Positions 1-64,000 of a stretch of 64,000 nucleotides of DNA are shown here, one piece after another. Both the position numbers and the translations under genes were made by a program. The notes beneath the pieces are model-generated. The model was not told the origin of the DNA. It was given only the letters and a program-made list of their open reading frames with translations, and made no database searches. This DNA is from a virus: the IMG/VR virus record IMGVR_UViG_3300047480_000545, positions 124,001-188,000 of that record, one strand, 5' to 3'. How positions within the stretch are numbered: the stretch's first letter is position 1; every line of letters begins with the position of its first letter.

Positions 1-56
1 TAAGACCTTAGCCTTCCAAGCTAATGACACGGGTTCGATTCCCGTCACCCGCTCCA
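1..56 (+). tRNA. tRNA-Gly(TCC), 5' part outside window
   Basis: The 3' part of a tRNA. The anticodon loop is CTTCCAA (anticodon TCC), the T-arm is CGGG-TTCGATT-CCCG, and the gene ends in an encoded CCA at 54-56. The first ~20 nt lie before the window. It reads GGA glycine codons and opens the tRNA cluster. Confidence 0.9.
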
Positions 57-149
57 ATATAGACAATGTTAGTAGCATTTAGATTGCGAAGTAACCTCTT
101 GTTATGGTTTTCGGTAGAGCCTAAACCGTGTTTGATGTGAGAGGATAAT

Positions 150-416
150 ATGAAAACACTATCAGAAAAAGAAGAGTTCTACATGAAATGCAGTGAGATA
201 CTAAACATTCCACATGAGTTTCATGAACCAGTAAGAAGAAGAACAAGATGGAACGCCAGATTCAATGGCAATGGTAGATTTCCAAACTTTGGATTAGTTC
301 AATGTTTTGGTTCATCGGTAAGAGTGATAAGTAAGAGTGGAACAAAAGTTTTCAAGACTTACGAAGAAACTTACGAATACTTGAAAAAAGTTGTTGACAA
401 AATTACCGATTCTTGA
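150..416 (+). CDS. Hypothetical protein, 88 aa
   Basis: Family not recognised. It is a small, basic, soluble protein with an arginine-rich stretch at residues 29-34 and a C-terminal region rich in Tyr, Glu and Lys. There are no membrane segments and no Cys/His metal motif. The ATG at 150 follows a good ribosome binding site (GAGAGGA). It lies alone between the partial tRNA-Gly and tRNA-Thr, a usual place for small accessory genes in T4-like tRNA clusters. Confidence 0.7.
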   Translation: MKTLSEKEEFYMKCSEILNIPHEFHEPVRRRTRWNARFNGNGRFPNFGLVQCFGSSVRVISKSGTKVFKTYEETYEYLKKVVDKITDS

Positions 417-423
417 TATAAAA

Positions 424-431
424 GATAAATA
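424..431 (+). promoter_or_regulatory. T4-type late promoter element GATAAATA
   Basis: GATAAATA matches the NATAAATA late element of T4-like phages. With the usual 5-nt gap, transcription would start near 437, 14 nt before tRNA-Thr, so the tRNAs are probably also transcribed late. Confidence 0.6.
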
Positions 432-450
432 AGTATGTGAAGTTCATTGT

Positions 451-526
<76 letters not shown>

Positions 527-539
527 TCAACTTCACAAT

Positions 540-624
540 GCGGGTATGGCGAAATTGGTAGACGCACCAGATTTAGGTTCTGGCACCGTAAGGTGTGGGG
601 GTTCAAGTCCCTCTACCCGCACCA
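540..624 (+). tRNA. tRNA-Leu(TAG)
   Basis: Class II tRNA of 85 nt. Acceptor GCGGGTA/TACCCGC, anticodon stem-loop CCAGA-TTTAGGT-TCTGG (anticodon TAG), a long variable arm (CACCGTAAGGTG), T-loop TTCAAGT and an encoded CCA. Confidence 0.95.
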
Positions 625-639
625 AAATATAGAGGAAAG

Positions 640-661
640 AGCGATTGAATATCGCTTTTTT
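640..661 (+). terminator. Intrinsic terminator after tRNA-Leu
   Basis: Stem AGCGAT (640-645) / ATCGCT (651-656) with a 5-nt loop, then a run of six T. It separates the tRNA-Leu transcript from the late promoter and HNH gene just after it. Confidence 0.7.
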
Positions 662-669
662 GATAAATA
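662..669 (+). promoter_or_regulatory. Late promoter GATAAATA, 5 nt before ATG
   Basis: GATAAATA then ATAGT then the ATG of the HNH gene at 675. At the T4 late spacing, transcription would start on the A of the ATG, giving a leaderless mRNA. The 13-mer GATAAATAATAGT recurs exactly at 2772, ahead of the second HNH gene. Confidence 0.65.
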
Positions 670-674
670 ATAGT

Positions 675-1151
675 ATGAACAACGGAAAATATCATACTGA
701 ACAATACAAGGCTTTACAAGAAGCTAAAAACGATAAACGCTTTGGTCCCATTATAGACCACATAAAAATATGTGAATGCTGTAACAACTCATATATTTGG
801 AATGGTAGAGAAAAGACAAAAGCATATAAAAATGCACGTTTTTGTTCTCGCAGTTGCGCGAACAATCGTAAAACTTGGTGGGTTGACAACGCGGTGAGTT
901 ACAGAACTATCGCATTCAATCACTGGAAGCAAGAATGTGCTATATGTGGATTTGATAAAATAGTGTCTATTCATCACATAGATGAAAATCACGAAAATAA
1001 CAATCCAACAAATCTAATACCATTGTGTCCAAATCATCATGAAATGGTTCACAGTAAATGGAAAAACGAGGTTATACCGACAATAGCAGAGTTGGTAAAA
1101 AATAAATGGGGAATTGGTGAAATCGGGATCACGCAAGATTTGCACTCTTGA
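675..1151 (+). CDS. HNH homing-type endonuclease
   Basis: 158-residue protein with a C-terminal HNH nuclease fold: CAIC (88-91), IHHIDENH (99-106) and LCPNHHEMVH (117-126), where the paired Cys bind zinc and the His/Asn residues form the catalytic beta-beta-alpha-metal site. An N-terminal CECC...CSRSC zinc finger probably binds DNA. The ATG at 675 was chosen because it sits exactly 5 nt after a late element; the longer TTG reading frame would start inside a terminator stem. The last 44 nt overlap tRNA-Ala. Freestanding HNH genes of this type usually behave as homing endonucleases in T4-like phages. Well supported as HNH; the homing role is inferred. Confidence 0.85.
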   Translation: MNNGKYHTEQYKALQEAKNDKRFGPIIDHIKICECCNNSYIWNGREKTKAYKNARFCSRSCANNRKTWWVDNAVSYRTIAFNHWKQECAICGFDKIVSIHHIDENHENNNPTNLIPLCPNHHEMVHSKWKNEVIPTIAELVKNKWGIGEIGITQDLHS

Positions 1152-1182
1152 ATCAGGGGTTCGAACCCCCTATTCTCCACCA
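1108..1182 (+). tRNA. tRNA-Ala(TGC)
   Basis: Acceptor GGGGAAT/ATTCTCC with a G3-T70 wobble, the classical alanine identity pair. D-stem GTGA/TCAC, anticodon stem-loop CAAGA-TTTGCAC-TCTTG (anticodon TGC), T-arm AGGGG-TTCGAAC-CCCCT, encoded CCA. Its 5' 44 nt also encode the C-terminus of the HNH gene. Confidence 0.93.
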
Positions 1183-1238
1183 ATATCAAAGTGTCCTTTA
1201 TGGACTTCGAATTTGTATATGCCAGTATGCAAATCTAT

Positions 1239-1313
1239 GCGGGTGTAGCTCAGTGGTAGAGCCTTTCGTTGCCAACGAAAATGTCGTGAGTTCGAATCTC
1301 ATCGCCCGCTCCA
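1239..1313 (+). tRNA. tRNA-Gly(GCC)
   Basis: Acceptor GCGGGTG/TCGCCCGC region, D-arm AGCTCAGTGGTAGAGC, anticodon stem-loop TTTCG-TTGCCAA-CGAAA (anticodon GCC), T-loop TTCGAAT, encoded CCA. It is the second glycine isoacceptor in the cluster. Confidence 0.95.
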
Positions 1314-1395
1314 AAATCCTAGCATATGATTTGAATATGCCATTCGGGTAACATACTTCCCGTTGAAAAAAACACAAAAGTCACTGGAATAATAA

Positions 1396-2094
1396 TTGCA
1401 TTATGATTTTATAGAAGTAGGAACATCAGACTTTGACACGTTGTGCGAAATAAGCAGCGATGAAATTTATGGAATATCCATAGAAGCAGTTGGTGAATAT
1501 GTAGACGTTCTTCCAAACAAAAAAAATGTCAAAAAAGTTCATGCGGCAATGGTCCCAAATGAACTCTTAAAAACAGAAAATAATGTAAAAATTTACTATG
1601 TCAAGTCAGAAGTTATAGAAAAAGAAAAGTTGCGTCTTTTTTTAAAAGGATGTAACAAAATTGGAAGCCCTCACGACTTTCATTATTTCTATACTGATGA
1701 TTTCCAAACACATTTAAACAATCAAACGAAAGCTAACAAAAAAAAGCTAATACCAGTATATGGTAGAAATCTTCTTAAAGAAGGATTGGTTACATGTGAG
1801 GATGTTAAATGCATATCATGGAAAGTATTGTTTGACACATATGACGTGACCTCTGTAGACTATGTAAAAATTGATGCAGAAGGCGCTGATTCAGAACTCA
1901 TTGTAGATTTGATGAAAGAATGTAATAAGCGAGGCGGTGTTTACCCAAAGTTTATTAGATTTGAGACAGGTTCGTCGGGAAATCAAACTCATAATTTAGA
2001 AGCATTGGAATTATTGAAAAATAACAATTATCACGTCATAAACAACCATATTGGTTTTAATTACGACACCATTGCGTTCTTGATAAATAACTAA
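1396..2094 (+). CDS. FkbM-family SAM-dependent methyltransferase
   Basis: 232 residues. DFIEVGTSDFDTL at the N-terminus is the SAM-binding glycine loop of FkbM methyltransferases, and DYVKIDAEGADSELI near residue 154 is their second signature. The family O-methylates sugars or small molecules. The only possible start upstream of the glycine loop is TTG at 1396, because an in-frame stop precedes it and no ATG lies before the motif; the ribosome site is weak, so a 5' truncation is possible. It sits inside the tRNA cluster, away from the main biosynthetic block, which has another FkbM member at 40063-40689. Substrate unknown. Confidence 0.8.
   Translation: MHYDFIEVGTSDFDTLCEISSDEIYGISIEAVGEYVDVLPNKKNVKKVHAAMVPNELLKTENNVKIYYVKSEVIEKEKLRLFLKGCNKIGSPHDFHYFYTDDFQTHLNNQTKANKKKLIPVYGRNLLKEGLVTCEDVKCISWKVLFDTYDVTSVDYVKIDAEGADSELIVDLMKECNKRGGVYPKFIRFETGSSGNQTHNLEALELLKNNNYHVINNHIGFNYDTIAFLINN
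2082..2089 (+). promoter_or_regulatory. Late promoter element before tRNA-Val
   Basis: GATAAATA within the last codons of the FkbM gene. The predicted transcription start near 2095 is only 4 nt before tRNA-Val. Confidence 0.55.
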
Positions 2095-2098
2095 TAGT

Positions 2099-2173
2099 GC
2101 GGGATTAGCTCAGTGGTAGAGCGCCTCGTTTACACCGAGGATGTCGGGAGTTCGACCCTCTCATCCCGCACCA
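2099..2173 (+). tRNA. tRNA-Val(TAC)
   Basis: Acceptor GCGGGAT/ATCCCGC, D-arm AGCTCAGTGGTAGAGC, anticodon stem-loop CCTCG-TTTACAC-CGAGG (anticodon TAC), T-loop TTCGACC, encoded CCA. Confidence 0.95.
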
Positions 2174-2196
2174 AAAATCTTCAAAAAGGAAATACG

Positions 2197-2400
2197 ATGA
2201 AAGAAGCACTTCTAAAGGCACTCAAAAGTCATGCCCAAGGTCATATTGACAAACACTTGGCGAACATTGAAGTCTATCTAAATAACCCAGTCGGCGTTGG
2301 TGAACATTCAGATATCATTGACACGATTGAAAAAGAAATCAAAATCGTTGCCGAATATGACGACATTCTTGAAATGATTTCTAAGTATCTTGATAAGTAA
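2197..2400 (+). CDS. Hypothetical protein, 67 aa
   Basis: Small acidic, largely helical protein beginning MKEALLKALKSHAQGH. It resembles short conserved proteins of T4-like marine phages but has no assigned function. ATG at 2197 follows a strong AAAAAGGA ribosome site; a longer reading frame would run through tRNA-Val and is not credible. It lies between tRNA-Val and tRNA-Glu. Confidence 0.75.
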   Translation: MKEALLKALKSHAQGHIDKHLANIEVYLNNPVGVGEHSDIIDTIEKEIKIVAEYDDILEMISKYLDK

Positions 2401-2417
2401 AGCATCGTAAATTTTTT

Positions 2418-2494
2418 GGCGCATTGGACTTCTTGGCGAAGGTCGCTGCCCTTTCAAGGCGGAGAAACGGGTTCGAAACCCGTATGCGCTACCA
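2418..2494 (+). tRNA. tRNA-Glu(TTC)
   Basis: Acceptor GGCGCAT/ATGCGCT (first pair G-T), anticodon stem-loop CTGCC-CTTTCAA-GGCGG (anticodon TTC), T-arm ACGGG-TTCGAAA-CCCGT, encoded CCA. Confidence 0.93.
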
Positions 2495-2713
2495 ACTATA
2501 TGTGACTGCCGCCTAACATTTTGGAGTTAGGAGTGGCAGTATCACTGGTATCAATCCTCGTTGATACTGATATAAATTAGAGGGTTATATGAATCGCTTC
2601 TATGCCCGTAAGTCGTGCTGCACTTCGAATGCAGATTACGCTGATGGCCTCTATAATATGCGTATAACATAATCGGGTTTTTGCATGTTTATACCCATCA
2701 GTCTTGTAACAAA

Positions 2714-2721
2714 GATAAATA
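2714..2721 (+). promoter_or_regulatory. Late promoter element GATAAATA
   Basis: First of two late elements upstream of the second HNH gene. The predicted start near 2727 does not coincide with an ORF. Confidence 0.4.
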
Positions 2722-2771
2722 AATATGCATTTTACCCTATTGGGTTTATCGCGTTGGTTTGTTACTACTTT

Positions 2772-2779
2772 GATAAATA
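2772..2779 (+). promoter_or_regulatory. Late promoter element before HNH gene 2
   Basis: GATAAATA in the same 13-mer (GATAAATAATAGT) that precedes the first HNH gene. Predicted start near 2785, about 58 nt before the HNH start codon, so this message has a normal leader with a hairpin (GTAGAT...ATCTAC). Confidence 0.55.
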
Positions 2780-2842
2780 ATAGTGTAGATCGCGGAATTG
2801 CCGTTCCCATCTACTCTAGAAATTCAAAGGGAGATTTCCAGT

Positions 2843-3322
2843 ATGAATATTTATATTTGTAGATATTGTTCCAGAAAAACAAGTAACATTGGTGCAAACG
2901 CAAGACACGAAAAACACTGCCAAGATAATCCAGATCGTGTCAAGGCAGTGAGAAGCCCAAATGCAGGGGTAAAAAAAGGCAATATCCCTTGGAACAAGGG
3001 AAAGAATATAGAACTAACTGACTATCAACAATCCATACGCCGATGCGACGAAGACGTATTTGTAGAAAAATCTACGTATGCAAGGCATAGACTGAAAAAA
3101 AGAATTATTGATCAAAAAATGATTCCTTATATGTGTGATTGTTGTGGCATTGGTCCACTATGGAATGGAAAGCCAATGCCACTTATCCTAGATCATATAA
3201 ATGGGATAAATAATGATAATAGGTTAGAAAATTTGAGGTTTGTGTGTAGTAATTGCGATAGTCAATTGCCTACCTATAAAGCCAAGAATAAGAATAACGG
3301 AAGTGTGGCAGAGTCTGGCTGA
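2843..3322 (+). CDS. HNH endonuclease with N-terminal zinc finger
   Basis: 159 residues. The N-terminal CRYC...HEKHC (6-26) is a zinc finger; KKGNIPWNKGK (about 59-69) is a segment common in phage HNH homing nucleases; a CDCCGIGPLWNGKP segment leads into the nuclease core LDHINGINNDN and FVCSNCDSQ (about 120-150). The ATG at 2843 follows AAAGGGAGA; the longer in-frame start has no such site. The final 24 nt overlap tRNA-Ser, so the gene again abuts a tRNA, as HNH gene 1 does. Probably a mobile homing-type nuclease. Confidence 0.88.
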   Translation: MNIYICRYCSRKTSNIGANARHEKHCQDNPDRVKAVRSPNAGVKKGNIPWNKGKNIELTDYQQSIRRCDEDVFVEKSTYARHRLKKRIIDQKMIPYMCDCCGIGPLWNGKPMPLILDHINGINNDNRLENLRFVCSNCDSQLPTYKAKNKNNGSVAESG

Positions 3323-3390
3323 TTGCATCCGCCTTGAAAGCGGACGAACGTGAGAGCGTTCCGTGGGTTCAAATCCTACCACTTCCGCCA
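3299..3390 (+). tRNA. tRNA-Ser(TGA)
   Basis: Class II tRNA of 92 nt. Acceptor GGAAGTG/CACTTCC, anticodon stem-loop TCCGC-CTTGAAA-GCGGA (anticodon TGA), a long variable arm, T-loop TTCAAAT and an encoded CCA. Its first 24 nt also code for the end of the HNH gene. Confidence 0.95.
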
Positions 3391-3397
3391 TTTATAA

Positions 3398-3424
3398 TGA
3401 GGTGAGATTTAGAATCTCACCTCA
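3398..3424 (+). terminator. Perfect 12-bp hairpin after tRNA-Ser
   Basis: TGAGGTGAGATT (3398-3409), a 3-nt loop, then AATCTCACCTCA (3413-3424). There is no T-run, so it is more likely a processing or transcript-stabilising hairpin at the end of the tRNA cluster than a classical terminator. Confidence 0.5.
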
Positions 3425-3449
3425 TCCGCCATAATCACAAAAGTGTAAT

Positions 3450-3728
3450 ATGTTACCATACAAACCAAAATTTCCCAAACAATCATATCAGCCAAAGTTC
3501 AAACCAAAAGAGTTGATATCCATCGCTCGTAAAATATGCAGCAATGAGTTTTACAAATCAACCATTGACCCTGTAGAGTTTGAATGGATTCCCAAAAAAG
3601 GCATCGTATATCTTCATATGCAGTTTGGCGGGGAAACAATTGATGCTCAATCAACTTGGACACTATCATTTCCTATTCGCCCGTTTGAAATCGGATACGA
3701 AGAATGGATCAAAGAAATAACCTCATAG
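3450..3728 (+). CDS. Hypothetical protein, 92 aa
   Basis: Family not recognised. The N-terminal ~25 residues are rich in Lys, Pro, Tyr and Phe (PYKPKFPKQSYQPKFKPK) and look disordered; the rest is a compact alpha/beta sequence with several Trp and no metal motif. It begins at the ATG at 3450 just after the tRNA cluster, without a strong ribosome site. Confidence 0.65.
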   Translation: MLPYKPKFPKQSYQPKFKPKELISIARKICSNEFYKSTIDPVEFEWIPKKGIVYLHMQFGGETIDAQSTWTLSFPIRPFEIGYEEWIKEITS

Positions 3729-3779
3729 TATATTTCTTCCTCTCATTATACTAAATATATAGTGAGTTGGAGACAAAAA

Positions 3780-3989
3780 ATGAGATTTCGTTACGTTGAT
3801 GTCCGAAAGCTAAATGTCGTTGGCGTATTTGAAAACGAACAAGGCAAAATGTTTTACTGGACAACTAAACAGATAAAAAAGAGAATAAAAAACTATAAGC
3901 AGATTGGTGACTGGGATGCAGTCGTAGAATGCCAAGAAGCATTGGAAGTAATTCAGGAACAGCCCTCTCCTTGGTGGAAGTTCTGGTAA
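3780..3989 (+). CDS. Hypothetical protein, 69 aa
   Basis: Small basic protein starting MRFRYVDVRKLN, with a helical Lys/Arg-rich middle and an unusual C-terminus ending PSPWWKFW. ATG at 3780 is preceded by TTGGAGA at good spacing, so the longer GTG frame from 3762 is rejected. A strong terminator follows at once. No recognised family. Confidence 0.7.
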   Translation: MRFRYVDVRKLNVVGVFENEQGKMFYWTTKQIKKRIKNYKQIGDWDAVVECQEALEVIQEQPSPWWKFW

Positions 3990-4012
3990 AAAGACCCTTC
4001 GGGGTCTTTTTT
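3989..4012 (+). terminator. Intrinsic terminator
   Basis: AAAGACCC-TTCG-GGGTCTTTTTT: GC stem, UUCG tetraloop and T-run. The next promoter's -35 begins 4 nt later. Confidence 0.92.
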
Positions 4013-4015
4013 CAT

Positions 4016-4044
4016 TTGACAACCATCCATCATTCAGTTATATT
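4016..4044 (+). promoter_or_regulatory. Sigma70-like (early) promoter
   Basis: TTGACA (4016-4021), 17-bp spacer, TATATT (4039-4044). A near-consensus host-type promoter for the gene at 4077. Confidence 0.88.
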
Positions 4045-4076
4045 GAACTCATAGCCACAAATAAGGGAACGCCATC

Positions 4077-4373
4077 ATGGTATTTGAAAAAATGTCAACC
4101 ACCTATGCATTGACTGTAACGATGCCACAGTTTGAAGCATTGCTTGACTACGAAAGTGCGTGGAATGATGCCTGTAATGCTAGTGATACGTTGTATACAA
4201 AGCTGGCAAACATGGGAGTGATATCGGACTACGATGGGCATTACTCTAACATAATCACGATTACTGTTGATAGCGATGATGACGATGACCAGTTCAAGCA
4301 AGAAATTGTTTCTGTCATTTCCAATCATCTTCAAGAAGCAGAAAAATGGAAAAATCTGCAAAATAACGATTGA
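4077..4373 (+). CDS. Hypothetical early protein, 98 aa
   Basis: Acidic soluble protein with a run of aspartates (SDDDDDQF near residue 66) and a helical C-terminus. No recognised family. ATG at 4077 follows AAGGGAA. It is the first gene behind a near-consensus sigma70 promoter, so it is probably expressed early, and its strong acidity fits the small host-takeover proteins common in T4-like early regions. That role is inferred only from position and composition. Confidence 0.75.
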   Translation: MVFEKMSTTYALTVTMPQFEALLDYESAWNDACNASDTLYTKLANMGVISDYDGHYSNIITITVDSDDDDDQFKQEIVSVISNHLQEAEKWKNLQNND

Positions 4374-4398
4374 CCTCACTCGCTGATTGTCGTATATT
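4370..4398 (+). promoter_or_regulatory. Sigma70-like (early) promoter
   Basis: TTGACC (4370-4375), 17-bp spacer, TATATT (4393-4398), overlapping the stop of the preceding gene and directing the gene at 4432. Confidence 0.85.
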
Positions 4399-4431
4399 AT
4401 CTTTGTAGGGACGACGAATCAGGAGCGAAGA

Positions 4432-4914
4432 ATGAAAGAGAAACTTGCAGCCGCCTTTGCCGAAGTCAACGCTCGTCTCCATGCCGCAGACCAAGAATGG
4501 GCGGCTCATAAACTTGACACCCTGAAAGAGTTTATTGAGAAATCCCGCGCCAACCACAAAGCTGGTGGCCCGTTTGATTCTGGCTTCGGTCGGTTTGATA
4601 GTGGCATGGCTGCTATCGCCCACTTTGGTTCCAAAGCAATGTGGAACCTTCTGGTTGGTCATGGTCGCGAAGGTGGTCTTGCCAATATGGCTAAAAACAC
4701 CAATGCTCTGATTGCAAAGCGTGACGCCAATATCATCGCCGCCCTGAATAAAAAAGGCATCACTGAAATCCCCGACTTTGAACTGGTTGAGTGCAGTGAT
4801 GGTGTTGAAGGCTACTTCAATGTTGCTGGTCACATCGTCACTATCAAAACTATCCTTGCTGGTGGATACAACATTCAACGGCTTCATAATCGCACTCTCG
4901 TCAAAGTGTCCTAA
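4432..4914 (+). CDS. Hypothetical early protein, 160 aa
   Basis: Family not recognised. The N-terminal half is helical and charged (MKEKLAAAFAEVNARLHAAD), the middle is Gly-rich (GGPFDSGFGRFDSGM), and the C-terminal ~60 residues look like a small beta fold. ATG at 4432 follows CAGGAGCG; upstream in-frame codons lie within the promoter. Base composition is clearly GC-richer than the neighbouring late genes, as in the other genes behind strong sigma70-like promoters. A terminator follows. Confidence 0.8.
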   Translation: MKEKLAAAFAEVNARLHAADQEWAAHKLDTLKEFIEKSRANHKAGGPFDSGFGRFDSGMAAIAHFGSKAMWNLLVGHGREGGLANMAKNTNALIAKRDANIIAALNKKGITEIPDFELVECSDGVEGYFNVAGHIVTIKTILAGGYNIQRLHNRTLVKVS

Positions 4915-4932
4915 AAAAATCTAAACCAAAAA

Positions 4933-4957
4933 CAACCTCGCTTCGGCGGGGTTTTTT
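4933..4957 (+). terminator. Intrinsic terminator
   Basis: Stem CCTCGC/GCGGGG (one G-T pair) around a TTCG loop, followed by seven T. Ends the early block before the late virion genes. Confidence 0.85.
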
Positions 4958-4971
4958 TATATGGACAGAAT

Positions 4972-4979
4972 GATAAATA
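4972..4979 (+). promoter_or_regulatory. Late promoter element GATAAATA
   Basis: Predicted transcription start at 4985, giving a 21-nt leader with ribosome site GGAAGGA before the ATG at 5006. This late promoter drives the virion block. Confidence 0.7.
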
Positions 4980-5005
4980 CTGTAATAGTTTATGGAAGGA
5001 CAGAA

Positions 5006-6169
5006 ATGAGATTTTCAGAAATAATCGCAGAAACGTATACCAGACGGTATGTTGCGGAAAACAAGCAACTTGGTCGTGCGTTCAACCACTTAGAAGATTT
5101 GGTATTCTTTTACGGAAGTAAAGGAACCATTGAAGCATTGGAACATTTGAAAGATGTTGCCACTGACGAAGGTTCAAAATCTATTCGTATGAAGTGGGAT
5201 GGTAATCCACAAGTGTATTGGGGACGTGAAACCAAAGGCGGTCCACTTATATTAGCTGGTCACAACGGCTGGTCACGTGGTGCAAAAACAGACAACCCAG
5301 AAGATTTGATCGACTTCATTGCAAACAAATCTGGTTCTCCTGCATCAGATGAGGAAAAGCAACAACGTGATGCTTTTGCAAAAAAGTTTGCAGGACTCTA
5401 TCCGTTGTTTGATGCTGCCACACCGAAAGACTTTGTTGGCTTTGTGTATGCAGATTCTCTATTTCTTGACCGCCCAGAACTCAAAGATGGAATCTATACG
5501 TTCTGTCCAAATCCAAAATCAAATACTTGTTACCATGTGAGACAAGATAGTGAACTTGGTCGCCGTATTTCTGCTGCGAATGTAATGGTTGTTGGACATG
5601 CATACTTCCCAGAGTTTGGTATGCCAGACCATTCACAAGAACCAATCTCTGATTTCTCCATGTTCAACGGCTCAACAAAACTAATCGTGTTGGGTCCAAT
5701 ATATAATACAAAACCAGTAAAAGTAGACACATCAGCAATCAGTGATGTTGAAAAATACGTTGCACAGAACTCTAAGCCTATTGATGCGTTCTTAGAAAGT
5801 GTCAAAGGCTTGAGCGATCTGAAAGATATTATCTATCGTTTTGTAAATCAAACCGCTGGTGCTAAAAAACTTGACCAACTCGGTGAACCATTATTCTTTG
5901 ATTGGTTGAAATCCAGCAAGGTATCGCCTTCTAAGCAAGAAAAAATCATACAACTGAATGATGCAAACAACAATGCGTTGGACAAAATATTCACATTGGT
6001 CAAGATGATTCAGAATATGAAGAATGAAGTGATTGACCAAGTAGAAGGCGAACAGGGCGAGATTTGGGATACAAATGGCGAAGGTCGTGTTCGCTATGGC
6101 GATGACAAAAAAGAGTTTGGCAACGTGAAGTTTGTTCCAAGACATCGTTGGACACCAGGAGCAAGATAA
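5006..6169 (+). CDS. Ligase-like nucleotidyltransferase (DUF6267-type), capsid-targeted?
   Basis: 387 residues. It resembles the phage family I know as DUF6267. MKWDGNPQVYWGR, about 75 residues in, looks like motif I (KxDG, the AMP-accepting lysine) of the ATP-dependent DNA/RNA ligase superfamily, and FVGFVYAD further on could be a downstream nucleotide-binding strand; this assignment is inferred. The N-terminus MRFSEIIAE resembles the T4 internal-protein capsid-targeting leader, cleaved by the gp21 protease after (L/I)xE. It is first in the late block, starts at ATG 5006 after GGAAGGA, and overlaps the next gene by 1 nt (TAATG). It may be packaged in the head. Confidence 0.75.
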   Translation: MRFSEIIAETYTRRYVAENKQLGRAFNHLEDLVFFYGSKGTIEALEHLKDVATDEGSKSIRMKWDGNPQVYWGRETKGGPLILAGHNGWSRGAKTDNPEDLIDFIANKSGSPASDEEKQQRDAFAKKFAGLYPLFDAATPKDFVGFVYADSLFLDRPELKDGIYTFCPNPKSNTCYHVRQDSELGRRISAANVMVVGHAYFPEFGMPDHSQEPISDFSMFNGSTKLIVLGPIYNTKPVKVDTSAISDVEKYVAQNSKPIDAFLESVKGLSDLKDIIYRFVNQTAGAKKLDQLGEPLFFDWLKSSKVSPSKQEKIIQLNDANNNALDKIFTLVKMIQNMKNEVIDQVEGEQGEIWDTNGEGRVRYGDDKKEFGNVKFVPRHRWTPGAR

Positions 6170-6759
6170 TGAGAATATTTCAACTATACGAAGCAAAAGA
6201 AAACACAGTCGGCATAATCTTTGGTCGTTTCAATCCAGCACATAAAGGACACCGTGCAGCATGGGAAATGGCAAGTAAGAACCCAGTATGGTATGTCGGA
6301 ACAAATGAATCAACCGTTGGGCCAAAAGACCCGTTGCCATTTGACGTGAAAGTCAAAGTGATGGAAGCCATTATGCCAGAAATCAAAGGTCATATTGTTG
6401 CCGAAACCTCTTGGCTAACATTGGCGTCAAAAGTGTATAAAGAACATGGCAATGTAACTCTCATGGTGTATACAGACGAAGATTGGGTTACAAAAACAAT
6501 ACAACAATACAATGGCGAGGAAGGTCGCCATGGTTACTATAACTTTCCAAACATCGTTCAAGTTGCAACTCCACGATTGAGTTCTGCTACCGCTCTACGA
6601 CAAGCAGTATTGGATGGGGATCGCAAAGCATTTGCAGATGCGGCTGGCGTTTCAGAAGACACAAGAATAGATGGTCGTTCATTCTTTGATTTGGTGGCAG
6701 ATTACTTGCTTCCATATGCAGATAAGATAAAAGCTGCCGCAGCGAAAAAAGGAAAATAA
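6169..6759 (+). CDS. Cytidylyltransferase-like nucleotidyltransferase
   Basis: 196 residues. GRFNPAHKGHRAAW (about 21-34) is the HxGH motif of the nucleotidylyltransferase superfamily (NadD/NadM/RfaE-like), and TPRLSSATALR near the C-terminus corresponds to the ISSTxIR motif. Such enzymes transfer AMP or CMP to a phosphorylated acceptor; the substrate is not evident (NMN or a sugar phosphate). The leader MRIFQLYEAKE resembles the leaders of the genes at 5006, 13671 and 13893, suggesting packaging and gp21-type cleavage after LYE. The start codon overlaps the preceding stop, so translation is coupled. Confidence 0.85.
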   Translation: MRIFQLYEAKENTVGIIFGRFNPAHKGHRAAWEMASKNPVWYVGTNESTVGPKDPLPFDVKVKVMEAIMPEIKGHIVAETSWLTLASKVYKEHGNVTLMVYTDEDWVTKTIQQYNGEEGRHGYYNFPNIVQVATPRLSSATALRQAVLDGDRKAFADAAGVSEDTRIDGRSFFDLVADYLLPYADKIKAAAAKKGK

Positions 6760-6762
6760 GAT

Positions 6763-8052
6763 ATGACATATCAACATGACAACGCAGATAGAAATCTTTC
6801 AGGCTTACAAAACGCAATGCGCTATGATGATGATGGCGAACCATCACTTCGCGTAAGTATTGAAAACGTAGAAGTAAACTCTGGTCTTTCAAATACCGTA
6901 TATAATCCATTTGGCAACTTGAATGCTGGTGTTGATGCATTTGGGAGACTTCGTGTTTCAAACCCTGTTACACTATTTGACGCTACAAACGTAAACGTGA
7001 TTAGTAACAAGTTTTTCAACTATACAAACGGCAGTGCGTCAGTGTCTCATACGAATAGTCGCAGTAGTGCAGATATTGCGGTATCTGGCGTTGGGATTGC
7101 GTATCGTCAGAGTAAGCGCCGAATGAGTTATCAACCGGGAAAAAGTTTCTTGGTTCTAAACACATTTGTTATGGATACTCCACAGTCTGGCCTTACTCAA
7201 GTGGTTGGTTTATGGGATACTTCAAATGGTATCACATTCTCTAGCGAAGATGAAGATTTGGTGATGTCAATTCGTAATGAAGGCGTTGTAAATAAAGTCA
7301 TGCAATCTGACTGGAACGTTGACAAGCTAGATGGAACTGGCCCAAGTGGTCTTATTCTTGATGTTACCAAGTCTCAAATTTTGTTTATTGATGTTGAATG
7401 GCTTGGAGTTGGTTCGGTTAGAACTGGGTTCGTAATCAACGGTCAATACGTGATTGCTCATATATTCCATAATGCGAATATAAACGATGCAGTATACACA
7501 AGAACTGTAAACCTACCTATACGTTTTCAAATTGAATCTAATGGCCCATCAGCTACCATGCAGACCATATGTTCAAGTGTCATTTCAGAAAGTGGATATG
7601 AGGCAAGAGCGATTGGAAAAGTAGATGGAACTGCAAGTCTGTCTGGAGTATCAGTAGGAACTGACTGGGTAAACTTGGCAACTATTCGTCTTGGTAATAC
7701 AAATGCAATCGTAGTTCCTGCTGGAATTGATATACTAAATATATCTAATACAGACTTTGAATGGGGTCTGTTTGTGGATGCAACGCCGTCAAGTGCGTTC
7801 ACTTTCAATCCATCATCAAGTAACGTTGATATAGCGACTAACACTGTTACATTTAGTAGCTTGGGGGAACGCATATATGGTGGATACATGGGTGGCAAAA
7901 CTTCACCAGCGACGATTGGCAATGGCCAATTGAGTTGGGACAATCAGTTGGGAGCAAAAAATGCAACCACACAACAAACACTAACTCTGGCGATACGTTC
8001 TGCAACCTCAAGTAAGAACGCTGCTGGACTACTAAAATGGTTCGAAATCTAA
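6763..8052 (+). CDS. Virion structural protein, T4-like marine phage type
   Basis: 429 residues. The DAFGRLRVSNPVTLFDAT segment (about 53-70) is characteristic of a virion protein found widely in marine T4-like phages, and the rest is a beta-rich, Gly/Ser/Asn-rich sequence without catalytic motifs. No leader and no membrane segment. ATG at 6763 follows AAAGGAAAATAAG and lies 3 nt after the preceding stop. Probably a head-decoration, neck or tail-associated component; the exact place in the particle cannot be read from sequence. Confidence 0.75.
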   Translation: MTYQHDNADRNLSGLQNAMRYDDDGEPSLRVSIENVEVNSGLSNTVYNPFGNLNAGVDAFGRLRVSNPVTLFDATNVNVISNKFFNYTNGSASVSHTNSRSSADIAVSGVGIAYRQSKRRMSYQPGKSFLVLNTFVMDTPQSGLTQVVGLWDTSNGITFSSEDEDLVMSIRNEGVVNKVMQSDWNVDKLDGTGPSGLILDVTKSQILFIDVEWLGVGSVRTGFVINGQYVIAHIFHNANINDAVYTRTVNLPIRFQIESNGPSATMQTICSSVISESGYEARAIGKVDGTASLSGVSVGTDWVNLATIRLGNTNAIVVPAGIDILNISNTDFEWGLFVDATPSSAFTFNPSSSNVDIATNTVTFSSLGERIYGGYMGGKTSPATIGNGQLSWDNQLGAKNATTQQTLTLAIRSATSSKNAAGLLKWFEI

Positions 8053-8065
8053 GGAATAATAAAAA

Positions 8066-11000
8066 ATGGTAAACATAACAGATATCGATGGTAAAGTAAC
8101 AAAATCTGCACTGGATGCACTTGAAGTTCATATTGATAATGTATTCAACAAACTTGGCATTGATGTCGGGTTTACTCATCACTTTCTTGACCGCGTAAAC
8201 GACGAAAGAAATGGAAAGCAGATCACAATACGAGAACTAGGGCGTTTGTTTGCCAAGGAATATAAGCGTTGGGGCAAACCAATCGCGCAAATGGGACCAG
8301 ACAAAGAAGCCATTATGAAGGATTTGGAATCTGATGTAAACATTCCATTTGTGTTGAATTGGAACAGAAAAACTAATCAGTTAGATTTGGTTGCAAAAAC
8401 TGTTATGAGAAAAAAGAACTTCAAGTCACCAGACAGAGAGTTTCCAGTTGAAAGCGTAGATCAGGTTCGTGGTTCAGAACCATTACCAAAGAACTCAAAA
8501 CCATCAAGAACTGGATCACAACCACATCCATATAAAGGAAGATTGGTTGGAGAGGCAGAACTAAGCGAAGACTTGGGTTCAATCCCACCTCTAACTGATT
8601 TGATTGTAATGGCAGTGGTAGGGCAAACAACCGTTGCAACGTTGAAAGCTGCGTTCAAGACTGGTAAAAATCTATTCAAGTTGAAAAAGTTGGCAGACCG
8701 TGCGGGTGTAAAACTTGCCGATAAAATGATGGGCGAGTCCAATCCGTTCACTGATGCAAGAATGAATGCAATAAAAGCTGGAAAAAAAGAGTTCACAGTA
8801 AAAGGAAAAACATATTCTATTACTGGCGATACTAGTGACGAAGAAGAGGCAATTACAAATGAAGCCATAAGTAGAGACGAACTTCAGGCGAAACTTGCAG
8901 CAAAAGCAAGTCAAAACTTTTATGATTCTGCTCTACAAGCATTGCACAGATTGGTAACAAGTGACCCAAGAAAGCAAAGTATTGGTGGATACGCATTTGA
9001 TATTGCTCGTGCGTTTCAAGGATTGAATGGGCGTCAACTTGAAAGAATGTATAAAGAACGTTATGGCATAAAAGAAGACCGTATTACACAGGTTGGTGTT
9101 GAAAGTGATTGGAACCCAGGAAACATAGGCAAAGACTTGCTTATGTATTCTGGCGTATCTCTTATCGGAACTCTTGGACCAATCAATCTATATCAAAAGA
9201 AAATAGGCGTTATGAATCGTTCAATATTCATAACCACCGAACAACTATCAAAAGAAAGCAGTGACCCAGTTATTATTGAAGGTGAACTACTACTTACTCA
9301 AAACTACACCGAAGATTCAGTAACACTATGGCAAGTAAAAGGTGCGGCTCTTGGCAAGGCGCTAAGAGGCAAAAAACTTATGCCAAAAATTTATGCATAC
9401 CTTGTAAAGAAAGGTTTCTTCCTTCGTTCAGATACCGACCAATCAAAAGGCGGCATGAAGATTTGGGCAGAGTTGGCAAAAATTCCTGGCATAACTGTGT
9501 ATGCAGCAAAAGAAGATGCACATGGCAACATGGATTATACCGCAGTTGATGGCGATGAAGTCTTGGCTGGTGATTTCCCAATTTATCGCAATGAAGGCGT
9601 AGATGAGTATACTAACGAAATCAAAGCTGCACGTTCTCAATATAACGTGTTACTAGCACAATCAGAAAAAGTATCCGACCCAAAGCAGTTGGAAAAGATG
9701 CAATCTGACTTGGATTTCTTGGATAACCATATTCGCAAACTTACAAAAGAACGTGACGAAATTTACAATGATGACCGCCTAAGTCGCCAAAAGAATGAAC
9801 TGATATATCTTCTTGCTACCACTGACAAGAAACCAAAAAACGAATCTATCAATGAGGTTTCTTCCGTTGACCTACCAAAAAGTTGGGGATGGATTGGCAA
9901 TACTGATTGGGAAGGCAAGAACACAAAGTATGTAAGAAAGATAGGCAGACTTGGTGGATATGATGTAGTATTAGAACAATACGGAGCCAACTCTCGCAAA
10001 GTATTTTTGGTTACTGACAAGAATGAAAACTCTGCACTGGATCGCAAACCAATATCACTGATTGAATTTGAGCGCGACTATGGTAACAGAGAAGGCATGG
10101 AATACTGGATTGCAAAGGCAACTATCATTCACCCATCTTGGCAAGGAAAAGGCATTGCGCCTAAGCTATATGCGTTCCTATGTAAGAAGGGTTGGGTTAT
10201 TCGCAGTGATGATCTTCAATCGCAAGGCGGAAAGAAGATATGGATTGCTCTGTCAAAAATCCCAGGAATTACCGTATACGCAGCAAAAAATGATGGCGGA
10301 AACTGGGAGCTATCGGATATTGACAACGATGTAGATGACTTCCTGCGTAGTGGTTTCCATACCTATGACACTGAGTTGAAAAACGAAGTCAAAGAGATTG
10401 AAAGAGAACTTGCGTTTGTAGAAGATAAGATACGTGAAGTATGGGATGATTATAGTTCCATGGATAAAACGGACACTGCCAATCTTGCTCGTCTCAAAAA
10501 AGAATATGCTGACTTGCGAACAATGGAGAAAAAGCTAAGAGACGAAAAGATGGACGCTCAAAGCAAACAAACTTGGGATGAAGAACACGAGGATGTGTAT
10601 CTATTTGCTCATGCCGCTCATGACCCAATGTATGATAAACCAAAGGTAACAAAAACAGAGTCAGTAAAAAAAAATGAAAAAATGACAGAGAACACTGGGA
10701 ATATAAAAATAAACCCAGTGTCCGTTTCTGACCACTACAAAGGCGAAACATTCGGAACCAAGTATCTGATGGTTGATGGCGTAGTCAAAGCTGGCGTTGA
10801 TGTAAGCATCGTAGATGACGAGGTTTATATCTCTCATGTTATTACCGCAGATGATAGCCGCAGAAAAGGTTATGCCAAAATGTTGGTTGATGACCTATTC
10901 AAAGAGTTTCCTAGTAAAAAGATTTCAGTGTCAAATATGACTGATGACGGAAGTGCGTTCTTCCGTAGTCAATATTCGGTTGATGATGAAACTGGCGAGA

Positions 11001-13654
11001 TACAGAAAAAGTTAGGCGAAGAAATAGAAACTGTGAAAGTTTCCAAAGATTGGAAATCCTATATGTGGGGCTTTCCAATCAAAAAATATTACAGTAGATT
11101 TACCGAAGTAGAACCAATGGGTAAGTTTCGTGTCTTTATAGCAAAAGAAGGACGTGAACTAAACGCGCTATTATGCGACAAAGAAACCAATATGCATGCC
11201 TTGGTCCATATGACTCGTAGTTCATCAAAATCGCCTTGCGTTATTCATGCCGCAGCACTTGATCCTGCACTTCAAGGAAAAGGATTGATGCCAAAATTCT
11301 ATGCCCACTTGGTTACAAAGGTGGGTCTATTCCTTCAGGCAGACTCTATGCAATCAGCGGGCGGAAGAAAAATATGGGTTGCGTTATCAAAAGACCCAAG
11401 CGTAACGGTATTTGCAGCATACAAAGAAAATGGTGTAGAGAAGTATAGTCATGTCGAAGGCGATAACCTACTTTATAGTGATGCTCCAATATATGATGAC
11501 GAAAGAGACGAAAACGTTGCAGAAATCAAGAATGAAATAAACAGCATTCAAAACATGATTGATGACTATACTACAAAACTTCGTGCAGAAGTCAATCGTG
11601 CAGACCCAAATGAAGAAAAAATAAAAGAACTTCAATCCCACATTCGCGAACTTACTCCTAAAAAAGAAGAGTTGAGAAAAGAATATCTGGCAGTGTTACC
11701 AAAAAAGCCAAAGAAAACATTCAGCAAGCTACTGGCAGTTCCAGCAAAAACACCAACGCCAGAATCAGTAAATGAAACTATAAAAAAAGTGAAGGGCGGA
11801 TTTCAACTTCGCTCTAAAGATGGCAAAAAGAACCTTGGAACTTACCCAACTAAAGCTGGCGCTCTAAAAAGAGAGCGTCAGGTTCAGTATTTCAAGCATA
11901 TGAATGAATCATACAAGCTACAACTTGAACGTGATGATGACCTGTATGTGTTACATATTCTGAATACCGATTCTGGAAAGAGAACCGAAGTCAGAGGCAA
12001 GGCAAACTATGAAACTAATGGGTATGATGCAAATGACAAGCTGCATCAACTGTTAGATACAATTGGTAAAACTGCAAATATCTCAGAGTTGATGAACGGA
12101 GAAGTTGTAACTATCAACCCAAAACATCCTCAAGGTGAAATCGCAAAGAAGGCAACCGATGTTGCATTCAATGAAGACGCAGTTGAAGATGACCCCACTG
12201 GATACCAACACGACTTGCTTACTATGCCACAAAATACATTGGTGATTGATACAAAAGGTGATTTTGATTGGTATAAGCTAGGTCAGCATTTTGCAAGATT
12301 GAACCAGCAAGACCCACATGAGTTCGGGCAAAGTGACTCAGATATGGTAGTCACCCTTGCCAATCAAGAACAAGTTGCTCGTTTGAAAAGAATTCTTGAT
12401 AAGTTCGGTGCGGAATACAAAGAGATTGGTGGTTCACCAGAGCACCCAGAAGTTCATAGTGAGGGCGAACTAAATGAACTAAAAATCGTAAAACCTCATC
12501 CTGCCGACACACTTGGTGTTCCAAGACGCCATATGCCGCAAATTGACGAAAAGCATTATGAAGATTTGTTTCGTTATATCTACGATAATGGTGGCAAAAT
12601 AAAAAAAGAAATAGTTGATCCAGCAGACCTAATGTCAACTCAGTCAGAGTTCAGCGACAAGGGCGTAGAAGCTGCAATGACAAACGGAAAGATGAACAAG
12701 CCAATCATAATCAGTTCTGACAACTATGTGTTGGATGGGCATCATCGTTGGCTTGCTGCTAAAAATGCAAAGATACACAAAATCACTGCATTCCGTATGA
12801 GCCTTCCAGCCAAGGAGGGATTGAGTATGCTTATCAACTTCCCTCAAACTACATTCAAGGATATTCATGAAACTGGCGGGGTTGGTAAAATCGTAAAAGG
12901 CGTCAACACTACGATTGATGTTGGCCCAAACGAAATCAAAAAACAAGCCGCAAAGTTTGGAAACAAAGTTTCAAAAGATGGAAAGCCAGCATTCAATTTG
13001 AGAGAAATGTATGGCGATACAGGTCGCAAGATGCTTACAGAAGCACAACTACATGAAGCAATGTTGGTTTCCGTCACAAAATGGTTGGGAAGTAAAGCAC
13101 AAAATACGATTGATGACCTATCGGCTACCATTCTTACCATGAAAGACGCCGCTGTTCTTATCAAAGATATTCTTATGGATGAAACATATTTTGAGAAATC
13201 ATACACCCAAATGGTGAAATCGTCAAGAGGAATGTTGAAGCAACTATCATCGGTTCTGAACACTGCGATTGGCCTTGTCAATAACGAAACAGTCGCTACC
13301 ACACTGAGGGATATGGTGCAGAATATCATTACATTCGCATCTGCAATATTCAAGCGTGGCGGCATTATCGGCTTCTTGGGAAGTCTTGGCGTATATGCGT
13401 TTGCCAAATACATGGTCCAGAATCTATCTAGTGTAAAAACAATATTGGCAAACGTGGTCAAATCAAACTTTGCCGACCAATTCGGAACTTTCATTTCAAC
13501 AGTGATGAATGTTGCTACTGAAAAAGTTCCAGGTCTTACCTTCTTTAGTTTCTTTGAAAATCTAAATGCGGTAAAAGAACTATTCTTTGAAGTATTGAGT
13601 AGTATCAAACGCAAACTTGAGTTTGGTAGAAACCTAAATACCAAAGCTGCATAA
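8066..13654 (+). CDS. Giant multidomain late protein with GNAT-like repeats and a ParB-like domain
   Basis: 1,862 residues in one frame. The N-terminal domain (about 30-110, FTHHFLDRVNDE) resembles a phage head-associated segment. Three related units (about 405-490, 680-745, 1055-1150) share a GNAT-like core of the form KGxxPKxYAxLVxKxGxxxxxD and GGxKIWxxLxK, and each is followed by a helical coiled segment. A more typical GNAT motif (DSRRKGYAKMLVDDL) lies near 925. A segment GTYPTKAGALKRERQVQYFKH (about 1257) recurs in phage proteins. A ParB/sulfiredoxin-like domain (about 1480-1580) has DGHHRW. A hydrophobic helix lies near 1765-1790. The late position and several (L/I)xE sites suggest a virion protein that may be cut by a prohead protease and injected, analogous to T4 Alt. 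That function is inferred. Confidence 0.8.
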   Translation: MVNITDIDGKVTKSALDALEVHIDNVFNKLGIDVGFTHHFLDRVNDERNGKQITIRELGRLFAKEYKRWGKPIAQMGPDKEAIMKDLESDVNIPFVLNWNRKTNQLDLVAKTVMRKKNFKSPDREFPVESVDQVRGSEPLPKNSKPSRTGSQPHPYKGRLVGEAELSEDLGSIPPLTDLIVMAVVGQTTVATLKAAFKTGKNLFKLKKLADRAGVKLADKMMGESNPFTDARMNAIKAGKKEFTVKGKTYSITGDTSDEEEAITNEAISRDELQAKLAAKASQNFYDSALQALHRLVTSDPRKQSIGGYAFDIARAFQGLNGRQLERMYKERYGIKEDRITQVGVESDWNPGNIGKDLLMYSGVSLIGTLGPINLYQKKIGVMNRSIFITTEQLSKESSDPVIIEGELLLTQNYTEDSVTLWQVKGAALGKALRGKKLMPKIYAYLVKKGFFLRSDTDQSKGGMKIWAELAKIPGITVYAAKEDAHGNMDYTAVDGDEVLAGDFPIYRNEGVDEYTNEIKAARSQYNVLLAQSEKVSDPKQLEKMQSDLDFLDNHIRKLTKERDEIYNDDRLSRQKNELIYLLATTDKKPKNESINEVSSVDLPKSWGWIGNTDWEGKNTKYVRKIGRLGGYDVVLEQYGANSRKVFLVTDKNENSALDRKPISLIEFERDYGNREGMEYWIAKATIIHPSWQGKGIAPKLYAFLCKKGWVIRSDDLQSQGGKKIWIALSKIPGITVYAAKNDGGNWELSDIDNDVDDFLRSGFHTYDTELKNEVKEIERELAFVEDKIREVWDDYSSMDKTDTANLARLKKEYADLRTMEKKLRDEKMDAQSKQTWDEEHEDVYLFAHAAHDPMYDKPKVTKTESVKKNEKMTENTGNIKINPVSVSDHYKGETFGTKYLMVDGVVKAGVDVSIVDDEVYISHVITADDSRRKGYAKMLVDDLFKEFPSKKISVSNMTDDGSAFFRSQYSVDDETGEIQKKLGEEIETVKVSKDWKSYMWGFPIKKYYSRFTEVEPMGKFRVFIAKEGRELNALLCDKETNMHALVHMTRSSSKSPCVIHAAALDPALQGKGLMPKFYAHLVTKVGLFLQADSMQSAGGRKIWVALSKDPSVTVFAAYKENGVEKYSHVEGDNLLYSDAPIYDDERDENVAEIKNEINSIQNMIDDYTTKLRAEVNRADPNEEKIKELQSHIRELTPKKEELRKEYLAVLPKKPKKTFSKLLAVPAKTPTPESVNETIKKVKGGFQLRSKDGKKNLGTYPTKAGALKRERQVQYFKHMNESYKLQLERDDDLYVLHILNTDSGKRTEVRGKANYETNGYDANDKLHQLLDTIGKTANISELMNGEVVTINPKHPQGEIAKKATDVAFNEDAVEDDPTGYQHDLLTMPQNTLVIDTKGDFDWYKLGQHFARLNQQDPHEFGQSDSDMVVTLANQEQVARLKRILDKFGAEYKEIGGSPEHPEVHSEGELNELKIVKPHPADTLGVPRRHMPQIDEKHYEDLFRYIYDNGGKIKKEIVDPADLMSTQSEFSDKGVEAAMTNGKMNKPIIISSDNYVLDGHHRWLAAKNAKIHKITAFRMSLPAKEGLSMLINFPQTTFKDIHETGGVGKIVKGVNTTIDVGPNEIKKQAAKFGNKVSKDGKPAFNLREMYGDTGRKMLTEAQLHEAMLVSVTKWLGSKAQNTIDDLSATILTMKDAAVLIKDILMDETYFEKSYTQMVKSSRGMLKQLSSVLNTAIGLVNNETVATTLRDMVQNIITFASAIFKRGGIIGFLGSLGVYAFAKYMVQNLSSVKTILANVVKSNFADQFGTFISTVMNVATEKVPGLTFFSFFENLNAVKELFFEVLSSIKRKLEFGRNLNTKAA

Positions 13655-13657
13655 AAG

Positions 13658-13665
13658 GATAAATA
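13658..13665 (+). promoter_or_regulatory. Late promoter GATAAATA, 5 nt before ATG
   Basis: GATAAATA, then CTATT, then ATG at 13671. The predicted start is the A of the ATG, and the sequence between the element and the ATG has no ribosome binding site. Confidence 0.7.
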
Positions 13666-13670
13666 CTATT

Positions 13671-13886
13671 ATGAAAATAAATGAGATCATAAGCGAGAAT
13701 TTTTCAGGGGCATTTGCATCAGTTGCGATGCCTATGACGCCTGGAACCAAGAAGGCCGATGCGAAGCGTTCTGTTTATGGAAAAGCTAAAACTGAATCTA
13801 AAAAGAAACATAAGATGGGTTACAGTGCCGATGTAGGTAATCTGAGTTATACTAACCCTGTTACAACAACAATGATAAGAAGGTAA
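13671..13886 (+). CDS. Small late protein with capsid-targeting-like leader, 71 aa
   Basis: Short basic protein starting MKINEIISENF, followed by a Lys-rich stretch (KRSVYGKAKTESKKKHKM) and a Thr-rich tail. The leader matches the M(K/R)xxx(L/I)xE pattern of the neighbouring genes at 5006, 6169 and 13893, and a gp21-like cut after ISE would leave a small basic peptide comparable to T4 internal proteins packaged with DNA. It lies behind its own leaderless late promoter. Role inferred. Confidence 0.75.
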   Translation: MKINEIISENFSGAFASVAMPMTPGTKKADAKRSVYGKAKTESKKKHKMGYSADVGNLSYTNPVTTTMIRR

Positions 13887-13892
13887 TGTAAA

Positions 13893-15284
13893 ATGAAACT
13901 TAGACAACTTTTTGAAAATTTTGTAATCTCCAATGATGAGTTTGAAGATTATCTAAATCGCACAACTGAACAACTTGCATCTGAAATTCAAAGCGGCAAG
14001 AACGCCAGAGACGCCATTCATGATTTGTCGCTACAGTTCTCTAAAATGCATAACAGCGCATATGCAGCATATCAGCGCATGTCAGATGCACTAACCTCAC
14101 GTATGTATGTTCTTGACCTAAACGCACAATCAAGCGAACCAGCTATGGGCGACGAAATGGGCGGATTTGACGATTTTGAAGGTCCAGACATGGGCGGTGA
14201 CATGGGTGGCATGGGTGGCATGGGCGATGAACTTGGTGGCGATGTTGAACAACTAAATGACCCAATGGGTGGCGGTATGCAAATGGACCTACCAATGGGT
14301 GACGAAATGCCGTCAGATAATGAAATGGATGACTATAATGCCGTCATGAACAGTCCAATGGCCGACGAAGATACTATTGGTGAGTCTAAGATAAAAGAAG
14401 CTGGAAAAATGAAGGGCGGTGCCAAAGACCCATGCTGGTCAGGTTACAAAATGGTCGGAACTAAAAAAAAAGGCAGTAAAGAAGTCCCCAACTGCGTTCC
14501 AGAAAGTAAAATAGACGAAGGAAATACTTCACATCGTATCAGCCGTTTACAGATGATGATTGATGATAGACTCAAAAAAGCAAAGATGGTGAAAGACCCC
14601 ATCACACAGCGTCATCACCGAATGATGGCCGACCAATACCAAGAAATGCTCGATTCCATAAAGTCAAAGCACGAAAATCTAAAAGAGTTTCTGCCAGCAC
14701 TTGGAGCCGCAGGAGGTGCCATTGCGGGAGCAGTAAGAGCAGGGGCAGCAGCAGCAGGGCCAGCAATAGCAAGAGCGGCAAGTGGGGCAGGAAGAGCACT
14801 AACTTCGCCATTGGCAAAAGATATAGGAAATGCTGCGGTCATGGGCGCGAAAGGTCTAAACACTGGTATGCAAAAAGCCAAATCATACATGGACAAGCAA
14901 ACAAGTTCAAACCAAGGGATACAAACCCGATTCCCATCAGGTGGCGCGGCAAAAGAATCTATGTATGAAGAAACATATGAAGGCAACGATTTCTTTGAAG
15001 CATATGGTGTTATGTGGTTCAACGAAGATGAAAAGTTGGATGAAGCAGAGTATCAAGGCAGAAACGTCCCACTCGGTAAGCCAATGCGCGGCGATGTAAA
15101 AAAATTCAAGGTCTATGTCAAAGACCCAAGCACTGGAAATGTAAAAAAGGTAAACTTCGGTGACCCAGACATGAAAATCAAGAAGTCAAACCCAGAACGC
15201 AGAAAGTCGTTCAGAGCAAGACACAATTGCGACAACCCAGGCCCACGAACAAAAGCACGTTACTGGTCATGCAGAAAATGGTAA
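13893..15284 (+). CDS. Prohead-core-like protein with DUF5872-type C-terminus
   Basis: 463 residues. Leader MKLRQLFENF; a Gly/Met/Asp-rich low-complexity stretch (about 85-150); the phage signature DPCWSGYKMVGTKKKG...VPNCVPE (about 178-205); an Ala/Gly-rich amphipathic region (about 265-310); and a C-terminal domain (about 385-463) with FKVYVKDPSTGNVKKV, RKSFRARHNCDNPGP and YWSCRKW, characteristic of DUF5872-type domains in T4-like marine phages. The composition suits a scaffold or core protein removed by prohead proteolysis. ATG at 13893, 6 nt after the preceding stop. Assignment as core protein is inferred. Confidence 0.75.
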   Translation: MKLRQLFENFVISNDEFEDYLNRTTEQLASEIQSGKNARDAIHDLSLQFSKMHNSAYAAYQRMSDALTSRMYVLDLNAQSSEPAMGDEMGGFDDFEGPDMGGDMGGMGGMGDELGGDVEQLNDPMGGGMQMDLPMGDEMPSDNEMDDYNAVMNSPMADEDTIGESKIKEAGKMKGGAKDPCWSGYKMVGTKKKGSKEVPNCVPESKIDEGNTSHRISRLQMMIDDRLKKAKMVKDPITQRHHRMMADQYQEMLDSIKSKHENLKEFLPALGAAGGAIAGAVRAGAAAAGPAIARAASGAGRALTSPLAKDIGNAAVMGAKGLNTGMQKAKSYMDKQTSSNQGIQTRFPSGGAAKESMYEETYEGNDFFEAYGVMWFNEDEKLDEAEYQGRNVPLGKPMRGDVKKFKVYVKDPSTGNVKKVNFGDPDMKIKKSNPERRKSFRARHNCDNPGPRTKARYWSCRKW

Positions 15285-15292
15285 AATAACGA

Positions 15293-15321
15293 TTGACTCT
15301 GCCACTTCGGTGTGTTATATT
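15293..15321 (+). promoter_or_regulatory. Sigma70-like (early) promoter
   Basis: TTGACT (15293-15298), 17-bp spacer, TATATT (15316-15321). The predicted start (~15328) falls inside the terminator stem that follows. Confidence 0.85.
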
Positions 15322-15322
15322 C

Positions 15323-15354
15323 AAGGGAACTTCTATTCAGAGGTTCCCTTTTTT
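15323..15354 (+). terminator. Terminator overlapping a transcription start
   Basis: AAGGGAAC (15323-15330) pairs perfectly with GTTCCCTT (15343-15350), followed by a T-run. Read-through from the late block would form the hairpin and stop, whereas transcripts starting at ~15328 lack the left arm and escape it. Confidence 0.75.
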
Positions 15355-15371
15355 ATTCACAGAGGAAAAAC

Positions 15372-15629
15372 ATGTCACTAGATACAATCACATCCGAAGA
15401 AAAAGCAAAACTAACTCAACTCGTAGATGAAGGATGTTCAGTCCTTCAAGAGATTGAAGACCTCAAGGGTGGTCTAAAAGATACGGTCAAGGCAATTGCA
15501 GAAGAACTTGACATCAAGCCTTCTCTCATCAATAAAGCAATTAGCATTGCTCACAAGGCACGGCTAACCGAAGCAAAGCAAGACTTTGAAGATGTTGAAA
15601 CAATTCTCAAAACTGTTGGACGTGGCTGA
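15372..15629 (+). CDS. dsbA: DsbA-type double-stranded DNA-binding protein
   Basis: 85 residues, close to the 89 of T4 DsbA, a small helical protein that binds dsDNA and stimulates late transcription. The central LKDTVKAIAEELDIKPSLINKAI matches the conserved core and is flanked by acidic helices. ATG at 15372 follows CAGAGGAAAA; earlier codons lie in the promoter and terminator. The first gene of an operon leading to the DNA polymerase, as often in T4-like phages. The match is recognised by pattern. Confidence 0.8.
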   Translation: MSLDTITSEEKAKLTQLVDEGCSVLQEIEDLKGGLKDTVKAIAEELDIKPSLINKAISIAHKARLTEAKQDFEDVETILKTVGRG

Positions 15630-15865
15630 TGGCGAAACAGCCAATCATTCATAAGGATAGATTTGGCAGAGAACTCGGCAAGGACACTGTTGTCCTTGCC
15701 GCCACAGGCACACGAGAAATAGACGTTTGCACCATAGTATCGCAAGGCGAGAAAATGGTCAGAGTTCAACCAATCGGTAGAAAAACGGACTACCTTCGCT
15801 ATCCAAATGAACTTATCGTTATCAACGATATACCAGAAACAATGATGTATCTACTCAAAGCATGA
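15629..15865 (+). CDS. Hypothetical protein, 78 aa
   Basis: Small basic protein, mostly beta: an HKDRFGRELGKDTVVLAATGTREI core followed by IVSQGEKMVRVQPIGR. This pattern suggests an SH3- or KOW-like barrel, but no family was recognised. The start ATG overlaps the dsbA stop (TGATG) and the stop overlaps the next gene's start, so it is translationally coupled on both sides. Confidence 0.7.
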   Translation: MAKQPIIHKDRFGRELGKDTVVLAATGTREIDVCTIVSQGEKMVRVQPIGRKTDYLRYPNELIVINDIPETMMYLLKA

Positions 15866-16449
15866 TAGAAACATACATATCAGCATTCTTTGATATATTG
15901 TATGAAGAAAACATTGCATCTCTGACAACTATGGAAGAAGTCAGAGATGCATTTCATACAAATCAAATTCATAGCAAAAATCAAGCAATCACTGCATTAT
16001 CGCATCTTCCAAACCATGGAGGAAAAGTTCTATATATCGGCTCATGGTTTGGATTTCTAACACACTATATATGTCACCGTTATCCTACTTTCATCATAGA
16101 TGAAATAGACATTGATCCAAGATGTAATGTTATAAGCAAGCGGCTCAACTCAAAGTTCCATAACTATGGAACACATTTTACAGAAGATGTATTGACGTTT
16201 GATGGGTTGGAACACTATGATACTATCATAAATCTAAGCAGTGAGCATATGACTTCAGAATGGTTTGAAAGAATACCAGCGGGAAAACAATGCCTGATAC
16301 AATCCAATAACTTGTCTATTGAAGATCATACCAATGTATGCTATAGTGTTGATGAGATTAAAAATAAATACCCATTATCTTCAATATCATATGAAAGCGC
16401 AATGAAGTTGAATGTGCTTACCAGATTTACCATTTCAGGAATAAAATAA
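15862..16449 (+). CDS. Class I SAM-methyltransferase-like protein
   Basis: 195 residues. VLYIGSWFGFLTHYI (about 57-71) is a Rossmann glycine loop, followed by the acidic IDEIDIDP strand end. The C-terminal INLSSEHMTSEWFERIP and QSNNL segments are shared with the protein at 46330-47277, so the two are paralogues. Substrate unknown. ATGA overlap with the preceding gene; located directly upstream of DNA polymerase. Confidence 0.75.
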   Translation: MIETYISAFFDILYEENIASLTTMEEVRDAFHTNQIHSKNQAITALSHLPNHGGKVLYIGSWFGFLTHYICHRYPTFIIDEIDIDPRCNVISKRLNSKFHNYGTHFTEDVLTFDGLEHYDTIINLSSEHMTSEWFERIPAGKQCLIQSNNLSIEDHTNVCYSVDEIKNKYPLSSISYESAMKLNVLTRFTISGIK

Positions 16450-16458
16450 GGAGACGTT

Positions 16459-19200
16459 TTGTCATACGTTGATGCATATTACGATAAAAAACACGACTTG
16501 GTTCGTGTTGTTGAACGGTTAAACGGAAAGCGGGTATTCAAAGACTATCCCGCTATTAGAACATTCTATGTAAAGGACCAAAACGGCCAGCATCGTAGTA
16601 TCTTTGGTGATAAAATTCGCCAAATCCGATGCAAGACAACTAAAGATTTCCATAAAGAACTAAAGATTAACTCTGGAAAAAAGCTGTTTGAAAGCGATAT
16701 CAAGCCAGAGAACCAATGCCTATCTCTAAATTACAACGGGGTAGATTCTCCCGTTCTGCATACTGCATTTTGCGACATTGAAGTTGACTTTGACAAGGAA
16801 CGTGGGTTCTCGTCAACCGAAGAAGCATTTATGCCAATTACCGCCATCACAGTTTACCTTGACTGGATAGGCGAACTAATTACATTGGCCATTCCACCAA
16901 AAGGTATGTCAGATGAAGAAGCAGAACAAATCTGCACACGGTTTGACAATACAAAGTGGTATCGCAGTGAAAAGGAAATGCTCAAAGATTTTCTATCTCT
17001 TGTAGATGATGCAGATATCATCAGCGGATGGAACTCAGAAGGTTACGATATTCCTTATACTGTCCGTAGAATTATTCAAGTTCTCGGCAAAGAATACATC
17101 AAACGTCTATGTCTATGGGATGTGCAGCCAAAAGAAAAATATGTCAAGAAGTATGGCAAAGACCAACTCACCTATGAACTGGTGGGGCGGGTTCACTTGG
17201 ACTATCTTGAACTTTACCGTAAGTATACATATCATGAAATGCACTCATACTCGTTGGATGCTATTTCAGAATATGAACTTGGGCGTAAAAAGGTTGCATA
17301 TGAAGGAACACTAGACCAATTATATAACGAAGATTTCTACAAGTTCATTGAGTATAACAGAGAAGACGTTATGCTTATTGCAGACTTAGATAAGAAACTT
17401 CGGTTTATTGACTTGGCGAATGAAATTGCCCACGATAATACAGTTCTTATCAAAACTACAATGGGTGCGGTTGCCGTTACTGAACAGGCAATCATCAATG
17501 AAGCACATCGCCGCGATATGCATGTTCCTGACCGCAAAGCAAGAGACTGGAACGAAGAAGATGCTGACGACCCAGCGGACATGGATGACGACGAACTTGC
17601 AGAGTTTCTTGCAAAAGAAAAAGCTGCTGGTGCGTTTGTGGCGCAGCCCAAGACAGGTATTCAGCGATGGATTTCTGGTATTGACTTGAACTCTCTGTAT
17701 CCATCGGTTCTACGGTCATTGAATATGTCGCCAGAAACGATTGTTGCTCAACTTCGTCAGAACTACACCGAAGAAATGATTACTAGCCGTATTATTGAAG
17801 GTAAAAGAACTGTCGGAAAAAGTTTTGGTGCTCCACAGGCATGGGAAGATACATTCTCATCAGAAGAATTTCGTTATGTAAACGAAAGAGATAAGGTGGT
17901 TCCGTTGTTCCTTGATATGGAAGATGGAAGTAGTTCCAATCTTACTGGGGCAGAAGTATATGATTTGATTTTCAATACTAGCGAATTGAACTGGGCGCTA
18001 TCAGCAAACGGGACAGTTTTCAGACAAGACGTTCAAGGAATTATTCCAAGTCTATTGGAAAGATGGTATAGTGAACGTAAGCAACTTCAAGCCAAGATGA
18101 AAGATGCACGTGATGCTGGAGAAGGCAAAGAAGTTGCTTTCTGGGACAAACGTCAGTTGGTGAAGAAGATCAACTTGAACTCACTGTATGGTGCTATTCT
18201 AAACCCAGGTTGCCGCTTCTATGATAAACGGATTGGTCAATCTACTACTCTCACTGGACGTTGTATCACTCGCCATATGGGTAGCAAAACCAACGAAGTT
18301 ATTGCGGGAACATATGATTACAAGGGTGATTCTATTATCTATGGCGATACCGACTCTATCTACTTCTCTATGTATCCAGTATACAAAGATAGAATTGATA
18401 GTGGAGAAATCGCTTGGAGTAAAGAGATTGTGATGGAGTTGTATGACGAAATCGCAAAACAGGTGAACGAAAGTTTCCCCGACTTTATGAAGTTATTCTT
18501 CCATGTGCCAAGGAAACAGGGCGAAATCATCAAAGCAGGACGTGAAAACGCCGCTACAACTGGGCTATTCATCAAGAAGAAGCGATATGCTATGCTTATT
18601 TTTGATGACGATGGAAAGCGCAGGGACATTGATGGGCTTCCTGGCAAAGTAAAAGCGATGGGCCTTGACCTAAAGCGTTCTGACACCCCAGACTACATGC
18701 AGGAGTTCTTGAAGGACGTTCTGATGAAACTTCTAACTGACGCAGAACAGAAAGAAGTTATTGATATGATCAAGCAGTTCAAAAAAGAGTTTCGCAAGAT
18801 GCCAGCTTGGCAAAAGGGAACTCCGAAACGAGTAAACAACCTAACTCATCACACAAAAGTGTTTGAGAAAACAGGAAAGTGTGCAGTAGGTCATGCTCTT
18901 GCAGCAATCAACTGGAACCGACTTCGTAGAATGAACAGTGACAACTATAGTATGGAGATCACTGATGGCATGAAAACTATCGTTTGTAAGTTGAAGTCTA
19001 ATCCTATGGGGATTACAAGTATCGCGTATCCCATTGATGAGTTGAAGTTGCCAATGTGGTTTCAGGAATTACCATTTGACAACAACGAAATGGAATTTAC
19101 AATTATTACTAAGAAAATAAACAACCTGATTGGCGTTCTAAACTGGGATTTGAACGACACCAACAACTCCGAAACATTTGACAATCTATTCGAGTTCTAA
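16459..19200 (+). CDS. 43: Family B DNA polymerase, T4 gp43 type
   Basis: 913 residues, near the T4 enzyme's 898. 3'-5' exonuclease: ExoI FCDIEVDFD (about 104-112), ExoII SGWNSEGYDIPY, ExoIII YNREDVMLI. Polymerase: motif A DLNSLYPS (about 412), motif B KINLNSLYG (about 570), motif C YGDTDSIYF (about 628-636). All catalytic aspartates are present. The start is TTG at 16459 with a strong AAGGAGAC site; no ATG lies between that site and conserved sequence. The C-terminal NNSETFDNLFEF resembles the clamp-binding tail of T4-like polymerases, and the adjacent methyltransferase ends in a similar DNLFEF. Confidence 0.97.
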   Translation: MSYVDAYYDKKHDLVRVVERLNGKRVFKDYPAIRTFYVKDQNGQHRSIFGDKIRQIRCKTTKDFHKELKINSGKKLFESDIKPENQCLSLNYNGVDSPVLHTAFCDIEVDFDKERGFSSTEEAFMPITAITVYLDWIGELITLAIPPKGMSDEEAEQICTRFDNTKWYRSEKEMLKDFLSLVDDADIISGWNSEGYDIPYTVRRIIQVLGKEYIKRLCLWDVQPKEKYVKKYGKDQLTYELVGRVHLDYLELYRKYTYHEMHSYSLDAISEYELGRKKVAYEGTLDQLYNEDFYKFIEYNREDVMLIADLDKKLRFIDLANEIAHDNTVLIKTTMGAVAVTEQAIINEAHRRDMHVPDRKARDWNEEDADDPADMDDDELAEFLAKEKAAGAFVAQPKTGIQRWISGIDLNSLYPSVLRSLNMSPETIVAQLRQNYTEEMITSRIIEGKRTVGKSFGAPQAWEDTFSSEEFRYVNERDKVVPLFLDMEDGSSSNLTGAEVYDLIFNTSELNWALSANGTVFRQDVQGIIPSLLERWYSERKQLQAKMKDARDAGEGKEVAFWDKRQLVKKINLNSLYGAILNPGCRFYDKRIGQSTTLTGRCITRHMGSKTNEVIAGTYDYKGDSIIYGDTDSIYFSMYPVYKDRIDSGEIAWSKEIVMELYDEIAKQVNESFPDFMKLFFHVPRKQGEIIKAGRENAATTGLFIKKKRYAMLIFDDDGKRRDIDGLPGKVKAMGLDLKRSDTPDYMQEFLKDVLMKLLTDAEQKEVIDMIKQFKKEFRKMPAWQKGTPKRVNNLTHHTKVFEKTGKCAVGHALAAINWNRLRRMNSDNYSMEITDGMKTIVCKLKSNPMGITSIAYPIDELKLPMWFQELPFDNNEMEFTIITKKINNLIGVLNWDLNDTNNSETFDNLFEF

Positions 19201-19201
19201 T

Positions 19202-20629
19202 ATGGAAAAAAACTATACATTATATAATGGAAATTGTCTGGAAGTGCTAAAAACACTTCCAGATAATAGCGTGGACAGCATTGTAACTGACCCGCCATAT
19301 GGGCTTTCTTTCATGGGAAAGAAGTGGGACTATGACGTTCCATCCCAAGAGATATGGGAAGAAGCTCTACGGGTATTGAAACCGGGTGGGTATCTACTTG
19401 CGTTTGCTGGCACTCGGACTCAACATCGTATGGCAGTTCGTATTGAGGATGCGGGATTTGAAATCCGCGATATGATTGCATGGGTTTACGGAAGTGGATT
19501 TCCAAAGTCATTGGATATTAGTAAAGCCATTGACAAATCGGCTGGTGCAGAGCGTGAAGTTATTTCAGAGACGAAAACAAACTCTGGTGGAATGGCACAC
19601 ATTTCCAAGACGAATGCAGAGCACGGTTTCAGGCCAAATGCAGATACTGGTAACTCAGAAGACAAGAGTGCAAAGAATGTTATTCGTATTACCGCTCCTG
19701 CTACCGACGAAGCAAAGCAATGGGAAGGTTGGGGGACTGCGCTAAAGCCCGCATTAGAACCAATCACTGTTGCAAGAAAACCATTGGAAGAAAATACAGT
19801 TGCTGCAAATGTGTTGAAGTATGGAACTGGTGGTATCAACATTGATGAAAGTCGCATTCCAACGAATCCAGAAGTTGATGATCCTCGTCTCGGCGGAAAT
19901 GGTTCTTGGAAAACTGATGGAATGGCAGTCAATGCGTATGGAAAGTTTGAAGGAACACCAAATACATCATCACCGAAAGGAAGGTTTCCCGCCAACTTTA
20001 TTCATGATGGTAGCGAGGAAGTCGTTTCTCTATTCCCAAATACAAAAGCTGGCGGTAGCGTATCAGGAAAAGAACCAAGCAAAACTGGCGATGAAAACAC
20101 AAACTGCTATGGAGAATACAATCGCGTTTCGTGGGATAGTTACAATGACGATGCTTCTGCGGCACGGTTCTTTTATTGCGCCAAAACATCTAAGAAAGAC
20201 CGAAATGAAGGTTTAGAAGATTTTGAAGCTAAATCCATTGGTGGTAAAGGCAATGGTATTCGCCGCATATGTTCCAAGTGCGGGGCTTCTTCTCTTGAAG
20301 CACACACTTGTCTATGCGAAGAAAAGGATTGGGTCAATCCACCAACAAAGAAAAACAATCACCCAACCGTAAAACCAACTGATTTGATGCGTTATTTGGT
20401 TCGCATGGTTACTCCAAAAGGCGGGACTGTTCTTGACCCATTTATGGGTTCTGGTTCAACTGGCAAGGGTGCGATGTTAGAAGGTTTCAAGTTCGTTGGC
20501 ATTGAACTTGATCCTGATTATATGGAGATTGCAAAGGCACGAATTGAATTTGCAAATCCAGAAGATGAAATGTTTGATGAAGTTGTAAAAACCGAAGTCA
20601 AAGAAGTTGACAACCTGTTTGAATTTTGA
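19202..20629 (+). CDS. Site-specific DNA methyltransferase (N4-C/N6-A type)
   Basis: 475 residues. The catalytic motif DPPYGL (30-35) precedes the SAM-binding motif DPFMGSGSTGKG (about 411-422), the order of beta-class amino-methyltransferases. The central target-recognition region is long, and a zinc-ribbon-like CSKCG...CLC lies near 357-372. The enzyme would methylate exocyclic amines of adenine or cytosine in phage DNA, probably as protection from host restriction. ATG at 19202 overlaps nothing; the spacing of 1 nt after the polymerase stop indicates coupling. The C-terminal DNLFEF is shared with the polymerase tail and could be a clamp-binding peptide. Confidence 0.92.
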   Translation: MEKNYTLYNGNCLEVLKTLPDNSVDSIVTDPPYGLSFMGKKWDYDVPSQEIWEEALRVLKPGGYLLAFAGTRTQHRMAVRIEDAGFEIRDMIAWVYGSGFPKSLDISKAIDKSAGAEREVISETKTNSGGMAHISKTNAEHGFRPNADTGNSEDKSAKNVIRITAPATDEAKQWEGWGTALKPALEPITVARKPLEENTVAANVLKYGTGGINIDESRIPTNPEVDDPRLGGNGSWKTDGMAVNAYGKFEGTPNTSSPKGRFPANFIHDGSEEVVSLFPNTKAGGSVSGKEPSKTGDENTNCYGEYNRVSWDSYNDDASAARFFYCAKTSKKDRNEGLEDFEAKSIGGKGNGIRRICSKCGASSLEAHTCLCEEKDWVNPPTKKNNHPTVKPTDLMRYLVRMVTPKGGTVLDPFMGSGSTGKGAMLEGFKFVGIELDPDYMEIAKARIEFANPEDEMFDEVVKTEVKEVDNLFEF

Positions 20630-20647
20630 TATACTGAGGAAATATAA

Positions 20648-21415
20648 ATGGAGCACAATATGCGTGATATTCTAAAAGACATAGTAAAACACACTCATTC
20701 ACTTGGTATTATCCAAGCGGTGAAAGTCACCACAGAAGGTGACGAAACAAAGATTGACGCACTTGACGACAATCGTTCAGTGGTTCTCAAAGGCAAACTA
20801 CACAACAAGGTGGATGCACTCACTGGTAAGGTTGGATTCGGGCGTCTTTCTGTCCTTCAGGGCTACCTGAACTATTCGGGCGAAGACACTGAGGGTAAGA
20901 AAGTTGACGCAGATATTGTTGTCAACAAAGAAGAAAGAAATGGCGAAGCATCACCAGCAAGCATTTCTTTCAAAATGAACGGTGGGTTTGAATCAAACTA
21001 TCGTCTCATTCGCAGTGAAGTGGTTGATGACCAAATCAAAACAGCGAACTTCAAGGGCGCGAAGTGGGACATTGAGTTTATGCCAACTCAAAAAGCTGTA
21101 ACTGACCTTCGCTATTTTGATGGTGTTCTGGGTGGAAATGACTCTCTATTTACGGTCAAGAAAGTAAATGGAAATCTTATCTTCTCTATCGGTAGCAACG
21201 GAACAGACAAGGTTGACTTGCCATTTGCACTCAACGTGTCCGGTGAGTTGAAATCTGCTTGGTCATACCCATTGCGCACAGTAAACACTATTCTTCGTCT
21301 TGCCGATACCAGCAACATGACCATCAAGTTCTCCGACCAAGGGGCGATGATGATTCAAGTTGACTCTGGACTTGGCGTATACGATTACATTCTTCCCGCA
21401 AAAACAGGTAACTGA
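20648..21415 (+). CDS. 45: Sliding clamp, T4 gp45 type
   Basis: 255 residues (T4 gp45 is 228). The layout matches gp45: an N-terminal helix (MRDILKDIVKHTHSLGII), the LQGYLNYSG connector, then the second domain ending in FSDQGAMMIQVDSGLGVYDYILP. It forms the trimeric ring that holds the polymerase on DNA and, in T4, activates late transcription together with gp33 and gp55, fitting the late promoters seen here. ATG at 20648 follows TGAGGAAATAT. Confidence 0.9.
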   Translation: MEHNMRDILKDIVKHTHSLGIIQAVKVTTEGDETKIDALDDNRSVVLKGKLHNKVDALTGKVGFGRLSVLQGYLNYSGEDTEGKKVDADIVVNKEERNGEASPASISFKMNGGFESNYRLIRSEVVDDQIKTANFKGAKWDIEFMPTQKAVTDLRYFDGVLGGNDSLFTVKKVNGNLIFSIGSNGTDKVDLPFALNVSGELKSAWSYPLRTVNTILRLADTSNMTIKFSDQGAMMIQVDSGLGVYDYILPAKTGN

Positions 21416-21417
21416 TT

Positions 21418-21762
21418 GTGAATAACGTATCTACCGATAAACATCTAATAGTATCTACATCCTATTCTGGCACGTCAGCAGATAGAAGTGTTTCAGAACA
21501 CAATCAAGTTGGCGATGTCAGAATGGACCAAGGAAAGCTATTGGTGTTTAGCGGTAGTTATTGGGAAGTATATAACTCGTATACATACATGTCGTTGTCT
21601 CCAGAAACGGAACAGGTAATAGCTTGGGCCAAACGGAAGATGGAAGAAGAACAGCAGATACATCGGCTGATACAAGAATATCCAGAATTGCTAGAAGCAA
21701 AATTATACTTTGAGGCAATGGTGGCGTTGATAAAAGACCCTACAACCAAGGAGAAAGCATAA
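21418..21762 (+). CDS. Hypothetical protein, 114 aa
   Basis: The N-terminal half is Ser/Thr-rich and beta-like (VGDVRMDQGKLLVFSGSYWEVY), the C-terminal half an acidic helix (WAKRKMEEEQQIHRLIQEYPELLEAKL). A similar pattern occurs in T4-like phages without known function. GTG start at 21418, 2 nt after the clamp stop, no clear ribosome site, so coupled translation is likely. The stop overlaps the next ATG. Confidence 0.7.
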   Translation: MNNVSTDKHLIVSTSYSGTSADRSVSEHNQVGDVRMDQGKLLVFSGSYWEVYNSYTYMSLSPETEQVIAWAKRKMEEEQQIHRLIQEYPELLEAKLYFEAMVALIKDPTTKEKA

Positions 21763-21956
21763 TGACTGACCATAAGCGTGACAAAAAAATGTCCCATCTA
21801 AAAGTGCTACGAGAAAGACACAATGATCTTGATTCTCGTATCAAAATATGCTATGATGAACGTGTTCCTGACAATAAGATTGTTCAGATGAAACAAGAGA
21901 AGTTGCATCTGAAAGAAGAAATTGAAAAACTGGAACGAGAACTACTTGTTGAGTAA
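21762..21956 (+). CDS. DUF465/YdcH-like coiled-coil protein
   Basis: 64 residues, almost entirely helical: a LRERHNDLDSRI start and KQEKLHLKEEIEKLERELL end match the DUF465 (YdcH-like) two-helix family. Function of the family is not established. The start overlaps the previous stop (AATGA). Confidence 0.75.
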   Translation: MTDHKRDKKMSHLKVLRERHNDLDSRIKICYDERVPDNKIVQMKQEKLHLKEEIEKLERELLVE

Positions 21957-22168
21957 ATCTTATCTAATAGGAAGCCTATACAATCCTCTAAATGTATGAT
22001 GTATGGTAATTCCCCCGCTATACACTGGATGTATCGCCGTGAGCGTGTTAGATAAGTGGCGCAGTGTGCGTCTATAATGCTCTACTATTGCCAGCCCTGT
22101 CAAATAGAGTGAGAGCAATAACGAGGGTGGTTGGCTGGAATTACCCTCGTTTCCTCATAGGAGATTAT
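21957..22168 (+). ncRNA. Candidate structured RNA with possible kissing loops
   Basis: 212-nt intergenic region with several compatible helices. CTTATCTAA (21959-21967) pairs with TTAGATAAG (22048-22056), closing an ~98-nt domain with inner hairpins. A second hairpin TATTGC (22086-22091)/GCAATA (22115-22120) carries CAGCC in its loop. A third, ACGAGGGT (22121-22128)/ACCCTCGT (22143-22150), carries GGCTG in its loop, so the two loops could pair. The third hairpin ends 8 nt before the ribosome site of the gene at 22169. It may regulate the operon that includes metK, but it matches no SAM riboswitch class I can recognise. Confidence 0.5.
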
Positions 22169-22492
22169 ATGCGCAAGGCATACTTAAAAAAAAGAAAGTC
22201 GAATCAGACAATGTTTCAAAAACTAATAACACGGCTATACAATAAATACGCCAATAATCATGTGATTGGAATTGATGCGAGTTCATTCCCACAGCCATCA
22301 AATAATGAATTGCATACTTCCCCGAAACTAAACTTTAAGATATTTGCTGCAAATGGCGGATATATATTAGAGTTCTACAAGTATGACTATAAAAAAGATG
22401 AAACTGCATCACAACTTTATGTCATATCAAGTTCGGAAGAATTGACAGAATCCATCACGATGATTTGTCAAAGAGAATTTTTAACTCTGTGA
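22169..22492 (+). CDS. Hypothetical protein, 107 aa
   Basis: Basic N-terminus (MRKAYLKKRKSNQT), then a conserved-looking LHTSPKLNFKIFAANGGYILEFYKYD segment that resembles small conserved proteins of T4-like marine phages; no function known. ATG at 22169 has a good ATAGGAGA site; the longer frame would extend into the structured RNA. Confidence 0.75.
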   Translation: MRKAYLKKRKSNQTMFQKLITRLYNKYANNHVIGIDASSFPQPSNNELHTSPKLNFKIFAANGGYILEFYKYDYKKDETASQLYVISSSEELTESITMICQREFLTL

Positions 22493-22503
22493 GAGCATCG
22501 TTG

Positions 22504-22677
22504 ATGAAAGAACCCAGAGTAGAAAGATTAGTGAACGAATTGAAAAATACGGTTGACCGTCTCAACCGTATTCAATCCATTTTGAACAAAACAGGAACTA
22601 CATTTGTAATAAGACAAACTTCAAGGGATGCAGATTTCATCATTGAAGATATAACACAAAGGATTAACTATGAATAA
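22504..22677 (+). CDS. Hypothetical protein, 57 aa
   Basis: Short, charged protein with a helical coiled core (VERLVNELKNTVDRLNRIQSI). ATG at 22504 follows GTGAGAG; a TTG frame from 22465 overlaps the previous gene and is less likely. The stop overlaps the start of metK by 8 nt, so it is probably translated with it. Confidence 0.65.
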   Translation: MKEPRVERLVNELKNTVDRLNRIQSILNKTGTTFVIRQTSRDADFIIEDITQRINYE

Positions 22678-23758
22678 CTACATCTTTACGAGTGAAAGTG
22701 TAAGCGATGGTCATCCAGATAAAGTAGCAGACCAAATTAGTGATGCACTTGTTGACGCTGGATTAAAGGTGGGCGATTCATCTACACGTGTCGCCATCGA
22801 AACTATGGTTACAACAAACTTCGTTGCATTGGCTGGTGAAGTAAAAAACTTCAACGTGTCAAACGATGAAATTAACGAAATCGTAAGAAACAAAGTAAAA
22901 GAAATCGGGTATGAGCAAGATGGGTTCAACTGGAAAAACCTTGAAATCATAAACCGTATTCACAATCAAAGCGCAGATATCGCCCTTGGAACTGATGACT
23001 TCGGTGCGGGCGACCAAGGCATTATGTTCGGTTACGCATCCAACCATAACTCATCGTATCTTCCAGCACCCATCTACTATTCACACCAAATTCTAAAAGA
23101 ACTAAAAGAACTTCGCCTACAAGGAAATGCTCTTGGTCCAGATGCAAAGTCGCAAGTAAGTGTTCAATATGAAGGTGGATTGGTCAAAAGAATTGACCAA
23201 ATAGTTATCAGCACTCAACATACCGAAGGGAATGTAGAGTTGGCAAGAAACATGGCTAAACTTGCAGCCATGAGAGCATTGGGCGCAGACCTTATTGATG
23301 ACAAAACCGTATGGCACTTGAACCCAACTGGTAACTTCGTTATCGGCGGTCCAGACGGTGATGCTGGTGTGACTGGGCGCAAGATTATCGTGGACACATA
23401 TGGTGGATTTGCTCCACATGGTGGCGGTGCGTTTTCAGGCAAAGACCCGACAAAGGTAGACCGTTCAGCAGCATATATGGCGCGGTGGTTGGCAAAGAAC
23501 GTTGTGGCAGATGACATGGCTGATTGGTGCCAAATTCAGTTGTCGTATGCAATTGGTGTAAAACAGCCAACATCCATTTATGTAAGCAGTAATGGTCACA
23601 ACGCATCTATTGAAAGGTTCATTCGCAAAGAGATTGACCTATCACCAAAAGGAATTATTGATAGGTTTGATTTGTTCAACTTCACTGAATACAGCAAGAA
23701 TTGTATATATGGGCATTTCGGTGACAAAGACGTTCCTTGGGAACGCATAGGGTGGTAA
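22670..23758 (+). CDS. metK: S-adenosylmethionine synthetase
   Basis: 362 residues, slightly shorter than the usual 380-400. It makes S-adenosylmethionine from ATP and methionine. Visible motifs: GHPDK (14-18), GAGDQGIMFGYA (112-123, the substrate loop), GPDGDAGVTGRKIIVDTYGG and the P-loop-like GGGAFSGKDPTKVDRSAAY. All appear intact, so it is probably active. ATG at 22670 follows AAAGGATT. The same window encodes eleven radical SAM enzymes and several methyltransferases, so a dedicated SAM supply makes sense. Confidence 0.96.
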   Translation: MNNYIFTSESVSDGHPDKVADQISDALVDAGLKVGDSSTRVAIETMVTTNFVALAGEVKNFNVSNDEINEIVRNKVKEIGYEQDGFNWKNLEIINRIHNQSADIALGTDDFGAGDQGIMFGYASNHNSSYLPAPIYYSHQILKELKELRLQGNALGPDAKSQVSVQYEGGLVKRIDQIVISTQHTEGNVELARNMAKLAAMRALGADLIDDKTVWHLNPTGNFVIGGPDGDAGVTGRKIIVDTYGGFAPHGGGAFSGKDPTKVDRSAAYMARWLAKNVVADDMADWCQIQLSYAIGVKQPTSIYVSSNGHNASIERFIRKEIDLSPKGIIDRFDLFNFTEYSKNCIYGHFGDKDVPWERIGW

Positions 23759-23760
23759 TC

Positions 23761-24375
23761 ATGTTAGGAATATATCTAAATCCAAAGAACTGGCTACTGC
23801 CAGAACGAGAAAAGAAAATAAAACTGATTGAAGCAACGCTTTCTGGTGAAACGAAAGATAGGGCATTGGCAGATATGATGCCCAATGAAGAAGATCGCAA
23901 GTTTCGCCATCTTAATATTGACCTTCAGTATGGAAAGATTAGTCCATACGAGTTTGCAATTAAAGAAGCAGAGTTGCTAATCAAGGACGAAGATGAACTT
24001 GCACGTGCAAAGTTAAGTGCCGACCTATACCATAAAGTTATCACAAAGCAACAATATGACCATAAACTTGCTGACTTAAACAACGAGCCGTATGTTGCAG
24101 TTCTTAACATAGATTTTGATACGAAAAATCCAAGTAATGGCTATTTTGAGCTTGACTTCAATGAGCATTTCGTGGAATACTTAGCGAACAATGGCTACAA
24201 CGGAATCGAACCAGAAGAAATTGTAAACGAATGGTTCAGTGACCTATGCAAGAATATCGTGCTTGAAGATATGATCGACGAAAAGGGAAACCCAAAAAGT
24301 TTCCTAACAGACAGCAAAGAAGGCCAACTGGTTCAACGTCTGAAAGTTAATGACAACTTTTCAGAATACTCATAA
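23761..24375 (+). CDS. Hypothetical protein, 204 aa
   Basis: Not recognised. Acidic, mixed alpha/beta, with a short N-terminal hydrophobic stretch (MLGIYLNPKNWLLP) that is too short to be a membrane anchor. ATG at 23761, 2 nt after the metK stop, probably coupled. Lies between metK and the RNase H-type nuclease. Confidence 0.7.
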   Translation: MLGIYLNPKNWLLPEREKKIKLIEATLSGETKDRALADMMPNEEDRKFRHLNIDLQYGKISPYEFAIKEAELLIKDEDELARAKLSADLYHKVITKQQYDHKLADLNNEPYVAVLNIDFDTKNPSNGYFELDFNEHFVEYLANNGYNGIEPEEIVNEWFSDLCKNIVLEDMIDEKGNPKSFLTDSKEGQLVQRLKVNDNFSEYS

Positions 24376-24384
24376 GAGGAATAT

Positions 24385-25386
24385 ATGACTACTTTTATCT
24401 TGGTTGATAGCTTCAACATGTATCATCGTGCAAAACATGTTGCGATGAGAAATGCCGACATTGATATGAAAATTGGTATGGCATTTCACATTATGATGAA
24501 TAGTGTGAAGATGTGCTATAACAAGTTCAACGCAGACCACGCAGTGTTTTGCTTGGAGGGGAAAAGCTGGCGCAAACAGTTTTATACCCCATACAAAGCA
24601 CATCGCAAAGTAGCCCAAGAAGCAAAAAGCCTTCGTGAGCAAGAAGAAGATAAGATTATGTTTGAGGCATACGACAGCCTCATTCAGTTTCTTGACCAAA
24701 AAACAAACGTAACCTTGCTTCGCCATCAAAATGCAGAAGCAGATGACATGATTGCGTTGTTCATTGAAAGCCATCCAACCGACAACCATATCATTATTTC
24801 AAGCGATAGCGACTATATGCAGTTGCTTGCCCCGAATGTAAAAATCTATGATGGTGTGCAAAATCGTATTATCACTACAGAAGGTTTCTTCAAAGATGAT
24901 AAAAACATGACTCCGATTGTTGATAAAAAGACAAAGGAGAAACTGGTTGCACCCGACCCAGAATGGCTACTGTTTGAGAAATGTATTCGTGGCGATACAA
25001 GTGACAACATTTTCTCTGCATACCCAGGCGCACGTCTAAAGGGAAGCAAGAACAAGATTGGTATTCAAGAAGCGTTCTCTGACCGTGACACTGGCGGTTT
25101 CAACTGGAACAACTTTATGCTTCAACGTTGGACTGACCATAACGGAGTTGAGCATACTGTCAAAGCAGATTACGAGCGTAACAAAACTCTTATTGATTTG
25201 ACCAGTCAGCCTGAAGACCTTCGTAATGAGTTCATCAACACAATCAACCAACTGTCCGTAGTCAAGGAAAACAAGAGTGTTGGCATTCATTTCTTGAAAT
25301 GGTGTGGTGAATGGGATTTGCAAAACCTCGCCAAAGCCCCTGATGAAATGGCGAGAATCCTAAGTAAGCCATATCCAGTTCGGTAA
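24385..25386 (+). CDS. rnh: 5'-3' exonuclease/RNase H, T4 Rnh type
   Basis: 333 residues (T4 RNase H is 305). FILVDSFNMYHRA holds the first metal-binding aspartate; EADDMIA (about 113-119) and IISSDSDYMQLL are the central acidic motifs of the FEN-1/T4 RNase H family, and RGDTSDNI (about 198) the last. It removes RNA primers and degrades 5' DNA during lagging-strand synthesis. ATG at 24385 follows AAGAGGAATAT, the same site as in front of thyA. A strong terminator follows. Confidence 0.9.
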   Translation: MTTFILVDSFNMYHRAKHVAMRNADIDMKIGMAFHIMMNSVKMCYNKFNADHAVFCLEGKSWRKQFYTPYKAHRKVAQEAKSLREQEEDKIMFEAYDSLIQFLDQKTNVTLLRHQNAEADDMIALFIESHPTDNHIIISSDSDYMQLLAPNVKIYDGVQNRIITTEGFFKDDKNMTPIVDKKTKEKLVAPDPEWLLFEKCIRGDTSDNIFSAYPGARLKGSKNKIGIQEAFSDRDTGGFNWNNFMLQRWTDHNGVEHTVKADYERNKTLIDLTSQPEDLRNEFINTINQLSVVKENKSVGIHFLKWCGEWDLQNLAKAPDEMARILSKPYPVR

Positions 25387-25390
25387 ACTA

Positions 25391-25412
25391 AACCCGCTTC
25401 GGCGGGTTTTTT
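25391..25412 (+). terminator. Intrinsic terminator
   Basis: AACCCGC-TTCG-GCGGGTT followed by a T-run; ends the replication operon. The next late element starts 1 nt later. Confidence 0.93.
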
Positions 25413-25420
25413 CATAAATA
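25413..25420 (+). promoter_or_regulatory. Late promoter CATAAATA, 5 nt before ATG
   Basis: CATAAATA, AATGT, then ATG at 25426. Same geometry as at 662, 13658 and 29575, and no ribosome site between the element and the ATG. Confidence 0.65.
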
Positions 25421-25425
25421 AATGT

Positions 25426-25614
25426 ATGAGTAAGCCCATACAAGACTTTATTACCCTAGTTCAACGATCTAATCTAAAAAAAGATAAAGATATTCGCATG
25501 TCTATAGATGATGCGAATAAACTTAATGCTGCTATTGGAATGCTATTACTTGAACTAAAAGACTGCCATACGCCGAAAGGTCCAAGAATAATTGATGGCG
25601 GAAGGTTCAAATAA
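25426..25614 (+). CDS. Hypothetical late protein, 62 aa
   Basis: Small protein, helical in the middle (DDANKLNAAIGMLLLELKDC), C-terminus PKGPRIIDGGRFK. No recognised family. The start is supported by the late element exactly 5 nt upstream, implying a leaderless mRNA. Confidence 0.7.
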   Translation: MSKPIQDFITLVQRSNLKKDKDIRMSIDDANKLNAAIGMLLLELKDCHTPKGPRIIDGGRFK

Positions 25615-25635
25615 CTGCTATTATTCCAAAAAAAT

Positions 25636-25643
25636 AATAAATA
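25636..25643 (+). promoter_or_regulatory. Late promoter element AATAAATA
   Basis: Predicted start at 25649, giving a 26-nt leader with an AAAGGGA site before the ATG at 25675. Confidence 0.55.
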
Positions 25644-25674
25644 CATATATAATAATGACCAAAGGGATGTAACA

Positions 25675-25974
25675 ATGGCGCGACCAAAACCAACGATAAT
25701 TCTTGAGCATACAGACTCACGTTCATATCGCAGTGAACAAGTATTACAGGCAGATGCAATATACGCTGTATTTTTCAATGGCGAACCAATAAACATTCGT
25801 AGTCTAAATTCTCTTGTGAACATTCCAGGTCCAAAATACAAAAAGGTATCTTTTTCAAACTCTGGACATGCTATAAACTTGGCACAAAGATTGAATAAGT
25901 TATTCAAGACAGATGGGTTTGAAGTCTATGTTCTCACTCAAGGAACTAAGTTGAACTTAGATGATTTTGAGTAA
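25675..25974 (+). CDS. Conserved T4-like hypothetical protein, 99 aa
   Basis: Starts MARPKPTIILEHTD and contains IYAVFFNGEPINIRSLNSLV, PGPKYKKVSFSNSGHAINLAQRLNKLF, a pattern I recognise as a small conserved protein of marine T4-like phages with no assigned function. Its last 14 nt overlap the next gene, so they are coupled. Transcribed from a late element. Confidence 0.75.
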   Translation: MARPKPTIILEHTDSRSYRSEQVLQADAIYAVFFNGEPINIRSLNSLVNIPGPKYKKVSFSNSGHAINLAQRLNKLFKTDGFEVYVLTQGTKLNLDDFE

Positions 25975-26335
25975 GTCAAATGTTCTGAATGTGTTGAACT
26001 CAACGCTTGTCGGAAAAAAGACAGGAAAAAATAAGTTTGATATCAGTGACATTTTTATATACTCATATGATGACACAAAACATTTTCGTCTGACTACACT
26101 TGGCAGGGACGCCTTATCAAAAGTCTTTCAATCCTACACCATACAACTAAGCACAAGACTACCAAGAACATCAGGCAAACAAATACTAATGCTTGACAAG
26201 TATATGGTCAGCCCATACTTTCTCAGTCCAGTAAACAAACTCATTGTGTTTGAAGAAATAGTTGCCAGCGAGTTTCTTATGCTTGATGCCAACTTTGATG
26301 ACTGGGTAGAAATAAAATCATTTTATGAAAAATAG
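25961..26335 (+). CDS. Hypothetical protein, 124 aa
   Basis: Mixed alpha/beta protein with a conserved-looking QILMLDKYMVSPYFLSPVNKLIVF segment. No family assigned. ATG at 25961 lies inside the preceding gene (14-nt overlap), indicating translational coupling. Confidence 0.7.
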   Translation: MILSKSNVLNVLNSTLVGKKTGKNKFDISDIFIYSYDDTKHFRLTTLGRDALSKVFQSYTIQLSTRLPRTSGKQILMLDKYMVSPYFLSPVNKLIVFEEIVASEFLMLDANFDDWVEIKSFYEK

Positions 26336-26338
26336 ATG

Positions 26339-26367
26339 TTGACAACATCGTAGAATCACTCTATAGT
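26339..26367 (+). promoter_or_regulatory. Sigma70-like (early) promoter
   Basis: TTGACA (26339-26344), 17-bp spacer, TATAGT (26362-26367), 28 nt before the ATG at 26396. Confidence 0.85.
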
Positions 26368-26395
26368 CATCCTGTATCCAAGAGAGGAAAGCAAG

Positions 26396-26812
26396 ATGAC
26401 TTACACGTTTGATGAAAAGATTGTCTCCGACCTCCACAAAGATGCCCGTGGGTATCGTCCTTCTTCCTACTGGTTGGAAGACTGGCACAGTTCGTGCGAC
26501 GAAATCAAACAAACCATTTGGGACAACTTGATTGCAGAGTTGAACGCCGAAATGGAACGTCAGCGTCATGCTGACTCTATGGCAATTATCGAGTTCCATC
26601 AGCGAGTTCAGGGTCTTATGGTCACTGGCGCGAAGGACGAAATTCAGGCTCTGAAATGGATTATTCAGGGCGAATGGTTTGACAAGTTTGACCTGATGTA
26701 TGGCGCAGATTACTTCTGCTTCAACCTTGGTCTGCCCTATGCTGCAAAAGATGAGTTTCCCATTCAGGAAGCCATCAACGAAGTTCTCGCTTCCCTTGAA
26801 GAAAGTGTTTGA
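26396..26812 (+). CDS. Hypothetical early protein, 138 aa
   Basis: Acidic, Trp-rich protein (several Trp in the first 45 residues), predicted helical. No family recognised. GC-richer with host-like third-position C/G compared with the late genes, as for other genes behind strong sigma70-like promoters. ATG at 26396 follows GAGAGGAAAG. Confidence 0.75.
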   Translation: MTYTFDEKIVSDLHKDARGYRPSSYWLEDWHSSCDEIKQTIWDNLIAELNAEMERQRHADSMAIIEFHQRVQGLMVTGAKDEIQALKWIIQGEWFDKFDLMYGADYFCFNLGLPYAAKDEFPIQEAINEVLASLEESV

Positions 26813-26884
26813 CAAGGGACGCGAATCAGGATATAAACAATCCTGTAGCGACGAAAAAAGAAGAAGCCGACAGCAAAAAGCCTC

Positions 26885-26913
26885 TTGACTTCTTCAACAG
26901 AATCAGCTAATAT
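26885..26913 (+). promoter_or_regulatory. Sigma70-like (early) promoter
   Basis: TTGACT (26885-26890), 17-bp spacer, TAATAT (26908-26913); drives the MoxR gene at 26955. Confidence 0.8.
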
Positions 26914-26954
26914 CAAACAGTAATCACCGAGACAAAACAGAAAGGTTCTCACCA

Positions 26955-28082
26955 ATGGCTAAAGTTTCTACCGCAGATATGGAAGTTCGTCTCACCAAGC
27001 CGAGCGATCTGAAAGCTGAAATCGCGTATGCGTTCCGCCGCAAGCGCCCCGTGTTCATCTGGGGTCCGCCCGGTGTCGGCAAGTCCGAAATCGTTGAAAG
27101 CATCACGCAAGAAATCAACGGTTACATGATCGACTTGCGTCTGGCTCTGATGGAGCCGACCGACCTTCGCGGTATTCCTCACTTCAATGAAGTGACGGGC
27201 AAGATGGAATGGGCGGAACCTTCCGACCTTCCCGATGAAGAACTGGCATCCCAGTATGAAAATGTGGTTCTGTTCCTTGACGAAATGAACCAAGCGCCTC
27301 AGTCGGTGCAAGCTGCTGCCTACCAACTTATTCTGAACCGCCGCCTTGGTTCGTATAAGCTGCCTGACAACGTTCTTATCGTTGCTGCTGGTAACCGTGA
27401 AAGCGACCGTGGTGTTGCATATCGTATGCCTTCGCCTCTCGCCAACCGTTTCGTCCACCTTGAAATCACTGTGGACTTTGAAGACTGGCAGACTTGGGCG
27501 ATGGAACATCGCATCCACCCTGAAGTCATCGGCTACCTGACTTCCAACAAGATGGACCTGTTCAACTTTGACCCTCGCACGGCATCGCGGTCGTTCTCGA
27601 CCCCCCGTTCTTGGACCTTCGTTTCGGACCTTCTGCCCAAAGAAAACGAAAACATCAGCAACCATCGTCTGCACGATCTTCTTGCTGGCACGGTTGGCGA
27701 TGGTGTTGCAACCAAGTTCATGGCTCACCGCCAGATGGCACAGGCTATGCCCAACCCGACCGACATTCTCGAAGGTCGTGTGAAGCATCTGCCCAAGGGT
27801 AGCAACGAAATCTCCGCGATGTTCTCGCTGACTGCTTCGCTCTGCTACGAACTGAAAGAGTTCGTTGACAAGAACGGCAAGAACGACATGGACAAACTCT
27901 ATGAAATGGCAGAAAACTTCTTCCGCTTCATGATGGACAACTTTGATACCGAAATGACTGTCCTTGGCGGTCGCACGGCACTCAAGGTCTACAAGCTGCC
28001 GCTTGAACCCCGCAAGGTTCCTTGCATCGGTGACTTCTTCAAGAAGTATGGCAAGCTGATCATTGAAGCCCACAATGCCTGA
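26955..28082 (+). CDS. MoxR-type AAA+ ATPase
   Basis: 375 residues. Walker A GPPGVGKS (37-44), Walker B VVLFLDEMN (104-112), sensor-1 AAGNRES (about 144-150), and a MoxR-like PSPLANRFVHLEI segment. MoxR ATPases act as chaperones that insert metals or remodel partners, nearly always with a VWA-domain protein, and the next gene is one. GC content is much higher than in flanking late genes and its antisense strand is open, a by-product of that composition. It has its own sigma70-like promoter and a strong terminator. Confidence 0.93.
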   Translation: MAKVSTADMEVRLTKPSDLKAEIAYAFRRKRPVFIWGPPGVGKSEIVESITQEINGYMIDLRLALMEPTDLRGIPHFNEVTGKMEWAEPSDLPDEELASQYENVVLFLDEMNQAPQSVQAAAYQLILNRRLGSYKLPDNVLIVAAGNRESDRGVAYRMPSPLANRFVHLEITVDFEDWQTWAMEHRIHPEVIGYLTSNKMDLFNFDPRTASRSFSTPRSWTFVSDLLPKENENISNHRLHDLLAGTVGDGVATKFMAHRQMAQAMPNPTDILEGRVKHLPKGSNEISAMFSLTASLCYELKEFVDKNGKNDMDKLYEMAENFFRFMMDNFDTEMTVLGGRTALKVYKLPLEPRKVPCIGDFFKKYGKLIIEAHNA

Positions 28083-28086
28083 TAAC

Positions 28087-28116
28087 TTAGAGGGGCTTCG
28101 GCCCCTCTAATCTTTT
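28087..28116 (+). terminator. Intrinsic terminator after moxR
   Basis: TTAGAGGGGC-TTCG-GCCCCTCTAA then TCTTTTCT. A further inverted repeat AAGTTACT (28119-28126)/AGTAACTT (28133-28140) follows, just before the next promoter, and may be an operator. Confidence 0.9.
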
Positions 28117-28151
28117 CTAAGTTACTTTACTTAGTAACTTACAAATAAAAC

Positions 28152-28181
28152 TTGACTCTTCGTGCCCATATGGGGTATAGT
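28152..28181 (+). promoter_or_regulatory. Sigma70-like (early) promoter
   Basis: TTGACT (28152-28157), 18-bp spacer, TATAGT (28176-28181), for the VWA gene at 28212. Confidence 0.75.
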
Positions 28182-28211
28182 GTTAGAGTAGAAACAAGAA
28201 AGGTTATACCC

Positions 28212-29537
28212 ATGTCGAATCAACCCGCCAAGTCGCTTGACGATCTTCTTGATGATGTTCTTGAACAGAACGGCATTGAGATTGACAAAGACTCTCCTGA
28301 ACCCGTAGTATTTGAATATACCGATGCTGCGGTCAAAGAAATGATCGTTTCTGGTCGTGTTCGTATGCTTATCAAGCATCCGTTCTTCGGCACCTTGGCA
28401 ACTCGTCTGAAACTGGTTGAAACCGAGGGCTGGTGTCCTACGGCTGCGGTGGATGGCAAGCATTTCTATTACAACCCCAACTTCTTCCGCACGTTGACGC
28501 CAGAAGAAATTGACTTTGTGGTTGGTCACGAAGTTCTTCACTGTGTCTACTCGCACTGCGGCGAGGGTGGTCGTCTGTTTGACTATGCTGAATCCGACCG
28601 TGACCCACAACTCTGGAACGTTGCTGCTGACTACAAAGTCAACCAAGGTTGCGTTGAAAGCAACATCGGTAAGATGCCGAAATCTGCGCTGTATGACCGT
28701 AAATATCACGGTATGTATACCGAAGAAATTTACCAGAAACTGAAAGAATCTGGTGAAGGCAAAGGCAAGCAGACTCTTGATATGCACCTGTTCGGCAACG
28801 AAGGCACGGATGGCGATGGCCAAGATGGCAAGATGCAAAACGATCCGACTGGTCGCAAGGGTCCAATCAAGGTCACCAAAGAAGAAGCCAAGGCTATCAA
28901 AGACCAGATGCGGCAAGCGGTTCTGCAAGCCGCTCAATCGGCTGGTGCTGGCAATACCCCCGGTGAAATTCGTCGTCTGATTCAGTCCATGACTGAACCC
29001 AAGATGGATTGGCGGGAGCTTCTGAACCTGAGTGTTCAAAGCTGCCTCAAAAATGACTACACTTGGATGCGCCAATCCAAAAAGTCTCGTTCCATGGGAA
29101 TCTATCTTCCTGCACAAGACCCTGACCAAATGGTCGATGTTTGCATTGGTCTGGACGTTTCTGGTTCTATCTCGCATGATATGCTGCAAGATTTCATGGG
29201 CGAAATTCAAGGAATTATGACCCAGTTCCAAGATTTCCGTCTTCGGGTATGGACCTTTGACACTCGTGTATACGAAGAATCGTTCAAAGAGTTTACCCCA
29301 ATGAATGCCGATGAAATCAATGACTACCAGATTATTGGTTGCGGCGGCACTGACTTCGTGTGCAACTGGACGTTCATGGAAGAAAATGACATCCAACCTC
29401 AAAAGTTTGTCATGTTCACCGATGGATATCCTTACGGGTCTTGGGGTGACGAACACTACTGCGACACTCTCTTTGTCATCCATGGCAATGACCGTATCGT
29501 TCCGCCGTTTGGCGAACACGCTTACTACGCGAAATAG
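28212..29537 (+). CDS. VWA-domain putative metallopeptidase
   Basis: 441 residues. The N-terminal part contains the zinc-protease motif HEVLH (106-110), followed by further His/Cys (CVYSHC). A charged Gly-rich linker (about 190-225) leads to a C-terminal von Willebrand A domain with MIDAS motif DVSGSIS (about 314-320) and a conserved FTDGYP later. This HExxH plus VWA layout (DUF2201-like) is the usual partner of MoxR ATPases. GC-rich like its neighbour. ATG at 28212 was chosen over an upstream frame that would begin at the -35 box. Target unknown; it could remodel or cleave a host complex. Confidence 0.88.
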   Translation: MSNQPAKSLDDLLDDVLEQNGIEIDKDSPEPVVFEYTDAAVKEMIVSGRVRMLIKHPFFGTLATRLKLVETEGWCPTAAVDGKHFYYNPNFFRTLTPEEIDFVVGHEVLHCVYSHCGEGGRLFDYAESDRDPQLWNVAADYKVNQGCVESNIGKMPKSALYDRKYHGMYTEEIYQKLKESGEGKGKQTLDMHLFGNEGTDGDGQDGKMQNDPTGRKGPIKVTKEEAKAIKDQMRQAVLQAAQSAGAGNTPGEIRRLIQSMTEPKMDWRELLNLSVQSCLKNDYTWMRQSKKSRSMGIYLPAQDPDQMVDVCIGLDVSGSISHDMLQDFMGEIQGIMTQFQDFRLRVWTFDTRVYEESFKEFTPMNADEINDYQIIGCGGTDFVCNWTFMEENDIQPQKFVMFTDGYPYGSWGDEHYCDTLFVIHGNDRIVPPFGEHAYYAK

Positions 29538-29541
29538 AAGC

Positions 29542-29577
29542 CCAAGGCAATCCCTGATTGCCTTGGCAATCAGGGAT
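29542..29577 (+). promoter_or_regulatory. Two mutually exclusive hairpins at a late promoter
   Basis: CCAAGGCAAT (29542-29551) can pair with ATTGCCTTGG (29557-29566). Alternatively ATCCCTGATTG (29550-29560) can pair with CAATCAGGGAT (29567-29577). The two cannot form together, and the second runs into the late element at 29575. There is no T-run. Confidence 0.6.
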
Positions 29578-29582
29578 AAATA
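29575..29582 (+). promoter_or_regulatory. Late promoter GATAAATA, 5 nt before ATG
   Basis: GATAAATA, TTACT, then ATG at 29588; predicts a leaderless message for the HNH gene. Confidence 0.7.
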
Positions 29583-29587
29583 TTACT

Positions 29588-30133
29588 ATGAGCAATGATA
29601 CACTACTACTAAACTCAGATGGAAGACCACTAAGCATTCTTCCTTTATCAACGTTGACTTGGCAAGAAAGTATAAAACTTCTTGTTCTTGACCGCATCAA
29701 CGTTTTGGAATGGCACCCAGATTGGGAAGTTCACAGCCAATCTATAACCATGCGCGTTCCAAGTGTAGTCTCAACAAGAGAGTATATCTCTCGTTCAAAG
29801 CAAGGAATCAACTTCAACAGAAGTAATGTGTTTGCACGAGACAAGCATATATGCCAATATTGCGGTGACATATTTCAACCAAAAGATTTGACGTTAGACC
29901 ATGTTCTGCCAAAGTCCAAGGGCGGAAGAACCAACTGGGAAAACATTGTCACTGCATGTAAATGGTGTAACCATGAAAAAGGTAACAATGAAAGAATTGT
30001 TCCTAAAAAGAAACCAACCAAACCAGACTTTTTCCAAATTGCGAATAGCAAATCAGTAATTCTGAACGTTCGTTATAAAGAATGGCTAATCTATTTGGAT
30101 TGGCCAGAAGAAAAAGTAAATATGGTTGCATAA
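29588..30133 (+). CDS. HNH endonuclease (McrA-like)
   Basis: 181 residues. CQYC (89-92), LDHVLPKSKGG (103-113, catalytic His) and ACKWCNHEKGN (123-133) form a classical zinc-bound HNH fold. The N-terminal ~80 residues, starting DTLLLNSDGRPLSILPLSTLTW, are typical of HNH nucleases found throughout bacteria and phages. ATG at 29588 lies 5 nt after a late element. Not next to a tRNA, unlike the two HNH genes at the left end; it may have a packaging or repair role rather than homing. Confidence 0.88.
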   Translation: MSNDTLLLNSDGRPLSILPLSTLTWQESIKLLVLDRINVLEWHPDWEVHSQSITMRVPSVVSTREYISRSKQGINFNRSNVFARDKHICQYCGDIFQPKDLTLDHVLPKSKGGRTNWENIVTACKWCNHEKGNNERIVPKKKPTKPDFFQIANSKSVILNVRYKEWLIYLDWPEEKVNMVA

Positions 30134-30137
30134 TTGC

Positions 30138-30166
30138 TTGACAAACAATCATAAATTTTATATTAT
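30138..30166 (+). promoter_or_regulatory. Sigma70-like promoter
   Basis: TTGACA (30138-30143), 17-bp spacer, TATTAT (30161-30166). The -10 lies within an inverted repeat. Confidence 0.85.
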
Positions 30167-30199
30167 GGTAATATGAATATGTTTTCATATTACCATAAT
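30162..30199 (+). promoter_or_regulatory. 16-bp inverted repeat across -10 and transcription start
   Basis: ATTATGGTAATATGAA (30162-30177), 6-nt loop, TTCATATTACCATAAT (30184-30199): a perfect 16-bp repeat covering the -10 box and predicted start (~30173). No T-run follows. It could be an operator or a 3'-end hairpin for upstream transcripts. Confidence 0.65.
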
Positions 30200-30218
30200 T
30201 ATTACTAAGGAGTATAAA

Positions 30219-30455
30219 ATGTCGGAAGAAACCAATCAAACCGCAGATACCAACATCACAATTACTGATGTTGCAAATGCGTATGCTATCATTGATTTGG
30301 CCGCAAAACGTGGCGCATTTCAAGCAACTGAACTTCAGGCCGTTGGCACAGTTGTAAACAAACTAAGGGCTTTTCTTGATGCTATTCAAGCAGCACGTTC
30401 TGCCAATGCAGAAACACAGGAAGTGTCCGCACCAGCAGAGGGAACCACTGAGTAA
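30219..30455 (+). CDS. Conserved T4-like hypothetical protein, 78 aa
   Basis: Central ITDVANAYAIIDLAAKRGAFQATELQAVGTVVNKLRAFL pattern, which I recognise as a small conserved protein of marine T4-like phages, between low-complexity Thr/Glu/Ala tails. Function unknown. ATG at 30219 follows AAGGAGTAT. Stop and next start overlap (TAATG). Confidence 0.8.
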   Translation: MSEETNQTADTNITITDVANAYAIIDLAAKRGAFQATELQAVGTVVNKLRAFLDAIQAARSANAETQEVSAPAEGTTE

Positions 30456-31081
30456 TGGCTTTTATGAAACACGTGGGAAGACACGCAGCAACTGGACAAC
30501 GACTTGTAGTCGTGTTCATGGAACTACCAGACGAACCTGAAAACGCACTTGTTGTATTCAGCGATTCACTGCCAGACCGTTATCATCAAGCACTTATGGA
30601 TGCTGTAGAATCCAATGAGGGTCAATCAGCAAAGCAAATGTATGAAGTCCTTTCGCGCAAAGTATTTTGGCATGGCGGGCAGATGCTCACTACCCTTCAC
30701 ACAGAAGGTCTACTATCAAAGATTCCTACCAAGAACATCATCATGACGCCAAACACGTCGACTAATGTTTCCCTAAACGAAATCCTTGAACAGATGCACA
30801 AGATTGAAGCTGGACTTCTAACCGAAAATACTGCTCCTGTTCAAACTGAATCTCGCATTGATATGAATGTTGCAGAAAGCAAATCAGAAGAATCTCGTCA
30901 AATCGCACAGAACTTACTCGTTCAGGCACAGCTACTAGAAGCAGATGCACAGCGTAAACGAGAAGAAGCATACAAGTATGACCCAAGTCTAAGGCCAGCA
31001 TCGTTTGAACTAAAACCAGCAGAAAAACCAAAACGAAGCAAGGCGTCAAAACCAAAAACAGAGACTACCGAAAGTGCATAA
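30455..31081 (+). CDS. Conserved T4-like hypothetical protein, 208 aa
   Basis: The N-terminal ~110 residues (MAFMKHVGRHAATGQRLVVVF; LVVFSDSLPDRYHQALMDAVES; IIMTPN) form a pattern common in marine T4-like phages; the C-terminal ~80 residues are helical, then a Lys/Pro/Ser tail typical of phage structural or DNA-binding proteins. Coupled to the 78-aa gene upstream, and both sit behind one promoter. No known function. A terminator hairpin follows. Confidence 0.8.
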   Translation: MAFMKHVGRHAATGQRLVVVFMELPDEPENALVVFSDSLPDRYHQALMDAVESNEGQSAKQMYEVLSRKVFWHGGQMLTTLHTEGLLSKIPTKNIIMTPNTSTNVSLNEILEQMHKIEAGLLTENTAPVQTESRIDMNVAESKSEESRQIAQNLLVQAQLLEADAQRKREEAYKYDPSLRPASFELKPAEKPKRSKASKPKTETTESA

Positions 31082-31082
31082 G

Positions 31083-31119
31083 TAATAATAAGGGGCGAAA
31101 CTCTCGCCCCTTATTATTA
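31083..31119 (+). terminator. Perfect 16-bp hairpin abutting a ribosome site
   Basis: TAATAATAAGGGGCGA (31083-31098), AACTC loop, TCGCCCCTTATTATTA (31104-31119). The GGAG ribosome site of the next gene starts 1 nt after the stem, so the hairpin may both terminate partially and place the site for ribosomes. Confidence 0.75.
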
Positions 31120-31130
31120 GGAGACACTAC

Positions 31131-31454
31131 ATGGAATTCGATAGAGAGTCCGAATTTGAACGTATTATGGAAGAAATCATGCCACTGAGCATTCCTAATT
31201 CGTTTGTCAGAGAAATCGTTGTAAAACTAAAAAATGGCGGCGAAATATCGTTATCTGGCGAAGAACTACTAAAACCATTGCCAATGACTGGAAATCTAAA
31301 TTGGGAAAAAGTGGCACATCAACATGACCAAATTGAAGATATTGAAGTATTGGTGAACGTTCCACTAATCCAAGACAGTGTTATATTCAATGTGAAGCGG
31401 TTGTTATCCGCACACTTTGGAGATAATGACCAAGGTAAACTACCAAAAGAATAA
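31131..31454 (+). CDS. Conserved T4-like hypothetical protein, 107 aa
   Basis: Acidic protein with FERIMEEIMPLSIPNSFVREIVVKLKNG and SLSGEELLKPLPM, a pattern of small conserved T4-like phage proteins without known function. ATG at 31131 follows TAGGAGA right after the hairpin. Immediately upstream of thyA (9-nt gap), so probably cotranscribed. Confidence 0.75.
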   Translation: MEFDRESEFERIMEEIMPLSIPNSFVREIVVKLKNGGEISLSGEELLKPLPMTGNLNWEKVAHQHDQIEDIEVLVNVPLIQDSVIFNVKRLLSAHFGDNDQGKLPKE

Positions 31455-31463
31455 GAGGAATAT

Positions 31464-32339
31464 ATGTCAAATACAAACTGGGAAGAAGATATGTATCTTG
31501 ATCTTCTTCATACTACACTCCATACGGGGGAAACCAGAGACAAAGAAAGAACTGGGGTTGGCACCATTTCAAGATTTATGACAACCATGAACTTTGACTT
31601 ACGCCGAGGTTTCCCCTTACTTACTACAAAAAAAGTAAATTTCAAAAGCGTTTTGAGTGAACTTCTGTGGTTCATTGAAGGGTCCGATGATGAACGCAGA
31701 CTGGCAGAAATCCATTATGGAGAACCAAGAGAAAATCTAATAGGTAAAACCACCATATGGACTGCAAATGCCGATGAACAGGGCAAAGCACTGGGATACG
31801 AAAACACGGACACAGTAAAGAAACTTGGTCCTGTATATGGTGTCCAATGGCGTAATTGGAATGGTATTGACCAACTTGCTATGTTGATTGATGGTATCAA
31901 AAAAAATCCACAATCCCGCCGACATCTTCTATCCGCATGGAATGTATCCGATATCGGTAAGATGGCACTACCACCATGCCACACCTTTTCTCAGTTTTAT
32001 GTATCAAACTTTGGGGAATTGTCGTGTAGCCTGTATCAAAGAAGTGCTGATTTGTTTCTTGGCGTTCCGTTCAACATTGCTTCATACTCATTGTTGACAC
32101 ATATGATTGCACAGGTTTGTGATTTGAAAGTTGGTGAGTTTGTTCACGTCATTGGGGATGGGCATATATATGAAAATCATATTGATGCAGTAAATACCCA
32201 ACTTGATAGAGAATCTATGCCATTTCCAAAACTTATCATCGACCCATCAATCAAGAATATCGATGATTTCAAAATGGAACATTTCTCTATAGAAGGATAT
32301 GACCCACATCCATTCATCAAAGCAGAAATGGCAGTATAA
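31464..32339 (+). CDS. thyA: Thymidylate synthase
   Basis: 291 residues, complete. Converts dUMP to dTMP with methylene-tetrahydrofolate. The catalytic cysteine is C172 in LPPCHTF; RRHLLSAWN (152-160), the phosphate-binding QRSADLFLG and DGHIYENH are present. N204 in VPFNIASY is kept, whereas dCMP hydroxymethylases carry Asp there, so a uracil substrate is expected; conversion to a dUMP hydroxymethylase cannot be excluded by this residue alone. ATG at 31464 follows AAGAGGAATAT. Confidence 0.95.
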   Translation: MSNTNWEEDMYLDLLHTTLHTGETRDKERTGVGTISRFMTTMNFDLRRGFPLLTTKKVNFKSVLSELLWFIEGSDDERRLAEIHYGEPRENLIGKTTIWTANADEQGKALGYENTDTVKKLGPVYGVQWRNWNGIDQLAMLIDGIKKNPQSRRHLLSAWNVSDIGKMALPPCHTFSQFYVSNFGELSCSLYQRSADLFLGVPFNIASYSLLTHMIAQVCDLKVGEFVHVIGDGHIYENHIDAVNTQLDRESMPFPKLIIDPSIKNIDDFKMEHFSIEGYDPHPFIKAEMAV

Positions 32340-32340
32340 A

Positions 32341-32366
32341 AAAGACCCCCAATTGGGGGTCTTTTT
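32341..32366. terminator. Bidirectional terminator
   Basis: AAAGACCCCCAATTGGGGGTCTTTTT is a near-perfect palindrome with A- and T-runs, between convergent thyA (+) and the radical SAM operon (-); it can stop transcription from both sides. Confidence 0.93.
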
Positions 32367-33534
32367 ACTTTATAGGGTCTTTTGGATACAGTGGAATTTT
32401 CGCTCCCGGCTTTCGTTTCGGTATTTTACTATCTGCACTTGATACACAGCTTTCACTTATGCAAGGTTTCGGGGAATCAAATAACTTGAACCCGCTTTCA
32501 ATATACCCAAGGGGTTCGTCAGAACAGCTATATGAACGCTTTATTGACCCATCAGGCTCACGGATGATGATGCCACGAAATCCACTAGAACATTCCCATC
32601 CTTTGAATTTGTTGAAGCCAAAAGCATTGAATCGTTCTGCTTGGTCCATATACCACTTCTGTCCAGTGCTATCTTGAAACTCAACTTGCATCATAGCTGG
32701 AACTGACTTATCGTCTCCTGCTTCCATATCGGCTTTCCAGAGGCTTCCTAGCTTCGGTGTGGGTCTGACTACCTTGATGCCACGTTGCTCTTGTATGGCC
32801 TTCGTATAGTCTCTCTGGGGCATTCCATTGCGCATGATAGCAAGTTGTTCTGGCGTGTATCCATCTACTACCCTACTGGCCGATGTATCACTTTGTGGTT
32901 TCAACGTGACGTTTATTCCACGCTCATGAAAATACAGTGCGTTCTGCCAGTCTCTATCAAACCATTCAGGCACCAACACCATATTGATTGTTACCTGAAC
33001 ATCGTGCTCCATACACAAATGCAGTTTATCTACGAACTCGTCTTTATCTGCGAACTCACTATGGTAACTCGCAGTGATTGATGCACGATTGAATTTAGCC
33101 GCAATATCACAATATTTTTGATGCCAATCCATCTTACGTGCCATGTTTGTAGTCATATGAATACTGGTAAAGTTTGTATTTTCTACATCATTTGCTAGGT
33201 GACCCAACATATCTAAATAACCAGGATGGAATGTTGGTTCGCCACCCGATAGACTGAAATGAAAGCTGTTGAATCCGTTATCTCTGGCCTGTCTTTTTAT
33301 TTCGTCTATAGTAGCTAGACAGAGGGCAGTGGGGCGATGGTCCTTTTTGTCACTTCTGGCATATGGCCAGCAATATGAACACTTGTAGTTACAGAACCTA
33401 CCAAGTAGCCAACTCACCGAAAACAAATCACGATAGAGAAGGGTTCTCTGTCCCACTGAAACTAAGTCGTCAAATGGTATTTTTGTAAAATCGTATTGCG
33501 ACCAATACAGACTATCTTTGTTTATTTCCGTCAT
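32365..33534 (-). CDS. Radical SAM protein, SPASM type (rSAM 1)
   Basis: 389 residues. CNYKCSYC (C48, C52, C55) is the CxxxCxxC motif that binds the SAM-cleaving 4Fe-4S cluster; SLSGGEPT is the SAM-binding GGE motif. C-terminal cysteines (CSSGF, SYSCS, CISESC) suit an auxiliary SPASM-like cluster. Last gene of the 19-gene minus-strand operon, overlapping the preceding gene by 23 nt. SPASM radical SAM enzymes act on peptides, sugars or small molecules; the substrate here is unknown. Confidence 0.9.
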   Translation of the reverse strand: MTEINKDSLYWSQYDFTKIPFDDLVSVGQRTLLYRDLFSVSWLLGRFCNYKCSYCWPYARSDKKDHRPTALCLATIDEIKRQARDNGFNSFHFSLSGGEPTFHPGYLDMLGHLANDVENTNFTSIHMTTNMARKMDWHQKYCDIAAKFNRASITASYHSEFADKDEFVDKLHLCMEHDVQVTINMVLVPEWFDRDWQNALYFHERGINVTLKPQSDTSASRVVDGYTPEQLAIMRNGMPQRDYTKAIQEQRGIKVVRPTPKLGSLWKADMEAGDDKSVPAMMQVEFQDSTGQKWYMDQAERFNAFGFNKFKGWECSSGFRGIIIREPDGSIKRSYSCSDEPLGYIESGFKLFDSPKPCISESCVSSADSKIPKRKPGAKIPLYPKDPIK

Positions 33535-34717
33535 TTTTTCCTATTATATCTACTATGTGAGGAAATAATTCCTCCCAATTAGTGGTTGGGCGTTTTGTTT
33601 TGAAATATTCAAATGTAGTTTTCATACATTGTGTTTTATATTCGTTGTGGTCAGTTCCTATTATATTTCTTACATTTTCTAAATGTTCATAATAAGATAT
33701 GCCCAATTCTTTCAATTGTTCAATTGGTTCATCAAGACATTTTTTATACCCTGATGGTAAGTTAGCAGGAGACATTCCCGACTCTTGTGCCATATTGTAA
33801 TTAAACATCTCGTGATGTATTTTACCATATTTGTCAAATAATTCAATAAAATATTTGATATATTCATTCATAGTTGGAACACTGTATAGATTTACGGTCG
33901 GAGATATTCTGACCGTTACGTTTGGCTGTTGAAGTAATACTTCTATGTTTTTAATTGCTGTGTTCCAAGAAATACCGTATCTTATTGCCTCGCATACTTC
34001 TTTGATTCCATCTATACTGCAATCAAATATCCAATTCACGCTCAAGTCGGATTGTATAGCATCCAAGTATTTTTTGAATACTTTAGGTTTGGTATTTGCA
34101 TTGGTGCTTATACAAATTCGTGTTCGGTCGGTTGGAACATATTTTAATATTTCATTCACAAAATCCAATGTTTCTGGGTTATATGTTGGTTCGCCGCCAC
34201 TGAAAAAAAATGTATATATGTTATCGTCTCTGAATACTTTTGTTTTCAATGATGAGATTAATTTAGAAATAACTAGGTGTTTCCATTCATCATTTCCTTT
34301 GTTTTGCGGAACACCCTTTTCTTTCGCCCAACTTGAACTATCTTTAGGTGAACAATAAATGCATTTCAAATCACATGCACTAGATAACACCATTTCGTAT
34401 GTATTGAACATATCATCTACTAGTATGTCGTGATCATCTTGCATATCACGTCCCCACACGTTCCATTCTTCAAATAAACTGTGGTCTCCCATTTTTATAC
34501 ATGTATCACATCCACCAGTTGGAAGTTGGTTATTCAGAACCATGTCTTTTTTACGGCGCATATATTCGGTGTTGAAAATAAAAAAATCATCAGACTTCAA
34601 ATCTTCTACCGAAGATACATAATCGTTGGATTTGCAGCAATTTTTCACACAGTTATATGGAAATTTTATGTTCATATCTGTGAACATTTTGCTGCATACA
34701 TAACGCTTATCAGTCAT
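33512..34717 (-). CDS. Radical SAM protein, twitch-first type (rSAM 2)
   Basis: 401 residues. Radical SAM motif CDLKCIYC (C115, C119, C122) and FFSGGEPTYNP. Upstream cysteines C23, C27, C28 and CDTC (70-73) form the N-terminal half of a probable auxiliary cluster, as in the phage twitch radical SAM family. The ATG at 34717 overlaps the stop of the QueC-like gene (TGATG), so translation is coupled. One of nine radical SAM genes in this operon. Confidence 0.9.
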   Translation of the reverse strand: MTDKRYVCSKMFTDMNIKFPYNCVKNCCKSNDYVSSVEDLKSDDFFIFNTEYMRRKKDMVLNNQLPTGGCDTCIKMGDHSLFEEWNVWGRDMQDDHDILVDDMFNTYEMVLSSACDLKCIYCSPKDSSSWAKEKGVPQNKGNDEWKHLVISKLISSLKTKVFRDDNIYTFFFSGGEPTYNPETLDFVNEILKYVPTDRTRICISTNANTKPKVFKKYLDAIQSDLSVNWIFDCSIDGIKEVCEAIRYGISWNTAIKNIEVLLQQPNVTVRISPTVNLYSVPTMNEYIKYFIELFDKYGKIHHEMFNYNMAQESGMSPANLPSGYKKCLDEPIEQLKELGISYYEHLENVRNIIGTDHNEYKTQCMKTTFEYFKTKRPTTNWEELFPHIVDIIGKNDGNKQR

Positions 34718-35430
34718 CAGAAATACCCGAATGCCCACTTTCGTTCTAAGCACCACCAACAAATGCCACAAGGAGTTTCCTCAAACATTGGGTCAAACTT
34801 TGCATCCAATGGAGTTTTCTTTTCGCAGCTTCGTGTGAGAGGAAGAAGCGTGTCTCTCACTCCATACGCATCATACTGGTCTGCTATGAACTTCTTATCC
34901 ACATTCGCAAATGGACTCCAAAAGTCTCCTTTGCCATCGGTAGAAATATGCCATATGTCATGGTCCGACCCATTTCTGTTTGCTTGCGCTCCCAAAGACA
35001 AGTCTATTGTGTTGCCGTCAATATCTTCTACCGATGCCCCATCTGGCGGGTTCGATGTTATACCACTTACGATTAGGTGCGCTCTACCATCAGAAAACAA
35101 CGAATTTTCTATTTCATGGAAATCTTCAAGTTTTGGTCGTTCTCTGAAATAGATATAATGCATATCTATTATTCCAGAACCAACATTTTCAATTATGTAA
35201 TTGGTAACAAGTTCTGCTTTTCTGCCAGTCCAACGATCTTTTACATCGGTGCTGCATGTCAACACACTCAACTTGACATCAAGATTGTTATCCTTTATGT
35301 ATTTGGCAAGAATATATAGGAGTATACTACTATCTGCACCGCCGCTACAATTTACTGCAACCTTTTTGTATTTCGGAAGTAGAACGATTTCTACGGTCTC
35401 TCCACTTTTTCCTGTAAGAACCAAACTCAT
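34717..35430 (-). CDS. QueC-like PP-loop enzyme (copy A)
   Basis: 237 residues. NCSGGADSSILLYIL is the PP-loop (SGGxDS) that binds ATP; the C-terminus has CEKK...PCGICWWCLERK, the four-cysteine zinc site that marks QueC, which turns a 7-deazaguanine carboxylate into an amide and nitrile. A VSGITSNPP segment is shared with copy B. The start at 35430 overlaps the stop of copy B. No QueD, QueE or FolE is visible, so the substrate may differ: an ATP-dependent amidation or thiolation of some carboxylate is the safest reading. Confidence 0.88.
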   Translation of the reverse strand: MSLVLTGKSGETVEIVLLPKYKKVAVNCSGGADSSILLYILAKYIKDNNLDVKLSVLTCSTDVKDRWTGRKAELVTNYIIENVGSGIIDMHYIYFRERPKLEDFHEIENSLFSDGRAHLIVSGITSNPPDGASVEDIDGNTIDLSLGAQANRNGSDHDIWHISTDGKGDFWSPFANVDKKFIADQYDAYGVRDTLLPLTRSCEKKTPLDAKFDPMFEETPCGICWWCLERKWAFGYF

Positions 35431-36131
35431 TAGAATCTCCCAAATGCCCATTTACGTTCTAAACACCACCAGCACTTACCACATGGTGTCTTTTCAAAAA
35501 CTGATATGTCTTCCCCTTCGTCGGGGATTGACTCACAACTACGAGTCAAATCAAACAAATCATTTGCGTCATATTTATTATACATAGACGCGACAAATCT
35601 TTTATCAACGTTGGCATATGGAGTGTAAAATGCTTTTGCATTATCGTAATACCATAGTTGGTGGTTAGTGCCATTCCTAGACGGAAGCATATCATCAGAC
35701 AACACAATCGTCTGACCTTTGATGTTTTCAACCGTTTCCCCGATAGGTGGGTTACTCGTTATTCCACTAACGAACATATCTACTCTGCCATCAGAAAATA
35801 GCTTGTTTTCTACCTCATGAAAGTATTTCTCGTCTTGAACGTCACGATAATATGTATAATGCAAATCGAAGTTTTGAAACTTGGTCTTGTTCATTGCGTA
35901 TTCAATTACATCAGCAGCACGTCTACCGTTCCATCTACCCTTCTTGTCATTAGAACAAGTTGTAACGGATACCGTAGTATCAGTTCGGTTGTTATCAACA
36001 AGGTATTGAATTACCATCAACAGGAGAATACTACTGTCTGCGCCGCCACTACAATTTACGCCTATCTTCTTATATTTTTCTGGTATATCAAAGTCAATCT
36101 TTTGCCCAGATATTTCGCATTCAAGTATCAT
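35430..36131 (-). CDS. QueC-like PP-loop enzyme (copy B)
   Basis: 233 residues, clearly a paralogue of the next gene. PP-loop VNCSGGADSSILL, VSGITSNPP, and zinc site CESI...PCGKCWWCLERKWAFG. The two copies are adjacent, in the same direction and share a stop-start overlap, so they arose by tandem duplication and have diverged considerably (different loops between the PP-loop and zinc site). They may form a heterodimer or act on consecutive substrates. ATG at 36131 follows AGGAGATAGG. Confidence 0.88.
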   Translation of the reverse strand: MILECEISGQKIDFDIPEKYKKIGVNCSGGADSSILLLMVIQYLVDNNRTDTTVSVTTCSNDKKGRWNGRRAADVIEYAMNKTKFQNFDLHYTYYRDVQDEKYFHEVENKLFSDGRVDMFVSGITSNPPIGETVENIKGQTIVLSDDMLPSRNGTNHQLWYYDNAKAFYTPYANVDKRFVASMYNKYDANDLFDLTRSCESIPDEGEDISVFEKTPCGKCWWCLERKWAFGRF

Positions 36132-36142
36132 CCTATCTCCTA

Positions 36143-37354
36143 TTATATTGTCTCGTTGCCATTTGATTTGTCATACAATTCAACCATGTGCTTCAGCGAA
36201 CCCAAATCATTTTGATGGTCTTTTGTTTCCATAAGTTCAGGCTGTATATTCTTTGTATGAGACTTGAATAGTGCCAACGCAACATCATTTGTTTTTGCTT
36301 TCGGAACGCATAGACCGCAACCACAGTGTGTCTTTGGGCATCGTATGTAAGGTATGCTACCAGATTTCATTTGAGTTTCCATGCCATCAATAAAAGTCCC
36401 AAAATTACTCACGTTGCATATGGGGTTCACTTCGCCATTAAGATTCACTTGACAAGTCTGGTGAAACCAAATCTTGTCGATCTCTTGGTGAATATACAGG
36501 AAATACCAGTTAATCATACAACTCCATCCTTGGAAGTTGTTGTTGGTGATAAACTTAGTTTGGACCCATTCATCGTTGTCAAGAATTTCCATCTTCCTAT
36601 CGCCGCAGCATGGGCGTCCGATAGTCTGTCCCACTACCTTTTCGTTTGGTATGCCGATTTTACTTTCCACCTTCTTGCCATTTTTGGCATTCCAATAGTC
36701 AGTAAACCATTTCATTTGGTCGGCGGTATATGTATGAACTGTCTTGTCTTTTAGACCTTGTTTGATGTCGCCTTGGTCACCAATAATACGCGGGATATAC
36801 TTCACACCCATTTCGTCAAACCATTTACAGAGTTCAACGCACTCATCAAAATAATCTTGGCGCTCATGAAACATAACGTTTACCTTGAAGCCGTATCCTT
36901 CTTCCACCATAATCTTGATGTTTTCTCGGACACGCTTCTTTTGTTCGGGTGAGCCTTCACAGTGGTAACTTAGGGTTGTGAAGTTAGTGTTCTTCATAAC
37001 CAAACGAAGTTTTCTCTCTGAGTAAAATCCGTTGGTGGTCAGTGTTCGGTTCCAGTGTGGGTATTTTTCCTGAAGGTATACCAAGAAATCAAAGAACGCA
37101 GGGTTTACTGTTGGTTCGCCGCCAGTGAAGCTGGCAGAGACTCGAAACGGAGTGTCTCGATACTCATTCAACAACTCGCTGTATCGCTCCAAGTCATCAG
37201 CGGTCTTTTTCAGTTCTTCAAAACTTGCAACCGCACTCCAACTATTCTTTCTATGTGGCGGGCAATAGCTACAGGCATATGTGCATTTTCTGCCTAAGTC
37301 CCATATCACCATCAGTTTCTTTTCGGTTTTGTCGTTTATAGCGCAAAAACTCAT
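36143..37354 (-). CDS. Radical SAM protein, SPASM type (rSAM 3)
   Basis: 403 residues. CTYACSYC (C24, C28, C31), SFTGGEPTVNP, and a C-terminal cysteine set (CMINW, CQVN, CNVSN, CPKTHCGCGLC) consistent with two auxiliary clusters of a SPASM domain. The start overlaps the preceding gene by 4 nt (ATGA). Directly upstream of the QueC-like pair, with an 11-nt gap. Confidence 0.9.
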   Translation of the reverse strand: MSFCAINDKTEKKLMVIWDLGRKCTYACSYCPPHRKNSWSAVASFEELKKTADDLERYSELLNEYRDTPFRVSASFTGGEPTVNPAFFDFLVYLQEKYPHWNRTLTTNGFYSERKLRLVMKNTNFTTLSYHCEGSPEQKKRVRENIKIMVEEGYGFKVNVMFHERQDYFDECVELCKWFDEMGVKYIPRIIGDQGDIKQGLKDKTVHTYTADQMKWFTDYWNAKNGKKVESKIGIPNEKVVGQTIGRPCCGDRKMEILDNDEWVQTKFITNNNFQGWSCMINWYFLYIHQEIDKIWFHQTCQVNLNGEVNPICNVSNFGTFIDGMETQMKSGSIPYIRCPKTHCGCGLCVPKAKTNDVALALFKSHTKNIQPELMETKDHQNDLGSLKHMVELYDKSNGNETI

Positions 37355-38667
37355 ATATCTATTCCATACTCTTCTGCAAATGGTTTTAAGTGTTCAAATG
37401 TTTCAAAGAAATCCCAACCATTATACACTTTTTTGTATTGTGCTGCAACATATTTGTATTTAGAAAAAATCATTTCTGCATCGTCTTGGGATATTTGTTC
37501 GGGCAATACTCTTAATATCTCATCAAATACTTCTGTGTTAATCCTTATACCAAATTCAGATTTTACCGTTGTCAGAATATCTTTTGCATTTAGTATCTGA
37601 GTTTCAGCATATTTTCGTGGAAGATATTTTAAATGCATCCATTTAGGATGTGTCAATGTATTAAAGTTTATTTCTAATTCTCTATCGCCAATGTAATTAT
37701 TTAAAATGGTATCATGCAAGTATCTTGCCATGTTGTCCATATACGGAAGGTTCAAATTACTAATTACCGTATGACTTTTTATGCTGTCAATAAGGCTATT
37801 GGCAGATATCCAAGATGAAAAATTGTTTTTTATTGCGTTGAAGTCTGAACCATGTCGCACATCAACATATTTGTCTGCCGCATCTTGGCTCAACATTATG
37901 GATGTATTCCAACCAGCTTCTTTATACTTCTGAAACATCCCCATGAACCGTTCGTTCAATTTTGGTTTACTAGTTCCATTTGTCACAATCTGTATTATGA
38001 AATCTTTTCCTAGTTTCACATTTTCTTTTGCTGCCTCAATAAAAATGTCAGCATGGTCATACATTTCATTGTGAAGTGTCGGCTCTCCACCCAAATAAGC
38101 GATATTCATTCCATGCTCTGCATTTTTTAATGCATTGACTGCAAAGTCTATCATGTATCCAGTGAACGTTTCTCTATAGTCCGTTTGGTAGTTGTTTTGG
38201 TTTATCCAACTATCATACCCTTTTCCATCGTGACCATTTGAATCAAACGTGTCACTCCATATTTTTCGAAGAGTGTTACTGTTACCCAAGTTGCACATAA
38301 AGCATCCGACATTACAAGTAGAGTTCATCCATAATTCCACACGCGACACGTATGCCTTGTCAACTAACAAATTTCGGTTATTATGTAAACTCGTATACCG
38401 TGGTCCAAATATTTGACGCATACTACGAAGTCCGATGTCTTCTTTTTCCCAACATTGCTTGCAGTCAATGTGCCGCTCGTCATTGTATAATGCTTTTTTA
38501 CGGTCGATAAGAGTTGGAAACTTTTCAAAATAATCTGGCCCCAATTCTTCAAACCAGTCTTTATTGAATTTATACACAACTGCGTCACAGCAAGCGGAAA
38601 ATTCTCCAATTTCTGGTTGGAACTTATACACCGCATAACTCATTGGGCAATGCAATCTATCAGTCAT
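37351..38667 (-). CDS. Radical SAM protein, twitch-first type (rSAM 4)
   Basis: 438 residues. N-terminal C26, C27 and CKQC (69-72) precede the radical SAM motif CNVGCFMC (C118, C122, C125); AYLGGEPTLHNE is the SAM-binding GGE. The order auxiliary-cluster residues first, radical SAM core second, is that of the phage twitch-domain radical SAM family. Overlaps both neighbours by 4-8 nt. Confidence 0.9.
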   Translation of the reverse strand: MTDRLHCPMSYAVYKFQPEIGEFSACCDAVVYKFNKDWFEELGPDYFEKFPTLIDRKKALYNDERHIDCKQCWEKEDIGLRSMRQIFGPRYTSLHNNRNLLVDKAYVSRVELWMNSTCNVGCFMCNLGNSNTLRKIWSDTFDSNGHDGKGYDSWINQNNYQTDYRETFTGYMIDFAVNALKNAEHGMNIAYLGGEPTLHNEMYDHADIFIEAAKENVKLGKDFIIQIVTNGTSKPKLNERFMGMFQKYKEAGWNTSIMLSQDAADKYVDVRHGSDFNAIKNNFSSWISANSLIDSIKSHTVISNLNLPYMDNMARYLHDTILNNYIGDRELEINFNTLTHPKWMHLKYLPRKYAETQILNAKDILTTVKSEFGIRINTEVFDEILRVLPEQISQDDAEMIFSKYKYVAAQYKKVYNGWDFFETFEHLKPFAEEYGIDI

Positions 38668-40066
38668 ATTTGAATATATCCTTCATTTCTGGGAATGTAG
38701 CAGAAAAAGATTGATTGCGTTGACGGTCACACAACTTCAAAAATTCTTCCATCTCTGGTAGGCGATTGCTCCAATCCTCACTCTCCATAAATTGAAGCAT
38801 TCCTTCTAACCGCTTCAATCCATATCCAGCGTTCTTCCACATGTCAAACGTGACTTTACCGCGATGCCATTCTGGTATACCTTTTTCCCAGTTTTCTTCC
38901 CACCAAGGATAAAACTCTTCATATTTTTTACGGCACTCTGCTTTGAACCAAGCTGGCAACACTTTGACGTTCAGGTGAGGCGGATGATACACAAAGTGAT
39001 AGTTTATGCCGCCAGCGCCGAATGGCCACATGTTGATTTTCTTAAAGTTTTGTTCTAATTTCCACTTGATAAAGTCTGGCAGATAGTATATGTTGAGTGC
39101 TTGCACAGCACAAGCTACAGTTATTTCTACATGGTCTGGGGTTTCGTTATCAAGGATATGAAATACTTCTTCTGTTCGTTTCCATTCACTTGGGTAACGA
39201 ATATAACTATTCATGTCGCCAATACTATCAACGGAATAATGAAAGCGAACCAGTTTGAACTCTTTCCACAGGTCAAAGAGGTCTTCTCTCCATTCAACGC
39301 CGTTTGAGTTATATCGTAGCTCTAAGTTCTTGGCATGACCCTGACGAATACATTCTTCCAATATCTCATAGTGCTCATCAATGATAAGACTTTCTCCACC
39401 AGCGAAATAAATTTGCTGCATATTTGGAATTTGTTCATAAAACTGCTGCCAGAACACAGGATTGTTTCTGTGCCAGTTGTAGCTACTGCCGTTGATGGAA
39501 CCTTTGTCTGCCCACTGAGTGTTTTCTTTTAGGGATGGGTTCTGAATTTGTGGGTGTATCACCATCCAGTCTTTGATCCAACTGCTACTATCATGTGGAC
39601 TGCACATGACACAAGCAAGTTGGCACTTTGTTCCAAATCTTAAATCAATATAGGATAGTTTCGGCGGAACTTCACCATCTGGAGTTGTATCGGCAACCAG
39701 TTGTTTTATGTCAACACGTTGTGACCAATAATTGGTTTCCCACATTCTTTTTGAATTGTGGCCAGCGGCTTCTTCCTTGAAGCATTTGGTGCAAGATGGC
39801 GGTATTTCACCATTCATCATTTGTCTTCGCACGTTCTTCATATACGTGCTGTTCCAACTGGTAAGGAAATCGGTTACGTTGAGGTTACTTGGCTTTCCCA
39901 TATCATCTTTGAGGACACCAACCATACCACCATGTTCTTTGTCATTCGTTGGGCCAACACTTGATGCGTTTGCGGTGCAACACACTCGCATTGAACCATC
40001 AGGTCTGGTGCTTAGGTGAACCCACGGCAAGGCACAAAATGTTTTACTGGGATATTCATTGCTCAT
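38660..40066 (-). CDS. Twitch-domain radical SAM protein (rSAM 5)
   Basis: 468 residues, the longest of the set. N-terminus FCALPWVHLSTRPDGSMRVCC (C11, C29, C30) and CTKCFKEE (C92, C95) is the twitch domain; radical SAM motif CQLACVMC (C148, C152, C155); the GGE-like element is FAGGESL. Very like rSAM 7 (42591-43763) in architecture, so these are paralogues. Overlaps the FkbM gene by 4 nt. Confidence 0.92.
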   Translation of the reverse strand: MSNEYPSKTFCALPWVHLSTRPDGSMRVCCTANASSVGPTNDKEHGGMVGVLKDDMGKPSNLNVTDFLTSWNSTYMKNVRRQMMNGEIPPSCTKCFKEEAAGHNSKRMWETNYWSQRVDIKQLVADTTPDGEVPPKLSYIDLRFGTKCQLACVMCSPHDSSSWIKDWMVIHPQIQNPSLKENTQWADKGSINGSSYNWHRNNPVFWQQFYEQIPNMQQIYFAGGESLIIDEHYEILEECIRQGHAKNLELRYNSNGVEWREDLFDLWKEFKLVRFHYSVDSIGDMNSYIRYPSEWKRTEEVFHILDNETPDHVEITVACAVQALNIYYLPDFIKWKLEQNFKKINMWPFGAGGINYHFVYHPPHLNVKVLPAWFKAECRKKYEEFYPWWEENWEKGIPEWHRGKVTFDMWKNAGYGLKRLEGMLQFMESEDWSNRLPEMEEFLKLCDRQRNQSFSATFPEMKDIFKYD

Positions 40067-40689
40067 ATAATATCTTCTTTCGGTATGAAAAAATAATTTC
40101 TACTTTCAAAGTATGGTTTTATCTCAACATAGTTAATTTCTTTAATCGTATCAAAAAACACATCAGTGTTAATATGATGTTCTATGTGTTCAATTTGAAT
40201 TATAGGTCTATTCCTATTCACCAAGTCAATCGCACCTAGAAATATGTTTATATCTTCATATTCTGCATCAATTTTAATAAGGTCAACTGAATTTTCATTC
40301 TTGTAAATATTATCAATCTTATCGGTTGGAATATGATATTCAATAAAATCGTCTTTAGAAAACTCGCCGTCTTCAATGAGTTGATTATATCTATCTCGTA
40401 TCATCGTGCTATAACCAGAATCCAACATGCATCCATAAAAGGTAGTAACGTTAGAAATATTAGATAGACATATGCCATCCAATCTAACATTACTTGGTAA
40501 CCAGTTTGACATTTCACTATATGTAATAGGATTTGGCTCCACTCCTATTACGTTGTCAAAATATTGGCTATAAAACTCCAAGTATCGAATCTTATTCACG
40601 CCAACATCAATTACTGTCCTAAACTCGGACTTTCGTTTCATTAAAAGGTGAAGTGGAAACAAATGTTCTAATGAGTTTGATTTATTCAT
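40063..40689 (-). CDS. FkbM-family methyltransferase
   Basis: 208 residues. TVIDVGVNKIRYLEFY is the FkbM SAM-binding loop and VDLIKIDAEYEDINIFL the second signature. FkbM enzymes O-methylate hydroxyls on sugars and natural products; here it probably decorates the product of this operon. Overlaps both neighbours by 4 nt. A more distant relative is at 1396-2094. Confidence 0.85.
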   Translation of the reverse strand: MNKSNSLEHLFPLHLLMKRKSEFRTVIDVGVNKIRYLEFYSQYFDNVIGVEPNPITYSEMSNWLPSNVRLDGICLSNISNVTTFYGCMLDSGYSTMIRDRYNQLIEDGEFSKDDFIEYHIPTDKIDNIYKNENSVDLIKIDAEYEDINIFLGAIDLVNRNRPIIQIEHIEHHINTDVFFDTIKEINYVEIKPYFESRNYFFIPKEDII

Positions 40690-41507
40690 AAATTTGGCCG
40701 CAATAGAGTTTTCATAAGGTTACAATCGTAAATAGTTTCTTTGTTATTTGCAAAGGTATTTATGATTTCTATTTTACCAGTCTTACACACTTTGCGATAT
40801 ACAGTTGGGTCAAAATGAAAATACAACTGCCACCAATCAAAATGAAGGTCATCATCCACCAATATATAAAATGGAACACTGGTGTCATTGATGCGAACAC
40901 CGTAGCGAGTGATGTAGTCAAGTATAACGTTTGAACCTATAGATTCATTGCTTATCTTCCACCAGTTGTCATACCCCTTGGCATCGCGGCTGTTGGTAGC
41001 GCCATGCCAGCTACATTCTAACTTCATTTCATTTTCATACACTTCAACACGAGTGCTAAAGTTGTTTTTGTATACATCCGAAAGGTCTGACATGTTTGAT
41101 ACTTTTTGATAGGTAGGATGCGACTGTTTAGTTTGCCACAATATTGGAACTCTGTCAACCTGTAAATAGTTTGCAACCATATATCTTTTTTTTCCAGGAT
41201 GGACATGTGTTTCAAACATACTGAGTGGACTCTGTATTCCATTTCTTGTCATATCCGTCACCAACCAGCATCCAGTTCTCACTATATTTCCAATGATTGG
41301 CTTGAAATAGTTTGTGTATGACAACAAGTGATAGTTCAGATTGCGATAATGAAACAGTATGGTATCATCTGGAATATACTCTTTGCTGCCACATGACTGA
41401 AACGGGATTTCATTCAACGGACATTCGTAGTAGTAAAGGTTATACTCATTCAACACTTGTTCGGTGAGTGGGTCTATTCTTGGTCGGTTGCTTATATCTT
41501 CAAACAT
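40686..41507 (-). CDS. Unknown protein in radical SAM operon, 273 aa
   Basis: No family recognised. Mixed alpha/beta, many aromatic residues, with an HVHPGKKRYMVANYL segment whose HPGxxR could be an active-site or phosphate-binding loop, and a YILVDDDLHFDWW segment with clustered acidic residues. No signal peptide or membrane segment. It overlaps a radical SAM gene on one side (16 nt) and FkbM on the other (4 nt), so it is an integral part of the pathway. Confidence 0.75.
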   Translation of the reverse strand: MFEDISNRPRIDPLTEQVLNEYNLYYYECPLNEIPFQSCGSKEYIPDDTILFHYRNLNYHLLSYTNYFKPIIGNIVRTGCWLVTDMTRNGIQSPLSMFETHVHPGKKRYMVANYLQVDRVPILWQTKQSHPTYQKVSNMSDLSDVYKNNFSTRVEVYENEMKLECSWHGATNSRDAKGYDNWWKISNESIGSNVILDYITRYGVRINDTSVPFYILVDDDLHFDWWQLYFHFDPTVYRKVCKTGKIEIINTFANNKETIYDCNLMKTLLRPNL

Positions 41508-42625
41508 TTGTCTATCTCCGAAATGTCTTGATGTCTGCGACTATCAAGAACCTCTGTTATTTTTTGAAAGGCTTTCCATTGAACCTCATCGTTTGGCATA
41601 AGAAATACGTTTGCCATCGCATTATAGCTCGGATTGTATTTTATTGTTCTACCAGCCCAACTGATATATATGGGCTGCTTCTCTCTGTCTGGATATATGT
41701 TTGATTGATAATACTCAGGAAATCGTAATACAATGAGAGTTATTCTATTATGGGATTTTACTATCGAAAATAAATCATCATACAAGTCAGCAACGTTTTT
41801 TATATTTAAATTTTGAACAACAACATTAAAACGAAGAACAACGTTTTCTATATTAGAAAGATTAGCTGAATTTAATAGTATATCCTCATACGAATGTTTT
41901 GACCCGCGAATATAATTATAAACCTTTCCGCTGCCATCGACGCTTATACTCAATTCAACTTTTTTGAATCGGTTAATACAGTCAGAAAACCAATCTGGTA
42001 TTTTTGTCCCGTTACTTGCAATCCATATCTCTATGTTTTTTGAATTAACACACTCACTCAATCGCACAAAAAATGATTGGCTGTTTGGCATCAATAGAGG
42101 CTCACCACCTTTTACTTCTATGACAATTCTACCTTTCACAGTGTCAATGAAAGATGCAATCATTTCTATTGTATGCTCACTCATAAGATAGTTCGTATAT
42201 TTTACTGCCGATACTAAACCTTCGGCAATCAGTGCGTTGTAATCTGATACCCATTGAGAACTATTTTCTGGGCTACACATTCTGCACTTCAAGTTGCAGT
42301 AGTTTCCAAGGCTCACATCAACAAAAAAATCGTCGTTGCTAAGTCCAATGACTTCATACATCTGCTTACGACTTTGCTTCTGTGACGCCTCATCTTGCTC
42401 GCATCTGACACAAGATTTTGTCCAAATATCCTGCCGATGATTTTCTCGCAATGCGGAAAGGCGAGGGTCAGAAAAAATATCCCCAACAGTTTGGTATTCA
42501 TCAATATGCGAATAATTACCCTTGAACTTGCAACAAGGAGACACTTTGCCTTGGGCGTCCACTTGAAAGCTATTTCGGGTAGCAAAGCAATCAATCACTG
42601 AAGTATTCCTTGAACTCTGGGACAA
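41492..42625 (-). CDS. Twitch-domain radical SAM protein (rSAM 6)
   Basis: 377 residues. Twitch cysteines C13, C31, C32 and CVRC (72-75), radical SAM motif CNLKCRMC (C110, C114, C117), GGE motif VKGGEPL. Shorter C-terminus than rSAM 5 and 7. Overlaps the upstream rSAM 7 gene by 35 nt, one of the longest overlaps in the operon. Confidence 0.92.
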   Translation of the reverse strand: MSQSSRNTSVIDCFATRNSFQVDAQGKVSPCCKFKGNYSHIDEYQTVGDIFSDPRLSALRENHRQDIWTKSCVRCEQDEASQKQSRKQMYEVIGLSNDDFFVDVSLGNYCNLKCRMCSPENSSQWVSDYNALIAEGLVSAVKYTNYLMSEHTIEMIASFIDTVKGRIVIEVKGGEPLLMPNSQSFFVRLSECVNSKNIEIWIASNGTKIPDWFSDCINRFKKVELSISVDGSGKVYNYIRGSKHSYEDILLNSANLSNIENVVLRFNVVVQNLNIKNVADLYDDLFSIVKSHNRITLIVLRFPEYYQSNIYPDREKQPIYISWAGRTIKYNPSYNAMANVFLMPNDEVQWKAFQKITEVLDSRRHQDISEIDKCLKI

Positions 42626-43763
42626 CAGAAACTATACTTTCATTTCGCATTGCGTCAACTGTCTTTGTGAACTCAATAAACTTACTCCAATCGTTGCGCT
42701 GCTCAATCATCATATAGTCAATAACACCCGATAGCTTTGGCAAATGAAAGTATGGCTTCAATCTTGATGCTGCCATTTTTTTTAACTCTAGTGGTAAAGA
42801 TTTTATATTCAATTGGTCAGGTTCTTCTAGAATGTTGAAAAATATCATGGTGTTTGGAAGGTCTTGATTTATTACCCAATCAAGCAAATCATTCATGTAA
42901 AGAATATTGTATATTTGAACAGTGATACATACATCCAACTTGACATTTGGTATTCTTTTTACCTTTTCAAAGTTTCTGGCAATCTTTGACCATTTGATAG
43001 GATTACGTATATACGTATTCAAATCGCCATACGCATCAATACTACAATTCAACAACACTCCTTTAAACTTTACCCATTTGTCAATTAGAGTTTTTGGAAC
43101 ATGTGTGAGATTTGTATTGTATTTGAGATTTATATTTTTGGCTAAATCATTTTCAATACAGTAATCAAGTAATAAGTCTTGCTCTTTGATAAGCGTGGGT
43201 TCGCCGCCCGTTAGATATATTTCTTCAACAGTATGTGCAAGTTCAAATAGATTTTTGTTTATTCTATCTGATTTCTGCCATCCCATGTCAGTTAGCCAAG
43301 TTCTTTCATTCTCAGAAAACTTACCATACAATTGTTCCCACTCATTCACCCACTGGTTACTTGAATATGGGTTACACATTCTGCATTTCAAATTGCATTG
43401 ATTTCCCAATCGCAAGTCAAGATACAATGTCTCCGTATCTTCATTCAGTTTTACCCGATTTGCCCAAACGTGGTTATAAACTTGGCGACTACTTTCAAAT
43501 CCAGCTTCTTCTTGCTTGAAGCACCTTTTGCATGTTGGTGGTTGAACGCCATTCAACATCTGTTCTTTTATCAGTTTATAGGTAGGAGAGTTCTTTGCAT
43601 CTGCAATCGAATCTTTGTATATCTTGAATGGAGTTCCATCCTCTTTCAATATTTTATTATTCTTGTTGTCGCTATTACAGCACACACGAAAGGTTCCGCC
43701 GGGGCTGGTTGCAATGTGCATCCAAGGTAATGCACAGAAAGTATCACTGTTTGTATTTTTCAA
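42591..43763 (-). CDS. Twitch-domain radical SAM protein (rSAM 7)
   Basis: 390 residues. FCALPWMHIATSPGGTFRVCC (C10, C28, C29) and CKRC (78-81) form the twitch domain; CNLKCRMC (C123, C127, C130) the radical SAM motif; LTGGEPTLI the SAM-binding GGE. Closest in pattern to rSAM 5 and rSAM 11. Start overlaps the preceding gene by 20 nt. Confidence 0.93.
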   Translation of the reverse strand: MKNTNSDTFCALPWMHIATSPGGTFRVCCNSDNKNNKILKEDGTPFKIYKDSIADAKNSPTYKLIKEQMLNGVQPPTCKRCFKQEEAGFESSRQVYNHVWANRVKLNEDTETLYLDLRLGNQCNLKCRMCNPYSSNQWVNEWEQLYGKFSENERTWLTDMGWQKSDRINKNLFELAHTVEEIYLTGGEPTLIKEQDLLLDYCIENDLAKNINLKYNTNLTHVPKTLIDKWVKFKGVLLNCSIDAYGDLNTYIRNPIKWSKIARNFEKVKRIPNVKLDVCITVQIYNILYMNDLLDWVINQDLPNTMIFFNILEEPDQLNIKSLPLELKKMAASRLKPYFHLPKLSGVIDYMMIEQRNDWSKFIEFTKTVDAMRNESIVSVVPEFKEYFSD

Positions 43764-44703
43764 TTTCTATATCCGCCCCACAAAAACAACTATCATATTT
43801 ACACTCATACCCTGCTAACGGAAGAATTAGAACAAAATCATCATTCTTATAATTACCAAGTATTACCTCATTGAAACAAGCACTACTCGGTTTTATATCT
43901 CCGTTAGGACGAATTGAAAGCATATCAATTCCAATATTACAACGCCAACCTTTGAAATGGTTCCAGCCATTTAGTATAATCTCTTTATTACTGGATAACC
44001 AGCGTTTTTCTCCATTTCCCGCCATTACCTTTCGGTCAATGACCGACTTAGTTCTGATATATGGACTGGGTTGATACTCATTATCTCTTGTTCTTTGAAA
44101 GCTATGAATAAGCCATTCCTGTTGAGATGGAGTGTATTCCATCCATTTACCGCTTCCTAGCGTAGTTTCAGCCTTCTTTGCTACTATCCTTGAACCTATA
44201 TTATTTGTGATAAGATAATCAAAGTGCTCAACACACTCGTCAAAGTTAGTAGCATCCATCAATACTTGAACACTCACACTGCAATGCGATGAGCATATCT
44301 TTGTTACATCCGATGTATGTTCAGCCGACGACGATGCACTGTGATGGCTTATAACAACCTTGTCCATATACGGAGCAAACTTCTGCCACCATCGTAGAGT
44401 TCTTGAACCGTTGGTCAATGTCTGTATGACACAATTGTCATCAACTGACTTTATATATTGGCAAAGTTCACCGTAGTATTTCCATAGTGTTGGCTCTCCA
44501 CCAAGAAGGTTATACGTTCTATACCCATGGTTGCTATTACGAACTATTTCATCTACTAACTGTTTAGCGGCTTCTAATTCTGGCCAAGGGTTCATTCCCC
44601 CTTTACTCTCAAAATTACAATAGTGACATTTGTAATTACAAATGTCACTCAGTTGCCAGTCAATATACAGATTTGAATGTTCAAAGAATATACGATCAAT
44701 CAT
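43744..44703 (-). CDS. Radical SAM protein, SPASM type (rSAM 8)
   Basis: 319 residues, the second shortest. CNYKCHYC (C22, C26, C29), LLGGEPTLW, and C-terminal cysteines (RCNIGID, SSACFNE, CKYDSCFCG) for an auxiliary cluster. The RPNGDIKPSSAC segment resembles the SPASM entry strand. Overlaps the oxygenase gene upstream by 4 nt. Confidence 0.9.
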   Translation of the reverse strand: MIDRIFFEHSNLYIDWQLSDICNYKCHYCNFESKGGMNPWPELEAAKQLVDEIVRNSNHGYRTYNLLGGEPTLWKYYGELCQYIKSVDDNCVIQTLTNGSRTLRWWQKFAPYMDKVVISHHSASSSAEHTSDVTKICSSHCSVSVQVLMDATNFDECVEHFDYLITNNIGSRIVAKKAETTLGSGKWMEYTPSQQEWLIHSFQRTRDNEYQPSPYIRTKSVIDRKVMAGNGEKRWLSSNKEIILNGWNHFKGWRCNIGIDMLSIRPNGDIKPSSACFNEVILGNYKNDDFVLILPLAGYECKYDSCFCGADIEIEKYKQ

Positions 44704-45248
44704 ACAAGCACAGTTTTATCATTCCACTTTTCATTGACATAATTAATAATGATACTAGTCCTATCGTTTTCCAATGGCGGAAGACGATGCCACTCGGTTG
44801 CAGTGTTTACAAAGAACCATCCGCTACCTATACTTATTTCAGTCGAAGTGGTTCCTATGGTAGTGCTTCGCCCATGTCCACTCAGATATAGTTGAAGCGT
44901 AAGTTCTTTTGCGGGGTCATCCACATGGGGTTCAAGCCATGACCCTTGTTTGTCAATACACAGTTCGGGACGAGTTCTCATCTTTCTATAGTCAGTTCCC
45001 GTTATATCGCTAAACATTTCTTTTGCTTCATCGGAATCGAATTGTTCAGCAATTTCACTGAACACAGTCATCCATAATTGGTTCATCCATATTCGTTGCG
45101 TGTTGCTAGTCCTTGTCTTTTCTACAAGGAATGGAGTGAACCTCTTGCTTTCTTCTGCCGCTTGTTGAACTATATTCAACGGCAAAAGACTATCAAACTG
45201 ATAGTATTTGAAGGTGCTGAATTTCTCTTGTAGGTTCACAAATTTCAT
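44700..45248 (-). CDS. 2-oxoglutarate/Fe(II)-dependent oxygenase-like protein
   Basis: 182 residues. RTRPELCIDKQGSWLEPHVDD gives the HxD iron-binding pair and ATEWHRLPPLENDRTSIIINY the distal His and 2OG-binding Arg of the Fe(II)/2OG dioxygenase jelly roll. It would hydroxylate a substrate made by the operon. It lies between two radical SAM genes, overlapping both by 4 nt. Assignment is from motifs only. Confidence 0.75.
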   Translation of the reverse strand: MKFVNLQEKFSTFKYYQFDSLLPLNIVQQAAEESKRFTPFLVEKTRTSNTQRIWMNQLWMTVFSEIAEQFDSDEAKEMFSDITGTDYRKMRTRPELCIDKQGSWLEPHVDDPAKELTLQLYLSGHGRSTTIGTTSTEISIGSGWFFVNTATEWHRLPPLENDRTSIIINYVNEKWNDKTVLV

Positions 45249-46333
45249 TTGAACTGCGCACTAAATGGATCGAACTCTATTCCGCATTTTTCAGAACATA
45301 CTTTAGATTTTCCAGAGTGTATATTTGGTTTGCCCCAACTGTCAACTAACCGATGTGAAAAGTATTCATTGTTGAGAACACCAGCTATGCCATGAACTTT
45401 TGCGTCAAATTTATCCTTGCCGCCAGACTGCTGAATGAGTTCCCATACTTGGTTTTCGCCAGGAACTTGCCACCACTTATACATGTTACCAGCAACCCAA
45501 CAGCAAGGAAGAACCAATCCTTCAGCCGACACAAAAAGGTTTTTTTCTTCTGCCACTTTACACTTGATTTGAACATTATCGAAATATGATTCCAACGAGC
45601 CGTATTTTTCTTTTAACTCGTTGATGCGGGAAATCTCTTTGTTTTGATACTTGACTTCTTTTGGCTTTTGCAATAGCTGTTGTTCTTCGCCTTTACGGTT
45701 TACCGCTTGGTGCTCTTCTTTGCCATCAGCGCGGGCAGTCGAATAAAAACGTGCAGTTTTTTTTGGTGTGAACTTATGAAATCCCATACGCTGACTTAGT
45801 TCACGAGCTTGCTCCACTTGGTGTTCATTATGTTCAAATATGAGGAAATCCCAATGTGCCTTTCCGCCAGCCTCTATGAACGCCTCTGCATTTGTGATTG
45901 CGATATCCCAGTTGACGCCTTGACGATAAAGGTGGTTGGTGTCTTTCAATCCATCAAATGAAAAATTCACGTATGAGTTTGGACCCAACACCTTAGCTAG
46001 TTCTCTCCACCATTCTGGTTTCTTTGCACCAGCGTTTGTATTCATCCCAAGCGTCACATTTTGGTTTTGACTACGAAAATATTCAAAAATTTCTAATGTA
46101 TCATCTGCAACAATTGGATCACCAAAGTTACCACACATATACAGACGTTGCAGTTGCTTTACAAAATCTGGCAAAAACATATTTTTGATGTCTGACAATG
46201 ATAGTTCGTTGAGCGACAAGTTAGGATTTAACTTGCCGCCCCTCATATTTCTATCACACATTGGGCAAGATGCTTGGCACCGTTCAGTAAGTTCTAAATG
46301 GACAACCCTAACATCTTCGTAGCGATATATCAT
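45245..46333 (-). CDS. Radical SAM protein, SPASM type (rSAM 9)
   Basis: 362 residues. CQASCPMC (C19, C23, C26) close to the N-terminus, and a C-terminal SPASM-like set (CKVAEE, LPCCWVAG, KVCSEKCGIEF). The GGE motif is replaced by MCGNFGDP, as in some SPASM enzymes that act on sugars or peptides. A Lys-rich insertion lies near residues 205-245. Overlaps the methyltransferase-like gene by 4 nt. Confidence 0.9.
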   Translation of the reverse strand: MIYRYEDVRVVHLELTERCQASCPMCDRNMRGGKLNPNLSLNELSLSDIKNMFLPDFVKQLQRLYMCGNFGDPIVADDTLEIFEYFRSQNQNVTLGMNTNAGAKKPEWWRELAKVLGPNSYVNFSFDGLKDTNHLYRQGVNWDIAITNAEAFIEAGGKAHWDFLIFEHNEHQVEQARELSQRMGFHKFTPKKTARFYSTARADGKEEHQAVNRKGEEQQLLQKPKEVKYQNKEISRINELKEKYGSLESYFDNVQIKCKVAEEKNLFVSAEGLVLPCCWVAGNMYKWWQVPGENQVWELIQQSGGKDKFDAKVHGIAGVLNNEYFSHRLVDSWGKPNIHSGKSKVCSEKCGIEFDPFSAQFK

Positions 46334-47277
46334 CTGTGTCCTATTTTCATAAAGAACTGTTTTTTGCCTACATTGAGAACACCAGTATAGAGTTCATAGC
46401 TCATCGGAAACTTCTTGTTAAACGCCTGTGAACTTGGGAATGGATATGGAACATCATCACCAGTTTCCCCAACAATAACCACACGGCGCAAATCTGGAAT
46501 CATTTCATACCAGTCTTTGTTGTTCTTCAAGTAACTCATGTTCGTGTTAATAACGGTTCCTGGTATTTCTTTGAATGGGTCACTCAAAGAACCATTTTGT
46601 AGGCGGCACGAGAATAGATTACGAGCGTAGTCAATATCAAATAGGTCTTTTGTAGTTGCCTTGAACCGCCAATCCATTAGAAGTTCTGCCGCCATCATCT
46701 CGTCTGCCAAAAATTGGCCAGCGCCGTTGATATCAAAACTACGGATGTTCTCGAAACGCAGTTTTGTATCTAGTAACATTGCTCCTAGCAGACCCATGCC
46801 ACCACCAAGAACATAGACCGACCCGATATACTTTTCCCCCAGTGTATAACTTAGATGCTGACAAATCCAAGAATAAAGTTTTGCGTTCTCTTTATTAAGA
46901 AAGCTACTCATGTCTATATTTGGGAAATTATATATCACAGACTTCAACCTATCAACAATTTTGTCGTTGCCAATCAAGTTAATATGAGCCAAAAAGTCCA
47001 TGGAATTACGGTAGTTTCCAAGTTGCTGTGGAACATTTTCCATTGAATATTCAATCGCCATCGCTTGATAGTCGTAGTCGACCATCGCCAGCGGGCGCTT
47101 CTTTCTTCGGTTACGGCTCTCGTTGGAAATTATCTCTTCAATTTCCACTCCAACGTCCATAACGACATTCTGGTCCACAGTAAGAGAAGGGTCAACGCCT
47201 AGAGTATCGTATAACTCATCGTGCTTTTTTATTTTGGAGTTTCTTCTTGCTCTGCGTTCTCTTGTTGCTGTTGTCAT
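46330..47277 (-). CDS. Class I methyltransferase-like protein
   Basis: 315 residues. A basic N-terminus (TRERRARRNSKIKK) is followed by a Rossmann glycine loop YVLGGGMGLLGAML and the acidic strand end RSFDING; INTNMSYLKNNKDWYEMIP and VVIVGE parallel the protein at 15862-16449, so the two are paralogues. The ATG at 47277 with GAGGAAA upstream is preferred over a TTG at 47292. It begins inside the glycosyltransferase-like gene (62-nt overlap), an unusually long overlap in this operon. Confidence 0.7.
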   Translation of the reverse strand: MTTATRERRARRNSKIKKHDELYDTLGVDPSLTVDQNVVMDVGVEIEEIISNESRNRRKKRPLAMVDYDYQAMAIEYSMENVPQQLGNYRNSMDFLAHINLIGNDKIVDRLKSVIYNFPNIDMSSFLNKENAKLYSWICQHLSYTLGEKYIGSVYVLGGGMGLLGAMLLDTKLRFENIRSFDINGAGQFLADEMMAAELLMDWRFKATTKDLFDIDYARNLFSCRLQNGSLSDPFKEIPGTVINTNMSYLKNNKDWYEMIPDLRRVVIVGETGDDVPYPFPSSQAFNKKFPMSYELYTGVLNVGKKQFFMKIGHR

Positions 47278-49657
47278 TGTATGTTTCCTCAAATTTGGCT
47301 TTTAGCCATTCAAAATCGTTTATCTTAGAAATTTCAACTTCATTTGTTGAATATTTAGTTCCATGTGCCTTTCCCATTTTGGCACCCGCAATGGCGTATT
47401 CGCCAAAAGGTTTGTCTGCACCAACTTCACACCATGTAGTAAGTCTTTCATTGTTTACTGTAGAGTCACCACGTTGAATGATGTTTGCTGCTAGTTTAGT
47501 GCATTCACGAAATGCGGATTTCCAAGTGTTGAATGGGTCGGTATTAAATGCAGTGTAGTTTGCAACCACTTGCATGGGTTTGAATTTATCGGTCACCGAT
47601 GTGGTGAAGTCAATTTTCCAATCGGTTGCATTTCTCAATAGTTTAGTAGGAAATAGTTTCAGACCTCCATATCCATATACCAATCCATTCACTGGGTTCT
47701 TTGAACGCCAAGTGTGAACGGTGTCTTCATCCCAATAGTTAGGAAAGTATTCAAATTCAAACTCGTCAAGTAGAATGGCATCAGCGTCCACTACATAAAA
47801 CATTTTTGTTTCTGCCAGTTCCGCTGCCTTCTTGTGTGCATTAAAGATACCCTTAACGCCATGAACACGTTTTGCATTTGGAACTCTTTTCAATAGTTTT
47901 TCGTAGTTCTCATCGGCAAATGGTTCATTGTAACTTAGAAATATGGTATCATATGGTATATCACGCGACCTTGCCGTTGGCGTTTTGACGTGAATTTTAT
48001 TGGCAAAGTTGGTTCTACGAATTTTGTCGGCATCTGGTTTTAGATGCAGGGTTGCTTCAGATGGACACAACTTTACGCCGCCATATTGGTAAACAAGACC
48101 CGTGTATGGGTTCTCTTTGGGCCACACAACATAGTGTGATTTGTTTGCTCGGTCAACATAATACGATCTTGGAAAATTGAAATCTTTCAGTTCAACATCA
48201 TTATCAATTGCCCAGAAATATCCTGTGGTCGTAAGAGTAGCAGCTTGCACATATGCAGCTTCTAAATCAGTTGAGTCTATTACCTGAATATCAGATATAG
48301 ATTTGATTTTTTTAGTATTTTCTGGATACAATCCTTCGTCAAAATAAAACACTGGATGTGACGCAGACTTGCTTACCACTTGGTCAATATGTTTTAGATT
48401 CTGAAAACGGTCATAAAGAAAATCTTCTTCTGTCAATTCAAACTGAGACAAGAACTTACGATTTACAAAATAAACCCCTGTCCCACCGCCGCCACCATTG
48501 AAAGTGAAGACATTATTCATGCTATATATATCAGGATAAAAATCGTATTTGAACTCGTCAAGAGTTGATATTGCTGAATCCACATACCAATAAAGGTAAT
48601 CATCTTTTGACTTATTCACGAAGACATCATGGTGGTCCCTGCTATTATATATTGGAACCCTGCATACGGATGGAGTTGTCATTGCAAAACGGTCAAGATG
48701 ACTAATAGAACCCGCACTATATTTTTTATTCAAAAACATTATACCGCCGTATCCAAAATCGTTCCCTGACTTGGATTGAATTTTATACACATGCGCGGAT
48801 ATGGGGTCATGAATGTTTGGATAGAACTCATCTATTACAGATGGCTCTATCAATTCTAAATCTGGATTTACCATCCAAAATGAGTATGAATTAGCTAGTT
48901 CAATTGCATCTTCTGGTGTTCTGGCATATACGATTTCTACATTGTCCACATCGCCCAATACGTCATACATGTCCTTTTGCATAGTCAAGTCATAACGTTT
49001 TGGAACCAGTCGAATCCCATTTATAACAACCGACCCATTTGGTAATTTCACAGAGAAATTATGAATAAGCCCCTGATCGTATGGAGAAATCTCAAATGTG
49101 TCAATATCTTTCATATATGGAGACACAGCGTTATCAATCATCCAAAACATAGTAGTGTATGATTGATTTGCGTATGGCTCAATGTCATATATGTTATTCA
49201 CACGAAAAACATCGTATATTTCTTTTGTTGGTGAATAAGATGGAAGAGTTGTTGTATGATTTAAATGAGGGACATCTAAGTAATAAGACTTATTAACATA
49301 TTCGTCAACTCCAATAAAAACATCTTTTGTCTTATACAGTTTTATTCCAACTACTCGGTTGGTGTCGTTTCTAGTTTCGCAGTTCCAATAATGAAGAACA
49401 TCTTTATTCCATTCATCAGGCTCAAAAGAAAAATCAAATTCGTCATCAACTAAAACATCTGGGTCTATAACCCAAAAATACCTAGTGTTGACTTCTTGGA
49501 CTGCTTCAACAACCGCAGATACCATGGTATTGTCTTCCCACGTATCCTTTGGAATATGAAGCATCTTTATATTTGGAAGCTGCGATTTTATTTTTTCAAA
49601 TCTTGATCTGGCATCCACATCTTGTTTAGTGGTGAGAAAAAATCCATCAAACGCCAT
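47216..49657 (-). CDS. Glycosyltransferase-like protein with six internal repeats
   Basis: 813 residues. A repeated unit with a hydrophobic strand ending in an acidic pair appears near residues 60 (YFWVIDPDVLV), 170, 260, 354, 480 (YFWAIDNDVEL) and 619 (FYVVDADAILL), some followed by GLVYxYGGxKL. The xDxD pattern resembles the DxD nucleotide-sugar site of GT-A glycosyltransferases. Several repeats have lost acidic residues, so only some may be catalytic. Similar proteins occur in large phages. ATG at 49657 follows TAGGAGA, 43 nt after the carbamoyltransferase stop. Confidence 0.75.
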   Translation of the reverse strand: MAFDGFFLTTKQDVDARSRFEKIKSQLPNIKMLHIPKDTWEDNTMVSAVVEAVQEVNTRYFWVIDPDVLVDDEFDFSFEPDEWNKDVLHYWNCETRNDTNRVVGIKLYKTKDVFIGVDEYVNKSYYLDVPHLNHTTTLPSYSPTKEIYDVFRVNNIYDIEPYANQSYTTMFWMIDNAVSPYMKDIDTFEISPYDQGLIHNFSVKLPNGSVVINGIRLVPKRYDLTMQKDMYDVLGDVDNVEIVYARTPEDAIELANSYSFWMVNPDLELIEPSVIDEFYPNIHDPISAHVYKIQSKSGNDFGYGGIMFLNKKYSAGSISHLDRFAMTTPSVCRVPIYNSRDHHDVFVNKSKDDYLYWYVDSAISTLDEFKYDFYPDIYSMNNVFTFNGGGGGTGVYFVNRKFLSQFELTEEDFLYDRFQNLKHIDQVVSKSASHPVFYFDEGLYPENTKKIKSISDIQVIDSTDLEAAYVQAATLTTTGYFWAIDNDVELKDFNFPRSYYVDRANKSHYVVWPKENPYTGLVYQYGGVKLCPSEATLHLKPDADKIRRTNFANKIHVKTPTARSRDIPYDTIFLSYNEPFADENYEKLLKRVPNAKRVHGVKGIFNAHKKAAELAETKMFYVVDADAILLDEFEFEYFPNYWDEDTVHTWRSKNPVNGLVYGYGGLKLFPTKLLRNATDWKIDFTTSVTDKFKPMQVVANYTAFNTDPFNTWKSAFRECTKLAANIIQRGDSTVNNERLTTWCEVGADKPFGEYAIAGAKMGKAHGTKYSTNEVEISKINDFEWLKAKFEETYNDNSNKRTQSKKKLQNKKAR

Positions 49658-49700
49658 AGTTTCTCCTATAGTCTAATATCTGTAATATTATATCAAAAAT

Positions 49701-51221
49701 TTACACAGATGTAAAGACGTTTATGCCATAATACGCTTGAAATTTTTTGGCGTCTTCTTCGTCGTTGACGATTGGCATACCCTTTATGTTCAGAGAAGTA
49801 TTCACCAACATAGGGCATCCAGTCTTGTCCTTGAATGATTTCAGCAACTCATACAACTGAGGATGCTGAGTTGAATTGACTGTCTGAACACGAGATGTTC
49901 CATCAGCGTGTATGATAGCTGGAAAATCTTTTGGATACTTACATGTTGCAACATACTGCATATAAGGAGACTGAACTATGTTTGTTGGCAATGCAAAATA
50001 GTCGCTGGCATCTTCTTCTAAAATCATAGGAGCAAATGGACGAAACTTTTGTCGTTTCTTTATTTCGTTCATTCTGTCTTTGATTTCATCACCACGTGGG
50101 TCAGCAGTTAGCGTTCTATTTCCTAATGCTCTTGGACCAAATTCAGCACGACCCGATGCAATGCCGCATATATTTCCCTTTAGCAAATCATCAAGCACAT
50201 TCTCAATAGGATATTCACCTTTTATATCATATCCAAGATACGGAGTGCTCCAGTTGATACGCTGGTTGAAAAACTTTTGAGTTGCACCGATGCACGAACC
50301 AGCATCACCTGGATTTGGCATTATCCACACACTGTCGTATTCTTCGGTGATAGTCGAATTTGCTGAACAGTTCAACGCACATCCGCCCATCAACACCAGA
50401 TTTTTGCTACTGCATAACTTCTTGGCGTGGGTTACTACCTGTCGCAATATTATTTCATATACAAGCTGTGTCGCCGCTGCAATATCAAAATGGTCTTGTT
50501 CAGTATTCAACTCTGGCATCCACCACTTGCATCCGCGATGTAGGTTCTCTTTGAAGAAAACCACTTTATTGTCATGGTGAAACCGAATACCAAAGTCTCG
50601 GAATATCTGATACACAAGAGGAACACCATTTACTTTACGATATGCATCTCCATATGCCGCCATACCCATCAGAATATATTCATCTTCCTGCGGTTTTAGG
50701 CCAAGACGTTGTGTCATTGCAGAATAGAACAACCCAACAGAGTGAGGATATGATTGACTGTATATCTTATCCATTGTGGTTCCGCTGCCATTCCATATGG
50801 TGAAAGTTTCCCATTCGCCTATACTGTCTAGCACGATGATGCAAGCATCGGAATACTTGCTTGTGAAATATCCACTCGCGGCATGTGTGTAATGATGAGA
50901 CTGATACTCAATGGGAATGTTTTTCAACTGTGGGAAATTCTGGTTTATGTATCGTCTTGGTATGTCGTTTATGTCTGTTGCATAACCATACTGTCCAGCC
51001 CATAGTTGTCTGGTCTTTTTGAGATATGGGTTTTCATACCAAGCTATAACATCTGGCTTGCCGTGTGACAGTGCATCCTGTATAATTTCACTATTCAGGT
51101 TACAATCGTTTTTGATTTTACTATATCTCTCACTGTGTGATGCATATAGTATTTGACTATCTTCTACGATAGAGACTGCCGCATCATGATTCAATGCACC
51201 AGATATTCCCATTACTTTCAT
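49701..51221 (-). CDS. Carbamoyltransferase (NodU/TobZ/CmcH family)
   Basis: 506 residues. N-terminal Kae1-like ATPase domain: MGISGALNHDAAV, SHHYTHAASGYF (H109, H110, H113 in the metal site) and VLMGGCALNCSAN. C-terminal YrdC-like carbamoyl-transfer domain with FGPRALGNRTLTADPR. These enzymes make O-carbamoyl groups from carbamoyl phosphate and ATP. Known targets are sugars and antibiotics, and I recall phage members linked to carbamoylated hydroxymethylcytosine. It is in the early part of the operon. Confidence 0.94.
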   Translation of the reverse strand: MKVMGISGALNHDAAVSIVEDSQILYASHSERYSKIKNDCNLNSEIIQDALSHGKPDVIAWYENPYLKKTRQLWAGQYGYATDINDIPRRYINQNFPQLKNIPIEYQSHHYTHAASGYFTSKYSDACIIVLDSIGEWETFTIWNGSGTTMDKIYSQSYPHSVGLFYSAMTQRLGLKPQEDEYILMGMAAYGDAYRKVNGVPLVYQIFRDFGIRFHHDNKVVFFKENLHRGCKWWMPELNTEQDHFDIAAATQLVYEIILRQVVTHAKKLCSSKNLVLMGGCALNCSANSTITEEYDSVWIMPNPGDAGSCIGATQKFFNQRINWSTPYLGYDIKGEYPIENVLDDLLKGNICGIASGRAEFGPRALGNRTLTADPRGDEIKDRMNEIKKRQKFRPFAPMILEEDASDYFALPTNIVQSPYMQYVATCKYPKDFPAIIHADGTSRVQTVNSTQHPQLYELLKSFKDKTGCPMLVNTSLNIKGMPIVNDEEDAKKFQAYYGINVFTSV

Positions 51222-51230
51222 GTCAAAACC

Positions 51231-51356
51231 TTACTTGTATATGAATGGATCGCGCTTGCGTAGTTCTTCAATTCTCTTTTTTAGTTCTTTTCGGCGTTTC
51301 CAATCTCTATATGGATATGTTACAATCGCCCAAAAATCTTTGATATATCCTATCAT
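51231..51356 (-). CDS. Small conserved phage protein, 41 aa
   Basis: Short basic protein: an aromatic N-terminus (MIGYIKDFWAIVTYPYRDW), a Lys/Arg/Glu helix (KRRKELKKRIEELRKRD) and ending PFIYK. It resembles small proteins of marine T4-like phages. The ATG at 51356 overlaps the SGNH gene stop (ATGA). A longer in-frame start lies inside that gene. It could be a peptide substrate for the operon's enzymes, but it lacks the Cys-rich or repeated core usual in such peptides. Confidence 0.6.
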   Translation of the reverse strand: MIGYIKDFWAIVTYPYRDWKRRKELKKRIEELRKRDPFIYK

Positions 51357-52096
51357 CTCTTCATTCTTTCCTTTATCATAGTAGCAGTGATGTCTCTCAT
51401 TAGAACATCTGCCCATTCTTTATGTGCTTGTTCATTTGGATGCATAAATGCATCAGTTCCTTCATCCGTGAAGTATAGACCTCTGTCATACATGTATGTA
51501 AAAAATGTCTGGTCTTCATATATTCGGTTCATATCAAACTGTTTGAATACAGCACTCATGTTGGCTTGATGGCACAACGCTTCAAACTTGTTTTCTTCAG
51601 TAAGATTTGGAGTAAGATTCAAACTGTTGAATATGATATAATCCAAGTCGTTTGCTTTGAGAAAATTCTGTAATGTCAATACATGTGTCATATACAAATG
51701 AAAATCGTATACGGGGTTCCACAAGTATTTGATATACAGATTGTTGAACACATGTAGTTCAGAATTTGATGTGTCATCTAATCCATCAATATGTTGAAAC
51801 TCTGGAGATGGAATGTTGTGTATTAGTTTTCCACCATTTTTGCTGTAATAAAATTCTCTACGGGATGGCGCAGTAAGACCAATGGCAACAAATGGACGGT
51901 CGCCAATCTCAAGCAAATTACTCAACGAAGTAATGGCAGAACGAACAATATACTGATTGCTCACTCCCTTGTTTGCTTCGGTGAGAACTCTATCTCTATC
52001 AATTCCCATCAAGTCACCTAGAAGAAAAGGCCACGCCTTTTCTTCATCATCTAATCCTGTTCCAGCCGTGAAACTACATCCGTTTGCGTATAGCAT
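51353..52096 (-). CDS. SGNH/GDSL-type hydrolase
   Basis: 247 residues. MLYANGCSFTAGTG holds the nucleophile serine of SGNH block I; NKGVSNQYI is block II-like; HPNEQAHKEWAD near the C-terminus holds the catalytic Asp/His region (block V). Such enzymes remove or transfer acyl groups on carbohydrates and lipids, so it may acylate or deacylate the operon product. First gene of the 19-gene run; ATG at 52096 follows AAGGAAT, downstream of a late element. Confidence 0.82.
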   Translation of the reverse strand: MLYANGCSFTAGTGLDDEEKAWPFLLGDLMGIDRDRVLTEANKGVSNQYIVRSAITSLSNLLEIGDRPFVAIGLTAPSRREFYYSKNGGKLIHNIPSPEFQHIDGLDDTSNSELHVFNNLYIKYLWNPVYDFHLYMTHVLTLQNFLKANDLDYIIFNSLNLTPNLTEENKFEALCHQANMSAVFKQFDMNRIYEDQTFFTYMYDRGLYFTDEGTDAFMHPNEQAHKEWADVLMRDITATMIKERMKR

Positions 52097-52130
52097 GTAT
52101 AATTCCTTCTTAGTTATAAACTACCAACAT

Positions 52131-52138
52131 TATTTATG
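52131..52138 (-). promoter_or_regulatory. Late promoter of the 19-gene minus-strand operon
   Basis: CATAAATA read on the minus strand. Predicted start near 52125, giving a ~29-nt leader with ribosome site AAGGAAT before the SGNH gene. Divergent from the sigma70-like promoter on the other strand. Confidence 0.65.
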
Positions 52139-52139
52139 C

Positions 52140-52166
52140 TTGACAAATTCATCGAATCACTATACT
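52140..52166 (+). promoter_or_regulatory. Sigma70-like promoter
   Basis: TTGACA (52140-52145) and TATACT (52161-52166) with a 15-bp spacer, shorter than the 17 seen elsewhere. Drives the lone plus-strand gene at 52195. Confidence 0.6.
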
Positions 52167-52194
52167 GTGTAAGCAAACATGGGAGAGATGCGAG

Positions 52195-52962
52195 ATGGAA
52201 TATTCAGAATTTTCTATTTACTCTTACAAGGGCAAGCGTCTCGTATTTGATGCAGACTATCGCACTCAAGGTGATACTCCGCTTGAAAATGTGATTGCAG
52301 CCGCAATTATTGCAAAAGAGTTGAACGATAACGAATATGTGAAGAAGGGCGGAAAGTCAGAATATGTAAGAAAGATCGACCACAGAGGCGATGAATATGA
52401 TTCGTTTGAAGTGGTAAAACTTTCAAACTATACGCTGGTGACCATGCTTTTAGTCCATTACCCTGCTCTTGTAAAAGAGCGAGTGACCGAAGCAACTGAA
52501 TTGCTTTCTTCATTGCAACTCGATTTCATGTTCAAAGCACTCACCAATGATGCAGAGGGTTACGAAGGGAATGTTCTGAAGATTATTGCAAAACCAGAAG
52601 TAATGTCAACCGACTTTGGTATTGTTGCCTATCTTCCGTTCTATAGCGAGAACCAAGAAAAGGAACGTGCATACAAAGAACGAATTTCCAACAGTAAGCA
52701 TCTTGGCAAAGAGGGTGAGAAGCTAAAACTGGCGATTGAAAACATTTCAGTTCGTAGGGTTACTGGCGACAACTACTCTGGGTGGTCTATCAATGCTATT
52801 GCGAATGATGGCGACCTTGTAAGTTTCTTTACAACTAAAGAAGAACTTACAAAACAAGTTGGCTATTACGGTGTTACTGCTAAGGTGAAATCACTCGGCA
52901 AAGATTGGAAATACAAAGAGTTCAACGAAACGAAACTTACATACGTTTCTCTCATTCGTTAG
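52195..52962 (+). CDS. Hypothetical protein, 255 aa, possible OB-fold
   Basis: No firm family. The N-terminal ~90 residues are mixed alpha/beta; the C-terminal ~65 residues (YSGWSINAIANDGDLVSFFTT; GYYGVTAKVKSLGKDW) have the strand pattern of an OB-fold, suggesting nucleic-acid binding. ATG at 52195 follows GGGAGAGATG. It is alone on the plus strand between two minus-strand operons and probably early. Its 3' end overlaps the aminotransferase by 4 nt. Confidence 0.7.
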   Translation: MEYSEFSIYSYKGKRLVFDADYRTQGDTPLENVIAAAIIAKELNDNEYVKKGGKSEYVRKIDHRGDEYDSFEVVKLSNYTLVTMLLVHYPALVKERVTEATELLSSLQLDFMFKALTNDAEGYEGNVLKIIAKPEVMSTDFGIVAYLPFYSENQEKERAYKERISNSKHLGKEGEKLKLAIENISVRRVTGDNYSGWSINAIANDGDLVSFFTTKEELTKQVGYYGVTAKVKSLGKDWKYKEFNETKLTYVSLIR

Positions 52963-53972
52963 TATTGAATCAGCCTATCAGCAGTATTTACATTTGCAGG
53001 AATACTTATGCGAGAATATTGTATATCGGTCCAAGGCATCTTGCATGATCGGTATACAAAATCATATGGTAACACCAAATCGGACACATGAATAAAATTA
53101 GTCTGACTGCATATTACTGACCTACCACGTATGATGTTTTGTGTTTCAATAATGTTTCGGTTTTTTATAACCGCCTCAATATAATTTTTTGCGTCCGATT
53201 TGTGGTCGCATAGTGTTTCCATCCATTTTACACTGCACCCAGATATTTCATTCATACTGCGAACCAGTGTCAGATGATTCTTATTGGTTTCAGTTGAAAT
53301 TGCATATCCAATTCTCGCACCCGCACTTCCAAATGCTTTACTGAATGTTCGCAAAACAATAACATGGTCGTGAGTGGTAGCATATGCCGCCATGGTTTTT
53401 GCATCGCTAAATTCTATGTATGCCTCATCCACAATTAGCAATGCATTATTGTCGTGGCATTTGTTGGAGATAGCAATCAAGTCATCATATGAAATGACAT
53501 CCCCAACAGGACTACTTGGATTACTTATAATCACCACTGACGTGTTTTCATCAATAGCATCTATCATTTCACGTAATGGAAATACTTCATACGTGTAGTC
53601 AATTGCAGTAAATTCTGCTTGATACATATCTGCGTATACCCGATACATTGGAAACGAAGGATTTGTGCTTATGACTTTTGAGTGAGGCGTAACAAATAGA
53701 GAGAAAATATTTCGTATCCCATTTGAACTTCCGTCAAACAACGTCAAGTTGTGCTTTTGCATTCCACAAAATTGTCCCAACACATCGTATGCACAGTCAA
53801 TGTTTGGATAATACATTATGTCAGTCGGTTTCAATCTTGATAAAAAGTCGTTCCATATAACATCTGAATATGGATAGTCTCTTTCACTTGCATGTAACCG
53901 AACTTTGTTTGGGTCCGCATACGGTGGCGATGTTCTACTAACCGAAAGTAAGTGAGTATTCATCTTAGGCAT
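52959..53972 (-). CDS. PLP-dependent aminotransferase (HisC-like, fold type I)
   Basis: 337 residues. SNPSSPVGDVISYDDL, VDEAYIEF (cofactor Asp/Tyr) and RTFSKAFGSAGARIGY, where the lysine forms the Schiff base with pyridoxal phosphate, are all as in class I/II aminotransferases of the histidinol-phosphate type. Family length is usually ~350. It would put an amino group on a phosphorylated or polyol precursor. ATG at 53972 follows AGGAATAC, 8-nt overlap with the upstream radical SAM gene, so they form a two-gene operon. Confidence 0.92.
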   Translation of the reverse strand: MPKMNTHLLSVSRTSPPYADPNKVRLHASERDYPYSDVIWNDFLSRLKPTDIMYYPNIDCAYDVLGQFCGMQKHNLTLFDGSSNGIRNIFSLFVTPHSKVISTNPSFPMYRVYADMYQAEFTAIDYTYEVFPLREMIDAIDENTSVVIISNPSSPVGDVISYDDLIAISNKCHDNNALLIVDEAYIEFSDAKTMAAYATTHDHVIVLRTFSKAFGSAGARIGYAISTETNKNHLTLVRSMNEISGCSVKWMETLCDHKSDAKNYIEAVIKNRNIIETQNIIRGRSVICSQTNFIHVSDLVLPYDFVYRSCKMPWTDIQYSRISIPANVNTADRLIQY

Positions 53973-54870
53973 TGTGTATTCCTATTTGTTTTAGCATTGG
54001 GACCAATTCTTTGTAACTACAATTTTTACAATGAGATGTAGGATTGTTTGTCGCACAACCATTTTTTACTGTTTGGAAATCATCTCCGTTTTGAATGTTC
54101 TCTATACTATCTTCAAAAATATTACCAAACTGTTTTGCCGCCGTGTTCATACAGCAAGCCAAAACTCGTCCTTCAACTGTGACGTAAAGTCCGTTTTTTA
54201 CCCAGAAGCAATCTGAATAATTCCATTCGCTCTTACCTTGTATACAGTCTTTCCATTCGGATTGCAAATATTCAAGCTGCTCTTTGGTATATCCACCAGG
54301 CATACTACGGTCTTCACTCCAATCTTGTGCAATGTTCAATCTAAGCTGCTCCAGTTTATATGGAATCACTATGTTATCATGCACTAATTGAATGTCCGAC
54401 ACGTTTCCTGGGTTGACAACATAGTTACACACTATACGACAACCATGGCGAGGTATATCTTTCATTTGTTCTAAGAATTGCATTAGCTTTTCCCACTTGC
54501 TTGGCGGGCGATATGTCTCATAACTATCTTCGTATCCATCAATGCTGAGATACAGCATGTCTATGTGTTGAAGGCACTCTTCAAACCAAGGACGTATTTT
54601 GTATTGACAGTTAGTAGCTACAATCAAAAATGCATCTGGAAAATATTGCTTGAATATTCTACAAATCTCGTTGAACTTTGGATGCATGAATGGTTCGCCC
54701 ATTCCCATTAGCTTGGCGGTATTGATTGGATGATGCTTTATCTTCTCCATCAGTTCAATAAACTTTGGTATAGACATATGCTGTAACGCACCAATCACTT
54801 CATGCCGGTTACAAAAAGTGCATTGAAGGTTACAGTAGTTTGTGGTTTCTATGTATGCATATTCTATCAT
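53965..54870 (-). CDS. Radical SAM protein, SPASM type (rSAM 10)
   Basis: 301 residues. CNLQCTFC (C13, C17, C20); the GGE is replaced by MGMGEPFMHP. The C-terminus has GRVLACCMNT and CATNN...CKNCSY for a SPASM cluster, as in enzymes that modify peptides or amino sugars. Start chosen at 54870 rather than 54876 because it lies exactly 5 nt after a late element. Coupled to the aminotransferase: together they resemble radical SAM plus aminotransferase pairs in sugar and aminocyclitol pathways. Confidence 0.9.
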   Translation of the reverse strand: MIEYAYIETTNYCNLQCTFCNRHEVIGALQHMSIPKFIELMEKIKHHPINTAKLMGMGEPFMHPKFNEICRIFKQYFPDAFLIVATNCQYKIRPWFEECLQHIDMLYLSIDGYEDSYETYRPPSKWEKLMQFLEQMKDIPRHGCRIVCNYVVNPGNVSDIQLVHDNIVIPYKLEQLRLNIAQDWSEDRSMPGGYTKEQLEYLQSEWKDCIQGKSEWNYSDCFWVKNGLYVTVEGRVLACCMNTAAKQFGNIFEDSIENIQNGDDFQTVKNGCATNNPTSHCKNCSYKELVPMLKQIGIHNA

Positions 54871-54875
54871 ATTCA

Positions 54876-54883
54876 TATTTATA
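54876..54883 (-). promoter_or_regulatory. Late promoter TATAAATA (minus), 5 nt before ATG
   Basis: Minus-strand TATAAATA, TGAAT, then the ATG at 54870. It overlaps the plus-strand element at 54882, forming a compact divergent pair. Confidence 0.65.
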
Positions 54884-54889
54884 TAAATA
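54882..54889 (+). promoter_or_regulatory. Late promoter TATAAATA (plus), 5 nt before ATG
   Basis: TATAAATA, GTTTT, then the ATG at 54895, predicting a leaderless message with no ribosome site. Confidence 0.65.
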
Positions 54890-54894
54890 GTTTT

Positions 54895-55764
54895 ATGAGA
54901 AAAAAAATAGCAATAATGTTATGTGGATTGTGTAATACAAATCCAAAAAACTTTGACGCAGTGTTTGGCGTATTTGAACGTCTATCTTCTATGTATGACA
55001 TAGATATTGACTATTATATGCATCTATGGACAAATGAACGTAGATTTCCAGAAAACTTTGATGGCGATGAAGAAATAAGATTCAACAGCTATTACGAATA
55101 TCTTCCGACTGAAGACATATCACTTCAAGAAAAAGTAATAAAGCGCATATCTCCAAAATCAATCATTTATTCTGATTTTTCTGAAACTGCCGACAATAGT
55201 TATTATGTAGATTATCCAGCGTATATTTCATATGTAAATACATTGGGTCAATTTTATGCAGTTGAAAAAATAGTCAACTCATGTGACCTGTCTAACTACG
55301 ATTTGATTTTAAGATGGAGATATGATTTAGTAGTAAATCATCATGATTTCATATCAGAAATTTCAAATGTAATAATGAATATTGACCAGTCAAAGAAAAA
55401 CTTCATAACTAAAGATTTTCATATAATTGCTGGTGGGTATAACAAAATTGGAAGCAATGACCGTTGGTTTGGATTTACCCCAAGTGGATTGAATGATTTC
55501 ACTAATATGCATGAAATACTGTTTATTAACACTGGAGGGGCGGAAAGAAAGCTGATATGGGTTGAAGAGGGATTTTACAATTTCGTGGTCGGCAGACAGT
55601 TTGAACGAACAATTGTAAATTTTGAAGAACGAGTTCTAAGAAAAAACATGATTGTAACTGAAAACTATACTGATATGAATAGGGATGGGCAACAAGAAGA
55701 ATTGCAAAATTTTAGCATGTGGATTGGCCCAGAACATGCTAACAATGGGTATCACCCTAACTAA
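54895..55764 (+). CDS. Glycosyltransferase-like protein, paralogue 1
   Basis: 289 residues. N-terminal strand KKIAIMLCGLCNTNP, then an IDYYMHLWTNE strand, YDLILRWRYDLVV, and DRWFGFTPSGLND. The RYDxxx and DxWF patterns recur in the plus-strand proteins at 56839, 58258 and 63728, so they form a paralogous family resembling phage and giant-virus glycosyltransferases. AT-rich. ATG at 54895 is supported by the late element; the longer frame from 54802 would overlap the divergent rSAM gene. Its 3' end overlaps the next, convergent gene by 8 nt. Confidence 0.7.
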   Translation: MRKKIAIMLCGLCNTNPKNFDAVFGVFERLSSMYDIDIDYYMHLWTNERRFPENFDGDEEIRFNSYYEYLPTEDISLQEKVIKRISPKSIIYSDFSETADNSYYVDYPAYISYVNTLGQFYAVEKIVNSCDLSNYDLILRWRYDLVVNHHDFISEISNVIMNIDQSKKNFITKDFHIIAGGYNKIGSNDRWFGFTPSGLNDFTNMHEILFINTGGAERKLIWVEEGFYNFVVGRQFERTIVNFEERVLRKNMIVTENYTDMNRDGQQEELQNFSMWIGPEHANNGYHPN

Positions 55765-56788
55765 ACATTCTCCAAAAGTCATCATCATTCCGAGGAGCAT
55801 TGATTGCGCTTGCGGCTGGCCAAGGGTTTGAGTAATGAACATCGTTTATCAGTAGTCTTGGGGCGTGTGGCAAATCATATATGATGCGAAAATTATCAAT
55901 TCCTGCTTTTCTGATTGCCGTTTCGGTGACATCTCGTGTGTCTTCTTTTCTTGCAGTTGTAAATATCACAGTGGCACCCAATGCAATTCTTTCTTTTAAG
56001 AATTGAATAGCCGATGGGTTTATTGTTGGCTCATTTGAATGACTATTTTTAAAGTATCTGGATTGGTTTTTAAAAATAATACCATCAATATCACAAAAGA
56101 TTGCCATATGATTTTTCATATTTTCAACATATGATTCGTAGGTTCCACAATCAATATAATTTGAACCTTCAATTGCTACCACATTTTCACCGTTTAACAT
56201 CATCTGTTTTATTACATGAGACAAAAATATTTCATTTGACGCATTGTCTTTTATCTGCGTATAACTTTTTATGAAGTCGGATGAACTTTTAAATCCATAT
56301 CCTCCGATACAAATAAATCCACTGGATATCTTTTTTTCTATTATGTCTGTTATTCTGGTTTCATCCTTTATTATGAAACTTTTCGCATGTATGCCATTCA
56401 CCAGTGGATAATTATTTAAATCGGCATACACTACATAATTTTCTTCAATTGGAGTGAAATCAAAAAAGCTATCGCAGTCATTCACGGCAAATGTAGTATC
56501 ATTCCAATCCTTGATTACGTGGTATATGGTTTCGGCTGGACCAGATGTGAAATCATCAAGCACTACCACATCAACCGTGTCTCCGTATGCCTTTCGTATC
56601 GCATACTCAGACTCATACTTTTCGGAATGATCTCTAACAACTACAAATGTTACATGGTATCCATTTTCGATGTAAGGGTCGGCTGCTTGCTGTAACATCA
56701 TTCGGCCATCTGGCATCGTTAGCAAATATTTTGGTCTGGTGTTTTGAAATCTGGAGCTTTTTCCAGCGCACGGTATTATTATTCTCAT
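55757..56788 (-). CDS. Nucleotidyltransferase-HAD phosphatase fusion
   Basis: 343 residues. The first ~225 are a nucleotidyltransferase: IPCAGKSSRF (nucleotide-binding loop), KYLLTMPDG, SGPAETIY, NDCDSFFDF. From about 228 a HAD phosphatase follows: FCDIDGIIF (motif I), FTTARKEDTRD (motif II), LLINDVHY (motif IV). Such fusions appear in capsule and lipopolysaccharide gene clusters, joining sugar-phosphate activation to dephosphorylation. ATG at 56788 follows AAGGAAG. Convergent with the preceding glycosyltransferase-like gene. Confidence 0.88.
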   Translation of the reverse strand: MRIIIPCAGKSSRFQNTRPKYLLTMPDGRMMLQQAADPYIENGYHVTFVVVRDHSEKYESEYAIRKAYGDTVDVVVLDDFTSGPAETIYHVIKDWNDTTFAVNDCDSFFDFTPIEENYVVYADLNNYPLVNGIHAKSFIIKDETRITDIIEKKISSGFICIGGYGFKSSSDFIKSYTQIKDNASNEIFLSHVIKQMMLNGENVVAIEGSNYIDCGTYESYVENMKNHMAIFCDIDGIIFKNQSRYFKNSHSNEPTINPSAIQFLKERIALGATVIFTTARKEDTRDVTETAIRKAGIDNFRIIYDLPHAPRLLINDVHYSNPWPAASAINAPRNDDDFWRMFS

Positions 56789-56801
56789 GGCTTCCTTCTT
56801 A

Positions 56802-56809
56802 CATAAATA
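56802..56809 (+). promoter_or_regulatory. Late promoter CATAAATA (plus)
   Basis: Part of an imperfect palindrome, CATAAATATGATATGATATTTATG (56802-56825). Predicted start near 56815 for the gene at 56839. Confidence 0.55.
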
Positions 56810-56817
56810 TGATATGA

Positions 56818-56825
56818 TATTTATG
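56818..56825 (-). promoter_or_regulatory. Late promoter CATAAATA (minus)
   Basis: Right half of the same palindrome, reading leftwards to the nucleotidyltransferase-HAD gene (start 56788), leader ~24 nt. Confidence 0.55.
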
Positions 56826-56838
56826 TGTGTGAAAAATA

Positions 56839-57792
56839 ATGAAAGTTGCGATTTTAGTTACTGGTAATACAAGAAATCTATATGATAAATGGAAAGACTA
56901 TGTGTTTCCATTACTTTCTGATTTGAAAAATTGCGATATTACATTTTTCTATCAGGTATGGAGCAATGATAACTTACCAGACCAGATTAAAACCAACTCA
57001 TTTGTTTTAAATAACGATGCGTTTGAAAAAGAAACCATTACAGTATCGGACCTCGGATGCCCATCAAACACCGTAGAGATTTCACAGAAATCAATATATG
57101 AGGAAATAAAAAAATTTATCAACGATAATACATTCCTTTCAAACTCAAAATATAACAACCTTTTTACTGGCAACAACGACATTAAAGATTACGCTACATA
57201 TGTAGATTTTTGTAATTATTATTCTCAGCCATATGCTTGGATGAAATCCTATAATTTAGTTTGTGAATACGAAAATAGCAATAATACAAAATTTGATTAT
57301 ATACTAAAAATCAGATACGATTCATTTTTTGACACTGATTTTAAAGAAGTCGTAACCCACATTGATAAAATGGACGCAGATATATTATTACCATCATATA
57401 GCACTTGGGACAATTTCAAACTTCCAAGAACAAACATAGATGATGTTTTACCGAATGGAATAAGCGACCAATGGTTTGTGATAAAGAAATCTGAAAAAAC
57501 AGATATGGTCATGAATAAGTTGTTGTCACAAATGTTTATTACCAATCACCAGACAATTTCATTATTTGGAAGACGAATGGCATTTGAGCAATGCTTATAT
57601 GTTAGTTTGATATCACTAAACATGATATTGACCACGAAGTTTTACAAATTCATTTTGATGAGAAAGGACTTCAACTTTGATCATATGTATGATAAATTTA
57701 TATCGGAAAACTTTGCGCCATCTTATTCTCATGCACAGCCAGTCATATTAAATTCAAACTTATTGAAAACAATCGCAGATTCTAATTTATAA
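56839..57792 (+). CDS. Glycosyltransferase-like protein, paralogue 2
   Basis: 317 residues. KVAILVTGNTRNLYDKW start, DITFFYQVWSND, then FDYILKIRYDSFFDTDF and DQWFVIKKSE. Same family pattern as paralogues 1, 3 and 4; the acidic residues after RYD could bind the nucleotide-sugar metal. Very AT-rich. ATG at 56839; no ribosome site is visible. The next gene follows after 2 nt. Confidence 0.7.
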   Translation: MKVAILVTGNTRNLYDKWKDYVFPLLSDLKNCDITFFYQVWSNDNLPDQIKTNSFVLNNDAFEKETITVSDLGCPSNTVEISQKSIYEEIKKFINDNTFLSNSKYNNLFTGNNDIKDYATYVDFCNYYSQPYAWMKSYNLVCEYENSNNTKFDYILKIRYDSFFDTDFKEVVTHIDKMDADILLPSYSTWDNFKLPRTNIDDVLPNGISDQWFVIKKSEKTDMVMNKLLSQMFITNHQTISLFGRRMAFEQCLYVSLISLNMILTTKFYKFILMRKDFNFDHMYDKFISENFAPSYSHAQPVILNSNLLKTIADSNL

Positions 57793-57794
57793 AA

Positions 57795-58265
57795 ATGACA
57801 TATTATCCATTATTCATAAGCGAAGAAATTCCCAGTAATTCACATATAACAATACCAAAGTGCGAACTTGAGGTCGAAGATATATTGCGATTATTTCATT
57901 TGCATTACAAAAATGCACTTCTATTTTATAGTCAATCATTTTTTGAAAATACACATAAAACGTTTGGATGCTTGGCCCTCAGTCCAATGTCTAGTTCTTA
58001 TTCATTTATGAAAAACTATGACTTTACAACTATACAACTAGAGGAAGACTACATTTACATAAAAGAGGGTGCGATGCTAAGACTTAATGATTTCAGAAAC
58101 TTTTATTGCTCGTATCCAACATTTTTGAAACTAACATCATCATATAAGTATTTCATCGACTATTCGACCAATTTCAATTACGAATACAAATCAAAAGTAT
58201 TTACACATTACATAATGAAATACATATTGTCAGCAAACCTAAAGGTAAAAATACTATATGAATAA
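57795..58265 (+). CDS. Hypothetical protein, 156 aa
   Basis: Not recognised. Very rich in Tyr, Phe and Ser, AT-rich, without a signal peptide or membrane helix. It lies between two glycosyltransferase-like paralogues with overlaps of a few nt, so it is probably part of the same pathway. Starts at ATG 57795, 2 nt after the previous stop; overlaps the next gene by 8 nt. Confidence 0.65.
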   Translation: MTYYPLFISEEIPSNSHITIPKCELEVEDILRLFHLHYKNALLFYSQSFFENTHKTFGCLALSPMSSSYSFMKNYDFTTIQLEEDYIYIKEGAMLRLNDFRNFYCSYPTFLKLTSSYKYFIDYSTNFNYEYKSKVFTHYIMKYILSANLKVKILYE

Positions 58266-59094
58266 AAAAATAAAAATAGCAGTATGTTTATACGGTCAGC
58301 CAAGAAAATTAGAATATACCTCAAAATACATAAAAAAGTATTACGATAATGAAAATTACGAAATTGATTATTTTTGTAGTGCTAAAACATATTACGAATG
58401 GTTTACTGATAAAAGAAAACTTGGTATAATTGAAACAGATGATGCAAATGAAATTGCAGAAAAAATATCAAAAATATACAATCCGAAGTCATTGCGCATA
58501 ATTCCAAAAAGATTGGACGATCTGTGCGATTATGACAAGATACAAAAAATACATTTAGCATTTGCCGATAGTATTCTACTCAAATCAGAATATGAAGCAT
58601 TGAATAATTTTCATTACGACATAACAATTTTACAGCGATATGATTCAATAATATATCCAATGCACGAAACGTTAGATTTTATTGTAAACAGCCTGATGAA
58701 TGCAAAAAACTTTACAAATCCAAATCATGTATTTCATTTCAGAATGGGAAACTACAACAAAAAAGGCAACATAATAAAAATGTTACAAGATGTTGCTTTT
58801 TTTTCTATTGGTAATTCAATGGATATATTCGCAAGTGAACTTATAAAATACGTAGGGGAATTTGGTAAAAGGCGTCAGTCTGATAGAGTGTTAGATGACA
58901 CCATAACAAATATACACGAGCTAATATATGACATATTTGCCAAAAATAATATTGAAATGCACGAGTTTAAGAATGAATTATCTCAAACAAAAGTCAACGT
59001 AACTATAGTAAGAGATGGGTTAGAACACTTGGATATACTTGAAAGAGACACTTGGTTCAAATATAAAGACTTATGGGCAAAAACGCAAACTTAA
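58258..59094 (+). CDS. Glycosyltransferase-like protein, paralogue 3
   Basis: 278 residues. KIAVCLYGQPRKLEYTSKYI, IDYFCSAKTYYEWF, YDITILQRYDSIIYP: same family as paralogues 1, 2 and 4. The LYGQPR start is like CFYGQYR in paralogue 4. AT-rich. ATG at 58258 overlaps the preceding gene, so coupled. Its 3' end overlaps the convergent APH-like gene by 4 nt. Confidence 0.7.
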   Translation: MNKKIKIAVCLYGQPRKLEYTSKYIKKYYDNENYEIDYFCSAKTYYEWFTDKRKLGIIETDDANEIAEKISKIYNPKSLRIIPKRLDDLCDYDKIQKIHLAFADSILLKSEYEALNNFHYDITILQRYDSIIYPMHETLDFIVNSLMNAKNFTNPNHVFHFRMGNYNKKGNIIKMLQDVAFFSIGNSMDIFASELIKYVGEFGKRRQSDRVLDDTITNIHELIYDIFAKNNIEMHEFKNELSQTKVNVTIVRDGLEHLDILERDTWFKYKDLWAKTQT

Positions 59095-59831
59095 CCGATT
59101 AACATATTCAACACGTAATTAAAATCAAAATCATTATTCTTGCAATATGGGAGTATTCTTGAAATCATCAGATTGTAAAGTCCATCGTCAAACATGCTAG
59201 GGTGCTTAGTATCTATGATGCTATATATTTTGTTACATGCCGACACCCAAGGAGCATAAGAAGGCTCTTGTCGGACAAACCAATATCCAGTCAAATCTTG
59301 TCTCAACTTGTTCATATCAAAATATACACTTGTAAATGGAGTTGGCGACAAGTCAATCAGACAAACCTCGTTCTCACAATATATCATATTATCAAACGTG
59401 AAATCACCGTGGGTTATTGATGTTGGATAGACGGTTTTTATGTTTGAAAGATATGACGTTGAAACAAATTCAGAAACCTGTTCTATTTTTTTGTTTATTA
59501 TTTCTGAGAAATCATACATTCCCAGAGAAGAATTTAATGCGTAATCTACATAAGATAATATAAAGTCAGATACTATTTCTATTTTTATAGGATCATTGTC
59601 TCTTAGAACATCTTTTAATGGTCTGCCGTTTATGTATTCCATGAATATAGAATCATCGGAAATATCATATATCTCTGGCGTCCGAAACGGAAGTTTTTTT
59701 GATAATTCGTAAACACCATATGGGTCTTTTACGTTTGTTTTATAGACACCGACAATACCATTTTTTTCGGCCAAATAAACTTTTGCACCGCTTCTTCCAG
59801 AAATGAATTGACTTATAATATTTACATTCAT
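59091..59831 (-). CDS. APH-like kinase (aminoglycoside phosphotransferase fold)
   Basis: 246 residues. VYKTNVKDPYG has the ATP-binding lysine; THGDFTFDNMIY (catalytic HxDxxxxN) and LIDLSPTP (metal-binding Asp) are clear. APH-fold kinases phosphorylate hydroxyls of sugars, choline, homoserine and similar. The ATG at 59831 overlaps the GDPD-like stop; a minus-strand CATAAATA at 59843-59836 is 4 nt upstream. Last gene of the RuBisCO-like operon. Confidence 0.85.
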   Translation of the reverse strand: MNVNIISQFISGRSGAKVYLAEKNGIVGVYKTNVKDPYGVYELSKKLPFRTPEIYDISDDSIFMEYINGRPLKDVLRDNDPIKIEIVSDFILSYVDYALNSSLGMYDFSEIINKKIEQVSEFVSTSYLSNIKTVYPTSITHGDFTFDNMIYCENEVCLIDLSPTPFTSVYFDMNKLRQDLTGYWFVRQEPSYAPWVSACNKIYSIIDTKHPSMFDDGLYNLMISRILPYCKNNDFDFNYVLNMLIG

Positions 59832-60268
59832 ATGGTATTTATGAATGTATCTCCACAAATACCATATATTGTATGATGTATATTTTCAGGCAATGGTATT
59901 CCCAACAAATCAAGCCATACTGCGTTTTTTGAAATTGGAAATACACCTGGATAGCACCATATATTTCCTTTACTAGTGTATGTCATTTTATCGCTTTCAT
60001 GCCAAAAACAATTAGCACCAATTGAGTTCAGATACAGCAAAGATTGCATATCTTTCGCATGACAAAATGAATTATCTGCTAACAGGATATTAGTATCTAT
60101 CTCTTCTTGCGGCGCATCATGCCCAAAATAATATTTGTCTTTCCAGTAGCATACATCACATTCTATTCCATACCCAATAGATAGTGCGTGACCAAGATAG
60201 TCTATTCTATTCTCAAACGATAATTCTATACCATTCGTATTTCCACGATGTGCGATAAAAATTGGCAT
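59828..60268 (-). CDS. Glycerophosphodiesterase-like protein, short
   Basis: 146 residues, about half a usual GDPD. FIAHRGNTNG (catalytic His-Arg) and GIECDVCYWKDKYYFGHD (metal-binding Glu/Asp and His) match the start of the GDPD TIM-barrel; later motifs are weak, so it may be a truncated but functional variant acting on a phosphodiester or sugar phosphate. Coupled to both neighbours by 1-4 nt overlaps. Confidence 0.75.
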   Translation of the reverse strand: MPIFIAHRGNTNGIELSFENRIDYLGHALSIGYGIECDVCYWKDKYYFGHDAPQEEIDTNILLADNSFCHAKDMQSLLYLNSIGANCFWHESDKMTYTSKGNIWCYPGVFPISKNAVWLDLLGIPLPENIHHTIYGICGDTFINTI

Positions 60269-60591
60269 CAGTCAATTACCACTTTATCGTTTGGAATACT
60301 TGGGGTTTTGACACATATGACCACTGTATCTTCCAGAACTTCAACTTCTGTAATTTCCATTGGTTCATATGTAAATACGTCACCTGACGTGACGATAGTT
60401 CCATTTACATTCATTTTGCCACTAATCATGACATTGTATTCAGTAGCGATAACTTGATAGTGTTTTTCTATTTGTTTTCCAGCCGTGTGGTGCAAAACTG
60501 CTACCTCAAACTGGTCTGTTTTTAGCATAGTGGGTTCAAAGTCTCCAATCACCCACCCACCTTTGAAATCAGATAATTTAGCGAATCTCAT
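60268..60591 (-). CDS. Cupin-like protein
   Basis: 107 residues. A small beta barrel: VLHHTAGKQIEKHYQ (two His and Glu of cupin motif 1) and GDVFTYEP. Small cupins in sugar clusters are often isomerases or epimerases of nucleotide sugars, or sensors. Overlaps the nucleotidyltransferase upstream by 14 nt and the GDPD-like gene by 1 nt. Function inferred from context. Confidence 0.75.
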   Translation of the reverse strand: MRFAKLSDFKGGWVIGDFEPTMLKTDQFEVAVLHHTAGKQIEKHYQVIATEYNVMISGKMNVNGTIVTSGDVFTYEPMEITEVEVLEDTVVICVKTPSIPNDKVVID

Positions 60592-61276
60592 GTATATACC
60601 TTTCGTAATCCATAGGCGTTCCTATCGGAGTAAAACTATCAACCTCAATCGCCATGGTTGGTATTCCATTCTGTATTGCATAGTTATATAGTGGAGCAGT
60701 ATAGTATTCACCAAGAGACACCAATCCATTATCTGTATAAAAATCATACGACTGGATAAAAACATCGCCAGAAACCCAATGGTATTGACCGCTGTTGCGA
60801 TATCTACTGATAGGTTGCTTTTCTGCCACACCTAATATATTCATGTTTGAGTCAACGCAGCTATAGCTACTTTTTATATCAAATGAACGGTTTTGAACGA
60901 AAATACAATTCGTGTGATTGTATACGGATTTGAATGTTGTAGAATCGTATGATACTATAAAGTCACAGTCAACTATCAACCATGGTTCGTGTCGAAACTT
61001 ATTGTTTCTTATAACATATGCGGCGCTTGTAGCTGCGCCATCAGTGTAATGGTCTATGCCATAAAACAATCCATCAACATATTGCGAAGGTTTGTATTGT
61101 GTTAGCGCACGTTCTTGAAATAGGAAATGATGGCGAACATCATTTCCCAAATTCAAAGATTTGATTGCAGCGACAAACATTGGGTCGCCGTGAACATCTA
61201 AAAATGGTTTAGGGGTTTGCGAGTATTCTGCAAACCTTGACCCTTTACCAGCACACAACTGCAATACATTAAGCAT
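60578..61276 (-). CDS. Sugar-phosphate nucleotidyltransferase
   Basis: 232 residues. QLCAGKGSRFAEYSQTPKPFL is the nucleotide-binding loop plus catalytic lysine; GAATSAAY and VDCDFIVSYD (metal-binding Asp) follow. It would activate a sugar or polyol phosphate as an NDP or CDP derivative. The ATG at 61276 overlaps the end of the RuBisCO-like gene (8 nt), so the two products act together in translation and probably in pathway. Confidence 0.88.
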   Translation of the reverse strand: MLNVLQLCAGKGSRFAEYSQTPKPFLDVHGDPMFVAAIKSLNLGNDVRHHFLFQERALTQYKPSQYVDGLFYGIDHYTDGAATSAAYVIRNNKFRHEPWLIVDCDFIVSYDSTTFKSVYNHTNCIFVQNRSFDIKSSYSCVDSNMNILGVAEKQPISRYRNSGQYHWVSGDVFIQSYDFYTDNGLVSLGEYYTAPLYNYAIQNGIPTMAIEVDSFTPIGTPMDYERYIHEIR

Positions 61277-62309
61277 CAAATGCCATCCGCAATTCAGTTA
61301 TTTTCTGTTCGATGCTGTCCCCAGTGTGCAACCATCCGCCAACATTTGCAAGCCAATGGTCTCCAATCTCATCACGAATTGACTTCGCTATGTCTGGTGT
61401 CATTCCACAGCTTAACGCAGCCCACACATTGTGTTCTTGACATAGCTTGACTGCATCTCTAACCTCTTGATGGTCGCCAGGATAATACCCGCCAATCATA
61501 CCAACATGTATACTATCAATGCCTTGATAAATTGCCATTTTGACCAACACAGGCCAATCAATTCCCCACGGATTTCTAGGATCAGTCAATACTCTAATTC
61601 CACTTCGTTGGAAATGTGTGAAGAACCCTCGTTGGTTGCTATCAGAATAAGCCCCAAGGCCGCTCCAGAAATTAATATGAACTCCATCGCCATTGCACTC
61701 TTTCACCATATCAAGCTGAGAAACTAGATGTTCTGGATTTCCATTTGTGCAATATGTATACACGGTTTCAGGATATTTTTCCATAATTGGCTGAACAATA
61801 TCCAATCTCTGTCTGAGTGGAAGATACGCAGCGTCAGCCAAAATTTCATCTTCTTTAATAAAGTCAATTCCGCCATCACACATTTGTGTTGTGATGTCTC
61901 GCAATTGTTCGGAGGTAAGTCCAGCTTTTGGTTTCACAATACTACCAATTGCTGGACGATTTCTTTTGACTAATGTCTTGTGCGGAGACTTCTTTACAAA
62001 CGGTTGGTTCAGTTCAAGACCAACGATTCTGCATGATTCCAACAGTGCGATATCGCTCTGCCCGCCATTTATGGTGCAAAGCATTTGACCAATATCAGTC
62101 GTGGAGTGCAAGTTTCTCCACTTGAAGTCAATCACTACCTCGTTGCCGTTGATGGAAATCAATTCCGCTTTGCTTTGTTGTATTCCGTCTGCTTCTTCAT
62201 ATGAAGAACGAATGTCTGGATTACCGACACTTTGCCCCAATACTATGGCGTCAGCAGCTTTTTCTATATTGCTACTCTCAACACGATATGTGACTCTATA
62301 TGTATTCAT
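61269..62309 (-). CDS. RuBisCO-like protein (form IV type)
   Basis: 346 residues, shorter than the ~430-475 of bacterial and plant large subunits. SIVKPKAGLT (K126, K128) corresponds to the KPKxG catalytic loop; GGIDFIKEDE (K152, D154, E155) to the carbamylated lysine and magnesium ligands; DSIHVGMIGG (H268) to the loop-6 region; SCGMTP and NVGGWLHTGD to the phosphate-binding loops. The loop-6 lysine position is not kept (GGYYPGDH), so it is a RuBisCO-like protein rather than a CO2-fixing enzyme. Relatives do enolisations, isomerisations or transcarboxylations of sugar phosphates. First gene of its operon; ATG at 62309 follows AAAGAGG. Confidence 0.9.
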   Translation of the reverse strand: MNTYRVTYRVESSNIEKAADAIVLGQSVGNPDIRSSYEEADGIQQSKAELISINGNEVVIDFKWRNLHSTTDIGQMLCTINGGQSDIALLESCRIVGLELNQPFVKKSPHKTLVKRNRPAIGSIVKPKAGLTSEQLRDITTQMCDGGIDFIKEDEILADAAYLPLRQRLDIVQPIMEKYPETVYTYCTNGNPEHLVSQLDMVKECNGDGVHINFWSGLGAYSDSNQRGFFTHFQRSGIRVLTDPRNPWGIDWPVLVKMAIYQGIDSIHVGMIGGYYPGDHQEVRDAVKLCQEHNVWAALSCGMTPDIAKSIRDEIGDHWLANVGGWLHTGDSIEQKITELRMAFDA

Positions 62310-62339
62310 TGGATACCTCTTTTTTGAATATTTTATTAC

Positions 62340-62368
62340 ATTATACCAAATTTATATAATAACTTCAA
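62340..62368 (-). promoter_or_regulatory. Sigma70-like promoter of the RuBisCO-like operon
   Basis: Minus strand: TTGAAG (62368-62363), 17-bp spacer, TATAAT (62345-62340), ~31 nt before the ATG at 62309. A perfect -10 box with the same spacing as the early promoters, so this operon may be expressed earlier than the late radical SAM operon. Confidence 0.75.
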
Positions 62369-62371
62369 GAA

Positions 62372-63673
62372 CTATTTTATATATGCTAAAAGAGCATGTT
62401 TCAACTCTGGTAGTGTTTCTTTCCAATTGAGATGCGATGTTTTGTCATACACATCCATTCTGTTTACCGCTTGACTCATTCTATAATCGATATCAGCTTG
62501 TGTGATATCTCCCCCATTCATATACGTTATAATTTCGTTTACAACTTTAGCACTCAATGGGTGTCCATTTTCAATTAGCCATCTTGATAAATCAACATAT
62601 TCTTCTTCTACAGTTTTCTTTGCTGCATAAGGCAAATATTTTATACTCAAATCTGGAGGATAATCTACATAATTAATGGCGATTACGGATAGATTTTTTT
62701 CAAACCATCCATTTTCAAAACACCATTTAAAAAATCTTGGGCTATGAAATATATTCATTATACTTACAGAAAAACATGGAGACAGGGTTATGTTATTGTA
62801 TTCGTCGCCCTGCGGTTTCATTTCAGATACAACCTGTTTCATCTTTTCCCACGACGATCCTGTTCGTATGTAGTCAGAAACTTCTTCGATGCCATCCACG
62901 CTACCAGCCACTATTACTTGTTTGAACTCTTTCCAATAATCTGCAACCAGTTTGCCTTTGTATTTTGAAATAGTATAGTTGGTGCTGTAATGCAATTCGA
63001 CATCTTTGGATTTTCCCGAATCAATTAGATATTGAAGTGCTCGGTAGTGTTCTTCCATGAGAAGTGGTTCACCTCCAGCAAAATACATTTTTTCTGCATA
63101 CTGCAAAAGATGTTCTATCTTATCATACGCTCCATTTGCTACAAATTTTGGGCTTGAATCATCCAATCTTATAGTATCAAAGGTCACTAGGTTTTGTTTT
63201 CCTATTTCCTTTGTTTCATCAAACCATGCACTACTTGCTTCCCAGTTGCACATTCGGCATCGAAGATTACAAAGATTTCCAAATCTAACATCAAAGAACA
63301 CAGGTTTGTAGTCATCTATATCAATATGGCCATCGGCTCGTGTGGCTTCAATGGCAAATTTAGTTTTTTCCAAATATAATGCATTGAACCTGTCTTTAGT
63401 AGATTCAATACCCTGTTGCATTTTGTATTCGCACAATGAACACATCTCATTCGGCTTATTCTGTAGCATCATGGAACGAATGTATTTCATCCCAGAACTA
63501 TTGATACATTCATCCAATGAACTATCCTGTATGTTCGCAAGTTTTATGTCTGGGGATTTTGAATTAACATACTGCCCACAAGGCGCAACCCTTCCTGTAG
63601 TGGTCACATGAAGGTGTGTCCACGCAAGAGAACATATTCTTTTGTTATTCTTATAATCTATTGGTTGTGTCAA
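62372..63673 (-). CDS. Twitch-domain radical SAM protein (rSAM 11)
   Basis: 433 residues. Twitch cysteines C14, C32 and CSLC (78-81), radical SAM motif CNLRCRMC (C135, C139, C142), FAGGEPLLM. Architecture matches rSAM 5 and 7. The start is TTG at 63673 with a TAGGA ribosome site; no ATG lies before the conserved twitch domain. It sits alone on the minus strand next to the RuBisCO-like operon. Confidence 0.92.
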   Translation of the reverse strand: MTQPIDYKNNKRICSLAWTHLHVTTTGRVAPCGQYVNSKSPDIKLANIQDSSLDECINSSGMKYIRSMMLQNKPNEMCSLCEYKMQQGIESTKDRFNALYLEKTKFAIEATRADGHIDIDDYKPVFFDVRFGNLCNLRCRMCNWEASSAWFDETKEIGKQNLVTFDTIRLDDSSPKFVANGAYDKIEHLLQYAEKMYFAGGEPLLMEEHYRALQYLIDSGKSKDVELHYSTNYTISKYKGKLVADYWKEFKQVIVAGSVDGIEEVSDYIRTGSSWEKMKQVVSEMKPQGDEYNNITLSPCFSVSIMNIFHSPRFFKWCFENGWFEKNLSVIAINYVDYPPDLSIKYLPYAAKKTVEEEYVDLSRWLIENGHPLSAKVVNEIITYMNGGDITQADIDYRMSQAVNRMDVYDKTSHLNWKETLPELKHALLAYIK

Positions 63674-63694
63674 AATTAAATCCTACTATTATTA

Positions 63695-63702
63695 TATTTA
63701 TG
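63695..63702 (-). promoter_or_regulatory. Late promoter CATAAATA (minus)
   Basis: Minus-strand CATAAATA, ~22 nt before the TTG start of rSAM 11. Confidence 0.55.
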
Positions 63703-63714
63703 CATTTATTTTGA

Positions 63715-63722
63715 CATAAATA
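63715..63722 (+). promoter_or_regulatory. Late promoter CATAAATA (plus), 5 nt before ATG
   Basis: CATAAATA, TGAAT, then ATG at 63728. The spacer TGAAT is identical to the one before rSAM 10 on the minus strand. Confidence 0.65.
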
Positions 63723-63727
63723 TGAAT

Positions 63728-64000
63728 ATGAAAATAACTAATCTTGCAATTTGTTTTTATGGTCAATACAGAACGGGCGACATATGTGTTCCGCATTTGA
63801 AAGATGTGCTCACTCAAATAAAAAATGTCAACGTTGACATATTTTGTTCAGTAAAAGATACAGTTTCATATCATACCGCAGATGGGTCAATTTCTGAAAT
63901 TGATATAAACTCAGTATATTCAGTTGATGCCAGCGAAATTGAAAAAACAGTCAACACCTTAAAAAAATTACTCTCTCCTAAAAGAATAAATGTCCTAGTG
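63728..64000 (+). CDS. Glycosyltransferase-like protein, paralogue 4, cut by window end
   Basis: First 91 codons of a gene that continues past the window. LAICFYGQYRTGDICVPHLKDVL and VDIFCSVKDTVSYH match paralogue 3 (LYGQPR; YFCSAKT). The start at 63728 is chosen because the late element lies 5 nt upstream; an in-frame ATG at 63722 overlaps that element. Confidence 0.7.
   Translation, partial: MKITNLAICFYGQYRTGDICVPHLKDVLTQIKNVNVDIFCSVKDTVSYHTADGSISEIDINSVYSVDASEIEKTVNTLKKLLSPKRINVLV

Follow-up and report, generated by a model that had tools for sequence, protein, structure and literature searches.

What would a virus make with eleven radical SAM (rSAM) genes gathered in one region? The question is raised by a 64,000-nucleotide stretch of the IMG/VR record IMGVR_UViG_3300047480_000545, referred to here as the window. 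Its source is a T4-like phage, which bears out the phage origin assumed in a preliminary description of the sequence; by DNA polymerase, the nearest relatives are cultured jumbo phages. The full record spans 203 kb, is possibly incomplete, and carries 15 rSAM genes, 11 in the window and four outside; three of the latter (rL, rM, and rN) lie directly beyond the window end, after rK, and the fourth is rO. An assembly artefact is judged unlikely because a 100%-identical run is present on a separate viral contig. A nucleotide search with the run gave no match among cultured phages, nor did tblastn searches of cultured phages with qC1, rA, the RuBisCO-like protein (Table 1), or GTx1, a relative of GTx3.

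All eleven rSAM open reading frames lie where the preliminary description placed them, with the CxxxCxxC motif present. Each product matches PF04055 with E<1e-5, and the motif is therefore not due to chance; random motif matches are ruled out by these scores. The nine genes assigned to a single run (32365-52096) all fall within 32365-47292, the remainder (47292-52096) being occupied by non-rSAM genes; of the other two, rJ does pair with an aminotransferase gene, which it overlaps, and rK lies further along, at the position proposed. Two architectures are real, as judged from motif position and cysteine layout: in rB, rD, rE, rF, rG, and rK the motif lies at residues 110-148 after an N-terminal CxxC-type twitch, and in rA, rC, rH, rI, and rJ it lies at 13-48, with extra cysteines at the C-terminal end. 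In NCBIfam and PADLOC scans of the window rSAM proteins, rB, rE, rF, rG, and rK exceeded the HMM score of at least 170 bits that defines membership in N_Twi_rSAM (NF033640), as do rL, rM, rN, and rO outside the window; rD, rA, rC, rH, rI, and rJ fell below it. A literature search found no paper assigning a function to NF033640.

Table 1. Genes of the rSAM region, with positions in the window and the main evidence for each assignment
Feature	Position	Strand	Assignment and evidence
rA	32365..33534	-	Backbone rSAM, C-terminal cysteines; CNYKCSYC at 48; closes array in relatives
rB	33512..34771	-	Twitch-first rSAM, variable cassette; NF033640 171.8 bits (cut-off 170)
qC1	34717..35451	-	QueC-like PP-loop enzyme, variable cassette; PF06508 weak
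qC2	35430..36131	-	Second QueC-like PP-loop enzyme; 50% identity to qC1, motifs shared
rC	36143..37354	-	rSAM, frequent backbone member; 40% single-linkage family in 40 viral loci
rD	37351..38667	-	Twitch-first rSAM, cassette; CNVGCFMC; NF033640 144 bits, under cut-off
rE	38660..40066	-	Twitch-first rSAM, most conserved backbone enzyme; NF033640 415 bits
FkbM-type methyltransferase	40063..40689	-	PF05050 41.9 bits
u1	40686..41507	-	No Pfam match; 28% relative in L088/L090
rF	41492..42625	-	Twitch-first rSAM, cassette; NF033640 203 bits
rG	42591..43763	-	Twitch-first rSAM, cassette; NF033640 377 bits
rH	43744..44703	-	rSAM with viperin-like core, cassette; PADLOC pVip 57 bits
2OG-Fe(II) oxygenase-like	44700..45248	-	HalD weak, 18 bits; HVD...H...R (HxD...H...R motif)
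rI	45245..46333	-	Backbone rSAM; found in 75 of the 78 viral loci that have room for it
mt2	46330..47247	-	Rossmann methyltransferase-like; no Pfam match
GTx3	47216..49657	-	Repeated glycosyltransferase-like protein; GT2 weak
Carbamoyltransferase (NodU/CmcH type)	49701..51221	-	PF16861 180 bits, PF02543 137 bits
SGNH-hydrolase-like	51353..52096	-	DUF6071 only, PF19547 32.5 bits; GCSFTxG
PLP aminotransferase	52959..53972	-	PF00155 113 bits
rJ	53965..54876	-	rSAM overlapping aminotransferase gene; CNLQCTFC; W_rSAM 74 bits
Nucleotidyltransferase fused to HAD phosphatase	55757..56788	-	PF12804, PF03767
APH/RIO-type small-molecule kinase-like	59091..59858	-	Weak Pfam
Cupin-like protein	60268..60591	-	PF17954 17.4 bits, weak
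Sugar-1-phosphate nucleotidyltransferase-like	60578..61279	-	Arch_glmU 27 bits
RuBisCO-like protein	61269..62309	-	PF00016 99 bits (cut-off 30); Rubisco 83, OiaX 74 bits
rK	62372..63673	-	Twitch-first rSAM; NF033640 339 bits

Among the partner enzymes first named, the carbamoyltransferase and the FkbM methyltransferase are solid; the oxygenase and glycosyltransferase matches are weak, the QueC-like proteins are remote, and the SGNH hydrolase matches only DUF6071. The QueC-like pair scored 16.0 and 16.2 bits against PF06508, below the 22-bit cut-off; their SGGADS motif and four-Cys site (SCE..CxxCxxCxER) are conserved in 20 relatives and invariant in alignment A5, and dozens of divergent relatives occur within rSAM arrays. 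Both phages and Bdellovibrionota have mt2 relatives at the corresponding slot, single-domain relatives of GTx3 adjoin rE in Bdellovibrionota, and the predicted structure of GTx1 resembles GT-A enzymes. The relative G004 has a 69% rJ relative plus an aminotransferase, as well as a 35% kinase-like relative adjoining a nucleotidyltransferase. The RuBisCO-like protein has the KxDE metal site, present as KEDE at 152; this protein, the four further rSAM genes, and the tail-fibre module at the end of the region were overlooked in the preliminary description.

Many marine phages share the neighbourhood. Across about 80 related viral loci anchored on rE, as well as in extended stretches from five other records, the backbone genes keep a fixed order (the fibre protein T1, the small protein u74, the GT8-like gt73 and gt72, the GT-A-like GTx1/GTx3, rI, rE, often rC, and rA), and between them are fixed slots at which whole rSAM and QueC-like genes are gained, lost, or swapped. 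Scattered genes and disrupted motifs, which had been named beforehand as evidence against a single pathway, were looked for, but the order is conserved and CxxxCxxC is intact in 573 of 574 internal full-length rSAM genes. Anchoring on rA instead of rE recovers the array again (motif intact in 468/472), and all 25 related records hold 7-19 rSAM genes. The cassettes are diverse and exchanged: the rSAM genes of the roughly 80 loci form at least 85 families at 40% identity, one rSAM gene, cleanly inserted, distinguishes two phages that are 97.9% identical, and the array tail is swapped in a pair 84-89% identical. Among the backbone enzymes, rI shares 44-77% identity among relatives, Bdellovibrionota included, and rA 56-80% in phages and Bdellovibrionota (A2 alignment); rE shares 77-85% in 79 viral loci, with twitch cysteines and CxxxCxxC invariant, in phages with replication genes about 50% identical. 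The carriers belong to a group of T4-like marine phages that is widespread and includes many of jumbo size. Because rE changes more slowly than the replication genes examined in the same phages, and because the arrays are present in hundreds of viral contigs, whatever the array makes matters to a major group of marine phages.

The backbone also ties the array to tail-fibre genes. T1-u74-gt73-gt72-u72-GTx1 form a series of overlapping genes, with u74 in 15/15 loci and T1 in 14/15, and the combination of tail-fibre genes with glycosyltransferases that marks a host-recognition cluster was found in 15 loci. T1 is a tail-fibre protein whose homologue in phage PA5oct, encoded within the tail-fibre block, is a virion protein detected by mass spectrometry. 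In the window phage, plus-strand genes separate the T1 end from the rSAM run. Neither this linkage nor the backbone-plus-cassette structure had been noticed at first reading.

The explanation that we favour, with a probability of about 0.4, is that the region is a tailoring island, hypervariable and fused to a tail-fibre module, that serves variable glycoconjugate or protein modification, most likely for the fibres. It counts in favour that rI, rE, and rA are also found together, with correlated trees, on the chromosomes of some Bdellovibrionota. The backbone glycosyltransferases and the rI/rE/rA triad would build one conserved scaffold, glycosylated or crosslinked, and the cassette enzymes would tailor it by radical C-H chemistry, methylation, hydroxylation, and carbamoylation, the QueC-like enzymes perhaps contributing carboxylate adenylation and amide formation. 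Each phage would thus display a chemically different version of the scaffold, most likely on the virion tail fibres encoded by the same gene block, where variation could alter host recognition or hide the fibre. A broader proposal, which we regard as rather doubtful, is that swappable rSAM cassettes acting on a conserved scaffold pathway give the fibres (or a co-displayed product) a phage-specific chemical identity, and that predatory Bdellovibrionota use the core triad on their own surface; if true, host recognition would vary by chemistry, not by amino-acid sequence.

Several points weigh against the fibre reading: genes for a kinase, nucleotidyltransferases, and a carbamoyltransferase are equally typical of pathways for host-surface polysaccharides, the T1 end and the rSAM run are separated in the window phage, and T1 is scarce in Bdellovibrionota that carry rE. 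The main rival is host-surface modification, in which the array alters the host envelope (O-antigen or another surface glycan) during infection and blocks superinfection by competitors, the adjacency to fibre genes reflecting merely the usual location of host-interaction genes. The glycosyltransferases, carbamoyltransferase, nucleotidyltransferases, kinase, and SGNH-type hydrolase accord with such a role, which a study of pelagimyophages proposed for the glycosyltransferases of their host-recognition cluster (PMC7029224). The bacterial loci also speak for it, as Bdellovibrionota carry the triad without T1: among 291 Bdellovibrionota genomes rE was found in 16 and T1 in only one, so that the triad does not need T1; no general T1-triad association was found in these genomes. 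L108 and L109 were set aside as bacterial examples because the MAGs hold contigs with T4-like DNA polymerase and their arrays are phage-like. We nevertheless consider envelope modification somewhat unlikely, given that genes overlap with the fibre block across phages, that rSAM genes far outnumber glycosyltransferases, and that no flippase, polymerase, or initiating sugar-phosphate transferase was found by Pfam among the 20 window partner genes.

It is less probable still that the array is a RiPP-like or protein-crosslinking system, in which a 74-aa protein found in most relatives serves as substrate or carrier and is crosslinked by the twitch/SPASM enzymes. Most twitch/SPASM rSAM enzymes modify peptides, and in most viral loci the gene for the 74-aa protein lies directly before rI, usually overlapping its start. 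However, this protein is absent from the window phage, G004, and the Bdellovibrionota loci, and it is conserved over its entire length, unlike a variable core. The predicted structure of rE is nearest to PqqE and SkfB, but the Foldseek matches are weak (TM about 0.3), include the sugar enzymes AprD4 and DesII, and do not decide between a peptide and a sugar substrate; a sequence search of the PDB with rE, rI, rA, GTx1, and the QueC-like proteins returned nothing close.

We think it improbable that the pathway yields a small molecule (a modified or antiviral-type nucleotide, or a secondary metabolite) directed against the host or rival phages. The viperin-like cores of rH and rA point that way, and the presence of a RuBisCO-like protein, a kinase, and nucleotidyltransferases hints at small-molecule building blocks, but the best NCBIfam viperin score, that of rH, is 52 bits, far from the cut-off of 180, minimal relatives such as G008 are without building-block genes, and no exporter was seen among the genes scanned. 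Hypermodification of phage DNA bases is very improbable: QueC-like genes are present and some phage base-modification operons contain glycosyltransferases, but QueD/PTPS was not found in the 203-kb record, its single thymidylate synthase is ordinary, a search whose control was silent gave no Tet/JBP match, and the fixed linkage is to tail-fibre genes, not replication genes. The 7-deazaguanine and base-modification routes are thus unsupported, and of the elaborate glycan, nucleotide, or base modification first suggested, only a glycan-type product remains plausible.

The arrays, with at least 85 families across 80 loci, hold a large stock of rSAM enzymes still to be characterised, and the tail-fibre linkage and bacterial triad make their function directly testable. 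Should the product be a fibre modification, the host range of phages would gain a chemical layer.

Several components resemble known proteins or systems. The QueC-like proteins share with QueC (7-cyano-7-deazaguanine synthase) the PP-loop and a four-Cys C-terminal site, and differ in their subthreshold profile scores and the missing QueD/PTPS partner. N_Twi_rSAM is a sequence subfamily, and at least five of the 11 window enzymes fall far outside it. Vibrio phages K566 and K567 likewise carry several adjacent rSAM genes in a cultured 255-kb phage, but at only about 22-26% identity, and other backbone genes were not detected in the stretch compared. The view that no described phage system has such content is only partly true, because rSAM-rich marine T4-like phages were noted in 2017 and 2020, as 12 rSAM genes in one virus (PMC5332604) and as rSAM cassettes (PMC7029224); the architecture, its bacterial counterpart, and the fibre linkage appear to be undescribed. 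The first of these viruses, TARA_ERS488813_N000010 (183 kb), is, like the phage analysed here, a marine T4-like genome with about a dozen rSAM genes, which the passage concerned treats only within Fe-S cluster demand and not by gene order, backbone, or function (PMC5332604). The pelagimyophage host-recognition cluster comes closest in setting, a large hypervariable island of T4-like marine phages with tail fibres and glycosyltransferases, in which rSAM gene cassettes differ between two genomes (PMC7029224). In that study, of genomes of 132-164 kb, the rSAM genes are a side remark (PMC7029224), whereas here 7-19 of them are organised by a conserved backbone and its slots.

The eleven radical SAM (rSAM) genes that the preliminary description had reported, rA to rK, were all recovered, each with an intact CxxxCxxC motif and a PF04055 match (E 1e-15 to 6e-6). 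Across the whole IMG/VR virus record, which is 202,706 bases long and possibly incomplete and of which the window spans bases 124001-188000, there are 15 such matches; of the four additional genes, rL, rM and rN lie directly beyond the window end, and rO is distant from the others and adjoins a lysozyme-like gene. From rA through GTx3, a GT-A-like glycosyltransferase gene, consecutive genes overlap or are spaced by 12 bases or fewer, consistent with a single transcript. A second, separate viral contig reproduces the run with 100% identity, which makes an assembly artefact unlikely. The DNA polymerase is T4-like, with its closest cultured relatives in jumbo phages (Sinorhizobium phage Phosso, 49%; Agrobacterium phage Atu_ph07, 46%; Rak2-like phages, ~43%), and the largest related contigs reach 383 kb.

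A scan of IMG/VR with rE returned 327 relatives; among the best 80, which were compared, 79 (the identical contig aside) are 77-85% identical over nearly the full length. These loci share a one-strand order of gt73 and gt72 (GT8-like), GTx1, GTx3, mt2 (methyltransferase-like), rI, (slot), rE, (slot), rC, (slot) and rA, the slots holding swappable rSAM or QueC-like genes. In counts that refer to loci rather than independent events, because some loci are near-duplicates, rI is found in 75 of 78 with upstream room, rA in 31 of the 50 whose downstream sequence is 9.9 kb or longer (some arrays extend further), and QueC-like genes in 57, most commonly between rE and rC. The motif is kept in 573 of 574 internal full-length rSAM ORFs, which at 40% identity form 85 families, 32 of them singletons; the backbone families have 81 (rE), 76 (rI), 40 (rC) and 33 (rA) members. 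An independent set of 80 rA-anchored loci again showed dense arrays (median 6 rSAM genes per locus), with the motif intact in 468/472 and rE upstream in 39/70, and all 25 related virus records examined carry 7-19 rSAM genes.

Two pairs of loci give direct evidence that modular turnover proceeds gene by gene. L034 and L041 are 97.9% identical across 15 kb, and L041 has one additional 1.1-kb rSAM gene inserted between two shared genes; L061 and L083 match at 84-89% identity until a single gene boundary, past which their arrays hold different rSAM genes. Between this phage and G001, G008, G015 and G017, rE is 79-85% identical, and replication and other genes are mostly ~46-57% identical; either strong constraint or inter-phage exchange could suffice to explain the high identity of rE.

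Features of the window and of related loci
Feature	Location	Remark
T4-like DNA polymerase	window 16459-19200	
rA	window 32365 (start)	
rE	window 38660-40066	scan probe
Plus-strand genes	window 54862-59094; L001:4722-7125	interrupt the array; CFYGQ/CLYGQ-type start shared by some
Low GC	window 56-60 kb	down to 0.30-0.32
RuBisCO-like protein	window 61269-62309	phage-encoded; KxDE metal-site motif
Two-ORF rC	L015:14865-16033	neighbouring ORFs of 236 aa and 153 aa; several phages (similar in L018, L025); possibly a split gene
AMP-binding (adenylation) enzyme	L061:976-2037	opposite strand, adjoins array; some relatives
74-aa protein	L061:6463-6687	example; gene usually overlaps rI start
Two ORFs	L003:226-693; L003:2293-3186	elsewhere in record; by sequence inspection, resemble Sir2-type deacylase and C5-cytosine DNA methyltransferase
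Adjacent rSAM genes	L009:19881-26617; 36193-37248	cultured Vibrio phage K566, 255 kb

The drop in GC suggests that the plus-strand interrupting genes of the window were recently gained. Vibrio phage K566 is a possible experimental model.

The array is joined directly to a tail-fibre module, as the following observations indicate. The gene for the small protein u74 lies upstream of gt73 in 15/15 loci, overlapping it by 3-10 bases in every case; the fibre protein gene T1 lies two genes upstream in 14/15; and T1 has a homologue (28% identical) in the cultured Pseudomonas phages PA5oct and Paride, that of PA5oct, gp360, being a virion protein by mass spectrometry whose gene sits in a block with an annotated long tail fibre protein. 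A 74-aa protein is conserved over its whole length, and its gene precedes rI in most viral loci, though it is absent from this phage; Pfam gave no match, and its marginal PDB matches, to engineered repeat proteins, are likely due to chance.

Counterparts of the triad rI, rE and rA occur on Bdellovibrionota MAG contigs of up to 937 kb, where rE is 52-63% identical; 16 of 291 sampled genomes have a strong rE match. The three genes cluster there; GTx1 or GTx3 is often nearby, PP-loop, PLP and oxygenase genes are occasional neighbours, and the tree distances of the three enzymes are correlated (0.79-0.83 over 43 loci, with 0/500 permutations as high; 0.52-0.85 in phages only). One Bdellovibrionota locus, L110, additionally has T1-u74-gt73-gt72-u72-GTx1 and may be a prophage remnant; elsewhere in the sampled Bdellovibrionota genomes, T1 was not found. 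The Acidimicrobiaceae and Chloroflexi MAGs in which arrays were also found (L108, L109) contain T4-like DNA polymerase contigs and the arrays are phage-like, so that these are apparently mis-binned phage contigs rather than bacterial examples.

At unactivated carbons, enzymes of the rSAM family form C-C, C-S or C-O bonds and catalyse epimerization or dehydrogenation. Carboxylates are adenylated by QueC-like enzymes, which produce amides or nitriles; FkbM enzymes methylate, and carbamoyltransferases cap hydroxyls. The GTx1 model is confident (pLDDT 88.5) and resembles GT-A glycosyltransferases in weak matches; that of rE is moderate (pLDDT 74.5), with PqqE, SkfB and AprD4, whose substrates are peptides or sugars, as top matches. 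With enzymes, order, turnover and linkage observed and the chemistry drawn from family knowledge and these models, we tentatively favor, at roughly two chances in five, phage-specific tailoring of a glycosylated fibre scaffold. Modification of the host surface ranks second and is unlikely. Under fibre tailoring, the scaffold would be borne on the tail fibres and its decoration would vary from phage to phage.

The RuBisCO-like protein has one identical contig in IMG/VR and no match among 50,697 phage records; its top non-Rubisco model is 3-oxo-isoapionate-4-phosphate decarboxylase.

The backbone, slots, QueC-like partners, fibre overlap and Bdellovibrionota triad are undescribed in the relevant passages of three reports from the open-access literature covered, beyond which further prior work is possible. 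These passages do record 12 rSAM genes in one T4-like virus (PMC5332604), rSAM cassettes within the host-recognition cluster of pelagimyophages (PMC7029224) and enrichment of rSAM genes in Tasman Sea phage contigs (PMC7150976).
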